From positions 124,001-188,000 of the forward strand of contig BDIU01000148.1 in the NCBI GenBank assembly GCA_002118135.1: DNA of 64,000 nt, written 5' to 3'. Positions 1 to 64,000 of the stretch are shown one piece after another (positions within the stretch are counted from its first letter, which is position 1; every line of letters starts with the position of its first letter). A model generated the notes under the pieces. That model did no database searches. It had not been told where the DNA came from and was given only the letters and a program-made list of their open reading frames with translations. The translations under genes and the position numbers were made by a program. Source of the DNA: Trebouxia sp. TZW2008. Its lineage: Eukaryota; Chlorophyta; Trebouxiophyceae; Trebouxiales; Trebouxiaceae.

Positions 1-215
1 GCTTGTGCTGTCTGTGCGTGCCTTGCAACACGTCCAGGGTCACTGTAACTCTGCCACATCCCATGTGCCTTCCCAGTCATAACAGTGCGAGCGGCAGCTG
101 CATCTCGTGATATGTGTCAGGCAATTGCAAGGTTGTCGACTTTGTGCTGGACAGGATAGCATTGACAGATGTTGACAAGAAGTGTGCTAATGCAGGGTGT
201 CAGCAGTGATCACAG

Positions 216-3200
216 GCCTCCCTCAATGCGGCTGATGACCCTGCTGCTGGTTGTATATGTATATGACATGGATCAGGACACCTTCATACAGCTGCCAGAC
301 ATGCCAGAGAGCTTGCCTGTGCAGCTCTGGAACGCCAAGAAGGCGCTTCAATCCATTGACAAAGGTACAGTGGATGCGTACAGACTGGGGTCATAAGCCT
401 GAGCTGCTTCTGCTGGCAGAGGCAACCGTGATGACGTTTACAGTCTATGCTTTGCTGTTTTTGCCCGTATATATTGCTTTTCTTGCCCTCCTGTCACAGT
501 GTATGTGCCTCTGTGTATTGCTGCAACAAGCCAGACTAGGCAATGCAGGCCTGAAGTTCAGCTGGCAGCATCATGCACAAGGCTTTTGTCCATGTCCATC
601 TGTCCAGCTGTACAGCAGCAGCTGACTGGAAATCGACTGAGACTTGATTAATTGCATGGCACACTTTCAGTGCTGGGGCTCTGCAAGCCATTGTCTGCAG
701 GGGGCTGACTTGTCCATCCCAAGTGAAAGTCCAGCTGGCAATGGCAGGAGATTCACAGCTGTACGGCATACAATCACTTCTGACTTTGTTTTGCTCTGAA
801 TCTGTCTGAGAAGACAAACAACACAAAGACCAGAATCGGGGTATAAAGTGCAATTGGCGAGATTGAGGCGCTGTGTGTGGTTGTGAGGGGCAGAGACTGG
901 TCCATTTGCGAATTCAAAGTCCAGCTGGCAGCGGTACAAAGTGGCCAGCTATATGGCTGCAATGACTTCAGAATCTGTCCATCCTACTGTATAACGCACT
1001 TTTACCATATGAAATCTGAGGCTATGTGTATTGCGATTAAATAGTGAGGTTGGCCATGTGACTGTATGTGGCTGTGTAGGAGCTGACTGGTCCATCTTCT
1101 ACTCAAAGACAAGCTGGCAGCGGCAGGAGGTAGCGCAGCTGTACAGCATGCTATGATTTGCATGCCCATGTCATTTTGTGGGGCTGTGCAGCAGTAGACT
1201 GATCTATCCTCAAATCACGATCACTGGCGCATTCAGGGTGTTGAGTCTGTGCATGACAGTGTCTGTGGTTGTGTAGGGGCAGACTGGTCTATTTTCAATT
1301 CAAAGATAAGCTGGCAGCGGCAAGAGGTAGCACAGCTGTATGGCTGCAATGACATGACCACTGGCCGGCCCAGCTTCCTCAATATGGCCAGCGCCCTGTT
1401 GGCCTACCCACTTTATGTTGTTCAGGTGCTCAAACAAGGCTTCTGCAGTGCATGCACCTACTGGCCTGCCCTTTTGGCATTGTTCACATCCACACATGAT
1501 GCTTCTGCTGTCACTTTTAAGGACAGCACTTTTGGCTTATGGCTTTGCTTCAACTTTGGTGCTGAAAATATTTTTGTGCTTCAACTGCAGCGTTTTAAGA
1601 GTCTTGTCTGTGGTATCCAGTGCCATGAATTGGCACACACCTTGTATGAGCGCCTGTGCCTGATGACAATGTACATGCTCCAACTGCAGCACTGGGAACA
1701 CTGCTACGCTGCAGCTGTCTGAAAGTTTCATGTGTGGTTGGCAGTCATGAGCCAGCAGTCTCCTGATACGAGAGCCTTTTTCAGCTGAAAACCTTGTCCC
1801 TGATTTAATTGCAGCCCTTTGAGATTGATGTTGACCTGTTGTATGCAACGCAGACTCTAGCTGAAAACACCTTTCTTGTCCAACATGTAATGCTTTTACA
1901 CTTTGTCCATGGTATGCAGTCCTATGAGCTGGCATTGACCAATTTTGAGCAGCTGTTGCTCTGGACAACATGTGCCTGCTTCAACTGCAGCGCTGTCAAC
2001 ATTTCATCTGTGCCGTGCAGAGCCTCTTGGTTTGGCCAATTGCGCAGTACTATGAGCTGACGTTCACCATTGATGAGCGCCTACATTAGCGCGACCCGTG
2101 ACGAAACTGCTGAGATTGCCCTTGGTCACAAGCAGCCCTTGATACGTTACTCGTGGTGTGCAGTACTATGAGCTGGCATTTACCTTCTATGAGCGGCTGT
2201 ACCTGCTGGCAGCCTGCCTGCTCTACATCACCTTCCAATCTGCCTTCATAGCCACCTATGCCTTGTACGGAAAACGCCTTGCCCTGTTCCAGTCCGTGGA
2301 CCAGAAGCGCTTGGTGCCCATTGTGCATGCAGGTCGCATCAGGTAAGGTCCCTGTCAGCTTTTAGATGAATCGCTAGGAAACTTGCAAAACAAAGCAACA
2401 ATGTTTACCTGATCAAGATGTTGCTTTGTTCTATGTTTGTCACTATTCCTCTGCAAAGCAAATGATGCAGGCATGCAAAGTCAGCTTTGATATCTAATAC
2501 ACAGTGCATAGTCAGGCCTGTTTGTGAGTGTTTACAGCACAGCAATTCTACATGATATGTCGACTTTGATTGTCTGAAGAGTATGAGGCAGGCATGGCTG
2601 TGGTACCCCTTCTGTCTAGCCACGGACTTTTGCTGCGTGTCACCCTAATCTTTGCTCAGTCGTTGCGCGCATGAACCCCTTGAGTGCAGCAAGGCACCTG
2701 CTTGACACATGGTGCAAGGGTTGGGTGTCAGTATGTTGAGGTGTGACACGCACTGCAGGGCAATCTCTTCGCGCTGGCTGGTACCAGGTGATGTGGTAGT
2801 GGTCATGCCTGGCAAGGCCACCTGCGACATGGTGCTTCTGCAGGGCAACTGCCTGGTTGAAGAGTCCATGCTCTCTGGAGAGGTAAACCTTCTGTAACCT
2901 GCTGTAAACTTGTACACCCCAGCAGTCTGTGAGCATCGTCAGCAGAATTGTGACACTACAAAGCATCAAGATATTTGCTGACTTGCCATGGCCGCGTCTG
3001 TCCAGCAAGCTGTTGCTACTGAACCAATGAGCTGTTGTGTTGGACAGGCTGCCCAAGTGCGCAAGTCAGGCTTTGTTATGCAAGAAGAGGGCAACAAGGG
3101 GAGCTACCATCCTGAGACACATCACAGCTGCACTATTCATGCTGGCACCTCAGTTCAACAGGCAAGCCCAACCCCCATCCCCACCCCAGACTTGCCCGCC

Positions 3201-6200
3201 TCCCCCCGTCCTCCCTACTCCATCAGTCCCAACTTCAATCCCCAACCTGCCGCCAAATTGGACCCCCTTCCCTTCCCTCTGCTCCATTGAGCCCCAATCA
3301 GACTGTCATCCATAAGTGTGACCATCTGCGTTGTGCTGAGCAATACACACCATGGAGCACGTCACAACATATCCTCGCCAAGGACACATTCAGGAAACCA
3401 AGTGAGGCATTGTGCATCCTGTGTGCTCAATGCTGATAGCAGCAAGCAATTACTAAGATAAGTCTCAACGTAAGCAGCTTAAACGCCAGGCAACATCATC
3501 AACTTCAGATTGTGTTCTCACGATATGCTGACAGGCCTGATAGATTGTCTCAGCCAAGGCATGACCATGTCTTGCGTTGGCAGCCTTGACTGTGCTTGCT
3601 GTCTACAGGTGTGGACAGGTGGACACTCTGATGACGAGGTGCTTGCTATGGTTGTCAGAACAGGTGCACTGTTTGACTCTCTCTTCAGCATGCAGCACAT
3701 GCTTGTTGATGTCCTGTGACGTGAATCAAAAGCGAATGTACGCCTCAGCTAGTGAGTTGAGTGGATCTGAGGGTATCTGCAGCTCAGATCGTGCTGAAGC
3801 TTTCTGTGCTGTCTGCTGCGCTGCAGCACATGCTTCCAAAGCAGGTCTTGTGCGGCATTTCCTTCACAATATCCTTTGCTTTCTAATTGCTGCTCGCTCG
3901 GCCGGTTGCGCAAATCTGCTAAGCATGAACCAAATGGCATCCCGTACCTGTCAACATGTAGATTTGACCTCAGATGATATTGTTGTCTTTTTGCCAAATG
4001 TTGTGTCACTCCTCAGACTTGGACATAACAGCTGCGACATGATATAATGGCTGCCAAACCCTGCAAAATGAAAGCATGTCATTGCTGCATGCAACGTTGA
4101 GAAGCAAGATGCGCTTGAGCAGTTCCCTCTAGCACCAGCTTTGTGGACATGTTCCAAGAAGTTCATTAAGCGCCAGGCAGGCGTCACATGTATTTTGATC
4201 ATAGACACGTGACGACATGATATGGTCAACATGGTAGTGGCCTTTGCTGAGCAACAGGGGCAGCTGCCGTCACACACTGGAAAGCAGCAATGCATTTCAG
4301 CCTGTGTGGGCTGTGTGTGCAGGCTTGAGGTCTACAATGGGCAGCATGCTGCGCCAGATTGTGGCACCATTGCATGAGCTCAACTGGGCGAGAGATCCTG
4401 TGCTTCCTGTACGTCCCTACCACTGTTCTCCCTCCCACATGTGCATGTTTGCTGGAATTGCCCCATTTGATGACTGTCACAGCTTCTTACATACAGCTTG
4501 CCGTGTGTCCAAGATAGGACCAAGATTACAAACTGCATTTTCCATCAGGTTTGTTGCCCTGCTGGCATCTTATGGGTGAAGGCAGGCGTCAATTGCCTGT
4601 CACCTTGTGCTCAGTATTGTGGCAGAGTTCAGGTTCATTTGGCTACAGGCCCTGCTCTGATTGTGCCTACCATCATTATGCCTGCCAATTTGACTTTATT
4701 GAAGGCAAAGTGAAGGCCATGTCTGCCTTCATTCTGCTGTCAGTCGCTGTCAGTCTGTTGTCATTCTGCTGTCATTCTGCGGTCACTCTGTTGGCAGTCT
4801 GCTGTCACTCTGTTGGCAGTCTACTGTCAGTCTGCTGTCATTCTGCTGTCAGTCTGTTGCCAATAAGTTGAGCCAGCGACTTCTTTTGCAACACAATGTG
4901 ACATCACTTCTGCAGATGCCTGGGCTGGAATGCAACTTCAGCTTGCTGTGCCAGACTTCGCCTTGAACATTGTCTGCAAACATGTTCAACTCGCTGTTGT
5001 GTTGATCATTCGCTGCCACTGTCCTTCATGTTGCCGTTGACATTCACTGAACACATTGCCCTGAACTGCTCTCTTTGTGCATGATACCTTTAGCACTAAG
5101 GCTCTCACATGCAAGATATTGCATAGACATGTTTGCAAAAGGGCCTGTTCTGAAGATCTACCCTCCTCTCACATGTTCCTCTGCTTGCAGGACTTGTTTC
5201 GCTTCTTCGGCTGTGCTTTGGTTTTGCAGCTTCTACTGTTTACCCTGTCACATGGTGTACAGAACAAGGGCAAGCAGCATGACTCTGATGAGAGTTTAGT
5301 GAAGAGCATTCTTGACATCTTTGTGGCAGCTTGGCCTATTGGTGAGTAACAACAACCCAGATTGACATGTGTTGCTTTGATGAGATAAGTCACAACATAT
5401 GATGAATTTGATCACAAGATCAACTTGTGATTGCTGCAAACTCTGCCACAGACTATAGTTGCTGTGTCAGCAAAGGACCTGCATTCGGCACAGCTGCTGA
5501 GCGTAAATGCAGTGTGCTATGCTATGCTGTGCTGTGTGCCTGCTGTAGCCTGTGCGCATTCTTGTCAAACAGCAGCAGCCGAGTGCAGCTACTAACGAGG
5601 GGTGATGCAGGAGTGCCTACAGTGACAATCTGTGCTTTGGGAGCTGCGACGTCTAAGCTCAGGCTCAAGGGCATTGACGTTTTGAACCCTAGCAAGCTCA
5701 AAGTGGCTGCTGACGTCAGTGTGGTGTGCTTTGACAAGACTGGCACGCTGACTGGCAAAGTGGTGAGTCAGCATTGCTAAGCATTGCTGCCTGCCCCATG
5801 TGAACAAGCATCAAGGATGGAACAGACGTAGCTTGTGACATATCAAAGGCATGCCGAAAGACTGCTCAAGGAGAGCTGTGTGCACCTTGATGTCTGCTGC
5901 GCTGTTGTTTGTTGGTGCTGGCAAAGGTCCCTCTGCTTGTATGAACGACAAAGAAGGGTGGGTGTCCAGGAATCTGTGTCCACGTAGCACAGCAGCAACC
6001 TGACAGGGTTGCGCAGCAGTGTATGTTTAGATAACTCTCAGGCTCATTTTGCATCTGGCTGAGGCCTGTTGGTGATGCAGAAGTATGCACAGCAGTTGCA
6101 AGCATGACTCCCTGTAAATTATGAGGCCCAGCTGAAAATCGTCTGGAGTGCTGTTTGGCCTTGCAAAAACCCCCCACATTATTGAGCACTGTTCAAGCCG

Positions 6201-9200
6201 TTTTTGTTCATGTAGCCAGAGCTGCACGGAATGCTGCCAGTGGAGAATGGGCAATTTACAGCTCTGCAGCAGATGGCGTTTAGGTGGCCAGTCAGGCTGA
6301 AGCAGGCTGCAGCTGTATGCAACTCTCTCACTCTGATCAATCAGCGCCAGATTGTTGGAGATGCAGCAGACAAGACTGCTTTCAAAGCTGTTGAAGCTCG
6401 CTTCCTGGTGAGCTGCTATGGCTGCTGCTACTGCTGTTCTAGCCGATGATCATGACACACATTGACACCTACTTTGATGGCAACGCTGCTGCTTGTGCTG
6501 CTACTACAGAGTGACTCAGCTGAACAGACGTATTACCTTTGCAGGAGCGTGACTTGGTGTCCTTACCTTTACGGCGAGAACCCGGGCAGCCCGCCTCCCT
6601 CACCAACCTTCAAGTGCTGAAGCGGTTCGAGTTTGAGGCGCGGCTGATGCGGTCCGGCGTAGTGGCTCGGGACGAGCGCAGCCCGCTCGGAACAGCTTTG
6701 CTGTTTGTCAGAGGAGCTCCTGCCAGGATTGAGCAGCTGGTCAAAGGCGGCATCCTGCCCTCTGACTTTCATGAGGTATGATCAGCATGCAACACTGCAA
6801 TGCCCTTTGCAGCATGATTCGTTTGACCATCAGCATTTGCTGTAAATCATAGGATTGATATGATGCATTTGGCAGAAGCACAATCTGCCATGCAGTGACG
6901 CAGCAGCGCAGCAATAGCAACATTGTGCACATGATCTTGCCTAGACGCTCTCACAGTCTAAGCTTCAGCGGCAACATGATCTTGATGGCAACAACTGCTT
7001 CTTGAAGCATACATTGCGCTGTCAACACTGACTAAAGAGCATGGCATGCTAACAACAATGACAATTGCAGGTGCTGGTAGAGTTGGCTGGTCAGAGCTGT
7101 AGGCTGTTGGCATTAGCAGTTGGAGAGTGAAAGATGTGACTCCAGCAGAGCTAGCCAGTATGACTCAGCAGGATGCTGAGGCTTTGGCTGGACCCCTAGA
7201 CCTGACAGGCCTGCTGTTGCGGTCCAATGACCTGCACTCAGCCTCCAAAGACACCGTGTTCATGATGTTGATCATCATGTTGACCATTGCAGGTGCTAGT
7301 GGAGTTGGCTGGCCAGAGCTACAGGCTGCTTGCCTTAGCAGTGGGAGAGCTGAAAGATGTGACTTCAGCAGAGTTGGCATGACTCAGCAAGATGCTGAGG
7401 CCTTATCTGGACCCCTAGACCTGACAGGCCTGCTGGTGCGGTCCAACGACCTGCACTCAGCCTCCAAAGACACCATGTGCATCATGGTCTTGATGAGGAC
7501 CACTGCAGGTGCTGTTGGAGTTGGCTGGTCAGAGCTATAGGCTCCTTAGCAGTGGGAGAGCTCAAGGATGTGACTCCAGCAGAGCTGGCCAGAGTGACTC
7601 AGCAGGATGCTGAGGCCTTGGCTGGGCCGCTAGACCTGACAGGCCTTCTGGTGCTGTCCAATGACCTGCGCTCAGCCTCCAAGGACGCCATCTTCATGAT
7701 CATGGTGGCCACTGCAGGTGCTGGTTAAGCTGGCTGGCCAGAGCTATAGGCTGCTTGCCTTAGCAGTGGGTCAGCTCAAGGCTGTGACTCCAGCAGAGCT
7801 GGCCAGCATGACTCAGCAGGATGCTGAGGCTTTGGCTGGACCCCTAGACCTGACAGGCCTCCTGGTGCTTTCCAATGACCTGCACTCAGCCTCCAAAGAC
7901 ACCATCGCCAATCTGCAGGACAGGTCTGCCGCTACCTGGCTTTGCAGGGTGTTGGGAATCAACAGCGCTGCTGTGCATGATGGACTTGGTCTGTAACGTA
8001 TGCCGACTCGTATAGTCACATCACAGTGATGTCTGCGGACATGGCTGTGTGCAGTGCTATATAGCTTGGCATAATAGGCTGCATAAATGCTGGACAGGAA
8101 GGACCCAGCATAAGCCACAGAGTGTCTGCCTCTTTCAACCTGTCAAGAATTGTTGCATGGTCAACCATCATGCTGCAGTTCAGGGAGGCATCAACTTGAA
8201 TCCACATGACAGTGCTGTGCCTCATGGGAAAGTTTGACTAAGTCTGTGAGCTATCAAACATATTTTTGGGCATGTGCAGAGGCAACATCAGGACAATGAT
8301 GGTGACAGGAGATTTTCACCATACAGCCATAGCAGTGGCCAGAGGGGTAGGCATGATACGTTTCGGCGGACAAATCGTCATCATACAGGCCAAATCGGAG
8401 CGACAACCGCTCCCCAAAGCTCCTACCCAACTTCCCTCAGCTCTGAAGAGCGCGAAAAGCCTGATCGCCGCTTCGCATACCGTGCGCCGTGGGGTTTCGT
8501 TTGCCCAGTCGGCTCTCTCCCCTTCGGCCGCCTCAGGCGAAAAGGCAGGGACCCCAACTGCAGGGCTGGAAAAGGAACTGTTTGGGCCAAGGTGTGGCGC
8601 AGGGCTAAGTTTCTTGCTGGACACTGAGGACGAGGAGCTGGATCCAGTGCAGGCTCTGACAATGATTGCTGAGGTGTGCTTACCAAATGCGGTAGTCTAG
8701 TCACTCACCTCAGGGGTTGCAAGTAGCTTGTCCATTACTTTATGCATCGGCTTCACAGCGCCAGTGTGCATAGACTAAGGGACAAGTTTCTGCCAGATTT
8801 GATAGGCTTTGCTAACTTTTGCAACAGTGCATCTGCCTACTTGAGCACCAATTCCGACCTGCAGGATGGCACCATGTATGTGCGCTGACCACTCAAAGTG
8901 TGACAATTACAATGGCATGCAGGGCGGTGCACAATGCTGTGTGACTGGAGCAGCATTTGAGCACATGCTTCAGCAGACAGATGCATCCCTGGTGCAGACA
9001 GTCATGACAAACGTGGCAGTGTTTGCCAGAATGCGTACCATGCAGAAAGGCCAAGTCATGGACCTGCTGGGAAGCAGAGGCATTGACCAAAATCTGCATG
9101 GACAGACTCGCCACCTACCTGTAAGCATCTAGCTTGATGCCGTTGCCAGATTATGACAGGATTGGCTGCGATATCATATATAGCAAATGGCAAAGGTCAT

Positions 9201-12200
9201 CTGCAAGACAGTATAGCGTCAACTTGCTGATGCAGCATGCTTGCAATATGCATGATGCTGCATTGACACGACGGCACCAAGCAAGCATACTTGATGGACA
9301 GAAATCTTCTCTGGTCTTCTTTGCGTAATGGCAACTCATCAGCATGCTCTCAGACTGCCATACCCTCTCTGCTATGTCTCTGCACGCTTCTGCTTGGTAT
9401 GCAGGGGCTTGGCAAGACATGCATGTGTTGCAGGGATGACATCAACGACCTGCTGCGTGTGCGCTGCAACAGCTGGTTTGGCAAAGCAGGGGTTAGTAAG
9501 ATGTGCACACACTGCGGGGACAGCATCAGTGACTCTGGCTGTCTTTGCCTTGCAGCATGTGCGTTGTAAGAGCTGCCTACTTGTCATGCAGGGCTTGGGC
9601 AAGACGTGCATACACTGTGGGGACGGCATCAATGACTTGGTGGCTCTGGCGGCAGCAGAACGACTGGCATGACTTCATCAACATGTGAAAGCTGGGCCGC
9701 TTGGTTGTGCCGGCTCTGGGCTGAACTTGCATGTCTTGCTGCATCCCCATGCAACAGTGTCTGTTCTTCATGCAGGGCTTGGGCAAAACATGCATGTACT
9801 GTGGGAATGGCATCAATGACTTGGTGGCTCTGAGGGCAAAAAGATCAGCAGCAGTGATGCACCATTATGTGACAGCTAAGCTGCTTGGTGTTTAGGGGCT
9901 CGACAAGCAATGCATATATCAAAGATAGCCTTGCAGCACGTCTATGCAACAGCAAGCACAGAGCAAGATTCTCCGCTACTGACACTGGTTCTGCTGAATG
10001 TGCATTGCAAGAGCTGCCTACTTGTCATGCAGGGCTTGAGCAAGACATGCATACACTGTGGGGACGGTATCAATGACTTAGTGGCGGCGGCGGATGTGGG
10101 CATGGCTGTATTTGCATGCAATAGCTAGAGTGCGTGTGCAGACTCCGCGTAAGACATGCATGTAGTAGCGCTAGCCTTGCTATATGTTTACGCATTCGCT
10201 GAATCTTTATACTGTCGGTGCACATTCATTGTAAGGGCTGCCTGGTGGATGTGCAGGGTCTGGGCAAGACATGCATGTATTGCGGGGATGGCATCAATGA
10301 CTTGGTGGCTCTGGCGGCGGCGGATGTGGGCATGGCAGTAGGCGCCAGCCATGCATCCGCTGCCGCCTCCATCTCTGACAAGCACTCCTCTGTGGAAGGT
10401 AACACAATGACTGCCTGCCCTTTATCAAGGTGTGCATGCCATGCCTCACCCACCATCTCTATGTCTCACAAGCACTCCCCTGTGCAAGGCAACATTGCCT
10501 GTCTCCCAATGCACTGTCTGTCTTGTGTTACCAATGCACTGGCTGCCAGTTTCCCAAAGCAGCAAGCAGGTGCCAGCCATGCATCCGCCGCCGCCTCCAT
10601 CTCAGGCAAGCACTCCTCTGTTGGTGATACCAAACATCTTTATCACAAACCACTCATGCCTGTTGTTGCCAATGCACTGCCTGCTCTTCCTTGATGCTTC
10701 AAGCCATGGGTGCCAGCCAGGCCTTTGCTGCCACCTCCATCTCTAACAAGCGCTCCTGTGTTGAGGTTCAGATTGCCTCTGCCCCAATGCACTGCCTGCC
10801 TCTTTGCCTATGCTGCAAGCATGTGGTCCTCAGGCTTTGGCTACAGTTGCCTGATGGCCACCAGCATTGCCTGCCTCATTCCCAATGCTAAGAGCAGCTT
10901 GTCTTGAAGTTTGTTGCACACGCTCGCTGTTGCTTGTCAATATCTCAGAGGTGATGCGTGATGCTGAGAACAAGCCAGCCTGGCGAGACAAGACTTTTGC
11001 TACACACACCTAGCACTCTTGCTGGAAAGTGTAACCATTATTATTATCATTATTTCAAAGGTCATCAGATGCAGCTGAGGCAGAGGCATCGGTTACGGGG
11101 TGCTATGCGTGCACCTGAACTGCCATACGTGCTTGGCTGTAACAAGCTATCAGCAGCTGTAACACACGCTCATTGCCTAGCACGATGTGTGTTGGATCAG
11201 CGGTGAGCGTGTTGGGTTCAAGATGTAAGAGCAGTGAATCTGAGGCAGGAGGCGGTGAACGTGTTGGATTAAAGATAAAATGCTACTCAAATTAGCTGTA
11301 ACAAGCTAAGCAATGAGCGCAATGAGCGTTCCGCAATGGTTGTGTGTAGATCAGACAAGAGCGTCTGCTGTTATCTAAGACGGACTGAGAGGCGGCTCAG
11401 AGCTCACCCAGTAACGCTCAACTAATCAGACTCAACTGCAAAGCCTTCTGATCTGTGACTCAGCTGCTCAGCATGCTCATTCTGATGAGCAGTACTCAGT
11501 CTGTTGCATTGGCGCTGTGCTCATGTGAGCACTCTGAGCAAAAGGCTGAAGGAATCAGGTCCACGCTTTGTCCAGATATGGAACGATGTTGTTTTGTCTA
11601 ACTTCCACATGTTGAACGTCAACCGTCCTTTTCATGGCACCCAGAACAAGCCAGCCTGGCGGGATAGGGCCTGGGCCACACACGCCTAGCACATGTGCTG
11701 GAATGTGTAACCATTTGTTTTCATTTGTCCAGCCTTGACTGACATAAAAGCAGATTTGGTGCATGTTGATGCTGTTGACCCTTCAGCTGCTCAAAGCCCA
11801 TGACACGCCTGCCCAAGGACTCTTCAGCCCAACATCAGCAAAGGCCTGCTCCTGTTGTTGAGCAGTGGCTTACAGCAATTTCTGCTCTATCATGGTGCAT
11901 GTAAGTGTTGTTCTTAAGGGGTGAAGCACTGCAGGCAAGGAGGCCTCATAGCACAACAGGCTGTCAGAGTTCAACCTGCATCACATTCTGGATGTGTCAC
12001 AACTGGCTGTGCCTGGTCACTGCAATCCTAGGCTGCTTCTACTCAAAGAGGCTCCCATCATGACACCCAATGGTGCAGATTTGCTTGTCTTTTCTTCTTG
12101 GCAGTGCCACAGCTGATTGTGCTGTTTACAGGGGTGGTTCATGTACTAAGGCAAGCTCGCTGCTCACATGTCATCAAGCTGGCAGCCATCAAGGTATGGC

Positions 12201-13973
12201 GACTGTGTCATTTGCACAAGCATTACATGGTCTGCTGTGATTTCTTTTGCTGCACAAGCACTGTGTGCAGTCAATCAACATGCTCTCGATTTCAATGATT
12301 AGTTTTACTTCTCTTAATTCTTGTGTATTATGTAGTACGCATTGGTGCCAACATATTGCGTACTTCATAATCTGCACTGCATCTCAGTGGTACATACTCT
12401 CAAGTACTGTGTATTGCGTATTATGTGTTGGGGTTATGAAAATTACGTATGGTGATTCACTGCTGTGCGGTCTGTTGTCAAGCAGCGCCCTTGTTGCATC
12501 CTTCATGTGTGTCTGTCACCTTGTCTCAGCAGTGCAGTCTTGTATCATATCCAGTTCAAAGCAGCAAAATCGCGGTTGAGAATCAATACCCTTGCTGTGA
12601 GCATCATGCACTCCTCCTCAGGTCATTGCCATGACATGGGAATCCACATGAGTTCCATGTGCGTGGCTGTTTCAGTACACTGCTCAGTGAATTGCTCTAT
12701 GTGCTGCTGCAGTACATGGTCATCTTTGAGTTGACGCTGTCCCTGGCAGAAAGTGTCGCCTTCTTCCTTGATGGTTCCAGATTTTCCATTGTCCAGGTAC
12801 AGATCCATTGTCAACACCTCATCATCATGCAGGCTGTGCTGCAACAGGGTCTTTGCACACAGCGCTTTGATAGGCCAGTGTCTGTACTATCACCTTTCAG
12901 CCATGCTTGGTCATGCGTTTGCCTATGGCGATGTGTTTTGTACAGCTCCCTTTCCCGAGTGCCATGACTTGTCCTATGTATGTCACATTGTGCGCGCTAC
13001 AGCTGAGCATGTGCATAGTGATTGAGGACTGGTTGCTTTCCAACATAAACACACATGCATGCCTGAGACTTACGGTGAATGTCTTGTTGCAGAGGTCCAC
13101 TCTGAATGTGGTCGCCATCTCTCTTGGTGTTGTGGCTAGTCTGAGACCGCCAGCCCTCCATCTGACCCCACAGCGACCCCCACAGCGGCTTTGCACCCTC
13201 AAGAATTGTGTACTGATGTTTGAGCATGCTTTCGTTTTGACGTTCATGTACTGGGGATGCTTGGAATTGCTGTACATCCAGCCTTGGTTTCAAGGCGGCA
13301 ATGGCAGCAATGTCAATGTAAGTCCTCTTGCCTTTGCAAAATGTCTTCCATGCATGATGCATCTGATGCACATGTGGAAGGCATGTCTGCTCATACAAGC
13401 TCACTGCTGTGACCTGAATGCGTTTTTGCATGGCTTCCATCGCAATTATGCCTGCAATTGCTGCATGACATGCAGAGAAAGACCAAGCATTGTTGAGCAA
13501 TGTCCTGTGACCAAGTTGCAGCAAGCATGCACTCTGCTATCTTTTGTGAATGGACAGCAGTGTGTCTGCACTGTAGCAGGGACCATGACTCACTTGGATT
13601 GTGCTGTTTGCAGAATCCTGTGTTGTCAGCAGTCTGGGCTTGTGCGTTGTGCCAAATCATGCTCCCACTGGTGAGCTTTGGCATAGACACTAATGGCTTT
13701 GTGGCGAACCACAGTAAGGTCGAGGTCATACTTGCAACGGTTTATGCAATATTTGCCGCTGTATGTGCACTGATAGGACCACAATGGTTTGATGCAGCCA
13801 ATGTGTTCAAATTCTATCAGTTCAGATGTTATTTTAGTTTCACGTGGAGGTTTTACCTGGTAGGCTGGTTTTTCTTCATTGTTTACTTTTTGGTTTTGAC
13901 AACCACCAGGAGGCTGTGGGACAGACATGAACAGCATCTTAGCAGGGTTGCTCCTGTCAGTGCCGCCAACTGA
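216..13973 (+). CDS. P5B-type P-type ATPase (ATP13A2/YPK9-like), 5' end unresolved, about 18 exons
   Basis: Membrane cation/polyamine-transporter family. Exons placed by splice sites and phase: 216-364, 1277-1425, 2164-2342, 2741-2882, 3048-3161, 3609-3663, 4323-4408, 5191-5341, 5611-5762, 6216-6407, 6545-6775, 7718-7923, 8280-8673, 8923-9120, 10257-10398, 12713-12796, 13093-13317, 13614-13973. One short exon between 10398 and 12713 was not found. Landmarks in order: actuator region LVPGDVVVV and ESMLSGE; P-loop CFDKTGTLTG near 5730-5760; nucleotide-binding VLKRFEFEARL; MVTGD at about 8300; VFARM near 9030; CGDGINDLVAL near 10280; RPPALHLTPQRP and a hydrophobic C-terminal tail. KRFEF, the M4 context and the tail fit P5B better than P5A. 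Odd points: the P5 signature PPALP is replaced by WPIGVP, TGE reads SGE, and GDGAND reads GDGIND. The sequence before 216 may hold earlier exons; the true start is probably outside the window. Confidence 0.85.
701..1425 (+). repeat. Tandem partial-exon array 1 in the P5B ATPase gene
   Basis: Four diverged copies start near 701, 888, 1079 and 1277, about 190 bp apart. Each begins with a G-rich CTGACTGGTC-like start, then AGCTGGCAGCGGCA and a CAGCTGTATGGC-like end. Only the last copy continues into GRPSFLNMASALLAYP and a donor at 1426. It also joins in phase to the preceding exon (DKG then ADWSIF). The upstream copies stop short and contain in-frame stops. Confidence 0.8.
1621..2342 (+). repeat. 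Tandem partial-exon array 2 in the P5B ATPase gene
   Basis: Copies of the exon head that encodes YYELAFTFYERL start near 1621, 1920, 2048 and 2164, each straight after a CAG. The 2164 copy alone reads on through a membrane segment (LLAACLLYITFQSAFIATY) to a donor at 2343. The first three end in stops or unrelated sequence and lack a matching donor. Confidence 0.8.
3716..3786 (+). repeat. Dispersed repeat R4, copy 1
   Basis: About 70 bp containing GCCTCAGCTAGTGAGTTGAG, inside a P5B ATPase intron. The same sequence recurs in reverse orientation near 15240-15350 and 46940-47020. All three copies lie in introns. Confidence 0.7.
4733..4866 (+). repeat. Intronic minisatellite with 10-11 bp units
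   Basis: A run of units of the form CTGYTGTCAnT / CTGTTGGCAGT fills about 130 bp of a P5B ATPase intron. The units are imperfect. There are no unique spacers, so this is not a CRISPR array. Confidence 0.8.
7071..7923 (+). repeat. Tandem exon array 3 in the P5B ATPase gene (four copies, one intact)
   Basis: Copies of one exon start at 7071, 7293, 7509 and 7718, spaced 222, 216 and 209 bp, each directly after a TGCAG acceptor. All encode AGQSYRLLALAVG, then VTPAELASMTQQDAEA and LDLTGLL. Copy 1 loses one base before LKD, giving TGA. Copy 2 has a 4-bp deletion at LASMT. Copy 3 has a 5-bp deletion at RLLALA. Copy 4 is open and alone extends to IANLQD and the donor at 7924. It joins in phase to exons 6545-6775 and 8280-8673. 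Confidence 0.9.
9405..10398 (+). repeat. Tandem exon array 4 in the P5B ATPase gene (hinge motif GDGIND)
   Basis: Six copies of the exon head GLGKTCxxCGDGINDLVAL start at 9405, 9490, 9592, 9776, 10033 and 10257, each after CAG. The first two are badly eroded. The third ends in ERLA and a stop. The fourth reads GNGIND and runs into other sequence. The fifth has an in-frame deletion (NDLVAAADVG) and then a stop. The sixth is complete through ADVGMAVGASHASAAAS to a donor at 10399. Confidence 0.88.
10430..10775 (+). repeat. Degenerate copies of the exon tail of array 4
   Basis: Near 10435, 10570 and 10705 the sequence GCCAGCCATGCATCCGCCGC or weaker versions recurs, followed by CAAGCACTCCTCTGT-like sequence. 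They copy the stretch encoding ASHASAAASISDKHSS at 10330-10395 but lack the GDGIND part. They are taken as eroded partial duplications within the following intron. Confidence 0.65.
10962..11050 (+). repeat. Dispersed repeat R1, copy 1
   Basis: Contains the R1 core CCAGCCTGGCGAGACAAGAC, then CACACACCTAGCA, GCTGGAAAGTGTAACCATTA and a TTATTATCATT tail. Intronic in the P5B ATPase. Confidence 0.75.
11555..11725 (+). repeat. Dispersed repeat R1, copy 2 (longer form)
   Basis: About 170 bp, matching 16515-16680 over most of its length: TTGAACGTCAACCGTCCTTT, then AGCCTGGCGGGATAGGGCCT and TAGCACATGTGCTGGAATGT. The core holds a perfect 12-bp palindrome, AGCACATGTGCT. Confidence 0.78.
12018..12085 (+). 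repeat. Dispersed repeat R2, copy 1 (diverged)
   Basis: GGCTGCTTCTACTCAAAGAG followed by GCTCCCATCATGACACCCAA. This is a diverged copy of the element at 28385, 42455 and 45768. Confidence 0.6.
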
Positions 13974-14732
13974 TCTGTGCAGTCAGTGTGCTTCAGTCTA
14001 GCAGAGTGTGTGTGAGACTCAAAGGTCACTTGGGCATGAGAGTATCTGCGATACCACTTACACCTTTAAGTTAGCTGATGCAAATGCCGCACAATGTTGC
14101 ACAGAAGATGCTCCATACTGTGAGGGTTTTTTTTTATTTTATTTACTGCAAGCGACCAGTTTGCCTGACCCAATGGTCTCAGGTTAGATGAGTGTTGACA
14201 AGGCACAAAACAATGAAGAGGGTGTCAAATTTGTTGAAAAGCCAATCAGCGGGTGATACTTCCCCTGGCAGTCAGTTTTGACAACATTTGACAACTCAAG
14301 CAAGCAGTGAGACTTCTGTGATCAATCCTGTGGAATTCTGTAATAATGGCTGAGAACATGCATCGAGGTACAGACACACACAAGAAGTTCTGAGCTGACT
14401 GTGGTTGACACGATACAGCTCCTTGATCACGAACAACAAGCTGCGTTTGATAGCGTTGCAGGCGCTTGGCGAGGGCGATGCGATTGCGCATTTTGATTGT
14501 GTCTAGAAATTCATAACGAAGCACGCCAGGGAGATCGTGAGCAGGGCGGACTTACGAGTACGTGCATGTTTTTCGCAATTAACGTGCGCTTTATCGCTCG
14601 GGTCTCGTCCACAAACTGAACATTTGCGTGCACATGAGCATTGCAAGCATGTATTCCTCAAGAAGGTCGCACTGACAGCAATCGTTTGTCTGCTTGTAGC
14701 AGGTAGATCTTGCGAAAGCATTTGCGTTTAGT
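13974..14732. other. Intergenic region between the P5B ATPase and CCCH/U-box gene 1
   Basis: No supported gene. It contains the first R3 repeat (14010-14105), a T-rich run near 14130, and presumably the promoter of the gene starting at 14733. No promoter motif can be named with confidence. Confidence 0.6.
14010..14105 (+). repeat. Direct repeat R3, left copy
   Basis: GAGACTCAAAGGTCACTTGG and GCATGAGAGTATCTGCGA are identical to 17964-18003. The next 50 bp are about three-quarters alike. The copy lies just after the P5B ATPase stop codon. Confidence 0.8.
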
Positions 14733-17700
14733 ATGGCTCGGAACAATGCACAAGCTTCTCAGCTTGACCCATATATTAAGCCCAAGCCAGGGCAAAAGGT
14801 GAGAGACCAAGCCTTTGCTGCTGTTTGACAGTTCACAGTTTGGGGTATGGCTTCTCCACAGCTATTGAGCCAAGTGATTAATCTGCTGCAGAAGTCAGGC
14901 GTGTCTGATTCAGCTCAAGGCAATTATCGGCCAACTTATGCTCAAGTGCAAAAGCCGCAGCAGAGCTTTGCGCCCCCGCCACTGCATCAGCAAAAGCTGA
15001 TGTTATGTAAATATTATGAATTAGGTGAGGCAATACCCTGCTCTTAAATGGTCAAAAGCTCTCTTGCTGGGAATCTGGGTGTCTTGGGCTTCTGCACTCA
15101 TGCAAGTGCTGAGGTCCCTTGATTGGCTGAGCCTTGAAACAGAGCTACTGAGCTGGTCATTAGTCCCTGTAGACATTCACAAATTTGCCTGGGAGTGATT
15201 GCCTGTTCTTTATTGCTTGTGACTGCCAGCAGCAGCACAGCAAACAGCACAGAGCACGCAGACAGCCTCAGACCCACTCAATTCACCAGCTGAGGAATAC
15301 AATCGCTTGCAATTTGCATCACAGCACACAGACAAAACAGAGCTGCCATTCATACAGCTCCATGTCTTACGTCACAGCGTTATGCAGCTGGCAAGCTTTT
15401 ATGAAATGTTGAATGAGGCATTGATACAGAGCCGCTGTTGATGCAGGGCAATGTCAGAGAGGTAGTCAGTGCTGGTTTGCTCATGGCAGGGACGAGCTGC
15501 GCCATCCACAGAAGCATGCAAGTCGGCAAGAGGTGAGCGGTCTTTGCTGTTCCTGCCATCACAAACCCTGACGCGGGTCATTGGCTTGGGGCGTTTCTAT
15601 ATTTACATAGTTGCAACAGCATTTTGTCATGCAGCGGTGGCACTTGCATTTAAAGGACTTTTGATGTTCCTGCCATGACAAATACTGACAGGGGTGTTTG
15701 ACTTGGCAGTTGCAACATATACACATTCGCGTCTGCGCATTGCCATGCAGCATGGCAGTTGCAACTCATGGACTGCAGGATGTTTTGTGTGTCAGTCTGT
15801 TGTGCAGCAAAGGGCATGGTGCTAGTCACCTCACTGCAGGTTTGCACTGAAACTAGTGATGTCACTGAAGGTACATGCCTGCACAAGCGTTAGCTGTGTG
15901 TTGCGCAAGTCTCGGCTCATCAGACCAGCTGGGTTTGGGCGTCCTCATAAGAGGGTGTGTGGGCTGCTGCACTAAGCTGCCGTGAGTGCCAAGACTACTG
16001 CAAAATTAGCACAGACGTGCTCAGTCCAAACAGCTGTGAGCTGAAGGTGTCAGAATCTTTTCAAGACTTTTGTCGGGCTGTTCATGCAAGCTGTTTGTGA
16101 TGCTGAGCACAAGAGGGCCCTGGCGGGGTAGGACCTGGGCCACACACACGTAGCACATGTGCTGGAATGTGTGACAATTTATTATTGATTATGCAAGCTG
16201 AATCACCAGTGAAAGCTGGGAGACCTCACAAAAATAGAAGCAAGACACCACATTTGTCTGTAATGCAGGCTCATGCACCTAAGCCAGCTGCCATTGAAGA
16301 TGACCAGGAGCAATGCCCTGACCAAGCCCTATTTAAGACCCGTATGTGTGTCTATTTCCAGCAAGGCCGCTGCCAGAGAGGCACTACTTGCACATTTGCT
16401 CATGACCCTGCTGAGCTTCAGGCTTACAATCCTGCCAGGCGTTATGCTCAACAGGTAACCACATGCTTGTGTTTGCTCAAGTCAAGGGATGCAATCCTCC
16501 AGGTTGACCGAGGAAGATCTGGAATGACATGGTGTCGTCTGACTTTCGTCAGTTGAACATCAGGCGTCCTTACCGCGACGCCCAAGACAAGCCTGCCTGG
16601 CGAGATAAGACTTGTGCCACACACACACCCAACAGTATATGCTGGAACGGAACTGATTATCTTATTATTAACCACAAGCTGCTTGTGGTTCTGCCTTGCT
16701 GCATACATCTGAATACTTTCATCTCTCTGCCTGCTTGTCACCGCCACTACCTTGTCCAGTTGTTGGGCATCATGTACTTGTGATCTCTGCTGTATGCATT
16801 ACAGTGCTCACTCAGCCCGTTGATACATTGTTTTACTTTCAGCTGATACCATTGTCTCTCAGTGTCATCATACGTAGCATTGCTACAATGGCAGCTTGTA
16901 CAGCAAACTTTCTTTGTAAGGACACTCGATATAAGGACAATCTCAATGTAGAGACAACGCCATTGGTAACCTATCGCTGCGTTCTGACTGCAGCTGTCCC
17001 TCTGAGTAAGGACAGTTCGATGTAAGGACAAGTTTCTTGGTGACCAAAGCAGTCGTCACAAAGAGAGTGTACTGTAGTCGGGTCAATCGGTCATGCACTA
17101 AGCAAAAAGAATTCTTTTTTGGTGCTGCAGGCTCCTGCGTCTCCAGCCCATACTCTGGATAAGTTCTTGCCTCAGAGGCTGCAAGACGCAGCAGCAGCCG
17201 CCACTGCAATGAGACAAGCAACAGCTAAAACCAATGAAAGACATGACGATGTGTCCAGGGTGTCCTCACCTTCTATTCCAGTATCTACCGCAGCTTCAGC
17301 TTTCTCAGATACAGCAACACCATTGTCAGAGACCCCAGTAGCTTCAGTCCCATCTGCAGTCGAGAAAGTCATGTCTCACTCGTCAAGCCCACCTTTCGTT
17401 ACTCCAATGCCAGCAAGTATGACTAATGGGACAGTCAATCAAAGGGTGCAAGATAATTTAAACAGGCATGGAGTCAATGGGCAGACTTCTGATGCTGGAG
17501 GTAAAAAAGCCATTGTTGGGCAGCTTGCGCAGAAGAGTAATGGAATGGGTATGAGCTCAACAAATGAGGAAGACGTCGATGATTTGGAGGCGCCTTCTTC
17601 CTTCTGCTGCCCGATTACAACAGTAAGCCCAAATGCCCTCTGCTTGTTATGGTTTGTCGATACTGGCAATCATGGCATAGTCGGTGGTTGAGGAAGGACA

Positions 17701-18436
17701 AAATCCACCCTTTGACTTTTATCATCATAGGATGTGCATGTTAGCTCAGAAGCATGCAGTGGGTCCTGTTGTGCAATATTTTGCAACACACCTTCATACA
17801 GGTCACCTGCATTCCGTGCTGAATATCTCAGCTCATGCATGGAGATATGCTGCTCTGCAGACAGCTTCTAAATTGTGAAAGGTTTTCCTTACTGTCAAAC
17901 TGCTGTTGTGCAATCACCAGCTGTTGTGCAGCTTCCACCACACCTTGATGTTCTGCTGCTTTTGAGACTCAAAGGTCACTTGGGCATGAGAGTATCTGCG
18001 ACACCTCTCACACGTAATGTGATGCATGTGCCGCAAAACTTCGCACAGAGTATAGTGGTTACAGTTGATTTTGCTGAGGCTGCTGCATCTGTATCAAGCT
18101 GAGTTCTGACTGAAGCTGTGCTGTAAGCTGCCGACCATGAGTGCCGATTATCAAGCAAAACTTGGCTTTCTGCTTTTCTTGATTCTGGTCTGGCCATGCT
18201 GATGCAACAGCGTCTGGTGACTGCAGGAGCTGTTACGCGACCCTGTGGTTGCTGCTGACGGTCACACTTATGAAAGGCAGCATATTGCTGAATGGCTGCA
18301 GAAGAGTGACACCTCTCCTATGACAAATGCACCAATGGAGCATAAGCTTCTCACTCCAAATTTGGCTTTAAGAGCTGTCATGGATGCATACTTTGGTGTC
18401 CGCGAAGGGTTGGTGCAGCAGATGGCTGCAATGTAA
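14733..18436 (+). CDS. CCCH zinc-finger / U-box protein 1 (about 400 aa, six exons)
   Basis: Exons 14733-14798, 14862-15024, 15447-15532, 16269-16454, 17131-17622 and 18227-18436 give one frame (1203 nt) from ATG to TAA. Finger 1 is C-x7-C-x5-C-x3-H. It is split by the intron at 15025 between CKYYEL and QCQRGSQCWFAH. Finger 2 (MCVYFQQGRC, then CTFAH) lies in exon 4 and is followed by PAELQAYNPARR. A Ser/Thr/Ala/Pro-rich linker follows. The C-terminus is a U-box: FCCPITT, then ELLRDPVVAADGHTYERQ, IAEWL and the PNLALRAVMDAYF helix. CCCH fingers usually bind RNA and U-boxes recruit E2 enzymes, so an RNA-linked ubiquitin ligase is inferred. Gene 42166-45386 has the same plan and is a paralogue. 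Each CCCH exon is phase 0 at its 3' end. Confidence 0.88.
15240..15350 (-). repeat. Dispersed repeat R4, copy 2
   Basis: Reverse-orientation copy of the 3716-3786 element, reading CAGACAGCCTCAGACCCACT and CAATTCACCAGCTGAGGAAT on the plus strand. It lies in an intron of CCCH/U-box gene 1. Confidence 0.7.
16106..16195 (+). repeat. Dispersed repeat R1, copy 3
   Basis: CTGGCGGGGTAGGACCTGGG, then ACACGTAGCACATGTGCTGG and AATGTGTGACAATTTATTAT. Intronic, just upstream of the exon carrying finger 2. Confidence 0.75.
16515..16680 (+). repeat. Dispersed repeat R1, copy 4 (longer form)
   Basis: Long copy alignable to 11555-11725: GTTGAACATCAGGCGTCCTT, then CAAGCCTGCCTGGCGAGATA and AGACTTGTGCCACACACACA, ending in CTTATTATTAAC. 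Intronic in CCCH/U-box gene 1. Confidence 0.78.
16905..17050 (+). repeat. Dispersed repeat R5, copy 1
   Basis: CTTTGTAAGGACACTCGATA, then AAGGACAATCTCAATGTAGA and further TAAGGACA motifs. The reverse complement occurs at 34040-34195 in a TTC12 intron. The repeated unit is TGTCCTTAnATnGAG. It resembles a small non-autonomous element, but no open frame is seen. Confidence 0.65.
17964..18055 (+). repeat. Direct repeat R3, right copy
   Basis: Second copy of the 14010-14105 sequence, inside the last intron of CCCH/U-box gene 1. Together the two copies bracket most of that gene in direct orientation. Confidence 0.8.
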
Positions 18437-19869
18437 GGTTTACAATTTAGGCTGTCAAGTATCAGACGTGCAGATGGCTCATCAAAAGTAAGGAAATGCA
18501 TCAGCTGTGCTGTAGGTCACGCAGCCAAGCATGCAGCTCATGAACTGTTTTGCTCAGCAGCTTTGCTTGGCTTTCTGCTTGTTTTGCTTTGTGCAGTAAG
18601 CCAAACGGGCGATTGATACTTACAATGAGTCCATATGGCATTAGAGCAGGATGCGTCTTGGCAATTAGCATCCTCTCCTGTTGCAGCTTTTGCTGCATTT
18701 TATGCGCGCAGTATCAGTGGTACAATTGCTCTCAAGATGCAGGCAGGTCAAAGAGGTCTCTTTGTTCCACATTCAACAGATCAACGTATTCTCAATAAGG
18801 TTGTTTGTGAGGGAGTCCTAGGAGCCCTTTGGTTACTGAAGTTTCAGTGGTGTCATATGCTATTTGCACTGTGGTGCCTGCTTCTCAAAAGCTTGTGCAT
18901 TACTGTTAGATTAGCTGCATCATTAAACGATGCAGTGCCTTTTGAGCTTACAATTTGAGATAGCCGTTTTGTATTGCTATGCTGTGAGATTTGGTAGACA
19001 AACGTTTACTGTCAACTCACTTGCTGCCACGCCATCTGTAAAAGCGGTGCTACTGAGACTGGCAGACTGCCTCTTGATTTCAGTGCAATTGTCGGATAAT
19101 ACGTGACAGTAAGGTACAATCCGTGCTTTGCTTTGAAACTGCAGGTGTGGGGGATCTGTAGTCTGTGCAACAAGCCAGCAGTCCAAACCTGCTCCCAATA
19201 TCTACAAAGTACTTACATTGTAAAGACACACGTGCAGCACATTCAAATACCAAGCGCCTCTCATGCCTCACAGTGCCACTGCAAGCACAACCTATGAGCC
19301 TTGTCAACGTGCGTGTTAGTGTGCGAACAGAGCACGCTTTTGCACGCAGGGGACCTAAGAATGGCCACCAGGCATGGGCAGAGGATCATTCTGGCTCAGG
19401 AGTGGCCACAGCCCCACTGCAAACTTGTTACGGTGGTCATAGTAAATAATATTATGCCCCTGTAAAACCGTCACACGGTACATCTAGAGACCCTCCAGAG
19501 CGTGAGTTCTACATCCTTTGCAATGTGTGTCACAGAGTGACTCTGTGTGTGACTCAAGAGTCACTCAAGCGTGAAAATTTTCGTTGAAGGGTTTTGTTTC
19601 AATTTCGTGGGAGCATGGTGAAGGCTTTTGATGCGCTTCGAGGCCCCTCGCTATCGTAACTCAGTCTTGATGTACACTCAAGGCCAAAAAGGGCCTTACA
19701 CAAAAGCCTGCACATCACAACTGACTTTCGACGCAAATTTCATTCGCTGAGGTACACTGACATGCATTGACCGCCTACATAAGACACAGCAGCGATCGCA
19801 ACCATGGCATGCAGGGAGACAGTCTGTCCCCATCACCACCTGTCAATGTCTATTGCTGAACAGAGCTGG
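18437..19869. other. Convergent intergenic region, no gene seen
   Basis: About 1.4 kb between the stop codons of CCCH/U-box gene 1 and DVR. Only short open frames in mixed frames are present. Nothing recognisable was found. A TGACTC/GAGTCA-rich stretch lies near 19530-19570. Confidence 0.6.
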
Positions 19870-22800
19870 TCAGAAGATGGCAGCATCTCCAAGCTCTTGA
19901 CCTGCAAGCCCCTCTTTCACTACTCTCTGGAAAAATTGCTCCAATGATTCCTTTCCATAGCTGGGAGTTGCATCGGCCAGATACTTCTGCTGCTTATCAT
20001 CCCATACAAGCATGCTCTCTGTTGCATAGTATCTGCCGATGCGTCCAAATTCAGCGGAGTCCTGCACACCAATATGCAAAGCTTGGCATTCAAATGTGCT
20101 AAACGTTTTTAGAAAGTTGTCAACTTTGCAAGTGCTTACCGTGGACCATAAAAAAGCTGGCCTGGCAAGACGACGCTTGTGCCACACATATCTAGCTTAT
20201 GTGCTGGAAGGTGTAACGCTTACATTGTTGACAAAGATTAGCTCAATGAGCTGGATAGCCAATGTTGCTGTAAACTTGATCACGTCCCATAACAACAAGC
20301 AGGAGTTGGGCAGGTGCAGATGGTACAGAAGCAAACAACGTTGCAGCAAAAGCAGGAACACGTACTATACACTTGGCAGCAATCAACATGCTTGATGTAG
20401 ATGCTGATAATCACAAAACGGAGCAATCTGGCAGTGTTCCTTCTGCACTGCTTGATTGACTACTATGAAAGCTACAACTACTGTTATTCTTGACTGCAAC
20501 ACCACAGGGCACACAACCTGTGTACACGCAGGCGCATGCATATAGCAAGCTAGAACAAGCCCCTTTGGCCTTCACAAACATGGGGCGGTGGCGTTCAGCC
20601 CTATTGTCACAAGTTGAAGCCCCTGATACAGGGGCTTTGACATTAGCAAATTTCCGATCAAGTTAAAGCACATGACTAACGCGCTCCCAAAGTCAAACAA
20701 TGCATGGGGGTGGTAGCTTGTACAACAGCAGCCGATGACCACCAGGTCAGTGTAGGGGCTGTGCCATACTTCAGCTTCTAAGTGCAGGCTGATGGTTTTG
20801 TAAAGGCAAGAAACAATACCTCCAGTCCTGGGAAAACCCTTGTGAGGCCATCAAAACAGCTGATGACGCCGTCCATAAGGCCAATAGGTGCAGAGATGTA
20901 ACGTTCCTTCTTGCCTGCCAGTTTGAACAGATACTCGCCTTGCTCTTTGGCTGACCAAGCCTTGCCTGGACCTGCACGCCACATCATCTGATTGTGTTGT
21001 ATGTTGTGCGTGTGTACGTTGTATTGATAGCTGGCTGATGTTGTCAATATCTTGTGGGGTTATGTTGCACGTGATTGACACACTGACAATGCATTCCTGA
21101 TAGCGTATCACACAGCAAATTGTGGATGAGCAATACTGACCGCCTTGTTCCTTTTGGAGCATGATTGCAGACCAAGGCGAGGATCTCACAACAGGCTGTT
21201 TGCTTTCTAATTGTCGCAAGAAGGCCCGTGCAAAAGCACACATGTGGTGATACAGTCAACAAACGTTCCTGCAATCAATCACGCGCAGCATCTTACCTCC
21301 TATGGGCAAAATCTGATTGACTTTGTCTTTGTCTTCTATGCAATCCGCCATAAAACTGGCCAGATCTGCCTCGCTGATAGGTTTACAACTGGCCAGGTAC
21401 CCATCACCAAACATGATGTAGGGAAAGCCCTTCTTGACATTCTCAACCTGCGTGATATGGACACTGTGTCATTGCTCACAGCACCATGTATCTGCCACCC
21501 CTCACTAACGGTCGGAAGCGTCCTAACAGAAATGTGCGATATGCGTGACGATTCTGCTTTTGGATCTGCATGTGATTTTGCCTGCTCTTCATGCAGCTAC
21601 TGTTTTTGTGCTGCTGTTGCTGCTGCTTAGCATTGTGGTCTTGTGGCTAATTCCGGCACTGATGCATGAAGGACTGTGTATTGACTACAAAACGATACAG
21701 CTTGTGCATGCAATGGCAAGGTAGTCTGTGCTTGATGCTATGTCGTTGCTGCTGCTGCAATACAGCATCCAACATGTCAGAGTGCTGAGTGCCTTGCATG
21801 ATGCGTTGCGAGGATTGTGCCAGTTTACCTATTTGCACTAGTGAGGTACAAAGATAACACTTGTCGCTACAATTTACATGAGTACAGTCTTGGAGATGAA
21901 GCAAACTGACCTGTCCTGCCAGGGATTTGAAGAAAGCTGTGGGCCGCACAATGCTGTAGGTGATGCCCTCAGCTGACTGCAGTGCTTGCTCAAACTTCAG
22001 CTTGGCATGCTGAAACTCGAGCAGAGGTTTCTGGACACAGATGGCGCTGAGGAGCACAAAGTGTGATGCGCCCTGCTCTTGTGCAACCTCCAGCGTGTTC
22101 AGGGTAGCTTGATAGTCGATCGCCCAGGAGTCTTTCTGCAGAATTCAGTGGGTTCTGATGCAGGTTTGACTCTTCATATCAGTGTGCATGGAGAAACTTG
22201 CTGGAACTCAAATTGGTCAGAAGGGGCTGCAATGTTTGGATCGTAACCATTTGATGTTGGTGTGCACAACAGTGTGCATAGCATCCATTGTGGCTTGATG
22301 ACCTTTTCAGAGCATGTCATTCAACAGACAGCTCTTCTGCCCAAATGACACGTCGTTGGTGACACATTCTTGGTGACACATTGTTAGCGACACATTTTGA
22401 GGGTCACTTTTCAAGCAAACAATAAAAATTAACAATGCGTGCACTTGTGCGCACAGTGTATGTACATCTCTGATGAGCAGGCTTGCTGTTTCATCATGCA
22501 AGGACATATGTTTTGCTTACCTTGCCGCCTGTCCTGCTTGCCAGGCAAGACACAACCACATCAACTGGCTCGCTGAACGCCACACTGCGCAAGGAGTCTT
22601 TACTGCTGACGTCACCAAACCTGACATCAGCGCCATTCAAGTCCTGTGCACATAGCAAGCGCAATGAAATGCCTGAGGCTGGGAAGAACAGGCCCATATG
22701 TAGTTGGCCTGCTGTTTGCGCTTTTGTTGTCAAGTGGCAGGACATTCCCACACCCTTCTTACTTTTCATGGCCACAGCTGACAGAGCAGTATGCATAGGT

Positions 22801-23631
22801 ATTGCAAAAACTAGTAGCTTTAGACTTGGGCCTGCACCTGCCATGCTTTGTGCAATCAGCCTTGAGCAGCAACTGCACATATGTGCAAAGTGAATATTTT
22901 GGGCAGCAGTTGTTGCACAAATTCTTGCATATTGTGAACAGTCAGCGAGCTGCTTTGCATATTGGGATGTATGTCTTGTGGCGCAGACTAGCTCACTCAT
23001 GCCAACGGGGCACTTAATGGACACGGAAATGGCATTCAGTGACGTTGTCGAAAACTTTGATGCATTGTACCCAGCTTGGCACAGGGTACACTGCATCAAA
23101 ATTGCAAGATGATGCATTTGCAAGCTTGTTGGTACAAGCAGACAATGAACGCATTCACCTTCTCAACTTGCTCTTTGGTCTGCTTTCCGCCTATACCACT
23201 TTTCTCTCTTGCAAAAGCAACAACATCATAGCCTCGTCTAATAAGCTCTTTAGTGACATATTTGCCAATATAGCCTGTTGACCCAGCCACTACAATCCTC
23301 ACATCCTTCTTGCTGCGTGATCTGTAGTCAGACTGGGCTTCAGCTTGACATTGTACTGGATGCTTTCGCTTGCGACTGTGCTGCTGCTGATGCACTGCCT
23401 GCTGCACACAGAGGTTGTTGCTATAGATGCAGCCTGCTGCTATGAAGTGGCTGCTGCAGCACCCTTGCCACTGACCTGCATGTGCTCTCTGGGTGTGTTG
23501 ATGCTACGAGGCTGCCGCAGTACGGGCAGTGCCTGGCAACTATGTGGTCGAGAAGTCGACGCATGTGCAGCAGCATGTGCAAAGCCTGTTAAGGGCCTGC
23601 TGGTCTGCTGAGCAAACAGTCCTGCTTGCAT
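19870..23631 (-). CDS. DVR: Divinyl chlorophyllide a 8-vinyl reductase, plastid (about 413 aa, seven exons)
   Basis: Reduces the 8-vinyl group of divinyl (proto)chlorophyllide in chlorophyll synthesis in the plastid. Exons in transcript order: 23631-23476, 23401-23159, 22643-22521, 22135-21911, 21447-21297, 20971-20820 and 20061-19870, in frame throughout (1242 nt). The first exon encodes an Arg/Ser/Ala-rich, acid-poor leader typical of a transit peptide. The NAD(P)-binding motif [19 protein letters not shown] starts the mature part. Then come [71 protein letters not shown] and the tail GLAGQELGD, all strongly matching the plant/algal family. Length is close to plant DVR. Its promoter region is shared head-to-head with the hydrolase gene at 24175. 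The start ATG at 23631 is the first in frame. Confidence 0.95.
20140..20225 (+). repeat. Dispersed repeat R1, copy 5
   Basis: AGCTGGCCTGGCAAGACGAC, then GCTTGTGCCACACATATCTA and TGTGCTGGAAGGTGTAACG. In the last intron of DVR, about 80 bp from the final exon. Confidence 0.7.
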
Positions 23632-24174
23632 GGTACCCAAGCACTGGAAACAAATGCTGTGGCGTCGTCAACCAACGCAGCAACGGCGATAGCGTCGACA
23701 AGTTGAGCTCGAAAGCTCTGGTGCAGTCGGTGCCGGAACGAAGCGATAGGAGGCGTCGACGGCGTAGGAGCGGCGAACGTGGCGCGCTCAACCTGACTGT
23801 GTCGCCAACCGATCGGAAGTGCGACAGGGACTGCAACTTCAGGTCAACGCTGCGTGCAAGCCAAGATAGAATGGATTTGCCTCGGTCATGACCTTCGTCT
23901 TCTTCACGATTTGCATGCCGTAACTCGCATGCATGCATGCAGCTGCTTAAACAGCGACTGCAGCTGTGATGGGATGCTGACGCGCACAACCGCCAGCAGC
24001 TTACATTCTTGGCACAGGGGCTCTGCAAGCACTTGTGCATTTCGTGCGAGCCCACGCAGGTCCGACGAGCGTCGTACATGTCTGCATGTTTTGACACTGA
24101 AAGTACGAAGCATCTGATTTGACTACGTAGCTTCCTGCAGGGTACAGCGCAATCGCGCGGGAAGAGCTTTGTCA
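23632..24174. promoter_or_regulatory. Divergent promoter region DVR / DLH
   Basis: 543 bp between two start codons pointing away from each other. It is richer in CG dinucleotides than the surrounding introns (for example GCGTCGACGGCGTAGGAGCG near 23760). No TATA box can be assigned. A 211-codon open frame on the minus strand is treated as chance. Confidence 0.5.
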
Positions 24175-26411
24175 ATGGGAGTCGAGAGAATCACCATCGG
24201 AGAAAATGTCCCAGCATACGAAACTGGAGACAAATCTGCTCCTGCCGTGATTATCAATCAGGTATCGACGTGAATAACGCCCCACAACTATGACGATGCC
24301 AGCATACATGCTGTCTCTGATGTGGCACCACATGCGCAGGAGTGGTGGGGAGTCACAGATGACCTCAAAGAAATAGCCACTGAAATCAGCAAGAAAAAGT
24401 ACAGAGCCCTGATACCAGACATGTACAAGGGCAAAGTGGGTGTGGAGAAAGAGGAGGCAAAACATGTGGGGCTCTTGCACAGTCACCGACAGCACCTCCA
24501 CGCATTTGATTTTGCTTTCATGTACGCTGATTGTGTGAGTATGCTCAATCTCATGCTCATCACACCAGCCTTGTGCACAAGCACGTGTGTATGCTAGAAC
24601 CAACATCACATGCACATATTAGCCAGACGTTGTCTGGTTTACTGCTGCTAGCTCCAACATGACACCCGTTCATGTGGTCAAACAGATACGAGAAGGAATG
24701 GACTGGGATCAAGCTGTCAAGGAGCTACATCAAACAGTTGACTACCTTAGGAGCACAGGCTCACCAAAGGCAGGTAACTGCATGCCCTGACACTGTATGC
24801 ATCACCAAGCATAACACTTGATACGTCATGTGTAACACGCAACATGTGCCATTCAAGAGTAGCAGTCACTGAGATGCAGTGCAAATGGTGAAATATGCAA
24901 TACATTGATGCCATTCTGCAATGCGCAAAATGCCAGCATGTTGAAAGAGTCCTCACTGCCAGTAACAGTATGATGGTTCACTGCCTGATGGTGCATGCAG
25001 TACAGCTTACTTTGCCGTCCATTGATTGATGCCCAAAACTCTGACTGTGCAGTCATGAGGCAAAGCAACTGTAGCAGCTAGCTCAGCTGCCATTGTAAAA
25101 CGGCAAAGTCTGTGTTTGGTACTGGTGTATCTGCTCATGCACAATTCATTGTCCTTATCCAATTTCAGGTTGGCTGCATGGGGTTCTGCATGGGTGGAGC
25201 ATTGACATTATCACTGTCTCAGTCTGGTAAAATAGACTGTGGAGCGCCATGCTATGGTCTGCCTTCCAAAGGACATGGAGAGGTGAGTTGCCCTGCTGTT
25301 TGTGCCACAGGCGACAAGCTACTTCAGCATGAGCTCAGCCATGCAGCATGGTTCTTCCGCAAGAGATGACTAATGATTGAGCAATGTGTGCTTGCTGCGC
25401 AGCTTGTGCGCAAGCTTGTGCTACATGGCATGAGCAACAAATTCTGAAGCTGCCAGCATGTCAATTGCCTGGACTTCATGCTTCATCACAATGCTGATGC
25501 ATTTGCAGCCTCCAAAAGCTGAATGTACTAGTACACATCATGTCTGACGTCATGCTGAGCACCCATTTTGTAGTGACTGCATTGGAGTGCATTGATGTAT
25601 GAAACTTGTTTCACCAGGTCAAACAACAGTTGGGAGTAAGCTGTTGATGAGCTGAACTTTTTTGATGCAGCCAGAGAATATGAAGATACCGCTGCAAGGT
25701 CACTTTGGAAGACATGACACATTTTTCTCTGTTGAGGTTTGCCGGCATGCACACTGGCTTGCAAGTGCATACTGCTTGCACTGTAACCAAAGGGCGATAT
25801 CAAAAAAAAGCTTGAAACGCAATCTACGTATGCTGCTCTGTGGCGCACACGCTACTTCTTGCTGCCAGATCATTTTTGTTATGAAATATGTCATATTGAA
25901 ACCTGTGTATTGACACAGATCACTCATGATATGTCACATTGAAATCTGCACATTGACACAAGCAGCCTGCCATGGTGCTGCTTGAATCTAGTAATCAGCA
26001 TCATGCACCTGGACACAGCTGATGTGCTTTGTTCTTTGTGTAGGACGCCCAGAAATTTGCAAAGAGGGTTAACGACAGCGGTGGCAATTTTGAGCTCTTT
26101 GTTTATGAAGATGCTGGTCACGCCTTCTTGACCGCCAAGGGGCACCGAGAAAGTAAGTCTCATCCTGTCTGACAGCAAGACACGCACATGTGCATACTCA
26201 CATGGCGTATCCATGCAGAACACATGTGCTTCTGAGCGACACCCTGTCAATCATTAGCTGAGCGCTCTTGCATAGACCATCAAGCATGCTTGTGTGTGAT
26301 ATCTCATGTGTTGTCTGGTGTGCAGAGCTAGACCAACCGCTTGCATCGGATGAGACCAGGAGGCTGGCATGGGACCGAATCTATGCCTTCTTTGACAAAC
26401 ATCTCAAATGA
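24175..26411 (+). CDS. Dienelactone hydrolase family protein (about 223 aa, seven exons)
   Basis: Alpha/beta hydrolase; the natural substrate in algae is not known. Exons 24175-24261, 24340-24465, 24686-24769, 25169-25282, 25671-25736, 26044-26152 and 26326-26411 sum to 672 nt in one frame. The catalytic Cys sits in GFCMGGALTL, the Asp in QGHFGRHDTFF and the His in DAGHAFL, which is the complete Cys-Asp-His triad in the usual order. Family hallmarks IPDMYKGKVGV and YEDAGHAF are present. Length is typical (about 220-240 aa). There is no obvious signal peptide, so a cytosolic location is likely. The intron at 24770 begins with GC (AAG, then gcaggt). The nearby GT at 24774 would break the frame into the conserved VGCMGFCMGG. 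Confidence 0.93.
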
Positions 26412-27068
26412 TCTGTACAGAACAAGTGCTAACACACATCCCCAAGCTTTCTGCAGCTCATCCGCTAAGTGACAAATTCTACATCAGTGCAGGCAACGCT
26501 GCTACAGGTGCTTGCTTACTAGTCTGATGCTGTGTCCTCCTATGTGCTTGCCTGAGCAAAGGCGTGACTTGCTGCATAGTGAGAGGGCTGACTTGCATGT
26601 GCCAGTGCAAAACAGATTCTATCAGGTATAACGCTGACACGTCGCTCAGTCGTAATCTGTCCACTCACCAACACTGACTACGATGAACGAAGACAAATAA
26701 AATAGATGTGACAAGAACCGGCAGCAATGCTCCTGCATGATGTGCACGTGCTGTGCCGTTTTTGAATTCTGTTGACATATCTCTTGAAGGCTTTTGCCAT
26801 TGTAAGGCTCGCACATGAAAGTTTGGCAGCTTGCGCATGTAAACACCCTGATGTCGCAGCAGCACCGGGCACAAGCAGTCTGATGAATCAGAAACTGATG
26901 ACTCAGCGCTGCATGTGCAGCATAGGCAACAAGATTCTTCAACAAAAGTGTCACAAGTCAGAGGAATGGCTGTGCGTCCATTGCATGCATTTCAGCAATG
27001 CAAAGTGTCGCCAATGCATGATCAACATGCACAATAGCTCAGCAATGATGCAGGACGAGCTGAGGCTA
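26412..27068. other. Convergent intergenic region, no gene seen
   Basis: 657 bp between the stop codons of the hydrolase and CCT theta. Short overlapping minus-strand frames near 26650-26950 show no family resemblance and have no splice support. Confidence 0.55.
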
Positions 27069-30000
27069 TCAATCCTCATCATCACCAGCACCGGCTCTTG
27101 GTTTCGGTCCACCTGCTTGCTTTGCCATGATGATCTGATCGACTCTCAGAACAGTCACAACAGCATCGGTGGCTAGCTTCAATGCCCACCATTTGGCAGA
27201 ATACAGATCAAGAATGCCATCCTCTGCAAGGTCTTTAGGCTGGCCTGTCTCAATGTCCAGACCGACTGTTTGCTGACCATTTGCATGAGCAGCATGTAGT
27301 GAAGATATCACATCTGTTGCATTTAGGCCAGAATTCTCAGCTATGATTCTGGGCACGACCTGTAGCACACACCCGTGACTGAGCTTGATGAGGGAACAAT
27401 GCACATGCACAATAGCTCTAGTGCTGTTGCCTTGCCATCATGTCAAAAGATTGCGGCGGACATTGTTGCCATGCATGACACACAGCATGCAAAGACTGAA
27501 TGTCTCATCATGAATCAATCTCCTCCTTGCTCCCTGTGTCAGATACTGGCGCAGTGTAGCATGCTGTTGGATGCAACATCGCAAGCATGCATGCTGCAGC
27601 TCACCTCTAGTGACTCTGCAAATTTGGCAATTGCGTACTGATCAAGTCCTGTCTCTTTGCGACCAAACTTCTGCAGCTGCTGACACAACTCGATTTCAGG
27701 TGCTCCTCCAGCTGGCAACATCCTTGAATCTCGACAAAGAGCCTGCAGACAGAGGACCAAGCCTGAGAGCAGACACACTCTTCTTCTTGTATCAACCGTC
27801 AGAGCCATCTACACAGCGAGCAACAGTTGTGTGGCGTATCGAGGAGAAGAAAACGATGAGGGAACTGAAGGCTGTTTGTGCTGATCTCAAGCAAGATTTC
27901 ACTGCTGTTGCCCATGCTTTAGTGCCCTGCCAGGATAGCTCGATGACGTGCATTTGTGTAAAGCATGCCATTCAGCTATACTGCGTACGCCATCTGGCTA
28001 TAATGGCAAAACATGCAGCAAAGATGTGTACATTTGCAAAGGTACAGAGCTGCAGCACATTACAGCAGCAAAGGATCATGCAGTCAGATACCTTGTAAGC
28101 ATTGACACCGTCATCCACAGCACGTTCTAGGTCATCTAGGGTGTTGTCTGTGCTAGCCCTCAGCACCACTGTGGACACCTGCAGCAGTATAGGTCATAAT
28201 CAATGTTTGGCTTTTTTCAGGTTGAAGAGTGAGGCAAGAGGATGAATTCAGCCAAGGGGCAACTCTTGTGCTTCAGGCGTTTGCTGATGCAGCATGCCCG
28301 AATGCTGCAAATGGACGCAAGAGACTCTAGAGCCTGCTGGCCATTGAAAGCGCAACACGCATGCATATTAAGCAAAGAAGTTGAATCCTGGGCTGCCTCT
28401 TTCGACAAAGGCTCCCGTTATGATGCCTAACGGCATAGAATCTTTCTTTTCTATTCTTTTCAAAGCAGTCAGGCAAGTGGTGCTACCCTGTCAGATCAAC
28501 ACTGGCTGCACAGCTATTCTTGCTCAGTGATGGGATTCCTGTGTTTGCATCGCAGGTGCTTTTATTGGCTTGTCTCAGGTGTGGCTATGCGGCAGCTATG
28601 CTTGCTCAGTGATGGAAGTTCTGTGTCTGCACTGCAGGTGCTGTTATTGGCTTGTCTCAGGTGTGTCTATACGGGTAGCATGACTGCATGCATACCTGCC
28701 CTTGGCTGGCGTCTTGTTGAAGTACCACCACATTGGTCCCACCAATCTCTTCAAGGGCCAGGCTTTTTGCAAAGCCAAGTTCATCTGGCTGGGGAGCCCC
28801 TAACTTCACCAGGGCTGTAGCTCCTGTCGCTCTGTGTGCGTCAAGAAATGAATTTCAATACAGTGACGATGGGCACAATAAAATTCTCATGCAAGCCACA
28901 ACAAACTTATTGCCTCCAATGTCTTTAAGGGTCAGACTTTTTGCAAAACTGTGTTCATCTGGGTTGAAGGCCCCTAGCTCCACTACGGCTGTGGCTCCTG
29001 TCGCTCTGTGTGCATCAGAACATGCATGGCATGTGTTGACACAAAACACAAGACACAATGCAGTTCATCAGAAACTGCAATCGCTGTCCAGAACCAAGCA
29101 TTAGCTGTTGAACTGTCATGTTTGATGCAGCACACTTGAGCTCTAACCGTCTGTCTAATCAGACATAAAGGTTCCATGCTATGGATTACAATGCTTCCAG
29201 GAAAGTATAGGCTAGAGGCAACTTGCTGATGTCTTTGTGCACATCATTGCAGGCACATTGAATCTTTTGATCACTGAAAAATCTTTTGATTGCTTTCTTG
29301 ACAGCACAGGCCATGTGAGCAAAGCAAATGCATCTGACATTGCAAAGCAGTCATTGGGCAACGTTCTTGCAAGAGTGCAGACTCAAGTGAATTACTTTAC
29401 CTGCAAAAGCGGCGCATGTCAAACTTGGAGGGAAGCCTGAGAGCCATCATGCCATACTTTTCAATGAAATGCATGGCCATCTCACCATACGCGCTGCCTG
29501 CTACTACAACCTTGGCTCCTCTGCAACAATGAAAATTTGAGCATGTCATGGATTTTGATCTGACTTTGGGAAATTCAGCTACGCTAGAGTCAGTCTGTAT
29601 CGCCCTACATTGGGTCTCTAGGAGAGTTTGAATTGTGTCCTGTGGCCCCTCTGTGGGTCTCTGAAAGGACGCTGAATGTAACAGCAACAAGCAATAGACA
29701 GGCTCAGTAAGGTGCAGGCATTGGTCTTACTTGTTAGCTGCGCACAGAGCACTTTGTGATTTTGAGATGCAAGCGAATCAGTCCCTCAAGACAGACACTT
29801 CAAGAGTGTTGAGATGCAAGCATGCAAGATTGTTCATGGGAGCATTCCAAAGCTCCCAGTTGCAAGCAATTACGGCAAAAAGTAGAAGCCAAAACAGATG
29901 CTAGTCAAAAAGCTGGTTTCAGCTGCTGTGGCTGTCAACATGACTCTGTGCAGCGGCTGAATGGAAGCATATGGAAAAGCTTTGCACTCACGCGTCTGCA

Positions 30001-31670
30001 ATGCCTTTGACGACTTGCTCCATGCGGTCTTCTTCTCCTTGTGAATAGCTTTGAAGCTCCTCTGCATTCTTGATCAAGACCGTGCCCTGCAAGCACATGC
30101 ACTGGCCTTCAGTCTGTGGCCACATGACTGTTTTATGTCTGGGTTGGCTGCAGCATTTGCATCAGGTCCATGTCATACCACTCTGTCAGACCATGACTTG
30201 GTGCCACCACATTCTGCTGATTTGTGAGTTGCGGCACATTGTCGCAGCATGAGGACAGCCAGCAATCGGAGTCACAGTGGACAAGGCTCAAAACAAACCT
30301 GCCTGGCGAGATAGAACTTGTGCCACACACACCTAGCAGCATATGTTGGAACTGATGGTGATTGTGACTATTATTAGCGGAGCTACAGGGCCTGTCAGAA
30401 GCTGTATGTGCATGCAACATAAATGCATTGACCTTGTGCGTTGGGCTGCACATGCAAAAGGTGCAATGGCGGTTGGCCACTGTAAAGTAGAAACTTGCCT
30501 TCGTCTCTGTTGAGGACGTGTCCACTCCCTGTGCAAAAACTGCTACTTTGGCATCTGCGACGCTCTTCACCGTGCCCTCAGCATCCCTCTTGATCACAAT
30601 GCCCTTCACTACAGAGGAATTGAAGGCTCCGCTGCCAGTGATCTTGATGACGCGCACATTGTCCACATTGAAGTTGTTGGGGTTCTTTGGGCAGACGTCA
30701 ATGCAGGCTTGTGCTATGAGGGGACACAACAGGTCCTCAAAGCCATACTGTTTGCTTGAGACTGACCCACGTATCCTGGCAGCAACCTGCGGTGAAGACT
30801 CACATGTCAAACTCTTATCATTGTAGAGGTCATTCAGAAGTTGTTGATCCGTGTTCAGTACAGGTCAGTAAGGGAATATTGATGCCTGTGCTTGCAAGCA
30901 GCCTTGGTGTTGCTTGCAGCTTTGACTTACAGCTTGCTTGTCTCTGACATCAAGCTTATCAGAGTCCTTGACTATCAAGCTTTCCAAAACCTGCAGAGCC
31001 TGTACCCAAGACACTCCAAGCGTCAAGATATTGTGCATATCAAAACGAACAACCCACTATCGTATCGGAAACAGCAGGGTTGTTTGCATTGCTGCCTTGC
31101 CTTGGTAGCTGCTTTGCTGTAACCGTCTGCAACCTCAGATGTGTGCAGACCATCTCTGAGCAAGCTCTCAGCATTGCTGAGCAACTCACCAGCAAATGCC
31201 AGCACCTACAGGGCATGTGACAGCAGCACATCAGACGATGGTCACACAACGCTTGAAGGACAGTGAGCAAAGCAAGCTTACAAAGTTTGTGGCATCCCCA
31301 ATCTCCTGCTCTTGTGCTTGTGCTGCCAACACTATCAGCCTAGCAGCAGGATGCTGGATTTCCAGTTCGTTCACAATGGTTGAAGCGTCACTTGTGACAA
31401 AAAGCTTCTCCAAGTGGTTGATGACCATTTTGTTCATGCCTGCCAGACCCAACAGAACGTTTGTCTTGTGCTTTTCTGGATGCGCCAGATGCGATAATAA
31501 ACGAGACAATCTTCATGTGACATACCGTTGGGCCCCATGGATGTCTTTGTGATCGTAGACAGCTGCTTGCAGGCCTCGATGTTGCGGAAAACCGCCTCTT
31601 CCATGCCAGACATATGCTGATGGCCCTCTTTGAGCATGGCCTGGAGGCCATAAGGCATCCCGCCGCTCAT
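27069..31670 (-). CDS. CCT8: T-complex protein 1 subunit theta (about 540 aa, 11 exons)
   Basis: Subunit of the cytosolic chaperonin TRiC/CCT that folds actin and tubulin. Exons in transcript order: 31670-31526, 31439-31282, 31205-31101, 30990-30931, 30786-30499, 30086-29992, 29520-29401, 28831-28696, 28178-28092, 27742-27605 and 27359-27069 (1623 nt, one frame). Landmarks: TKTSMGPNGMNKMVINH, the ATP-site region VTSDASTIVNELEIQHPAA, SSKQYGFEDLLCPLIAQAC, FNVDNVRVIKI, STDNTLDDLERAVDDG and PAGGAPEIEL. The theta-type tail is TVLRVDQIIMAK followed by an acidic end. Two introns, at 31100 and 30498, start with GC (AAG, then gcaagg or gcaagt). A truncated duplicate of exon 8 lies upstream of it at 29005-28895. 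The gene shares a 293-bp head-to-head promoter region with TTC12. Confidence 0.95.
28385..28450 (+). repeat. Dispersed repeat R2, copy 2
   Basis: GGGCTGCCTCTTTCGACAAA, then GGCTCCCGTTATGATGCCTA and ACGGCATAG. It contains two short self-complementary parts: GCCTCTTT/AAAGGC, and GCCTAACGGC preceded by TTATGA. Lies in a CCT8 intron. Confidence 0.75.
28521..28670. repeat. Two-copy tandem repeat in a CCT8 intron
   Basis: Two copies about 88 bp apart share GCTCAGTGATGG, then GCAGGTGCTnTTATTGGCTT and GTCTCAGGTGTG. They are not related to the adjacent exon and have no coding meaning here. Confidence 0.7.
28895..29005 (-). pseudogene. Truncated duplicate of CCT8 exon 8
   Basis: Starts at the same acceptor (CACACAG, then AGCGACAGGAGC) as the true exon, 174 bp downstream in the transcript. 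It encodes ATGATAVVELGAFNPDE and SFAKSLTLKDIGGNKFVV, close to the real exon's ATGATALVKLGAPQPDE and SFAKSLALEEIGG. It lacks the DASQGQ end and the donor and runs into a stop, so inclusion would truncate the protein. Confidence 0.85.
30240..30375 (+). repeat. Dispersed repeat R1, copy 6
   Basis: CAAACCTGCCTGGCGAGATA, then GAACTTGTGCCACACACACC, TAGCAGCATATGTTGGAACT and a GACTATTATTA tail. In the intron after CCT8 exon 5. Confidence 0.78.
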
Positions 31671-31963
31671 GACTGCTGATCAAACGCAGTTGGCTCCAAG
31701 AGCTGATCAGGTACTTCTGCCTGCGGCGGGTTGACGGACGGTGCGATGCTCCCGATCAAGACTCTAGACGCGAATGGCTTGCATAGAGTATCGAATTGGG
31801 CTTGATGATACTTAGATCAACAGTAGAACCTGGCAGAGTGTCTTGCGCGACTGCAGCTCTGCGCAATTCTGGGAAACCCTAAAACACATTTACAAGGACA
31901 AAGTTACAGCTTCTGTAGCGGGACCCGCAAACAAGCGCGTAATTGTGGTCCTGACCAACAGCA
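31671..31963. promoter_or_regulatory. Divergent promoter region CCT8 / TTC12
   Basis: 293 bp separate the two start codons. Each gene must have its core promoter and 5' leader in it. No specific motif is claimed. Confidence 0.55.
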
Positions 31964-34900
31964 ATGACGGCTTTGGATTCTCGGACCAGCTTTCGGCTTC
32001 CAGCAAGCAGCGAGGTCGAGGACTTCACTGATCAGGTCGACGAGGCATGCAAGCTGATCGCTGGGCTGCAGTCAGGCTCCGTCTCGCCCGAAGATTTTGA
32101 TCGTCGCGAAGCTGCCAATGCTCGCACAGTCGCAGCTTCAGCCAGCAAACAGAGACAGGACGAAGCGAAAGCTCCTGTGGAGGACCCGGAGAGGCAGCAA
32201 AAGCTCAAAGCAAAAATTGCAGAGCTTCAAAGCAGTCAAAGGAGAAAGCAGAAAGCTAGGCAGCGATTTCATGACCATGTGTCACAACATCATAACCAGC
32301 GTGTGACAGATTACGAGAAATGGGACCTGTTTACACCAGAGGATGAGGAGGACGAGCTGATTGGCTCTTTGACGCCAAACAACCCCCAGATAAAGGCCAT
32401 GGAGGCAGACATAGATGCACGACATGCAAGGTTTGCCAGCCTCAGCAATGCTTCGATAAATATGGGGCCAGTGATATTTGCACGATGCTCAGTCATGTTC
32501 ACCTTGCAGGATGGTAGGCCAGAGGCAGCTCGCAGAACGACAAAGAGTTGAAGGGAATGCCCTCTATGCTCAAGGGCAACACACTGCTGCATTCCAATGC
32601 TATGAGACTGGCCTAGAGGCTGAGAGGCACAACATGGCTCTACATAACAACGCTGCTCAGGTGCTCATCAAAATGGGCTGCTATGTTCAGGCAATAGAGC
32701 ACTGTGACAAGGTAAGTGCCATGCTTGCCTTGCAGGCAAAGCAGCTGCGTTGCCTGCTGTTGCCACACCCACTTCTGATAAGCTTGCCATGCATTGGAGC
32801 AAACTGCTGCTTGAGATGGTAATCATGCTGCAGGTGTTGCACCTGGCAGAGTTTCTACACAACAGTCCTCAAGACCCCATGTGTGCAAAAGCCCTTTGGA
32901 GGCGGGCTACTGCAAGGAAGGTCAGCACAAACATTGCAAGCAACCTTCTGGATCCTTTCACCCAAAGCTCTGATGACCTTGCTGTGTTTTGACGGTCCCA
33001 CTGCAGCCACATTGTCGTTGAGCTACCGCAATCATTACTTGAACACGCCCTAATCAACCACAGCAGGCTCAAGCCAACCCAGCAGTTGCAGTGTTGTGCT
33101 GTGTATACCTATTGAATGCTGCAAGTGCATGCTTTTTGCTGAGGTGTGCCTAGTTCTGCTGCAGGAGCTGAAGCACTACTCGCAGGCAGTGCATGACCTG
33201 GAGCAGGCTCTTGTCCTTGAGCCTGGCAACAAGGCCTTCGCCAAGGAGCTAGATTGCCTCAAGCAGGACTGCGCTGAACAGCGTAAGCAGCGCGCTGTTC
33301 TGAAGCAGCTTGACAACAGCAGCAGCCTCAACAACAGCCAGAGCAATAGCCAGAGCAGCAGCACAATGTCTGGCTCAGATGATGCTGCAATTCCAAAAGC
33401 TGCAGAAAAGCCTTCTCAAGCTGAGACAAAGCCTAAGAGTTCAGCCAAGGCTATGAACGAGCTGCAGACCCTGCAGAAGCTTGTGACAGACCTTCAGACC
33501 GCAGGTGAGCACCTTTGGTCGTTGCTGCTGGACCGGATCTTACTTTTCATTCAGTAGACCCACAACAGCACACAAGCCACATTGGCACATTCACTTTCCC
33601 CACATCAATAGCATGCGAGCTGCAACACAAAACTGCCTACATGCATCTTGCTTGCATTCGAGCATGTGTTTGACTGCTCTTCTCCAAGCTGAAAGGTGCT
33701 ATGTCGGGTGAAGATTTTATTTTGATTGATTGTCAAGCATTCAGTACCTTTAATGTGGCGGTCGCATCAGCCAAGCTGACATGCTAAGCTGTATCTGCAG
33801 GACAGAAGCTGATGGCAGAACCTGTAGCTCCTGCCAAACCCTCAGGTTTAGGAGCCGCCCTGCCCCAGCCAGCCAGCAAAGGCAGTCTAGTGACTAGGCA
33901 AAAGCAGGTTGCAACGCTGTGCACTGAGATGGCTGCCCTCTTGCAAGCTAGCGAGGATTGCAGAGTGTACTGCAGAGAATGCTCTGGCCTCCAAGCGCTG
34001 ACTGCTCTTCTGCCAAAGGTGTGCACCATTGGTGGTACAGCGACCTGACAACTGCTTTGTCCCCCAATTGTCCTTGTATCAAAATGTCCTTACTGAGAGG
34101 TGCCTTTGCAGTCAGAGCACAGTAACTGAATTCTGATAACACTAATCTGACATTGAGGATGTCCTTATATTGAGTTGCCTTACAAAGACAAGTCACTGCA
34201 AAGCAAGCATGACAATACTGTATGACACATTTTGGCACAGGTGACAGGTGTATGTGATCTCTGTCCTATGTCGCCGACTTGTCTTGCTTTTAGCATCACA
34301 ATGAGTTATTTCTTGTTCAACCCTTGCAAGTCAGACAAGATGCTGTCAGCAGTAATGAGCGATCAACTTGACTGGCCTGCAGATAACAGGAAGCAGCAGC
34401 ATTGTCATGTGCGTACAGCAGTCTGGCTGGCTGCTTGTGACAAATTCCAGAAGCGTCGCATAGTCACCACGCTGTGAGCATTGAGCCTCATCTTACGCTT
34501 TGCTGCAATCAAAGTGCCATGTTTGTAAGCAACCTTAATTGCTGCTGTACAACCAAGCATTATACTCGCCAGAGAGCATGCATGCATGATGCCTTCAGGT
34601 ATAAAGCTTGTTTGATGCGCAGGAACTGGGCCCAGTGCTTGCGCCAGTTTTGAGAACCTTGACAGCAGCCTGTCAAAATGACTACAACTGCAAAGTCATA
34701 GCAAAGCAAGCTTTCTGTGCACAGTAGTTTGAGGAGTTGATCTTGCCGGTGCACAGGACTTGGGTACTGTGCTTCCATCAGTAATCAGAGCCTTGACAGC
34801 AGCCTGCCAGAACGATTACAACTGCAAGGCTACAGCTAAGCAAGGCGCAGCAGGCACAGTCGCAAGCCTGCTGTTCAGCAAGAACACAGGAGCAGTGTTT

Positions 34901-37900
34901 GAGGCCTTGTGCTTGCTGTACACTTTGACGACGGAAGCAGAGGCAAGACTGGCAGTTGGGCAAGCTCTGGTGAAAGCAGTTCAGCCTGGTCAGGCCCTCC
35001 CACTTCACCAGCTGCTGACTTTGATGGCAGAGGGAGATGCAGGTACAGTGCAGCGACTGCATCCATCCTCTTGACTTCACTTTGTCACAGTTCAGGAGAT
35101 CAGTGCTGACTGTGAAGCTCAAGTCTCTTACTGTCTTGTAGGCTCTCAGGCCATGGCGTCATCCCTCCTCAGCAAATTTGCAACACTGTCTGATGTGGTG
35201 AGAGCTGTTGATGCTGCTGTCAGCTCTTGCAACCATATGTTGCCAGCAAAGTCAAACAAAAGCTGTTGTCATCAACAAATTGCTGCAAAGCTCAAAGCTA
35301 TCACAAGATTGTCCCACACATTCTCAAGCCATGGTCTTGTCTCTGCTCAGCAACTGTGCGACACTGCCTGATGTGCTGAGAGCTGTTGGTGCTGCTGTTA
35401 GCTCTCACGATCAGTCAGCAGCATCAAGCTGCTGTCCAGTCAGGCTCTTGCTGTGTTGCTCAAATCTGTCAGAGTTTTGTCCTGCAGGCTCGCAAGCCAT
35501 GGTGTTGTCCTTGCTCAGCAACTGTGCAACACTACCTGATGTGCTGAGAGCTGTTGGTGCTAGTGCAACTTCTGACAGCCAGACATTTATTGCCAGCAGC
35601 ATTAAGCTGCTGTCCAGTCAGGATCTTCCTGTCAGCTGCAAAGCTGCCACCCTCATTGGCAACTTCTGCCATGACAAAAGCCTGCGCTCTCAGGTGTGAT
35701 GCATTCGCGTACTGTACATTGCTGCGTGAGCAAAAGGCCTAATGGGTCTGGCAGCAGTGTCATGCCTTTTGTAGCTGCATAACCTGCTCTTTTGCTGTCT
35801 TGTCTTCATTGTTTCTCTACTTCCTGTGCATATTTAAGACGTGGATTGTACATCAAGGCACGGGCGGGTCCATGAAGCTTCGCTTTGCTCTGTGATGCTG
35901 CAATGCTGCATGCCAACTAGTATATGATGGGATCCACATGCAGTGTTGCTGTGCACATAGACTGATATCATGATCCTTTGTCAGCTTTTGCAGCATCACA
36001 GTTTTGTCTGCGCGTTCGCCATGTCAACTCGAGCAGCCCATCACCAGCCGCATGCTGTCCAACGCATAATTTCCCAACGGCTCACTGATTTCACTGCTTG
36101 ACCATGCACTGTCGACGTGAAGATCACATCAAGCAAAGCAGCAGTCGTCTCCTTGTTAGCTGCCCTTGCTCGCCACGCTTCATCACTTTCACAACCCAAG
36201 TCATCTCAAGCCAACGCTCAGCAAAGTCAAGCTCACCAAGTGACAGACAGCACAGCACTTGAGCCCCAGCTGCTGGGTGGTCCCACAGGCAGTTCTGCTG
36301 GTTTCAGCATCCCTTCTGACCAGCAGAGCCTAACCATGGCAGAAACAGCCTCAACAGAAGCAGCGCTGGCAGCAGCTACAGCTCTGCAGAACCTGTTGTT
36401 GGACAAGCAAGCACAGGTTTTGGTGGTGGATCTGCGTGGCGTAGCACTCCTTGGCAAGCTGCTGTGCTGTCCACACCGCCTGCTTGCTGCTAGGGCTGCA
36501 GGTGAGGCTTGACTTCAGAACCCGGGCAAATATTTGTAGGGCTGCGCCCACATGCACAAAGGTTTCCAAGAGACGTTCAATGCATGCAATGTACATGCAC
36601 TCAGCATGTCGCATTTACAGCAGTGCACAAGTCTTGTCTTAGTCACGACCGTTCCCTTTTACAGCAATCCAAATCATGACATGTGAGCTTAGAGCATGAC
36701 GTATGCATAAGCAGCTGCCATTAAGTGACAATACGCTTTCTTGCTCCTTCAAATGCCTCCATATTTGGGTGCACCTATGCTCAGCTGAACCTCTCTTCCA
36801 CCACCACCAACTCTCCACAAGTTCAGCATTCCTGCATGCCCAGTATTGCCGCTACTGCGTTGCTTGCTCCACGCAGTTGGAGTCACAGGCAATGCATGCA
36901 CGCAGTATACGCACTCGTCAGTGTTGCAGCAGCTGCTGCCCTTGCAAAGGGCTGTGACTTGTGCACTGCTTGTAGCAGCAACATGCAGCTTCTTGCCTTA
37001 CGATCGGTTTTTGGTGGAAGCGTAAAAAGGTCTGTGCTCAACTGATGCCTCTCACTTGTGGCCTCCAAGCAAGGGGTGGCAATTGTATGCAGTCTGTTGG
37101 TTCAAGTTGAGCAACAAGAGCTGCTCATGAATCCTTCAGGTCAAGTTTGTGTGCAGGGATTCTGGCCAGAATAGTTCAGCAGGCTCAGAGCCATGATCAG
37201 GTTTTGAGCACTGGGACCTTTGATGCTTTGCTGCAGCTTCTGGCAGCTGCTCTCAGAGAAGACAACACAGGTGAAGCAGCTTGGCGATCACAGGTATGTA
37301 CCTGGCTTGTTTCCCTACTTTCAGCTTGTGGTCATGGCCATGACAAGTATGCATGCAAGATCAGATGCAAGCAACCAGCGTGAAGCCATCATGTGCCCTT
37401 GAATTTGTGGCAAAGTGCTTGAAATGTGACCTGCAGAAGCAATCTGGCATACTCTAAATGTGGGACACCATCTGTGCCTCTTCACTTGCTGCTCACAGAG
37501 GCTAGCAATGCCTGCAGCATAACATGACAGCATGCAGATCAACTTTATTTGAAGCACAATTGCCTTCAAACCCAACAGCTGATCTTGTCAATTACCAAAG
37601 CTTGTTTGTCAGTGCAGTTTTTGCAAGTCTACTTCCAGACACCAGCAAAGCACCCACGCAAATCCATGCTTGTAGCCAATGAGATGTGACGATCAGGCCT
37701 GCTTGAACAGGTGCAAGAAGCTGCTGCTCGGATAGCAGCCACTCTGACAGCCTCATATGCACCATCAGTCATGCACATTGGGCAGGGGCCAGGCTTAGAT
37801 CTACTGCTGCAGCTGTTACAAAGCTCAGACAGCAGTGATACTGTGCTGGGTAATGCAGCACTGTGCATTGGAGACCTAGCCAGACAGCCAATGATGCTGC

Positions 37901-38459
37901 CAATCCTGCGCAAGAAAGACGCTGTTGCACCTTTGCTAGGTGAGTCCTTGAGCACTGGCAGTTGTATTGCTGTCATCAGAGTCCATGTAGCAGCAGCATG
38001 CAGTTCTTTGACAGAAGGGACAACTGTCAAGCCTATACCCAAGGGGGCCAAATGTTTGTTGTGCTCTCAGGAGGCAAAGTGCTCTTGGCATTGATCTTCT
38101 GGGTTTGTCATGCTGCTCTTGGCAGCGATGTTTGAGTGAGAGAGAGAGAGAGGTGCACATGCAACGACCTTGATGTTATCATTACGCAAGACAGAGTGCT
38201 CAACTGCCCCTGACATGTTGCCCAGCTGCGATCTGGACAAGTGTCACTGATGACTGAGCACGCATTCTCTTCAGAACTGAGTCAGTTCAAGCCTGACTGA
38301 TGGAAAAACTGCTGTGCAGATGTTGCCTACAAGCACAAAAGAGCGACACAGAAGAATGCAGCTATTGCTGTGGCGAGGCTCGCCCATGATGAGGTTTGCA
38401 TGAGGCGAATCAGGGAGTTGCATGGGCTTGACATCATATACCAGTATGTCAGACCTTGA
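31964..38459 (+). CDS. TTC12: TTC12-like TPR and armadillo-repeat protein (about 896 aa, 11 exons)
   Basis: TTC12 helps assemble axonemal dyneins in the cytoplasm of animals. Exons 31964-32430, 32510-32711, 32834-32920, 33165-33504, 33801-34018, 34757-35042, 35488-35693, 36123-36501, 37157-37293, 37711-37939 and 38320-38459 sum to 2691 nt in one frame. Order: a charged N-terminal coil; YEKWDLFTPEDEEDEL; TPR block (EGNALYAQGQHTAAFQCYE, ALWRRATARK, YSQAVHDLEQALVLEPGN); a Ser/Asn-rich linker; then armadillo-like helices. The end is the strongest link to TTC12: VLGNAALCIGDLARQP, KNAAIAVARLAHDE and RELHGLDI match the human C-terminus motif by motif. Partial duplicate exons precede exon 6 and exon 7. 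The assignment rests on domain order and the C-terminal match; no search was run. Confidence 0.87.
34040..34195 (-). repeat. Dispersed repeat R5, copy 2
   Basis: Inverted relative to 16905-17050: TTGTCCTTGTATCAAAATGT, GAGGATGTCCTTATATTGAG and TTGCCTTACAAAGACAAG. Lies in a TTC12 intron. Confidence 0.65.
34623..34885 (+). repeat. Tandem partial-exon pair before TTC12 exon 6
   Basis: Copy 1 starts at 34623 and copy 2 (the real exon) at 34757, 134 bp later. Both follow a CAG and encode LTAACQNDYNCK. Copy 1 runs AIAKQAFCAQ and a stop with no donor. Copy 2 continues as a full 286-nt exon. Confidence 0.85.
35142..35693 (+). repeat. Tandem partial-exon triplet before TTC12 exon 7
   Basis: Three copies have their internal ATG at 35153, 35331 and 35499 (spacing 178 and 168 bp). 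They encode SQAMxxSLLSN, then ATLxDVLRAVGA. Copy 1 keeps an acceptor (TTGTAG) but has no usable donor before a stop at 35369. Copy 2 has lost a good acceptor. Copy 3 (35488-35693) is complete with a donor and has the right phase. Confidence 0.85.
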
Positions 38460-38849
38460 CAAGCTTTGTTAATTAGGCACAGGTGTGATCATACAAGATG
38501 AGAATCAGGAGCGAGCGTGTTTTTCAGATGTGAGCTGAACAGGTGGACAGTACTAGTACGCATACGTGCCCAAAGAATTGCTAACGAAGCTTGTAACTTG
38601 TCCATGTCAGGGAAAGACACCAGGCGGAATTAACTGCATGCACACAAAAGACCAAAGAATGCCACAATAAACAGAACAAAAGGTGTGCATCAAAAACCTA
38701 CCCAAAACTGGAGACACAAGCAACACTGAAGGCTGAAATTGAGACAGAACTGCACAAATGAAATGAAGTCAATCTACAGTCTTCTCAAGCTGCGCCTAAC
38801 AGGGAATTCCTACAGCAAAATTGGCAAAGAGGGCAATTGCAATTTACAT
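38460..38849. other. Convergent intergenic region, no gene seen
   Basis: 390 bp between the stop codons of TTC12 and the SANT-DUF3755 gene. A-rich near 38640-38760; no feature identified. Confidence 0.55.
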
Positions 38850-40999
38850 TCAAGTTCTTGGCTTGCTTTGCTTGTTTGTTTTGGCTGACGCTGCTTTATT
38901 CGCCATTCCAGCTGCAACTTTGCTTGCCGAGGCAGCTAGGCTTTTGCTAGCAGCACTTTGCGGTTTACTCCCTACAGATGGTGTTGCGCTTGGCTGGGCA
39001 ATAACGCTTGCAGTCTTCCCAGTTGAAACTGCACTGGCAACTGCTTGCAGGCCTGCACTGGAAGGTGGGGAGGCAGTTGCCGGATCAGGTATGCTAGGCT
39101 GACTGCCTTGAGGTGTGGCCTGTTTCACAATAGGCTTTGCACCGCCTTTACTGCTGCTAGCACTTTGTGCAGGCGCCTTCACCTGGCCAGGCTGTACTGC
39201 CTGGCCGCTAGGAGTTGTAGCAGCAGCTGCTGCATGTGTTGTCACTGGCGGCGGCCCTGCCTTGACAATACCTCCTGCACACATGGAACAGCTTTGTGAG
39301 CATCTCTGGGACATTGTGCTCGCCTTGGAAAATGACTCAGAGCTACATGTGCCATACATGCACAGCAAATAAAGCGCAGCAGGATCATGTGACTCATCAT
39401 GATTGCAGAGTCTGAGTATCCAGCTGTTGAAAGCAGCAGATATTACTCAAACAACAGGTAAGCTGCCTGGCACAGCTGAGAAGGCATGATATGTCAAGAT
39501 GCATGCGCAGATGTCAAGCAGACCAACTCTTGCAATTGATGCAAGACAACAAGCTTGCAGCCTCAGATGACGCAAGTCAGGGTGGGCTTATGATGCCGCA
39601 AAGGACACGTCAATGATGATGTCACGCCTTGTAAAAGAGTTACGTTCAAGGTCACAAGAAATAGCGTGTCGGGAACTAGATTCAAACCCACGACTCTCCT
39701 CGTGGTAGGAGATGAACCCTTGCTTGTTCCACTACTCCAAGAAGTCGAGAGTCTGAATCTATTTCCCGACATGCCATTTCTTGTGACCTTGAACATATCT
39801 CTGTTACATGCTTTGCATAGGTCACCATGGCACAATGCATATGCTGCACATGCCAAATAGTGATGCACACGTAAAACATTACTCTAGCCCAAGAAACGCA
39901 TTGAGGGTGACAGGCGTGCAGAGACCAGAAGGAAACAAGGTGAAAGCGTTGCTAACACTGCATGGAACCCTTTTCTGCTGTCCCTGGCTGAGTCGTTCTT
40001 ACCTGGACTGGCCGGCATACTGTTGCTATGCTGAGGTTGCAGCGGCTGTTGATGCTGTTGCTGCTGCTGCTGCTGTCCAGTGAACTGCCCAGTTGCATTA
40101 GGCATGCTAGCGACAGCGCCCATCACAGGCTCGGCACTAGGATAGCCAGTCATGGGGGCCAGGGGAGGGGGTACGCTACCCCCCATGCCTGGGGGCATAC
40201 CTGGCATGCCCAAAGGGAACATTGGACTGGCTCCACTAGCAGCAGGAAGGAAGTTGTTGGCGAGCTCTACATTCATGCGTACTGGCAATTGAGGCATCTG
40301 ACTCATGACCCCATCCATACTATTCATTTGGTTAAGGACTGCAAGAATGTTGTCCCGGAATCTGACCAGCAGCTCGGTGTTCTCCTGCACCTTGAACTGG
40401 TGCATGTTCTGTTTGTATTGGTACAAGATGTGTAGGTTCTGTTCAAGCAGCTGAGCTACTAAGCCCCCAACTGCTCCAACTGTTTGAGCACCATGGTCAT
40501 CTAGCTGTGGCATCGGGACCTGCTGCTGCGGCCATTGACCCATGACATTGGGCGCTTTCTGTGACGTGGCAAAGATGCTCTGACATCTGTCTCGCCGAAG
40601 CCGCTTGTTTGGGCCTTCCTCTGAGACTTTGCGCTTTCTGGCTTGACTAAGCCATCTGAGCCTAAGTGCAACATCCCTGACGCCCTTGCGAGGCAGTGCT
40701 GCTGCTATCCTGACGTAGCGCTCGAAGGGCTGAAACCGCTCGGCAGGGAACTTGACTGCGGCCTGGTCCAAGGCAGCTTGTTCGTGTGGAGTCCATTCTG
40801 CATTGTACACCGCTGCCCCTCGTGCTTTCAAAGTGCCTGATGGCGCAGGCTCTTCGTTTGGCATTGTGGCAACTTCTGTGGGATCTCTTGGCTGCTGAAG
40901 AGGCTTGGCTTTGGACTGTGTGTCGGTCATGACAGGTACTGCTCTTGTAGCCTTCTGAGACACTTTGGAGGTGGCTCCACCTGCCCCGTTGGCTGTCAT
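38850..40999 (-). CDS. SANT/Myb-like protein with DUF3755 domain (about 473 aa, at least two exons)
   Basis: Plant-lineage nuclear protein of unknown function. Exons 40999-40003 and 39274-38850 join in phase (1422 nt). The SANT-like helix set begins AEWTPHEQAALDQA and ends VRDVALRLRWLSQARKRK; a basic patch (KRLRRDR) follows. DUF3755 is clear: LLEQNLHILYQYKQNM, RFRDNILAVLNQMN, MSQMPQLPVRMNVELANNFL. Then come Met/Pro/Gly-rich sequence, a Gln tract (seven Q) and an Ala/Ser/Pro-rich second exon. A possible 5' extension exists: exon 41039-40999 joins in frame (TAPKFTLLSL) to an open stretch ending LAPSKTQTVK with a donor near 41175. No upstream ATG could be fixed, so 40999 is used as the start. 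The 728-bp intron contains an inverted-repeat element. Confidence 0.85.
39644..39794. mobile_element. 151-b inverted-repeat element (MITE-like or long hairpin)
   Basis: The left 41 bases (GTTCAAGGTCACAAGAAAT at the tip) and the reverse complement of the right 41 bases agree at 38 positions. The outer 19 are perfect. The loop is about 69 bases. It lies in the intron of the SANT-DUF3755 gene. On the minus strand it holds GGGTTTGAATCT, similar to a tRNA B box, so a tRNA-derived origin is possible. No clear target-site duplication is seen. Confidence 0.75.
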
Positions 41000-42165
41000 G
41001 TGCAACCGTGTCAATGACAGAAGAGTGAACTTGGGAGCCGTCTGTAAGGAGACAAGACACTGCCCTTAGCATTACTGTAGTGAGTAATAAAGATGTGTAG
41101 GCAGACCGCTGCACAGTAGGTGCACTGGGTGAAGATGTGTTTAAGGGATAGGCCGATCGCTGAAGCAGGAAGCACACCTTCACGGTTTGAGTCTTAGAAG
41201 GCGCCAGCCTAACAGATGGTCTAGGTGAGCCAAAGTGGTCCGAGACCAACTTTTGCAGCTGCAGATCTGGCCGCACGGCAGCAGGGATCGCCACTGTAGT
41301 CGCCAGACCCGCAACTCTGGATCAGGATCCTCGGATCCTTCCCTGTGGTATCGAGGCACCTTAGCAAGCTGTTGCAACACCGTTTGCACGTCCGATCATC
41401 TTCCGCTGTTGCTGGAGTGGATAGATAAGGCTGCCTGATGAGAAGCTAGGTTTCTGACTAATTGCGCCGCGAGGTTCGTACCCTACTGCTTGCAAGCGCT
41501 ATCTTGCTTTGTAATTTTGCTCAGCTACAGGACACCACAACCAGCTGCAGAGGAATACAACCATACAGAGGCGTCAGAGCTTTGTGACATCACGAACAGA
41601 TGCAGCGATTGCAACTGGGACATGCTAGCTCAGCGTCACTGCTTGGCCCAATGTATTGCAGCTGGCATGCCATGATGTGATGTGCAGCACGCTCTGTGCA
41701 CAATGCATATGATGTGCTAGTAGTCAGCACTTGCAGCGTGTTGAGGGCTTTGAAACAGCCTTGTAGCCAAACTTTGCTGAAAAGCAGTGCCGGCCAGCAG
41801 GCGATGTGTCTTCTTGCCAAGTTAAGATGAAATTGTACAAGCAGTGATGATCTGTACCAACTATCAAAATTTCTGTTCTGTGACATCCCAAGACAATAAT
41901 GCAACTGGTGAGTTTCGATTTTTAGGCATTAATGTACATGTTTGAAACAAGCTGCTGCAATTGAAGCTCATGCCTAACACCTGCCTTTTGACATTGCTTC
42001 AATACAGACAGACAGTAACACTAGTACTCAACCAATTTATGCCACTAAGCTGGATTCACTAGCTAAGTGCCACCCTGTGACAATACAACAGAATCAAAAT
42101 CAAAAATGGCAGCAGTAGAGACAACTACAAGATTCTAGCTGTCATCATTCCCAGAGCTCAGCCTC
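41000..42165. other. Intergenic region upstream of the SANT-DUF3755 gene
   Basis: Contains the probable promoter and 5' leader or exon of the minus-strand SANT-DUF3755 gene (41000-41440), then the 3' flank of CCCH/U-box gene 2. A piece near 41520-41600 weakly resembles R4. No other gene is supported. Confidence 0.5.
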
Positions 42166-45100
42166 TCAGTTCTTTGCGGTGCCGAAATAAGTTGTCATGA
42201 CGTCCTTCAAGTTCAGATTTGGAATGAGATGCGGGTGCGCAAAGGGCTCATTTGTATTTGGGGAAACGCTGCTTCTTTTGAGCCATGCCTCTATTGCCTT
42301 CCTCTCATAGGTGTGACCATCAGCCGCTGTCACAGGATCATTCATCAGTTCCTGCACAAGCAAATCAAGGATAAGAAATCGATCATTCACATCAGCAATA
42401 CAGCATTGAGGTTGCACGATTGCTCCACATACAGGAGGTGAGTGCCAAGTCAAAGAAAATGCTACGCCGTTAGGCGTCATAACGGGAGCCTCTGTCTAAA
42501 GAGGCAGCCCGGGAAGTGCCAAGTCAAAGCTGTAGACTCCTGTTTGCATGACAACGTGGCAAAAAACTGCTGTCATAGGCAGTGACCTTGCTCAAGTTGC
42601 ACAGTCATTTGTCACATATGCTTGCACTCACACAGAAGGGATAGTCAGATAGCGTGTTGTCGGCGACAATGCGGTGTCGACCTCAGTAATTGCATCAGCC
42701 ATGACGCACAGCACAGCCAATGTGTAATCAGCTGGTTGCATCGAGACTGCATGCATTGAGACTGCATTTGGCGGTGAACATACTGCATTGTGCTGAGTCA
42801 CAATTGAAGTCTAGCAGAAGAGGCGCACCATAGTGATGGAGCAGGTAAAGGAGAACGGGATGTCCTCACTATCCTTGGACCCGCTGCTAGCAAACGCAGC
42901 CAGAAGCTTTTCCCCATCAATCTTCTTCACAGCCTTCTTACTTTTTCCACTGTCTCCTGTAAGCGCCTCTGACGCTGAAGCCTGCTGGCTTGCTACTTGG
43001 TCGCCAGAGCCACTGCTACTGTGTTGTGAAAACAGAGAATCAAGAGCAAATTGAAACAAGGCCGCTGACTGTGATTGTGACACTTGTGATCTTGAAGATT
43101 CTGTAGAGACGCCTGATGCTGCTGTATGTGACTGTGGCAATTCAGGACTGGAAGACGCTGACGCAATATATGATGCTGGTGCGTATGGCTGCAGCATTTG
43201 TACTCTGGGAGACGCTGCAGAGCTGTTTGATGCTGCTGCTGCATTTGACTGCAGCATTTGCAACCTAGGAGACGCTGCACAGCTGTCCGCTGCTGCCTTT
43301 GACTGCAGACCTTGTGTTCTGGAAAATGGTGACGAGACATCTGATGCTGCTGCATATGGCTGCAGCACTTGCACCCTAGGAGACGCTGCAGAGCTGTCTG
43401 ATGCTGCTGCATATGAGGAGACTGACGCACTGGACGAGGGAAGCAAGGGCCAGTTCTCCGTAGATTCTGTGGGCTCGCTCGCACTGCTGGGTCTGCTTGT
43501 AGATTCTGCTGCTGTGATTCTCAAACTCTGAGGCAAGTATTGCTGCAGTGTCTGTCCTGAAGGTGACTGGGCCTGCATACCAACAGTAAATATCAGTACA
43601 TTCTGCAACGACTGACATTACATGTTGTACAATGTAGATTTGACCATTGCTGGCAGCATACGTCATTGCAGCTGATGCTGGTGATGTATCATGGCAGCTG
43701 TGTGTCAGTAACAGAGCAAGTCAGATGCAAGAGATCAAAAGGTTGTGCAACATGAAGCAAAGATCTGATGTCTGGCAAAGCAACACAGATCAGCACAAGG
43801 CTACCGGATGCACGTACGCATTGCATTCTTTTTTGTGTTCATGACAATTGACAGCAGCTAATGCTCTTGAGCATACAGAGCAGAGAGAGTGAAATGCTCA
43901 GGGCCAAGCAGATTGATAAAGTCATGCAAAGGCCTGTTGCACGACATGTATATACGGCATGTACATGGCTCTGTGAAATTTACGACAAGTACCTGCTGTG
44001 ACCAGCGCCTTGCAGGGTCAAAGGCCTTCAGCTCGCTTGGGTCGTGAGCAAAACTGCAGGCATTGCCTTTGCGACAGCAGCCTAGCTGATTGTAGCGGCA
44101 CAACGTGATCTTGTGACATGCTGGGTCAGGACATTGTATCTGCTCCTCTGGTGCCTTGTATGTTTCTGGTGCCTTATGTGCCTGCATAGCAAAACTACTG
44201 CTGTCAGCACAATGCTACTTATGGATGTGCTCTATGAGCATGCTCAAAGCTCTGAGATGGGAGATGAGCCGATCGGACAGTGGGTCGGTGTCAAAATCAC
44301 TCGCTTTGCCCCTGTCTGGCGGACAGCATCACTTGTTCAAGCAGGATGTGTATGCCGCAAGCCATCACAAAGGGAATCCCAGTTGCCAGGAGCAGCCCTG
44401 TACGCTGCCATCACACAGCATAGTTCTGAACATGGGCAGGCGCAAAAAGCATGCTGCAAACTTTTGACCCTGCCAAACAGACAAAGACACATCAGCAACG
44501 GGCCACAATACCTGTTGTACATGGCGTCTTGAGGGATCAAACAGCCGCAGCTCATCAGGGTGGTGAGCAAAGGTGCAGCTTTCACCATACTGGCAGATGC
44601 CGTGCTGATGGAAGAAGCACATGGTGATCTTGAAGCGAGCTGGATCAATGTCTTGCTGCTGCTCCTTAGGTACATGGTATGTAGGTTGCGGTGCTTGATA
44701 CATCTGCAATGCAAAGTCAATCACAATGATGACAGGCGAGCATTGAATGAACACCAAACAGTGTTCCTCAGTGAGATGACTTGAGTTGCTTTGAGTGAAA
44801 TCAGCATCATCACGTGCAGCATTGAAAGCGGCATTAGCAGCAACAGACCCCTGACAAAGTGCCAGAAACATGTTAGCATGATCATAAGTCTTACCTGTTG
44901 CATGTAGCGTCTTCCAGGGTTATATGCTTGTAGCTCAGCAGGGTCATGCGCAAAGGTGCAGCGTTCACCTCGCGGACAGAACCCCTGTTTGAAGAAGTTG
45001 CACAATTGAGTTTTATACACAGCAGGATCCTGATCAGGACGCAGATCCTGTGCTCCCTGCTGCTGCCTCATGTTCTGTTGCATAGAAGGTGCCTGCATGA

Positions 45101-45386
45101 CGTTCAGGGGCTCAGAGTATGATGCGGATAGCCATGCACAACATCAGCAGACCTCAAGCTGTAGGCTGTAGGTAGTGCAGGCATAATGCCATGTGATTAC
45201 AGCCATTTATAAGGTGCACAAAGTGCACAGCTTTTATCTAGAAGCAAGTGGTGCACTAAGCTCACAGCGTAGCAAACAAAACTGAAACTGGACTTGTTGC
45301 GAGCTTGAACGCAAGCGCACCTGCCGATCCGAGCGAGACCTGACAGAAGGGACAAAATGCCAGGTTCCCTCCTCGATCTGGGGCAT
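42166..45386 (-). CDS. CCCH zinc-finger / U-box protein 2 (three fingers, about 500-524 aa)
   Basis: Exons in transcript order: 45386-45321 (tentative first exon), 45092-44895, 44703-44512, 44181-43993, 43572-42829 and 42351-42166. All are phase 0, so the last five are in frame. If the tentative exon is wrong, translation may begin at the ATG at 45098. Three exons each encode one C-x7-C-x5-C-x3-H finger (LCNFFKQGFC, MCFFHQHGIC, LCRYNQLGCC). Each finger is followed by a PxEL motif and a (P)xRR..QQ tail. A long Ser/Ala-rich exon with five imperfect 21-25 aa repeats leads to FTCSITM. The last exon gives ELMNDPVTAADGHTYERK, EAWL and LKDVMTTYFG, a U-box. It is a paralogue of 14733-18436, with an extra finger from exon duplication. 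RNA binding plus E3 ligase activity is inferred. Confidence 0.88.
42455..42520 (-). repeat. Dispersed repeat R2, copy 3
   Basis: Plus strand reads TACGCCGTTAGGCGTCATAA and CGGGAGCCTCTGTCTAAAGA. It is the reverse complement of the 28385 copy with few changes. In the last intron of CCCH/U-box gene 2. Confidence 0.78.
43085..43440 (-). repeat. Coding minisatellite in CCCH/U-box gene 2
   Basis: About five units of 63-75 bp built around GGAGACGCTGCAGAGCTGT and TGATGCTGCTGCATATGGCT. They encode Ser/Ala repeats of the form SPRVQxLQxxAAASxxS in the linker between fingers and U-box. Confidence 0.8.
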
Positions 45387-46204
45387 GATCGACTCCTTTG
45401 TCTGCCTGAATGAAGAGACCTGCAGACGCAAAAGCTCATCAAAAGTCTGCCTGACAAAGACAGGCAAACACCATTGTCGCAGTGCGCTGGCACACCCGAC
45501 GAACGGCAAGTTGTACCTTGAGTGTATGTGAGAGCTTCGTTCGACAAGCCCGAACGATCTTGCCAAGCGCGTCTCGAAAGGACGGTGTTGCACCGATACG
45601 TAGCAGAAGACACGGGCCAACACGAAGTATACAACATGTCCATGCTGCGGACGTTATATCGTGTTCGCGAGGTTCCAGTCTGGAATCGGTCATGTCAACT
45701 GGTCATGTCACGCGTTCAGGTCGAGTAAGCGAGCGTTTCATGCAGGCGTTTGACATTCCTGAAAGAAAGAAAAGAAAAGTCTACGCCCTTAGGCGACATA
45801 ACGGGAGCCTCCTGCACAGCAATGGTGCTTTGCACCTTGTGCAATCTCCTTTGGCTGGCCGTCATTATTGACATATATTGTTATGCAGCAAGCAATTGTT
45901 ACAGACTATGATTCAGGAGGAAAGCATTCTAGCTAGCCTGTAGGTAGCAAAATTGCCATCAACTGCTCAACATTGATGTCCTGATGCCTCTAACTCTTCG
46001 GCAACGCAATGAAAAGCAGTAAATTGCTCACGTCTTGACTTGACAATGAATGCTCGCGGCATACAGCTGTCACAGTACTAGGTAGCACACTGCACTGCTG
46101 TTGCAAGTCATCAAAAGATGCCACTGCTGGTTTCAGCGCTTGCTTACTTGCACTGGCATCACTAAATCATAGGAAGTGACAGGTGATGCCATTGCAAGTC
46201 TACC
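45387..46204. other. Upstream region of CCCH/U-box gene 2
   Basis: Holds the probable promoter of the minus-strand CCCH/U-box gene 2 and the 3' flank of the membrane-protein gene, plus one R2 copy at 45768. Overlapping minus-strand frames at 45439-45693 lack splice support and are not called. Confidence 0.5.
45768..45815 (-). repeat. Dispersed repeat R2, copy 4
   Basis: Plus strand TCTACGCCCTTAGGCGACAT, then AACGGGAGCCTCCTG: a shorter reverse-orientation copy. Intergenic. Confidence 0.7.
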
Positions 46205-47732
46205 TCAGAACATTGGCCCTGCGGACAGCTTGTCTCGATACCACTTGATGAACAGCTTCCCTGATGTCCAACTGATCAATGAAGCTGAAATGCGAGCCAC
46301 AACCAGATGGTTGCTAGTGGTGGTGATGAAAACATGCAGGGTACCTGCCTCATGCAGCATAAATCGAATACATGCCACCGCAGTGGACACAGTGACAATA
46401 CTCACATACACACACCACATGACACAGAAGAAGACGTAGCGCTTTCTGGCAACCTGACTGACCTGCAGGCCATTGCAAAGAGCGTCATAGAGCATACATG
46501 CAAGTTGCATGAGCACAACTAATAGAGTGAACAGCACTATAATGCTGTCCTTGCAGTGGATTGGTTATGTTGGTCTGTATGTTGGGCACTATCAGCACAC
46601 TTCATAAAGTTGTGTCATGTGCGCATACTCACATGCAGTAAATACTTACCTCTGGTCGTGACTGTAAGATGGTGTGGCCCCATTGAATGATTGGTGATAA
46701 TACTGCTGAAGCTCCTCCAATGACGACTGCATCATTGACCCATGGTTCCTGCACCTCAGACAGCGCTGACTACAGCTCATGTGCAGTGAACATAAAGACA
46801 CAACATGCTGCAAGCAGCACTGCAAGCCGCCAAACATGCATGCCAGATCGCCTGAGCAAGTGCTTTGCCTTTTCTTCTGCAAACACCTGTGATACCGCAA
46901 CAGACAGCACAGACAGGTTCAGCACAATTTTAGCTGCAGACACCCTCAGATCCACTCAACTCACCAGCTGAGGCATACATTCTCTCGCGAATTACGTCAC
47001 AGGGCACAAACAAAGACCTGTCATACCTGGCTGTGTAGGTGGTGGGTCTTGTTCCAAGCCCAATCAAACAATAATAAGCCCCAGCCCAGGCCCAGACAAC
47101 AAAAGTATGTGGCAAGCATCCAGTTGATCATCCTGTCAAACTGGTCCAGCTCTGACAGTGCTGCAACGCCACACATGACGCTGTTGGTGTGTTTCAGGGC
47201 ATGTGGACGACATGTATTTCTTGTCAAGGATCATCCGCTGCCTGCTTTAGGCCTGGGAAGGCTAAGCATGATTATTGCTTGCCCTTGACATGATCAAGAA
47301 AGCTCAGATCATTACCGTATTGACCCCCTTGAGCTTGTGCAGGAATGTGCAGCGCTGCTGCAATAGCATGACTGTCGCTGTGATGTACCCCTTGATTTGT
47401 TGCTATAGACCAAGCTGCTTGCGCTGCAGCACTCAACAGCTTCAGCAATGGCGAACAGATATGCTCTTCACCCTTCAAGCCTTGGTCAGGACTGTATGTT
47501 CAAGATCTTGTGGACCAGCACGACCAGTGTAAAACAGTAGAACTACCTTTGTTGGCAGTCTGCTCAGCATATGCAGCCTGATTGCTTGCACGATTTGCAG
47601 GCAGAAGCTGAGTTCGATCTCCTGCAATCAACAACGTCGTATTGCGCAGGAGGAAAGCCGCCAGCAGAGAGCCACAGCAAGTAAAGTACCGTGCAGCGCC
47701 TCCGCATCGTATGCGACATACGGTTCCTCCAT
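46205..47732 (-). CDS. Unrecognised three-helix membrane protein (about 229 aa, seven exons)
   Basis: Not recognised as any family. Exons in transcript order: 47732-47690, 47621-47547, 47480-47316, 47160-47027, 46748-46650, 46462-46345 and 46260-46205 sum to 690 nt, with every junction phase-consistent from ATG to TGA. The N-terminal half is soluble (MEEPYVAYDAEALHG; Ala-rich LLKLLSAAAQAAWSIA). Hydrophobic segments follow: MLATYFCCLGLGWGLLLFDW, AVVIGGASAVLSPIIQWG, and YVFFCVMWCVYVSIVTVSTA. The C-terminus is short and basic (KLFIKWYRDK). There is no clear signal peptide. Start codons of this gene and the upstream exon of the OPR/RAP gene lie 118 bp apart, pointing away from each other. An R4 repeat sits in intron 4, next to the donor of exon 4. 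Confidence 0.6.
46940..47020 (-). repeat. Dispersed repeat R4, copy 3
   Basis: Plus strand AGACACCCTCAGATCCACTC and AACTCACCAGCTGAGGCATA, the reverse complement of the 3716 copy. It directly abuts the donor of exon 4 of the membrane-protein gene. Confidence 0.72.
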
Positions 47733-47849
47733 GCCTCAGAAGAACACCTAGTTCTCGTGGATCAGACTAGCAACGCATACGACACAAACCTCAGAACGCT
47801 GCAGTCAAGGCCGTAAGCGCCTGAATATATCGTGCGCGGAGCAGTTGCG

Positions 47850-48106
47850 ATGCCCTTTAGCATGCTGATCCAGGCAGCATGCTTGCCAGCGAGCTCAACT
47901 CAGCCTCAACTCATTTTGGAGAGCCTGGATGCATTTGAGTTACAAACCTGCTTTGCATGCAAGTTTGACTGCGCAACTAGAACAAGCGAAACCAGTCTCG
48001 ATGCCTATGTGCACCTGCTGTGCCGGCCATTGCGGTGCGGCAAATGTCACAGTGTGTCTCCTGCCGCTACGCTACAGCATGCTTCAACTGAGTCGTCACA
48101 TCTAAG
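47850..48106 (+). CDS. Possible first exon of the OPR/RAP gene
   Basis: Open from ATG 47850 (MPFSMLIQAACLPASS) to a donor at 48107 (CTAAG, then gtacgg), ending in phase 2. The acceptor at 48542 would add G plus four codons in frame with ATG 48556, so a spliced N-terminal extension of about 90 residues is phase-consistent. It is not clearly a transit peptide. RNA evidence would be needed to prefer it over a start at 48556. Confidence 0.35.
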
Positions 48107-48555
48107 GTACGGCATTTGAAAGGTGTACTCAAACTCGCGCTGCCTAGAGCGTCTGCTGATGCCCTTCGTATGTCGTGCTCATTCAAAAGTGATACGATTA
48201 ACATTCAGCATGGTGTTCGGGTGATTCAATTTGCTGTGCACTGTGACTACTGTCATGCATGTTTGTTGTACCCCGGCCAGAAGCCGGTCTTGCCGTTTTG
48301 ACAAAGCAAAGTGCCAATCACTGTGTCAGACGAGTTTTGCCATTTATTGGATTTTTTGGCCAGTGCAAGCGCACCGTATTTCACAGTATTTGAGCGTTAT
48401 GCCTGATCAGATTGATGTGTCCCCATCTGCTTTTCATTGCAGAACTTTGAAGTTTCCCCTCTGGTCAATTGGCGTATAGTGACTAAGATCAGAATCAGTA
48501 GATGCAAAATAAATTTGATGGCTGACATGGCAGTGAGTGCAGGTCAGCTGAGGGA

Positions 48556-51500
48556 ATGGAAAGCGATGCTTTGCCAGCAAAGAGACTGCGGTACTCACCT
48601 GAGAGCAAGCATGCTCCGCAGCCGCAAGTCACAGTTGCAAAGTCACAACAAGGCCTTGAAGCTGCACGCATGATCCAAGGTGTGCACAGTCCAGACAGCG
48701 ATTCAGCTGCAAGTTGCATCAAGGCAGAAGCTAGTCAGGTAGCTTCAAAAGTTGGCCTGGGCCAAGCTCTCAGAGCAACTGCTACTCCCTGGACTCCTGC
48801 CAAAGTCTCCAATCAAGCCATTGTCAAGCAGCCGAGCAATTGTTGGGACACTGGATATGGGCCAGCTTTCTTCACCAATGCTCACAGCCTCATCACTGCA
48901 AGCGAAAACGCTCAAGCTGCTTTTGGCACAGACATTGCGGCCCATTTTGGACAGGTGTGGCATGCACTACAGCAGTGCTTGCAGAGGGCGCTTTCAACAC
49001 TGCAGCAGAGACAGCAAGATCGCAAATTGAAACCAGCTGTGTCTGTACTGCAGGCGCCTACTTTTGGCAATCTCAGGTCACAGTCAAGACGGCCCCCTTT
49101 GCAGCCTTTGTGCACTAACAGCCTAGTCAGCGCTGCAGATGAGGCTTTGTCTCCCTCAGAAGACAACGTGACCTTCTCAGCACACCTGCCTGAAGGTCTT
49201 CTGACACCAGTCAAAGACTGCACGCAGCAAAGCTCGCAGCTGCTGTCAGGCAATGCCAGTGAAGCACCTGATGGCAGTCCTGCCGTATGGCGACACCAAG
49301 TACAGACTCAGTACAGCTTGTTTGACCAGAGTCAGGACCGTGTGTCCTTCTCCACAACATGCACCCCCACCAGCATCTTTCGGCGGCTCAAAACAGTAAG
49401 CCCTGAGGCTGGTGCTTGCAGTCAGCAGAGACGCCCACAGTTTGCCCTCAGTCAGAATGATGACCCAAGGCAAAAGGCGCTGCCTCAGTCATATGCAGGT
49501 CAGATTCCGCCCATGGCCCTTGTGCCACAGAAGAGAGCACGCCCTGTGCAGAGAGGAATTCACCCAGCCGAGATCAACAAGCGGATTACCACAGCACAGC
49601 ACAGTTGGCAGATTCTGGACATAGTCAATACGTTTGGGGCAGAGTTTGACGCTGTCAATGTGGCCACTGCACTGCACAGGATAGCCAAGCAGAAGCCTGA
49701 TGATGCGCTGCGCCTGACTAGCAGTGATGGCTTCAAGCAGCTGGTCATCATGGTGGACATTCAGGTATGCTGTTTACAGTCTTTCTCTCTTGCTACTGAA
49801 GCAAACGCAGTTGCCTTGACGCTTTACTTCAGCAATAGAGAATTTCAATTGCCCAGTAGACTGCCTGTGATGCTTTGACATGGTGTACATTGTGCAAAAG
49901 CAGATGCCTCAAATTCATGTGTCCTCTTGCTTGTGCCTGTGACAAGTAAGGACTTTCACTGCAGGCTGATCAGTGCAAGCCGCAACAGATTGCAAACATC
50001 ATGTGGGCATTTGGCACCCTGGCTTACAAGCCTCAGCAGCACCTGATCAATGTGCTGGCAAGCCAAGCTTTGTCCAAGCTGCAGGGCTTCAACCCTCAGA
50101 ATCTGGCCAACTTCATCTGGGCATATGCACGGTATGCCATATGCATTCTCTTCAGACACTTCCTGTCAGCTTGTGCTGTTGTCTGGCAAATTGCGTCGCA
50201 ATTCCAGAAGCAACTGCTTGCTTTCACTGCTGGCCCGCTGCACTTCAATGCTGCAGCTTGTGCTGTGACGGCGTCAGCTTACCAGATTCCTGAAGCAAAC
50301 CTTTCCATGTGCGATGCAGAATGGAGCTGCAACCTGCTGGGGATGTCTTGCAATCATTCCTTGCAGAATGCGAGCTGAAGCTGGTGCACTTTGCCCCTCA
50401 GAACATCAGCAACATGATGTGGGCATGTGCAACATTGACAGTCTCACCAGGTTTGTCCCTTCAGCATCTCAGCTGCAAAGCAGACTCATTTGCAGCATAA
50501 CACAGTGCTGCGATGCCTCCTCAGCACCATGCCTGTGCCCCATCTTTCACAGTTGTCCAGCCATGCCATCACTGCCAACATTGTAAATACGCACATCATC
50601 GCTGTATCTCACAGTACGAGTCTCTGCAATTTGCTTTGTTTGCATGCCATCAGATGGGCACTCTATTAGCCATGATACAATGTAGCATGCAGTCTTGAGG
50701 CACCACATTGAAAGGCTTGCACTTTTGCAGGCAGGAAGTTTCTGGCAGCAGTAACATCAGTGTCTCTGCAGCAGCTGCATATGTTCACTCCTCAAGCCAT
50801 CAAGGACACCTTGTGGGCCATGGCCACGATAGGCTACACGCCTGCCAAGCCTTTCCTGCAGGGCGCTGCAGATCTCTGCCTCTACCTCATCTTGCAGTTC
50901 AATCCCCAGAACATTGCCAATGCCATCTGGGCCTTTGCTAAGTTTGGCTTCAACCCTGGCAGGTCAGGCAGCCTTTTGACCTCATCCCTTCTGAGTCTCA
51001 TGCAGTTCCTGTGGGGCAAGCTGAATGTCATGCTGCATGTCTCCATGAGCAGCAGACGATCTGCATATGCGTGTGCTGAAGCTGGCACCACCTTGAGCAA
51101 GCATGGTTCACGTTTGCCAAACACGTCACACAGGGTGATCTGTTTCATTGTTGCTGCCTCTGCTGTGCACAACTACAGTCCCTGGCAGAAACAGTTGGGG
51201 AGCTGTTGTAACTTACTGCCGCTTCTGCTGAGTGTAGCAAGATCCCGGACAGAAAATACAGCATGGCTGATGAATCGAGCATGCACTGCCTTGTGTGAGC
51301 AGGGAGGTGCTGAGGAGTGCGATGGCAACACAGGCCATGCAGCATCTGCTGCAGCTCAGCAGCCAAAACATGAGCAACACCTTCAGGGCGTTTGCTTCAC
51401 TGGCTTGCCACCCTGGCCCTGCGCTACAGTCTTGAGCACAAACAACTGCACAAGTTACATACTGGGCATGAACTGTCTGGTGTGAGCAGCGAGGTACTGA

Positions 51501-54500
51501 GTGCCATGGCAACACAGGCCATGCAGCGTCTGCCGTAGTTCAACAGCCAGAACAGGAGCAACACCTTGTGAGCCTTTGCTTGACTGAGTCGTCACCCTGA
51601 CCCCATGCTTCTGCTGTGTATAGCTACAGTCTCTCCACAAAACACAGCACAACTCATGTATTGAGCACGCACTGCCCTGTTTGTGCAGGGAGGTGCTGAG
51701 TGCGCTGGCAACACAGGCCATGCAGTGTCTACCGCAGTTCAATAGCCAGAACATGAGCAATACCTTGTGGGCCTTTGCTTCACTGGGTTATCACCCTGGC
51801 CCCATGCTTCTGCTGTATACAGCTATAGTCTTCAACACAAAACACAGCACAACTCACGTACTGAGCACGCACTGCCCTGTTTGTGCAGGGAGGTGCTGAG
51901 TGCAATGGCAACGCAGGCCATGCAGCGTCTACCGCAATTCAATAGCCAGAACATGAGCAATACCTTGTGGGCCTTTGCTTCACTGGGTCATCATCCTGGC
52001 TCCATGCTGCTCAAGGTGCTGCAGAGGGAGTTGCTGCACAAGCTGTCCCACTTCACTTCTCAGGGCATTGAGAATGTGCTGTGGGCTTTTGCCACCTTGG
52101 GGCATCATCCAGGTCCGCTCACTCCTCCAGCAATATCTATCGCGACCACAGCTGCAGCATGCATACTCCTGCTTGCATGCATGCTGTCAGTGCACCCTCC
52201 AGAGGCAAATGGCATCGGCGAACGTACCAACGCTGTGCCCTGATACATATTGAGCAAACCCGCACCCATCATGTGCCCCAGTGCATATTGACTGTTTGTC
52301 CCTCAACAACCAACAGCTAATAGATGTCCTGACGTCAAGCCAAGACACAGACCCTGTTAGTCTTCACAGCTGTGCTTGCACAACGGCATGTCCATGACTG
52401 GCATTCAGCTTTGGTTTGGCATGCCTGTCTCATCAGCCAGGCAACACCCTACTGGCTTGCATTTTGGCATTTATCGAAAACGTTATCCAACTTGTTCTAG
52501 TGTGCCTTTCTCATGCCTTGCCTGCTGCTTGGCCAGGCGACACCATACTGGCAGCAGCGGCCCAGCACATCAGCAGCATCTTGAGCCACTTCAATCAGCA
52601 GAACCTGGCGCTGGCTTTGTGGGCCTTTGCCAAATTGGGGTGGCGACCCCATCAGGGCCTTCTGGCTGATGCATGCCACCATGCTCTGCCTTCCTTGCAC
52701 AGCATCAACCCACAGAATCTGTCCAACACGCTGTGGGCCCTAGCTACAATGGAGTTTATGCCACCTCCAGCCATGCTAGAGGTGTGTACATATCAGCATT
52801 TGGCACATTGATTGTGTAAACTTTCTCCTTTGTTCAGTACAGTACGATCCCTGTTTGTCTTCTGATTGTGCAAAAGTGCTAGCTGTGACTACAAACTCAT
52901 CTCATCAAGCTGTGTCATGAGTTCATGCTGCAGGTGTGATGACTGGCTGCATGTGTGCAGTGCGTGTGATGTATCAGCACTTTCAGAAGCATCAAGTAAA
53001 ACACCTTAGCTCAATAATACACAGCATCAAATAAGTCATGTTGACGTGGACTTGTCTGTGCCGTGTGCAGGCAGCAGCTGCCAGAGCTGCAGAGGTTCTG
53101 CAGGACTCCACACCTCAAGCTGTAGCAAACCTCATGTGGGCGTTTGCTGCTTTATCTCACAATCCAGGCAAGCCTCTGCTTCCAGCAACTTCTTACTACT
53201 TCAAGGGCGCACTTATGGCTACTCTAGCTTTGAACTTGCCTTCATGTCATGTTTTCACATCCGTATGTACGACTTTGCTGCTACATTGTGCACCAAACGG
53301 TTTTCAATGTTCAATGACGCAGCTCAGCAGGCTTGACTTGGCAACTTGCAATGCAATACATTTTGCAATGTTTCAACATTCCCTGCACGTAATGATATCT
53401 GCATTGTTTGCAGGCTCTGCTCTGATGACAGCTGCGGCAGATGATCTTGTACAGAGGGCAAATGACTACAGTGCTCAGCATCTTGCTGCAACATTGTGGG
53501 CCTTTGCAAAACTTGAGACAGTTGCGCGCCCAGGAATGATCCAGGCATGCACCGCGATGCCAAGCATCATGCACCCTACAATGCCCATTGTTGCTCCTAA
53601 TTGTATCATGTGTGCATTGCTTTGGCTGCAAACTTGGTGACAAAGGCGATTTAGCGTGGCACCCACTACACTGAAAACCTGACACTGCTGTGATTTCAAA
53701 GGTGCCTGCTGCTCATTTATTGACCAGAAGCTGTACAGTCATGATCACCAAGTTTGCACATTTGGCAGACATGCAATGTTGACATGGGTCAGGGCCATCA
53801 CACTGGACACTTGCGTTTTGTTCAGCACACAGCTATGGTGCCTTGTTGCGCAGGCTGCTTTTATCATTGCTGGGGCTAGGATAGGATTGCAGCTATCATG
53901 CTTGCCTGTGCAGACTGCTTTTGTACTAGTTGCACACTGCCTTAGCCCAACCAAGTTCAGCTTGCACGCTGTGTGTGCAGGTTGCTGTTGAGCATGTGAC
54001 ACAGCGCTTTGGCCAGTATAGCCCCCAGAGCCTCACACATTTGATGTGGGCCTTTGCCACTCAGGAAGCACAGCCAGGCACTGCAGTCTTGGACACTGTT
54101 GCTCTGCACTTGGGCAAGACGCTGCAGGTTTGCCTTCTGCAGCACTTGTGGCCATCCATGCATGACGTGAGACTGCAGCAAAAGCTGACAATCTCAACAT
54201 ACAAATGAGAAGCTTGCCTGCTGGCTGCAATCAATGCAAGGCCAGCACAGACTGGTGTTCTCAATGCGTGTGTGTTGATTTTGCCCACAAGCACACCTTT
54301 CATATAAACCAAGCCAAATGTGCTCAGACTGATTGTTTTTGTGCCTATCGTGTTCTTCTGTGCACCATTCACCTGACTGTGGATGTCGATGCTGCATAAA
54401 TGCACAAATGAACATGGACCAATAGAGTTTGTGCTACATGTCTAAGCTGTGACTGAGGTCCCCACGCAGGAGTTTGATGGGCAGCTGCTGGCTAATTGTT

Positions 54501-56727
54501 TGTGGGCATTTGCTCAGCTGCGGCATGACCCAGGGGAAGCATTGCTTGCAGCTGCTGCAGTGCACATCTGCTGTATTGTGGACACTCTGACTCCACAGGT
54601 GCCCAAATCAATGCCTGAATGATACGCATCACCTGCATGATGCCCTCATGCCAGTGTTGTTGTCTGCACGCTATGCGTATACCACCGCCGTTGCCGTTGC
54701 TGCACCAAGTTGCGCCTTGTTTGTTGGACATTACAGGCTGAGCAGGGGCTGCATGTGACCTACTGCTTATCCTGAACCCTGTATTTGCTTGAAACCACTT
54801 ATGTTCTGCACAACATGCTTGCTGGCATGCGAGAGCATCAAGCTGTGGATTTTGACTACCTGCTATATCAGATCAATGCTACGATTGAAAGCATCACACT
54901 ATGTTTCCCCTCCGCTCAATTTATAGCAACGACCTGTTTGTTTTGCAGGCCATGTCTCTCGTGTTGGTAGCTTATGCCACCTTTGCTCACTCAGACGCTG
55001 CTCTTGTGCGAGCTGTGACCACCCCTGCGCGGCACATGCCTGGCATGTTTGATCCTCAGGCCATTGCAAACACACTGTGGGGACTTGCGCTGCTAGACAG
55101 CCTATCACCTACAGTGTGGAACTGCCTGCTGATGACATTCCTACAGGCGCATGCATTCAACAGTAAGTCTGCTCCTTTCAGTGCTTTCAAGTCACTGCTT
55201 GCCATGCCCATGCGACGCTGCCTATACATGGCAGTCCCATGCTTGTCAATGAAGACAATGCATCAATATCAACGTCAAGACTAATCTGTTGTGCTTGTGC
55301 TTGTGTGGTTGCAGGCAGTCTGATATCTTCAAAGCAGCTGAGTCAGATCTTTCAGGCTATGTTAGTATTGCAACTGAAGCCAGCTGGTTTACCACTGTAC
55401 GTGCAGCCTCAGCCTTTTCTGCAGCTGTGTCAACAGGTAAGCTGCAGTATCTTCAACAACAACATGATAACAAGGTTTTGCCTTGATCACAGCCACCACT
55501 TGCTTTGTCACAGACAGCAAAGTTCTCCATGGTTGAGTACCAGTGAAGATCTGCTTTGTTAAGTATCATTGCAGCTTTTGCATAGGGCAAGCGTGACTGG
55601 TGGCTGGCAAGTTGACCTCTGACTGCGTTCGAGACCTTCTGCAGCACATGACGGAGTGGCAAGCAGCTATGTGTCATGATGTACAGTTGGTACCCAGTCC
55701 ATGTTTGCACAGTTTGTTACTATTCTTCTGTCTTGCAAACCAAATATCAGCTGCAGCCTGAGCCCTGCTGCTGCATGGTCTCTACTCAATCAGCATATGT
55801 AGTTAATGCGCCAGGCCTTTGCAGGTGATATGCAAGTCTCAAGTGCTTGATCTGTTGCAGGCATACAAGCGTGATGTCGAGGCTGCTGCGTCATCCAACC
55901 ACCAATGTGAAGTTGCTAGAGTGTTGGACAGCCTGGGTGTTGAGCACACGCTCAATGAGCTTGTTGCTGATGGCCTGTTCTGTGCTGACATCATGATTGC
56001 AAGCCACCACATTGTGATTCAAGTTGACGGGTCTCATCACTGGACAAGCAACACAGGCCAGTGTGTAGGTAAGCTTCATGCCAAGATGCTAGCCGACATG
56101 ACTCGTACATGATATTGTCTGCTGCTGAAAGTTGCCTCGTGTCCGCTTGAGGTATCATTCATTTTATTCATATCATGATCGGCATGATTAGCCAGATTTG
56201 TGTAGTTTGTTCGTCTTCTCCCCTAATCAAAACGCATGCTAGACAGGCTCAGCAGGCCCAGCTAGGTACGTACTGGAGCAGTCAATTGTCCCCAACCAGT
56301 TGAGGTCCTGTGCTAATCTAAAGCATTTACAGTAAACACGGAGGGTGGAGAGAGTTGTATTCAGTTGTCTGACAAGTGTCTCTGGGTTTACTTGCTTGGG
56401 AAATCAGTTGTTTGCAGACAAGATCCAGTCACTGTGGGTTCGAGGTGTTTATCCTCTTTTGCAGGTTCCACACGTTGCAGAGACAAGTTGCTGACGAGTC
56501 GCGGGTGGAAGGTTTTGATCGTGCCTCAGGCCAAATGGCGTAGCTTCTGTGGAGACGCAGTGCAGCAAGAGGCATACTTGTGCCAGCTGTTGTCTGGACT
56601 TGTTGAGATCACTTCATGCACCAGACAAGATGAGCTGAAAGCCGCTGGCAAGTCAGCGGATAACAGCAATGCCAGCACTGATGACGAGGAAGCTTTTGAA
56701 GCCATCAACAATTATGCAGCAACCTGA
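48556..56727 (+). CDS. OPR/TBC2-like helical-repeat protein with C-terminal RAP domain (about 1184 aa, 14 exons)
   Basis: Such proteins usually bind organelle RNA and act in plastid or mitochondrial gene expression. Exons: 48556-49764, 49965-50131, 50320-50450, 50731-50962, 51889-52112, 52537-52781, 53071-53167, 53414-53544, 53981-54127, 54470-54598, 54949-55162, 55315-55436, 55825-56068 and 56465-56727 (3555 nt, one frame). The first exon is low-complexity and then gives NKRITTAQHSWQILDIVN and VNVATALHRIAK, the usual lead-in. At least ten degenerate repeats share the core PQNxANxxWAFAxLGxxPG (for example NPQNIANAIWAFAKFGF). The RAP domain is VARVLDSLGVEH, then VIQVDGSHHW, CRDKLLTSRGWKVLIVP. 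Introns at 53168 and 53545 start with GC. A tandem exon array precedes exon 51889. The organelle target cannot be told, as no clear transit peptide is seen. Confidence 0.88.
51303..52112 (+). repeat. Tandem exon array in the OPR/RAP gene (four copies)
   Basis: Copies start at 51303, 51490, 51689 and 51889 (spacing 187, 199, 200 bp), each after a GCAG acceptor. They encode EVLSAMATQAMQRLPQF and SQNMSNTLWAFASLG. Copy 1 changes LWAF to FRAF and ends in a stop. Copy 2 has a TAG after LP. Copy 3 is open over the whole repeat. Copy 4 is complete, runs into a second repeat (SQGIENVLWAFATLGHHPG) and has the donor at 52113. Confidence 0.88.
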
Positions 56728-57246
56728 CGAACAGCTTTCCTCTGGACAAGTGCTTCAAGACAACAGTTGATGTACATGCACATGGTGCTGAGTTGTGCCA
56801 GTTGTGAATTGTGGCCCACTACAGCCCAATACTTTGCATGCATCAGCAACACTGTTTGCTGCTGCATACCTTTTATTTGCACTATCCAGATTCTACATGT
56901 ATTGATGTGGTAGATGACTGACTTCAAATGAAAAGATAGTTGAGCTAAAAAAACAATTCAAGAGGATGATATGATCCAAAACTCTTCCATTGCACACTGA
57001 GGTCCCAGACAAGGCATGAATAGGACCCTCAACATGTTGGTCTGACAGCAAGTGCAGATCAGCAATGCAATTTGGCATGTTTCGCATGAGCAAATCTTCT
57101 TTTCGCTAATGCACAAGCCATGAATACAGTGACGGCAGGCATTGTTGTCAAGTTCGTTGTCATGTCAATCACATAATAGTGAAGAGGCTAAGGCTGATCT
57201 TGACTTTGTATAGCTTGCTTGCATAGGCACCTGTGCTGTTGTTGCC
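56728..57246. other. Convergent intergenic region, no gene seen
   Basis: 519 bp between the stop codons of the OPR/RAP gene and bL27. No coding signal or repeat was recognised. Confidence 0.55.
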
Positions 57247-57971
57247 TTACGGTAACTGCAATCTGACATTCTTCAAGGCTTCATGCTCATGCTGCTTTTG
57301 CTCATGGTGCTGTTGAGGCAGTAGCTGGACGCTGATCGTTCGACGCCTGGTGAATTTGTCATATGCAAATTTGACAAAACCTTCTGTCAGCGCATATATG
57401 GTGTGATCTCGGCCCTGCATGATACAGCAATGCCTTTAGCATATGTGCATTGGTTGAAATCGTGCTCTCTGCATGACATCTGCCCAGGCATTGGTTTTGG
57501 AGGTTGCTGGTGTAGTTCTGTGCTCACCAGTCCAACGTTGGCCCCAGGATGATATTCTGTACCTCTCTGTCTCACAATGATGTTCCCAGGGATGCAGTGC
57601 TGCCCGCCATACAGCTTGATGCCAAGCATCTTAGGGTTGGAGTCCTTGGTGTTCTGAGTTGAACCACCTTGCTTTTTGGAGGCCCTTCAAAATTGGCAGA
57701 TGTTGTTAGGCTTGGCAACTTGGTGCAATGACGGCAAGAATAAGCCAAAGCGGAAGCTGCTTACCAGCGTATCTGTTGATTGTCATAGGTTGCACGCAGC
57801 TGATCAAGGGCATGCACTGCCTCTGCATACCAGTAGCCCGGTGAGAACATGCAGGGCCACCGCTACTGACACTGCACATCGAAAACGCTGCTCACCTCCT
57901 CCCTGGACGGCTGCCTGCCTTGCGATACCAATGCCTTGTCGTGCGCACCTAGCAGCTGATGCTGCAAGCAT
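57247..57971 (-). CDS. Ribosomal protein bL27, probably mitochondrial (about 152 aa, four exons)
   Basis: Large-subunit protein of bacterial-type ribosomes near the peptidyl-transferase centre. Exons in transcript order: 57971-57896, 57822-57765, 57684-57528 and 57414-57247 (459 nt, one frame). Family core: [67 protein letters not shown]. The first exon encodes a short Arg/Ala-rich, acid-free presequence ([20 protein letters not shown]) that fits mitochondrial better than plastid import. The RWA(S/T)KK start also fits the mitochondrial form. The basic extension after TRRRTISV is longer than in bacteria. Divergently paired with the bZIP gene, 424 bp between start codons. Confidence 0.92.
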
Positions 57972-58395
57972 ATGCCTGAAGGGATGGTTCTATGGCAGCG
58001 GTTTTCCGCGCATGCGTGTGGTAAGAAATGAGACTATACAGGTTGAGTTGCAGACTACTCAATCTGGAGTCCCGGCTATCGGCCTAGCAATGCTCGGCTT
58101 GCAACACACCCTCAGCAGAACTGTGTCGGGTGAGAAGAGGATGGGAAATATGACTTGGCGAGCTGATCCCCAGCATTTTGATAAAATCGGCTCAGCTGAC
58201 TGAGGAAGCGAAGGTTGCTGACGTCGTCAAGCTGCGTCAGCACTGCCAAATTTGCAACATTGCACCGAAACTTGCGTTAAATCTGCAAGCGGAAACCGTA
58301 ACACGATTTCGCAAAGCTGACACAGAGCCTTATAGGCAAGCTTGCTGACCTGGACTAGACGATCCATCTTCAGTCGAGCAAGGCTTCCGCTTTGT
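57972..58395. promoter_or_regulatory. Divergent promoter region bL27 / bZIP
   Basis: 424 bp between opposite start codons. A plus-strand open frame at 57676-58203 overlaps the bL27 exons antisense and is treated as chance. Confidence 0.5.
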
Positions 58396-60673
58396 ATGGA
58401 CCGTCAAGTCAGTGTTGAGGACATTGTTGGGGGTTTATACAAGCTCGGCTCAGCAGGCTTCCCGAGAACAGATTCCGAAGCCGCTTTTCAGGACTTTTTG
58501 AAACGTATCCCCTCCACAACCAACCTTGCTGGACAAGCAGAACAGCTCAACCCGCAGCAGCAGTTGCAGCTGCAGCAGCACGTTCAGCACTTGACACAGC
58601 AGAGTCACTTGCCTCCCAGCAGTGACAACCAAGATGCCACTCACCACAACATCGGGGGCATACCAAGGGTGCCCTCACTGGACTTCCTGCGGCAGCTCAT
58701 GAACGTGAACCCTGCTGTGAGTCCACAAGGGCGGAGGTTGCACAGTCCAGGTACACACTGCATGCTTGAACTCTATAATCAGCCCTGCTCTCTCGTGATC
58801 ATCCCCAATCCAGTGCACTGTACTACTGCAGATATAAAGATGGACCCTCACTCACGTGGCAGTAGCGCAGATGTTGCAGTCAGCTCTCAGCAGCATCACC
58901 ACTTGCCGCTGATATCGTCTCAGGCCTTCCCTCTGATCACAAGCATACCTGCTCCAGCTAGCTTGTCCACCACTTTGGCTTCACCGCCAACGTCTCTGAA
59001 CCCTGTCTCTTCAGCTTCCCTGCGACTGGGTGACATGCCAAGTCTGCAGCTCAAGGGGCATAGCTCAGACCACAGCGGTGGCGCAATGGGAGGTGTGATG
59101 GACAAAGATGCACTTGCCAAGGCAGAGGTCAGGCGTGCACGAAGGTATAGGCGACGCTTTGGACTGAGTACTACTAATTTTTGCATGTTGGTATCATCCA
59201 TGCATCTGCAGGATGAGGTGCACTAAAAGCTTCTATAATCAGCCTGCACTAGCTCATTACGTAAGTCCGGCATGGCGATAAAGTTTGGGCGTGAGTGACA
59301 CTCACAGTTCCTGTAGATAGTCTGTCAATCTTTAGTGGTGTGTGTCCGACAATGTTCTCAAGGTGTGGCATTGTGAACCCTCACAGTCCTTTGAGGTAGT
59401 CTGTGAAGCTCCAGTCACGTGCGTGATGTATGACTGCAGGATGCTGTCCAATCGCGAGTCTGCCAGGCGGTCTCGCAGGAGGAAGCAGGAGCACCTGAGC
59501 ACGCTAGAAACAGAGGTAACAGTCACTGCTCCTTATACTTCTCAGCTCTCAACTTGTTTAGGCTGTTGTCACTTGCACACTCCAGAATGCGTGCTACACA
59601 TTTCAGTGCTCAAGTTTCTGCACTTAATGCCAAGCAACAGTATGACACGTGCGACGACCTTGCGCAGTTGGCATCGAAGGCTGCCCTTCCATCATGCAAG
59701 TTTGACTGGGCGCGTGCTACTCCACCTGAACATTGCATTAGTACTTCTGTGCACTTGTGCGTATAGTGCTTTGACAACTGTCAATTGTCAGGGTTGAATG
59801 TACTGCACATACTTCAGGGATGTTGTCATGACTATGCTTGTCTCCTATTGCTCAAAGGTCTGCAGTATTGCTACCGGTCAAATGTTTGCATGGACATGCC
59901 TGCTGTGTTGGTGCAGTTGCAGAAGGAGGCGCGGGAGAAGGAGGAGACTTTGCAGCGCATGCTCTCTGCAGAGAAGCGCGTGCGCACTCTTGAAGAGGAC
60001 AACCGCCAGCTGCGCCGCGAGGCCTCAGAGCTCAAGAAGGAAGTGGACAAGCTGCGCAAGGAGGTGAGTCTTCACTTTTGCATAGCTGGCTGTGCGCTTC
60101 ACATTGCTGTCAGGCTGGCTGTGCTCTCAACACATTCAAGTTGTCACTGTATGGCTGGCTGTGCTCAAGACGTTGCTGTAATCTCAAGCCGTGATTGTAT
60201 GCACACTTGAATGAGTATTGCTGTCATGTGTCATCAAGGGAGTCAGTGCGGTGCTATTGAGCATCAGCTAGATGCATGTGGTGCAAGACCCCGCTATATG
60301 CTATGCACACAGCACAAACCATCCGTGAGTGCTGCTTGGTTGATGTCAGCAGTCAAGTTTGGTGATATGTGTTGCAACTCAGTGCTAAAGTCAAGTCCCA
60401 ATTCTTTCAGCTGTCCTCTGCGCCCATTCTGTGCTGCAATTTGGCTGAATGCATGTGCAGAAGCTGGGCAATGGCAGCAGCAAGTCTCCACGTAGTGGCT
60501 CTCAGCGGGTGTCATCTCCTAGCAGAAAGAGACAGTGCAGCGGCTTTTCTCATGCGGATGATGAGAACAACGTGAAAGAAGAGGCAGAAGAGGACGCTGC
60601 AAAAGCTGATGGCTCAGTGAAGAGAGCTGACAATGGTCGAGTGGACTTGCAAGCTGTAGCAGCTGGATTGTAG
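58396..60673 (+). CDS. bZIP transcription factor (about 367 aa, five exons)
   Basis: Nuclear DNA-binding regulator. Exons 58396-58750, 58832-59144, 59440-59515, 59917-60063 and 60461-60673 sum to 1104 nt in one frame. The N-terminal region has VEDIVGGLYKLGSAGF, a Gln-rich stretch and DFLRQLMNVNP. The basic region is split by the intron at 59145: ARR, then MLSNRESARRSRRRKQEHL, with the invariant N-x7-R spacing. The leucine zipper follows in exons 3-4 (LSTLETE, then LQKEAREKEETLQRML and further heptads to LKKEVDKLRKE). The C-terminus is Ser- and Glu-rich with KRQCSGF. Plant-type bZIPs of this kind bind ACGT cores. No specific subgroup or target is claimed. The intron at 58751-58831 is also open, so a retained form is possible. 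Confidence 0.92.
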
Positions 60674-61913
60674 CCAGGCTCAAAAAAGGGGAACAACATG
60701 AATCAGCCATCAAGTGTGTTTTGGAGGCCACAGATAGCCCATGCCATTACCTTTTCTGAGCTAGGCGCTTCAGTGGTCGTCCGTTCCAACGCATGAGCCA
60801 AGCATCAAAACGAAAGTGAAGCATTTGTGTCTATTGTGGAAGCGATCTGACAGATGTGGCCCTTCTCTCATTGCAACAGTGCTGCTCTTGTGAGGGTGTT
60901 TTCAGCAAAGTATGTGTACAAAGCGAGGTGAGTGTGCTTTATTTGATCAATGTGGTTCTGCTGTGCTCAGCTTACCCTTGTGTTACTGGCATCTGGTGTG
61001 CTAGACAATTTTGATGCGCTTGCAAGGACGGCAAGTGATTGTTGTTGAGGGTGATTTTGCAAATGGCTGTGAGCCTTGCTACACTGAATTCAATTTGCAG
61101 AAGCGTTGAAAACACAAGGCTGTTGTCCAGTGAGCAGAAAATGATGTCCTGAAAGCCAGACCAATTGGATTTTGCATGGGCCGGACAATGAACAAAACTG
61201 TCAACAATTGTGATCTGGACGCTCGGCATGCAAAATGCGTGCCCGTCACTGCTTGGACATTATCGACGTGTCTGACCAGCGCTTCCACTGTAATATGTCA
61301 GAATGTTCACATGGCTCTTGCACGCGAATGGCACTGAAAAACAATCTCAGACTGCATGTGAGGGGTGGTAGTGCATGTCTAAATCAAGCTGGTCTTGATC
61401 AGGAAAGAGGCCATCACATTGACTACCATAATGACAGCCTTGTGCATGCATACGAGATTGTTCACGGTGCCACAAATGAGCTGCAAAACCACGGACGACT
61501 CTGACGACTACTCCTAGCATGTCATTCAGGAGGGCTAGCTGTCTACTTACTTTCAATCAGGCAAAACCGGGAGTTGGCAATAACTTAGCAAAGCTCAAGG
61601 TGCATAATCATGCAAGTTCACAAATTCATTGCCTTGACCCTGCCTTGATGCTGAAGCCAGACGTGAAATGGTCGTTGTCAGTCTTTCTGCTAGTCTTCTG
61701 CCTGTCAGCCAAAACATCTGCCTTGCTCCTGTGCATGCTTCCTGCATGCATCGGCAAGCAGGCAATCAACTGCCGGTGGCATGCAGAATGCACAAAAATT
61801 GCTGCATACTTGCTTTGGCTTGACAAGGCTCTGCCAAGCTAGCTGCCCCCATGATTGCACTGGATGGAAGTAAATTTGAGCACATGAATATCTCAACCTG
61901 AAAAACCTCTTCT
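60674..61913. other. Convergent intergenic region, no gene seen
   Basis: 1.24 kb between the bZIP stop and the stop of the Gln-rich gene. Only short frames without splice or family support. Confidence 0.55.
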
Positions 61914-64000
61914 TTATTGTGCTTGCAAGATGAGAACTACGCTTGCTGTACCTTGAAAGTTTCCATAGCGCCTCATGGCTCCACTCATAGCATCAGCCAC
62001 CCCCATCAGTGTCCCCTTCGCTGCCCCTGAAGGCAGAGGGCTACCCCGCACAGAGCGGCGATCCTCTGCTTCACTGTCAGCTCCAGCCTTGTGCCTTGAA
62101 GATGATTTGCCTCCCTTGTTGCCAAGAGACACAAAGGTGAGGCCCTTGGGTTGCAGTGGCAGCAGATACTTGGCAGTAGGCGGCTCAGCTGCTTTGCTAG
62201 GCATAAAGTAGCCGTCTGGCCGTACAAAGTGGGGCAGTATGTGGGCTGAAACATCTGCCTTTGAGCCTGCAGGCCATACAAGCGTTAAGCCAGATATTCC
62301 AGCTGACACATTGCATGTGCATGTGCTGCTGTTTCTGCATTGGACCGTGCACGAAGTAGTAGTATGGCCGCACAGAAATTAGGCCCTTGGGTTACAGTGG
62401 CAGCAGGTACTTGGCTGTGGGGGCCTCAGCTGCCTTGCTAGGCATGAAATCGCTGTATGATCATACGAAATGGGGTAGTGTGTGGGCTGACCCATCAGCC
62501 TTGTAGCTTGTACATCATGCACAGATTGAACTCATGCATGCCTTGCTGGGCATGAAGTACTTGTCTGGCCTCACAAAGTGAAGCACTGTGTGGGCTGACG
62601 CATCAGCCTTGGATCCTGCGTACCATACATGTGTAAACCAAAGTTCTGTATGCCTGCTGAGAAAACGCATGTGTGCAAGCTGCTGTGCTTGTATTGGACG
62701 CTGCCTGAGGTACCTGTTGGCTGCATCAAGTAGGGAAATATGTGCTTAGACGCATCAGCCTTTCAGCCTGCACCTCATGTGTGACCTCAACTGAATGCAT
62801 GCCACATACAGTAGGCTAATTTGGTCAGTCTGCCATTGCCAATATGCAACCCCTGTTGGATGCCTTTGACAGCAAGGATAGTGACTCAAACAGACTAGTC
62901 AATTGACTTATGCCAGCTGTGTCTAGCAAAATGGGCGCTGCTATATCTGCCTTAGCCCATGCATATTTGTTGTTGCTGGTCGTGATCAATGCTGCGAAGC
63001 CAAACGCTGTGAATATGCTGCAGCGTTAGGTGAGCAATGCAGGCTTTACTCATTTGGGAATGGCCAAATTGCATAACATTCATGTGGCAGGCTCATGTAC
63101 AGATGACACTGAAAAAGGACAGTATCTCTGTATCAATTCAGATTCAACAGACGTAATGGGAGCTACATATTGCGTTGTAAACCTTCTGACCTTCTTTGGG
63201 AAGAGGAAGCTTGTGAGAGGATGGTAGCATGCCAGAAGCATACTCTCCCACATGAGGACCAGGGTGACGATTGTGCCGCTTGGCGGCCTGTTGCTGCTGA
63301 TTAGACCAGCTGGCCTGTGAAGCTTGATGAGCCAGTGACAGCATGGCTGAAGTGCTGGAAGCATGCTGCAAAGGTGCACTACTGTCCTGCCTTGAGACCC
63401 CTGCTGATGCTGCCGCCGCCGCTGCTAATGTTGCATGCTGCAATGACGGTGACCCCTCTTGCCTTATGCCCCCTGCAGCTGCTGCGGCTGCTGCATGTTG
63501 CAATGACCCTACACCCTCGTGTCTTATACCCCCTGCCTGCTGCCTGGCTGTATTGCTACCATGACTGCTGCTGATGCCGTGAGGGCTTGTCAGCTGCGAG
63601 ACAGGTGACTGCCTGTCAGGGCTGTGACCGGCCCTGAAGTGATGAGAGTACAGCTGTGCTGGCATGTGACTGAGCCCACTGGCACTCACAGGACTGGCTG
63701 CACCAGAGGCTGCATGGCTGTTGACCCTCGCCAAGTGACCACTATAGTGCTGCTCATCATGAATCCGCTGCTGCTGCATTTGCTGCTGCTGCTGCATTTG
63801 CTGCTGCTGCTGCATTTGCTGCTGCTGCTGCATTTGCTGCTGCTGCTGCATTTGTTGCTGCTGCTGATAATGCTGATGAGATGCAGCATGAGCTGATGAG
63901 TGCCAGTGTGTCCCAGCATCAGACGGCAAACTTGCTGATGGGAATTGCCTTTGGCTGTGGGATGGCGTTTGCCCTTGGGCCTGAGAGGGCACTTGCCCTG
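61914..64000 (-). CDS. Gln-rich protein of unknown function, 5' end outside the window
   Basis: Not recognised. Two exons are visible: one from beyond 64000 down to 63191, and the last at 62266-61914. They join in phase (LPLPKEG, then SKADVSAHILPHF). The first visible exon is low-complexity: Gln/Ser/His-rich, five QQQQQM units, an Ala-rich part with a repeated GGIRxEGxxSLQHA unit, and a basic end (KRHNRHPGPHVGEYASG). The last exon has a conserved-looking stretch VRPDGYFMPSKAAEPP, TAKYLLPLQPKGLTFVSL, then Ser/Arg-rich sequence and a stop at 61914-61916. This suggests a nuclear regulatory protein, but that is inference. Three eroded copies of the last exon's head lie in the intron. Confidence 0.6.
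61999..62775 (-). repeat. Tandem partial-exon array in the Gln-rich gene
   Basis: On the minus strand, copies of the exon head (SKADVSAHILPHFVRP) start near 62765, 62615, 62506 and 62266. The 62615 copy encodes GSKADASAHTVLHFVRPDK. The 62506 copy encodes YKADGSAHTLPHFV, then a stop, and later KYLLPL, then another stop. Only the 62266 copy, the last in the transcript, is intact. Confidence 0.8.
63763..63866 (-). repeat. 18-bp coding microsatellite (QQQQQM units)
   Basis: Five to six copies of CTGCTGCTGCTGCATTTG on the plus strand, encoding QQQQQM in the Gln-rich protein. Such tracts change length easily. Confidence 0.9.

Follow-up and report, generated by a model that had tools for sequence, protein, structure and literature searches.

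Partial tandem copies of exon heads and exon tails beside intact exons in the genome of the green alga Trebouxia sp. TZW2008

We analysed a window of 64,000 nucleotides of the Trebouxia sp. TZW2008 genome (contig BDIU01000148.1, positions 124,001 to 188,000), which carries genes for a P5B ATPase, a TCP-1 family protein (originally called CCT8), a CCCH zinc-finger protein and a FAST-domain/OPR-like protein, a protein-kinase/Gln-rich gene model, and a gene that had been named TTC12, for which Pfam yields only a sub-threshold TPR match. According to the original prediction, nine arrays in five of these genes consist of tandem copies of an acceptor and the adjoining exon beginning, placed upstream of the one complete copy. 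All nine were present with this layout, and in each the last copy continues into the rest of the exon, hereafter the kept exon (Table 1). Copies ending before the donor are termed head copies, and those without an acceptor tail copies; three of the latter follow the GDGIND exon of the P5B ATPase, with the GT retained in two of the three as judged by eye. Like the 82-bp duplication in the TCP-1 gene, the duplication at 15543-15774 lies outside all exons of the first gene model.

Table 1. Kept exons, their partial copies and other tandem duplications in the window
Position	Strand	Feature	Basis or remark
701..1156	+	Upstream head copies of exon 1277-1425: 701-769, 871-968, 1055-1156	self-blastn
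1277..1425	+	P5B ATPase, kept exon, last copy of array 701-1353	start by eye; end from looser gene model, where the exon begins at 1318
1604..2001	+	Upstream head copies of exon 2164-2342: 1604-1700, 1903-2001	self-comparison
2164..2342	+	P5B ATPase, kept exon of array 1604-2211	looser gene model
7071..7684	+	Three upstream head copies, from 7071, 7293 and 7509	alignment; gaps of 1, 4 and 5 nt relative to kept copy
7718..7923	+	P5B ATPase, kept exon, fourth copy of array 7059-7906	acceptor from alignment; end from gene model, where the exon begins at 7794; donor predicted
9400..10110	+	Four upstream head copies with acceptor region: 9400-9455, 9564-9659, 9771-9832, 10003-10110	self-comparison
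10257..10398	+	P5B ATPase, kept GDGIND exon of array 9399-10324	gene model and self-comparison
10438..10764	+	Three downstream tail copies with donor region: 10438-10494, 10565-10621, 10709-10764	mirror class; self-comparison
28511..28674	.	82-bp tandem duplication	within span of TCP-1 gene
28696..28831	-	TCP-1 family gene, kept exon of array 28739-29017	one upstream head copy, 28913-29017
34757..35042	+	Gene named TTC12, kept exon of array 34616-34844	upstream head copy 34616-34710
35488..35693	+	Same gene, kept exon of array 35132-35632	upstream head copies 35132-35215, 35290-35454
43061..43415	-	CCCH zinc-finger gene, tandem array inside one exon	spacings 57, 60, 54 and 57 nt, each a multiple of 3; in frame
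51225..51806	+	Three upstream copies, each with an intron tail of about 78 nt; exon-like starts 51303, 51490, 51689	alignment
51889..52112	+	FAST-domain/OPR-like gene, kept exon, fourth copy of array 51253-52011	acceptor from alignment; Pfam FAST_1; end from gene model
61952..62266	-	Protein-kinase/Gln-rich gene model, kept exon of array 62140-62712	upstream head copies 62381-62510, 62539-62673

The P5B exon 1277-1425 is present once in all 19 matched proteins of relatives (38 were examined), and exon 2164-2342 once in 20 of 20 matched proteins. The segment 7066-7906 gave one match in the whole genome in a search that skipped very common words. Among the P5B paralogues, 15 partial matches beyond the best match per place lie upstream, in seven places, and one downstream; three of the 15 upstream matches lie in the window itself, and contig C432 was omitted as a repeat of C50. 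Copy number and presence differ among the paralogues.

The sample was extended to 245.7 kb, comprising the window and other stretches of the same genome, and contained 64 tandem arrays, found on 12 of the 15 other stretches as well as on the window's own contig. It held 172 local direct pairs, as compared to none in each of five dinucleotide shuffles and to only two inverted pairs, so the repeats are head-to-tail local tandem arrays; exon-based matches under a looser gene model were likewise 182 direct vs. three inverted. In view of this near absence of inverted copies, templated insertion in either orientation was rejected. The smallest offset per array has a median of 134 bp (for arrays below 450 bp), and similarity covers 0.9 or more of the period in 28 arrays and less in the other 36. 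Two gene models, a first and a looser one, were used, and the exon counts depend on the model. At least one local match was found for 54 of the 282 scored exons, with within-exon matches and set-aside components counted; the latter are components with several predicted exons, which were excluded from the strict tally of upstream and downstream copies.

The strict tally, limited to 30 exons scored alone, showed two mirror classes. Head copies lie upstream of 16 exons and downstream of none, and tail copies lie upstream of one and downstream of 11 (Fisher p = 5.6e-7); with the looser gene model the numbers are 14 and 0, and 1 and 10, respectively. Altogether, 23 exons fall strictly into the head-upstream or tail-downstream classes. 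Within the single-exon components, inner copies lie upstream of seven exons and downstream of one, with a single full copy. Full copies occur mainly in the set-aside multi-exon components, which are mixed (full copies 8 downstream and 4 upstream; head 8 upstream and 4 downstream; tail 5 downstream and 1 upstream; inner 4 and 4). The four pairs inside exons, from two arrays, have offsets divisible by 3, and the remaining 168 are split 58/53/57 over remainders 0, 1 and 2. A rule based on the acceptor thus covers half of the picture, the other half being a mirror class of exon tail plus donor located downstream, and the donor-side arrays rule out an acceptor-only rule. The three tail copies behind exon 10257-10398 and the 11 sample exons with downstream tail copies contradict the earlier claim that the 3′-most copy is always the kept one. 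Downstream copies had, moreover, been named beforehand as one of the observations that would speak against a process acting on acceptor-exon segments.

Nor do the arrays significantly prefer exons. Thirty-eight of the 64 touch an exon of the first model, as compared to 35.6 ± 3.7 in random shifts, and with the looser model 46 do so vs. 42.5 ± 3.5, no significant excess in either case, so exon-targeted duplication was dropped. The exonic share of bases is 29.4% in copies and 27.8% overall (looser model). No exon is touched by 26 of the 64 arrays under the first model, at least two of which (701-1353 and 1604-2211) belong to exons missed by that model, and by 18 under the looser one. The idea of an active duplication process survives in part. 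A continuing process is plausible, given the many arrays of varied identity and the variation among P5B paralogues, but one specific to acceptor-exon segments finds no support in view of the donor-side arrays, which are almost equally frequent (11 exons vs. 16), and the lack of a significant exon preference.

For most of the 48 classified matches (29 head, 19 tail), divergence from the kept exon is 10-22% (10th-90th percentile), and the median identity is 80.8% for head and 80.0% for tail copies. Frameshifts are found in 18 of the 48 and in-frame stops in seven. Decay of the upstream copies, predicted to be universal, is not, since the frame of copies 1 and 3 of the 51.2-52.0 kb array stays open in the exon-like part; that of copy 2 is interrupted by stops. 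Private changes at the three codon positions, counted in 14 arrays, are 62:52:91 in 38 copies and 10:3:23 in 14 kept exons: the copies evolve faster than the kept exon and show a weaker codon bias in their changes. Coding constraint on the copies was rejected as an explanation, the third-position excess being only mild overall and strong in one array. Among the non-kept copies at 7.06-7.9 kb, most differences fall on the third codon position (0.08/0.03/0.22); for the array at 51.2-52.0 kb the values are 0.09/0.08/0.21 between the true exon and copies and 0.14/0.14/0.19 between copies.

In the copies, the AG is retained in 25 of 29 and the GT in 12 of 13, and the median acceptor score is 5.4 for copies, near the 6.6 of kept exons, vs. 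−0.8 for all AG. Acceptors exceed the 90th percentile of AG sites in 21 of 29 copies and 13 of 16 kept exons; most of them look usable, so spurious use is possible. Donors exceed the corresponding percentile of GT sites in 8 of 17 copies vs. 10 of 10 kept exons. It is nevertheless very unlikely that selection maintains the copies as regulatory decoys or poison sites; the decoy or poison function first proposed for them gained no positive support. A second-position divergence of 0.107 would by itself leave about 80% of the dinucleotides intact, and the weaker donors, the frameshifts and in-frame stops, the nearly neutral private changes and the variable number and presence of copies between P5B paralogues all argue against such a function.

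On the intron side, the similarity extends over a median of 18 nt in the 29 head copies and 7 nt in the 19 tail copies, whereas simulated random breakpoints gave 46-47 nt at the observed identity, and 13 and 10 nt only when identity was set to 74.5%. Copies with at least 85% identity reach 2-17 nt (head, n = 7) or −5, 6, 12 and 60 nt (tail, n = 4). In the profile around the splice sites, from which two of the 19 tail copies were omitted for lack of an anchor, head copies resemble each other at 0.72-0.78 over the first 60 nt of the exon, 0.67 at −20 to 0 and 0.56 at −40 to −20, with 0.41-0.44 for unrelated sequence. Between non-kept copies, divergence is 0.10-0.11 in the exon-like vs. 0.38-0.53 in the intron-like part at 7.06-7.9 kb, and 0.13-0.19 vs. 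0.30-0.46 at 51.2-52.0 kb. The prediction that the unit starts at the acceptor thus agrees with the short median reach of head copies; it fails for the 51.2-52.0 kb array and for a further one, L012, whose units include about 78 and about 95 nt of intron, respectively.

Taken together, the data are best explained by short tandem duplications that arise often and blindly and are then screened by the requirement for an intact transcript, a model that would account for both classes and to which we assign a probability of roughly 0.7. Short direct duplications, presumably generated by slippage or unequal exchange, would arise across the genome regardless of genes, and within genes would persist only where an intact mRNA remains, selection acting as the filter. 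Where the unit spans an acceptor, the last copy would serve as the exon and the earlier ones become intron debris; where it spans a donor, the first would be the exon and the later ones debris; a unit wholly inside an exon would persist if its length is a multiple of three. Most probably, splicing ignores the debris because a partial copy offers one splice site and the closest acceptor-donor pair across the exon wins, as in exon definition. A simulation of blind duplication with the intact-transcript rule and mixed ages yielded 162 head-upstream, 162 tail-downstream, 4 head-downstream, 1 tail-upstream, 78 full and 4 inner copies, which indicates consistency with the model and no proof of it, since the rule itself dictates which copy is kept.

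Several observations fit this model less well: the inner copies and the others outside the two mirror classes, the mixed multi-exon components, the lower divergence of exon-like parts and the third-position bias in two arrays and one array, respectively, and the short intron-side similarity. The last of these, being shorter than simulated, leaves room for gene conversion or for breakpoints biased towards splice sites. Conversion from the kept exon might renew the exon-like part, with the spacers in the intron having diverged too far for pairing and drifting apart, and the copies would then look cut at the splice site. Such concerted evolution is possible but rather unlikely: similarity does drop past the splice site even between copies, the exon-like part is about 2-5 times less diverged than the intron part in two arrays, and one array has a third-position bias, but copies 4 and 5 of L012, which are neighbours, hardly differ over the intron part (6 of 92 positions) and do differ over the exon part (16 of 78 positions, plus 7 gaps), and its copies 3 and 4 resemble each other in either part (13 of 92 and 8 of 87). 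It is rather doubtful that splice sites are true boundaries of copying or homogenising on both exon sides, with partial copies being generated or time and again renewed as far as the splice site, such that exon-like halves stay young and spacers age, in a genome-wide reservoir of half-exons. A dedicated process copying segments bounded by splice sites on both exon sides would fit the short intron-side extents, yet it is improbable in view of the units with about 78-95 nt of intron, the lack of significant exon enrichment and the arrays that touch no exon. As for an assembly or haplotype artefact, tandem repeats are hard to assemble and one P5B place occurs on two contigs (C50 and C432), but the divergence of the copies from the kept exon, their private changes and the spread of the arrays over the sampled stretches make this explanation barely credible.

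Blind duplication under a transcript filter can be set beside known systems. In introners, similar introns occur in unrelated genes; the nine arrays, in the self-comparison of the window, match only within themselves, two short dispersed repeat families aside. Tandem exon duplication and mutually exclusive exons likewise place exon copies side by side within one gene, each copy having an acceptor, a donor and an open frame, whereas here the far splice site is missing and many frames are broken. Intron gain by tandem duplication shares with our arrays a duplication beside splice signals. In one such report, an intron-exon structure duplicated directly in tandem also brings in a putative branch site, tract and acceptor; there a cryptic donor is activated and a new intron arises, while here we claim no new intron, and the copies, many and on both exon sides, appear silent within existing introns. 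Intron gain may involve a purely exonic duplicated segment with AGGT, whereas our units contain a piece of intron together with a splice site already in place, and the two arrays examined for this hold about 78 and 95 nt of intron.

The genome paper of Chlorella variabilis reportedly mentions exon-like repeats in introns, and the portions available to us of the papers searched describe neither this pattern of partial exon copies nor such a density. The density of the arrays is the noteworthy part: if the sample is typical, there is about one array per 4 kb, and many exons adjoin broken copies of themselves. Such copies confuse gene prediction, the gene finder having called copies as exons at 7103-7717. 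The arrays also offer many natural tests of splice-site choice across the exon vs. across the intron in an alga. Intron-centric choice would favour the first acceptor, while the layout of the arrays suggests that the last one is used. This layout is the choice predicted by the exon-centric proximity rule, which states for human alternative splice sites that whichever acceptor lies closest to the donor, and whichever donor lies closest to the acceptor, is used (PMC9225289); for the alga, we infer the same preference from DNA alone.

The analysed sample of 245.7 kb consisted of the window (contig C144, bases 124001-188000; the genome comprises 68.5 Mb on 527 contigs), another 18 stretches of 10 kb each and a shorter one of 1.7 kb; the stretches were chosen by number, that is, non-randomly, and 104 kb came from one contig. 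Genes were predicted with a small self-trained gene finder (acceptor consensus TGCAG/G, donor AG/GTRAG), which predicted exons at some of the copies and failed to find some exons. The predicted window proteins match P5B ATPases, with Pfam matches to TCP-1, FAST_1, protein kinase and CCCH zinc fingers; for the gene originally named TTC12 the Pfam TPR matches are all sub-threshold. A divinyl reductase encoded in the window shares 91% identity with proteins of Trebouxia sp. C0004/C0005, and the next named match (82%) is a JGI 'Astpho2' protein, presumably from Asterochloris; the source is accordingly a green alga resembling Trebouxia.

Self-comparison of the sample (local direct matches, bit score at least 44, length at least 40 nt, offset 50-1499) revealed 64 arrays, 14 of them in the window, with aligned copies covering 26,078 bases (10.6%). 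Their density was similar throughout, at 25 arrays in the 104 kb from the window's contig and 39 in the other 141.7 kb, with none in stretches L002, L015 and the short L018. The 172 local direct pairs contrast with 2 inverted pairs, and with 0 direct pairs in each of five dinucleotide shuffles of the sample.

The original prediction described nine arrays in which partial copies of the acceptor side and 5′ part of an exon (head copies) precede the intact, kept exon. This layout is present in all nine; the mirror class, in which copies of the 3′ part and donor side (tail copies) follow the kept exon, had been overlooked, even at an exon bearing both (table). A total of 282 predicted exons (score at least 8) with 60-nt flanks were searched against 2 kb on each side, yielding 144 matches, with at least one for 54 exons. 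Where a component contained several predicted exons it was set aside, because the kept copy is uncertain there, and the 30 remaining exons with a match outside the exon were scored alone. Head copies lay upstream in 16 exons (one a weak model that may be no exon) and downstream in 0; for tail copies the counts were 1 upstream and 11 downstream (p=5.6e-7 for the head/tail asymmetry); four exons had both upstream head and downstream tail copies. Inner copies were upstream in 7 exons and downstream in 1, and a single exon had full copies, on its downstream side. Under a looser gene model the counts were 14 up and 0 down for head copies, 1 up and 10 down for tail copies. The set-aside components were mixed (full 8 down/4 up, head 8 up/4 down, tail 5 down/1 up, inner 4/4).

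Features located in the window and on two other contigs of the same genome
Position	Feature	Observation
3703-3820, 15227-15328, 46896-47014	Second dispersed repeat	Both orientations, at most 85% alike
4721-4862	11-bp-unit tandem array (TCATTCTGCTG)	Within P5B gene, outside predicted exons
7071-7684	Broken-frame copies	Mutual differences still mostly third-position (0.08/0.03/0.22)
10257-10398	Exon with copies on both sides	Four upstream head copies, three downstream tail copies
10772-10854	Weak model, possibly no exon, among the 16 with upstream head copies	
10967-11039, 11643-11715, 16107-16179, 16584-16656, 30286-30351	Dispersed repeat family, ~70 nt	Similarity about 60-90%; perhaps remnants of a small mobile element
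43061-43415	In-frame coding repeats, CCCH zinc-finger gene	Spacing 54-60 nt
C50: 237272-237863; C432: 38906-39497	One P5B place	Identical spacing and scores

The proposal of a process specific for acceptor-exon segments found no support: 38 of the 64 arrays touch a predicted exon, as against 35.6±3.7 in 500 random shifts. With the looser model the figures were 46 and 42.5±3.5 (20.6% of shifts reach 46), and 29.4% of copy bases were exonic vs 27.8% of the sample. The arrays show no significant preference for exons. The offset was divisible by three in all four pairs lying inside exons (2 arrays), and was spread evenly over the remainders in the other 168.

We consider it probable (roughly 0.7) that the arrays reflect blind short tandem duplication filtered by the need for an intact transcript. 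An intron-centric rule would be expected to favour the first acceptor; under exon definition, in which the acceptor and donor nearest across the exon are favoured (excerpted text of PMC9225289), the last acceptor and first donor would be used, giving the two-sided layout observed. Copy acceptors exceeded the 90th percentile of AG sites in 21 of 29 cases, vs 13 of 16 for kept exons. Judging from the DNA layout, splicing probably skips the copies through exon definition.

The 48 head-up or tail-down copies averaged 84% identity to the kept exon in their exon part; 18 had a frameshift and 7 an in-frame stop, with AG kept in 25/29 and GT in 12/13 scorable cases. In the 14 arrays with at least two copies, private changes at codon positions 1:2:3 were 62:52:91 in copies (~5.4 per copy, 38 copies) and 10:3:23 in kept exons (~2.6 per exon), thus indicating constraint on kept exons and far less of it on copies. 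The mild but significant third-position excess in copies (p=0.002, treating sites as independent) is what would be expected if they arose successively from a constrained exon. Neutral decay alone does not account for the third-position pattern of the broken-frame copies listed in the table.

When blind breakpoints were simulated together with the transcript filter, the head-up/tail-down split was reproduced, partly by construction. At the observed ~80% identity the simulation predicted 46-47 nt of intron-side similarity; the observed medians were 18 nt for the 29 head copies and 7 nt for the 19 tail copies, and windowed identity dropped sharply past the splice site, copy vs copy included. Faster intron decay could produce this shortfall and the array patterns below, as could gene conversion with the kept exon as its source, or a bias of breakpoints towards splice sites. 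In two arrays the exon-like parts of copies were ~2-5 times less diverged than the intron parts. The array in stretch L012 differs from these: 13/92 intron and 8/87 exon sites differ between copies 3 and 4, but for copies 4 and 5 the corresponding counts are 6/92 and 16/78. The shortfall, together with this exon/intron contrast, is the most novel aspect of the arrays.

The P5B ATPases, a family of roughly 20 loci here and numerous in other Trebouxia as well, served as a partial replicate. The 47-residue GDGIND exon matched 40 places on 22 contigs; the best match per contig was taken as the exon, and C432 was omitted as a repeat of C50 (the pair reflects either recent duplication, two haplotypes or redundancy in the assembly). 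Seven contigs carried 15 extra upstream matches, starting at residues 1-5 and ending at 23-43, with 3 of the 15 being the window's own; those ending at 39-43 are barely shorter than some best matches, and truncation is clear only in the shorter ones. The single downstream match covered residues 13-46. Four tested P5B exons occurred once wherever matched, in 32, 31, 19 and 20 of 38 annotated Trebouxia P5B-like proteins.

In published work, the excerpted Trebouxia A48 genome paper gives repeats as 12.72%, and the words 'tandem' and 'exon' are absent from its main text, as they are from the Asterochloris paper; the Coccomyxa paper uses 'tandem' once, about centromeres. Potato RdRp provides one individual case of a tandemly duplicated intron-exon structure.
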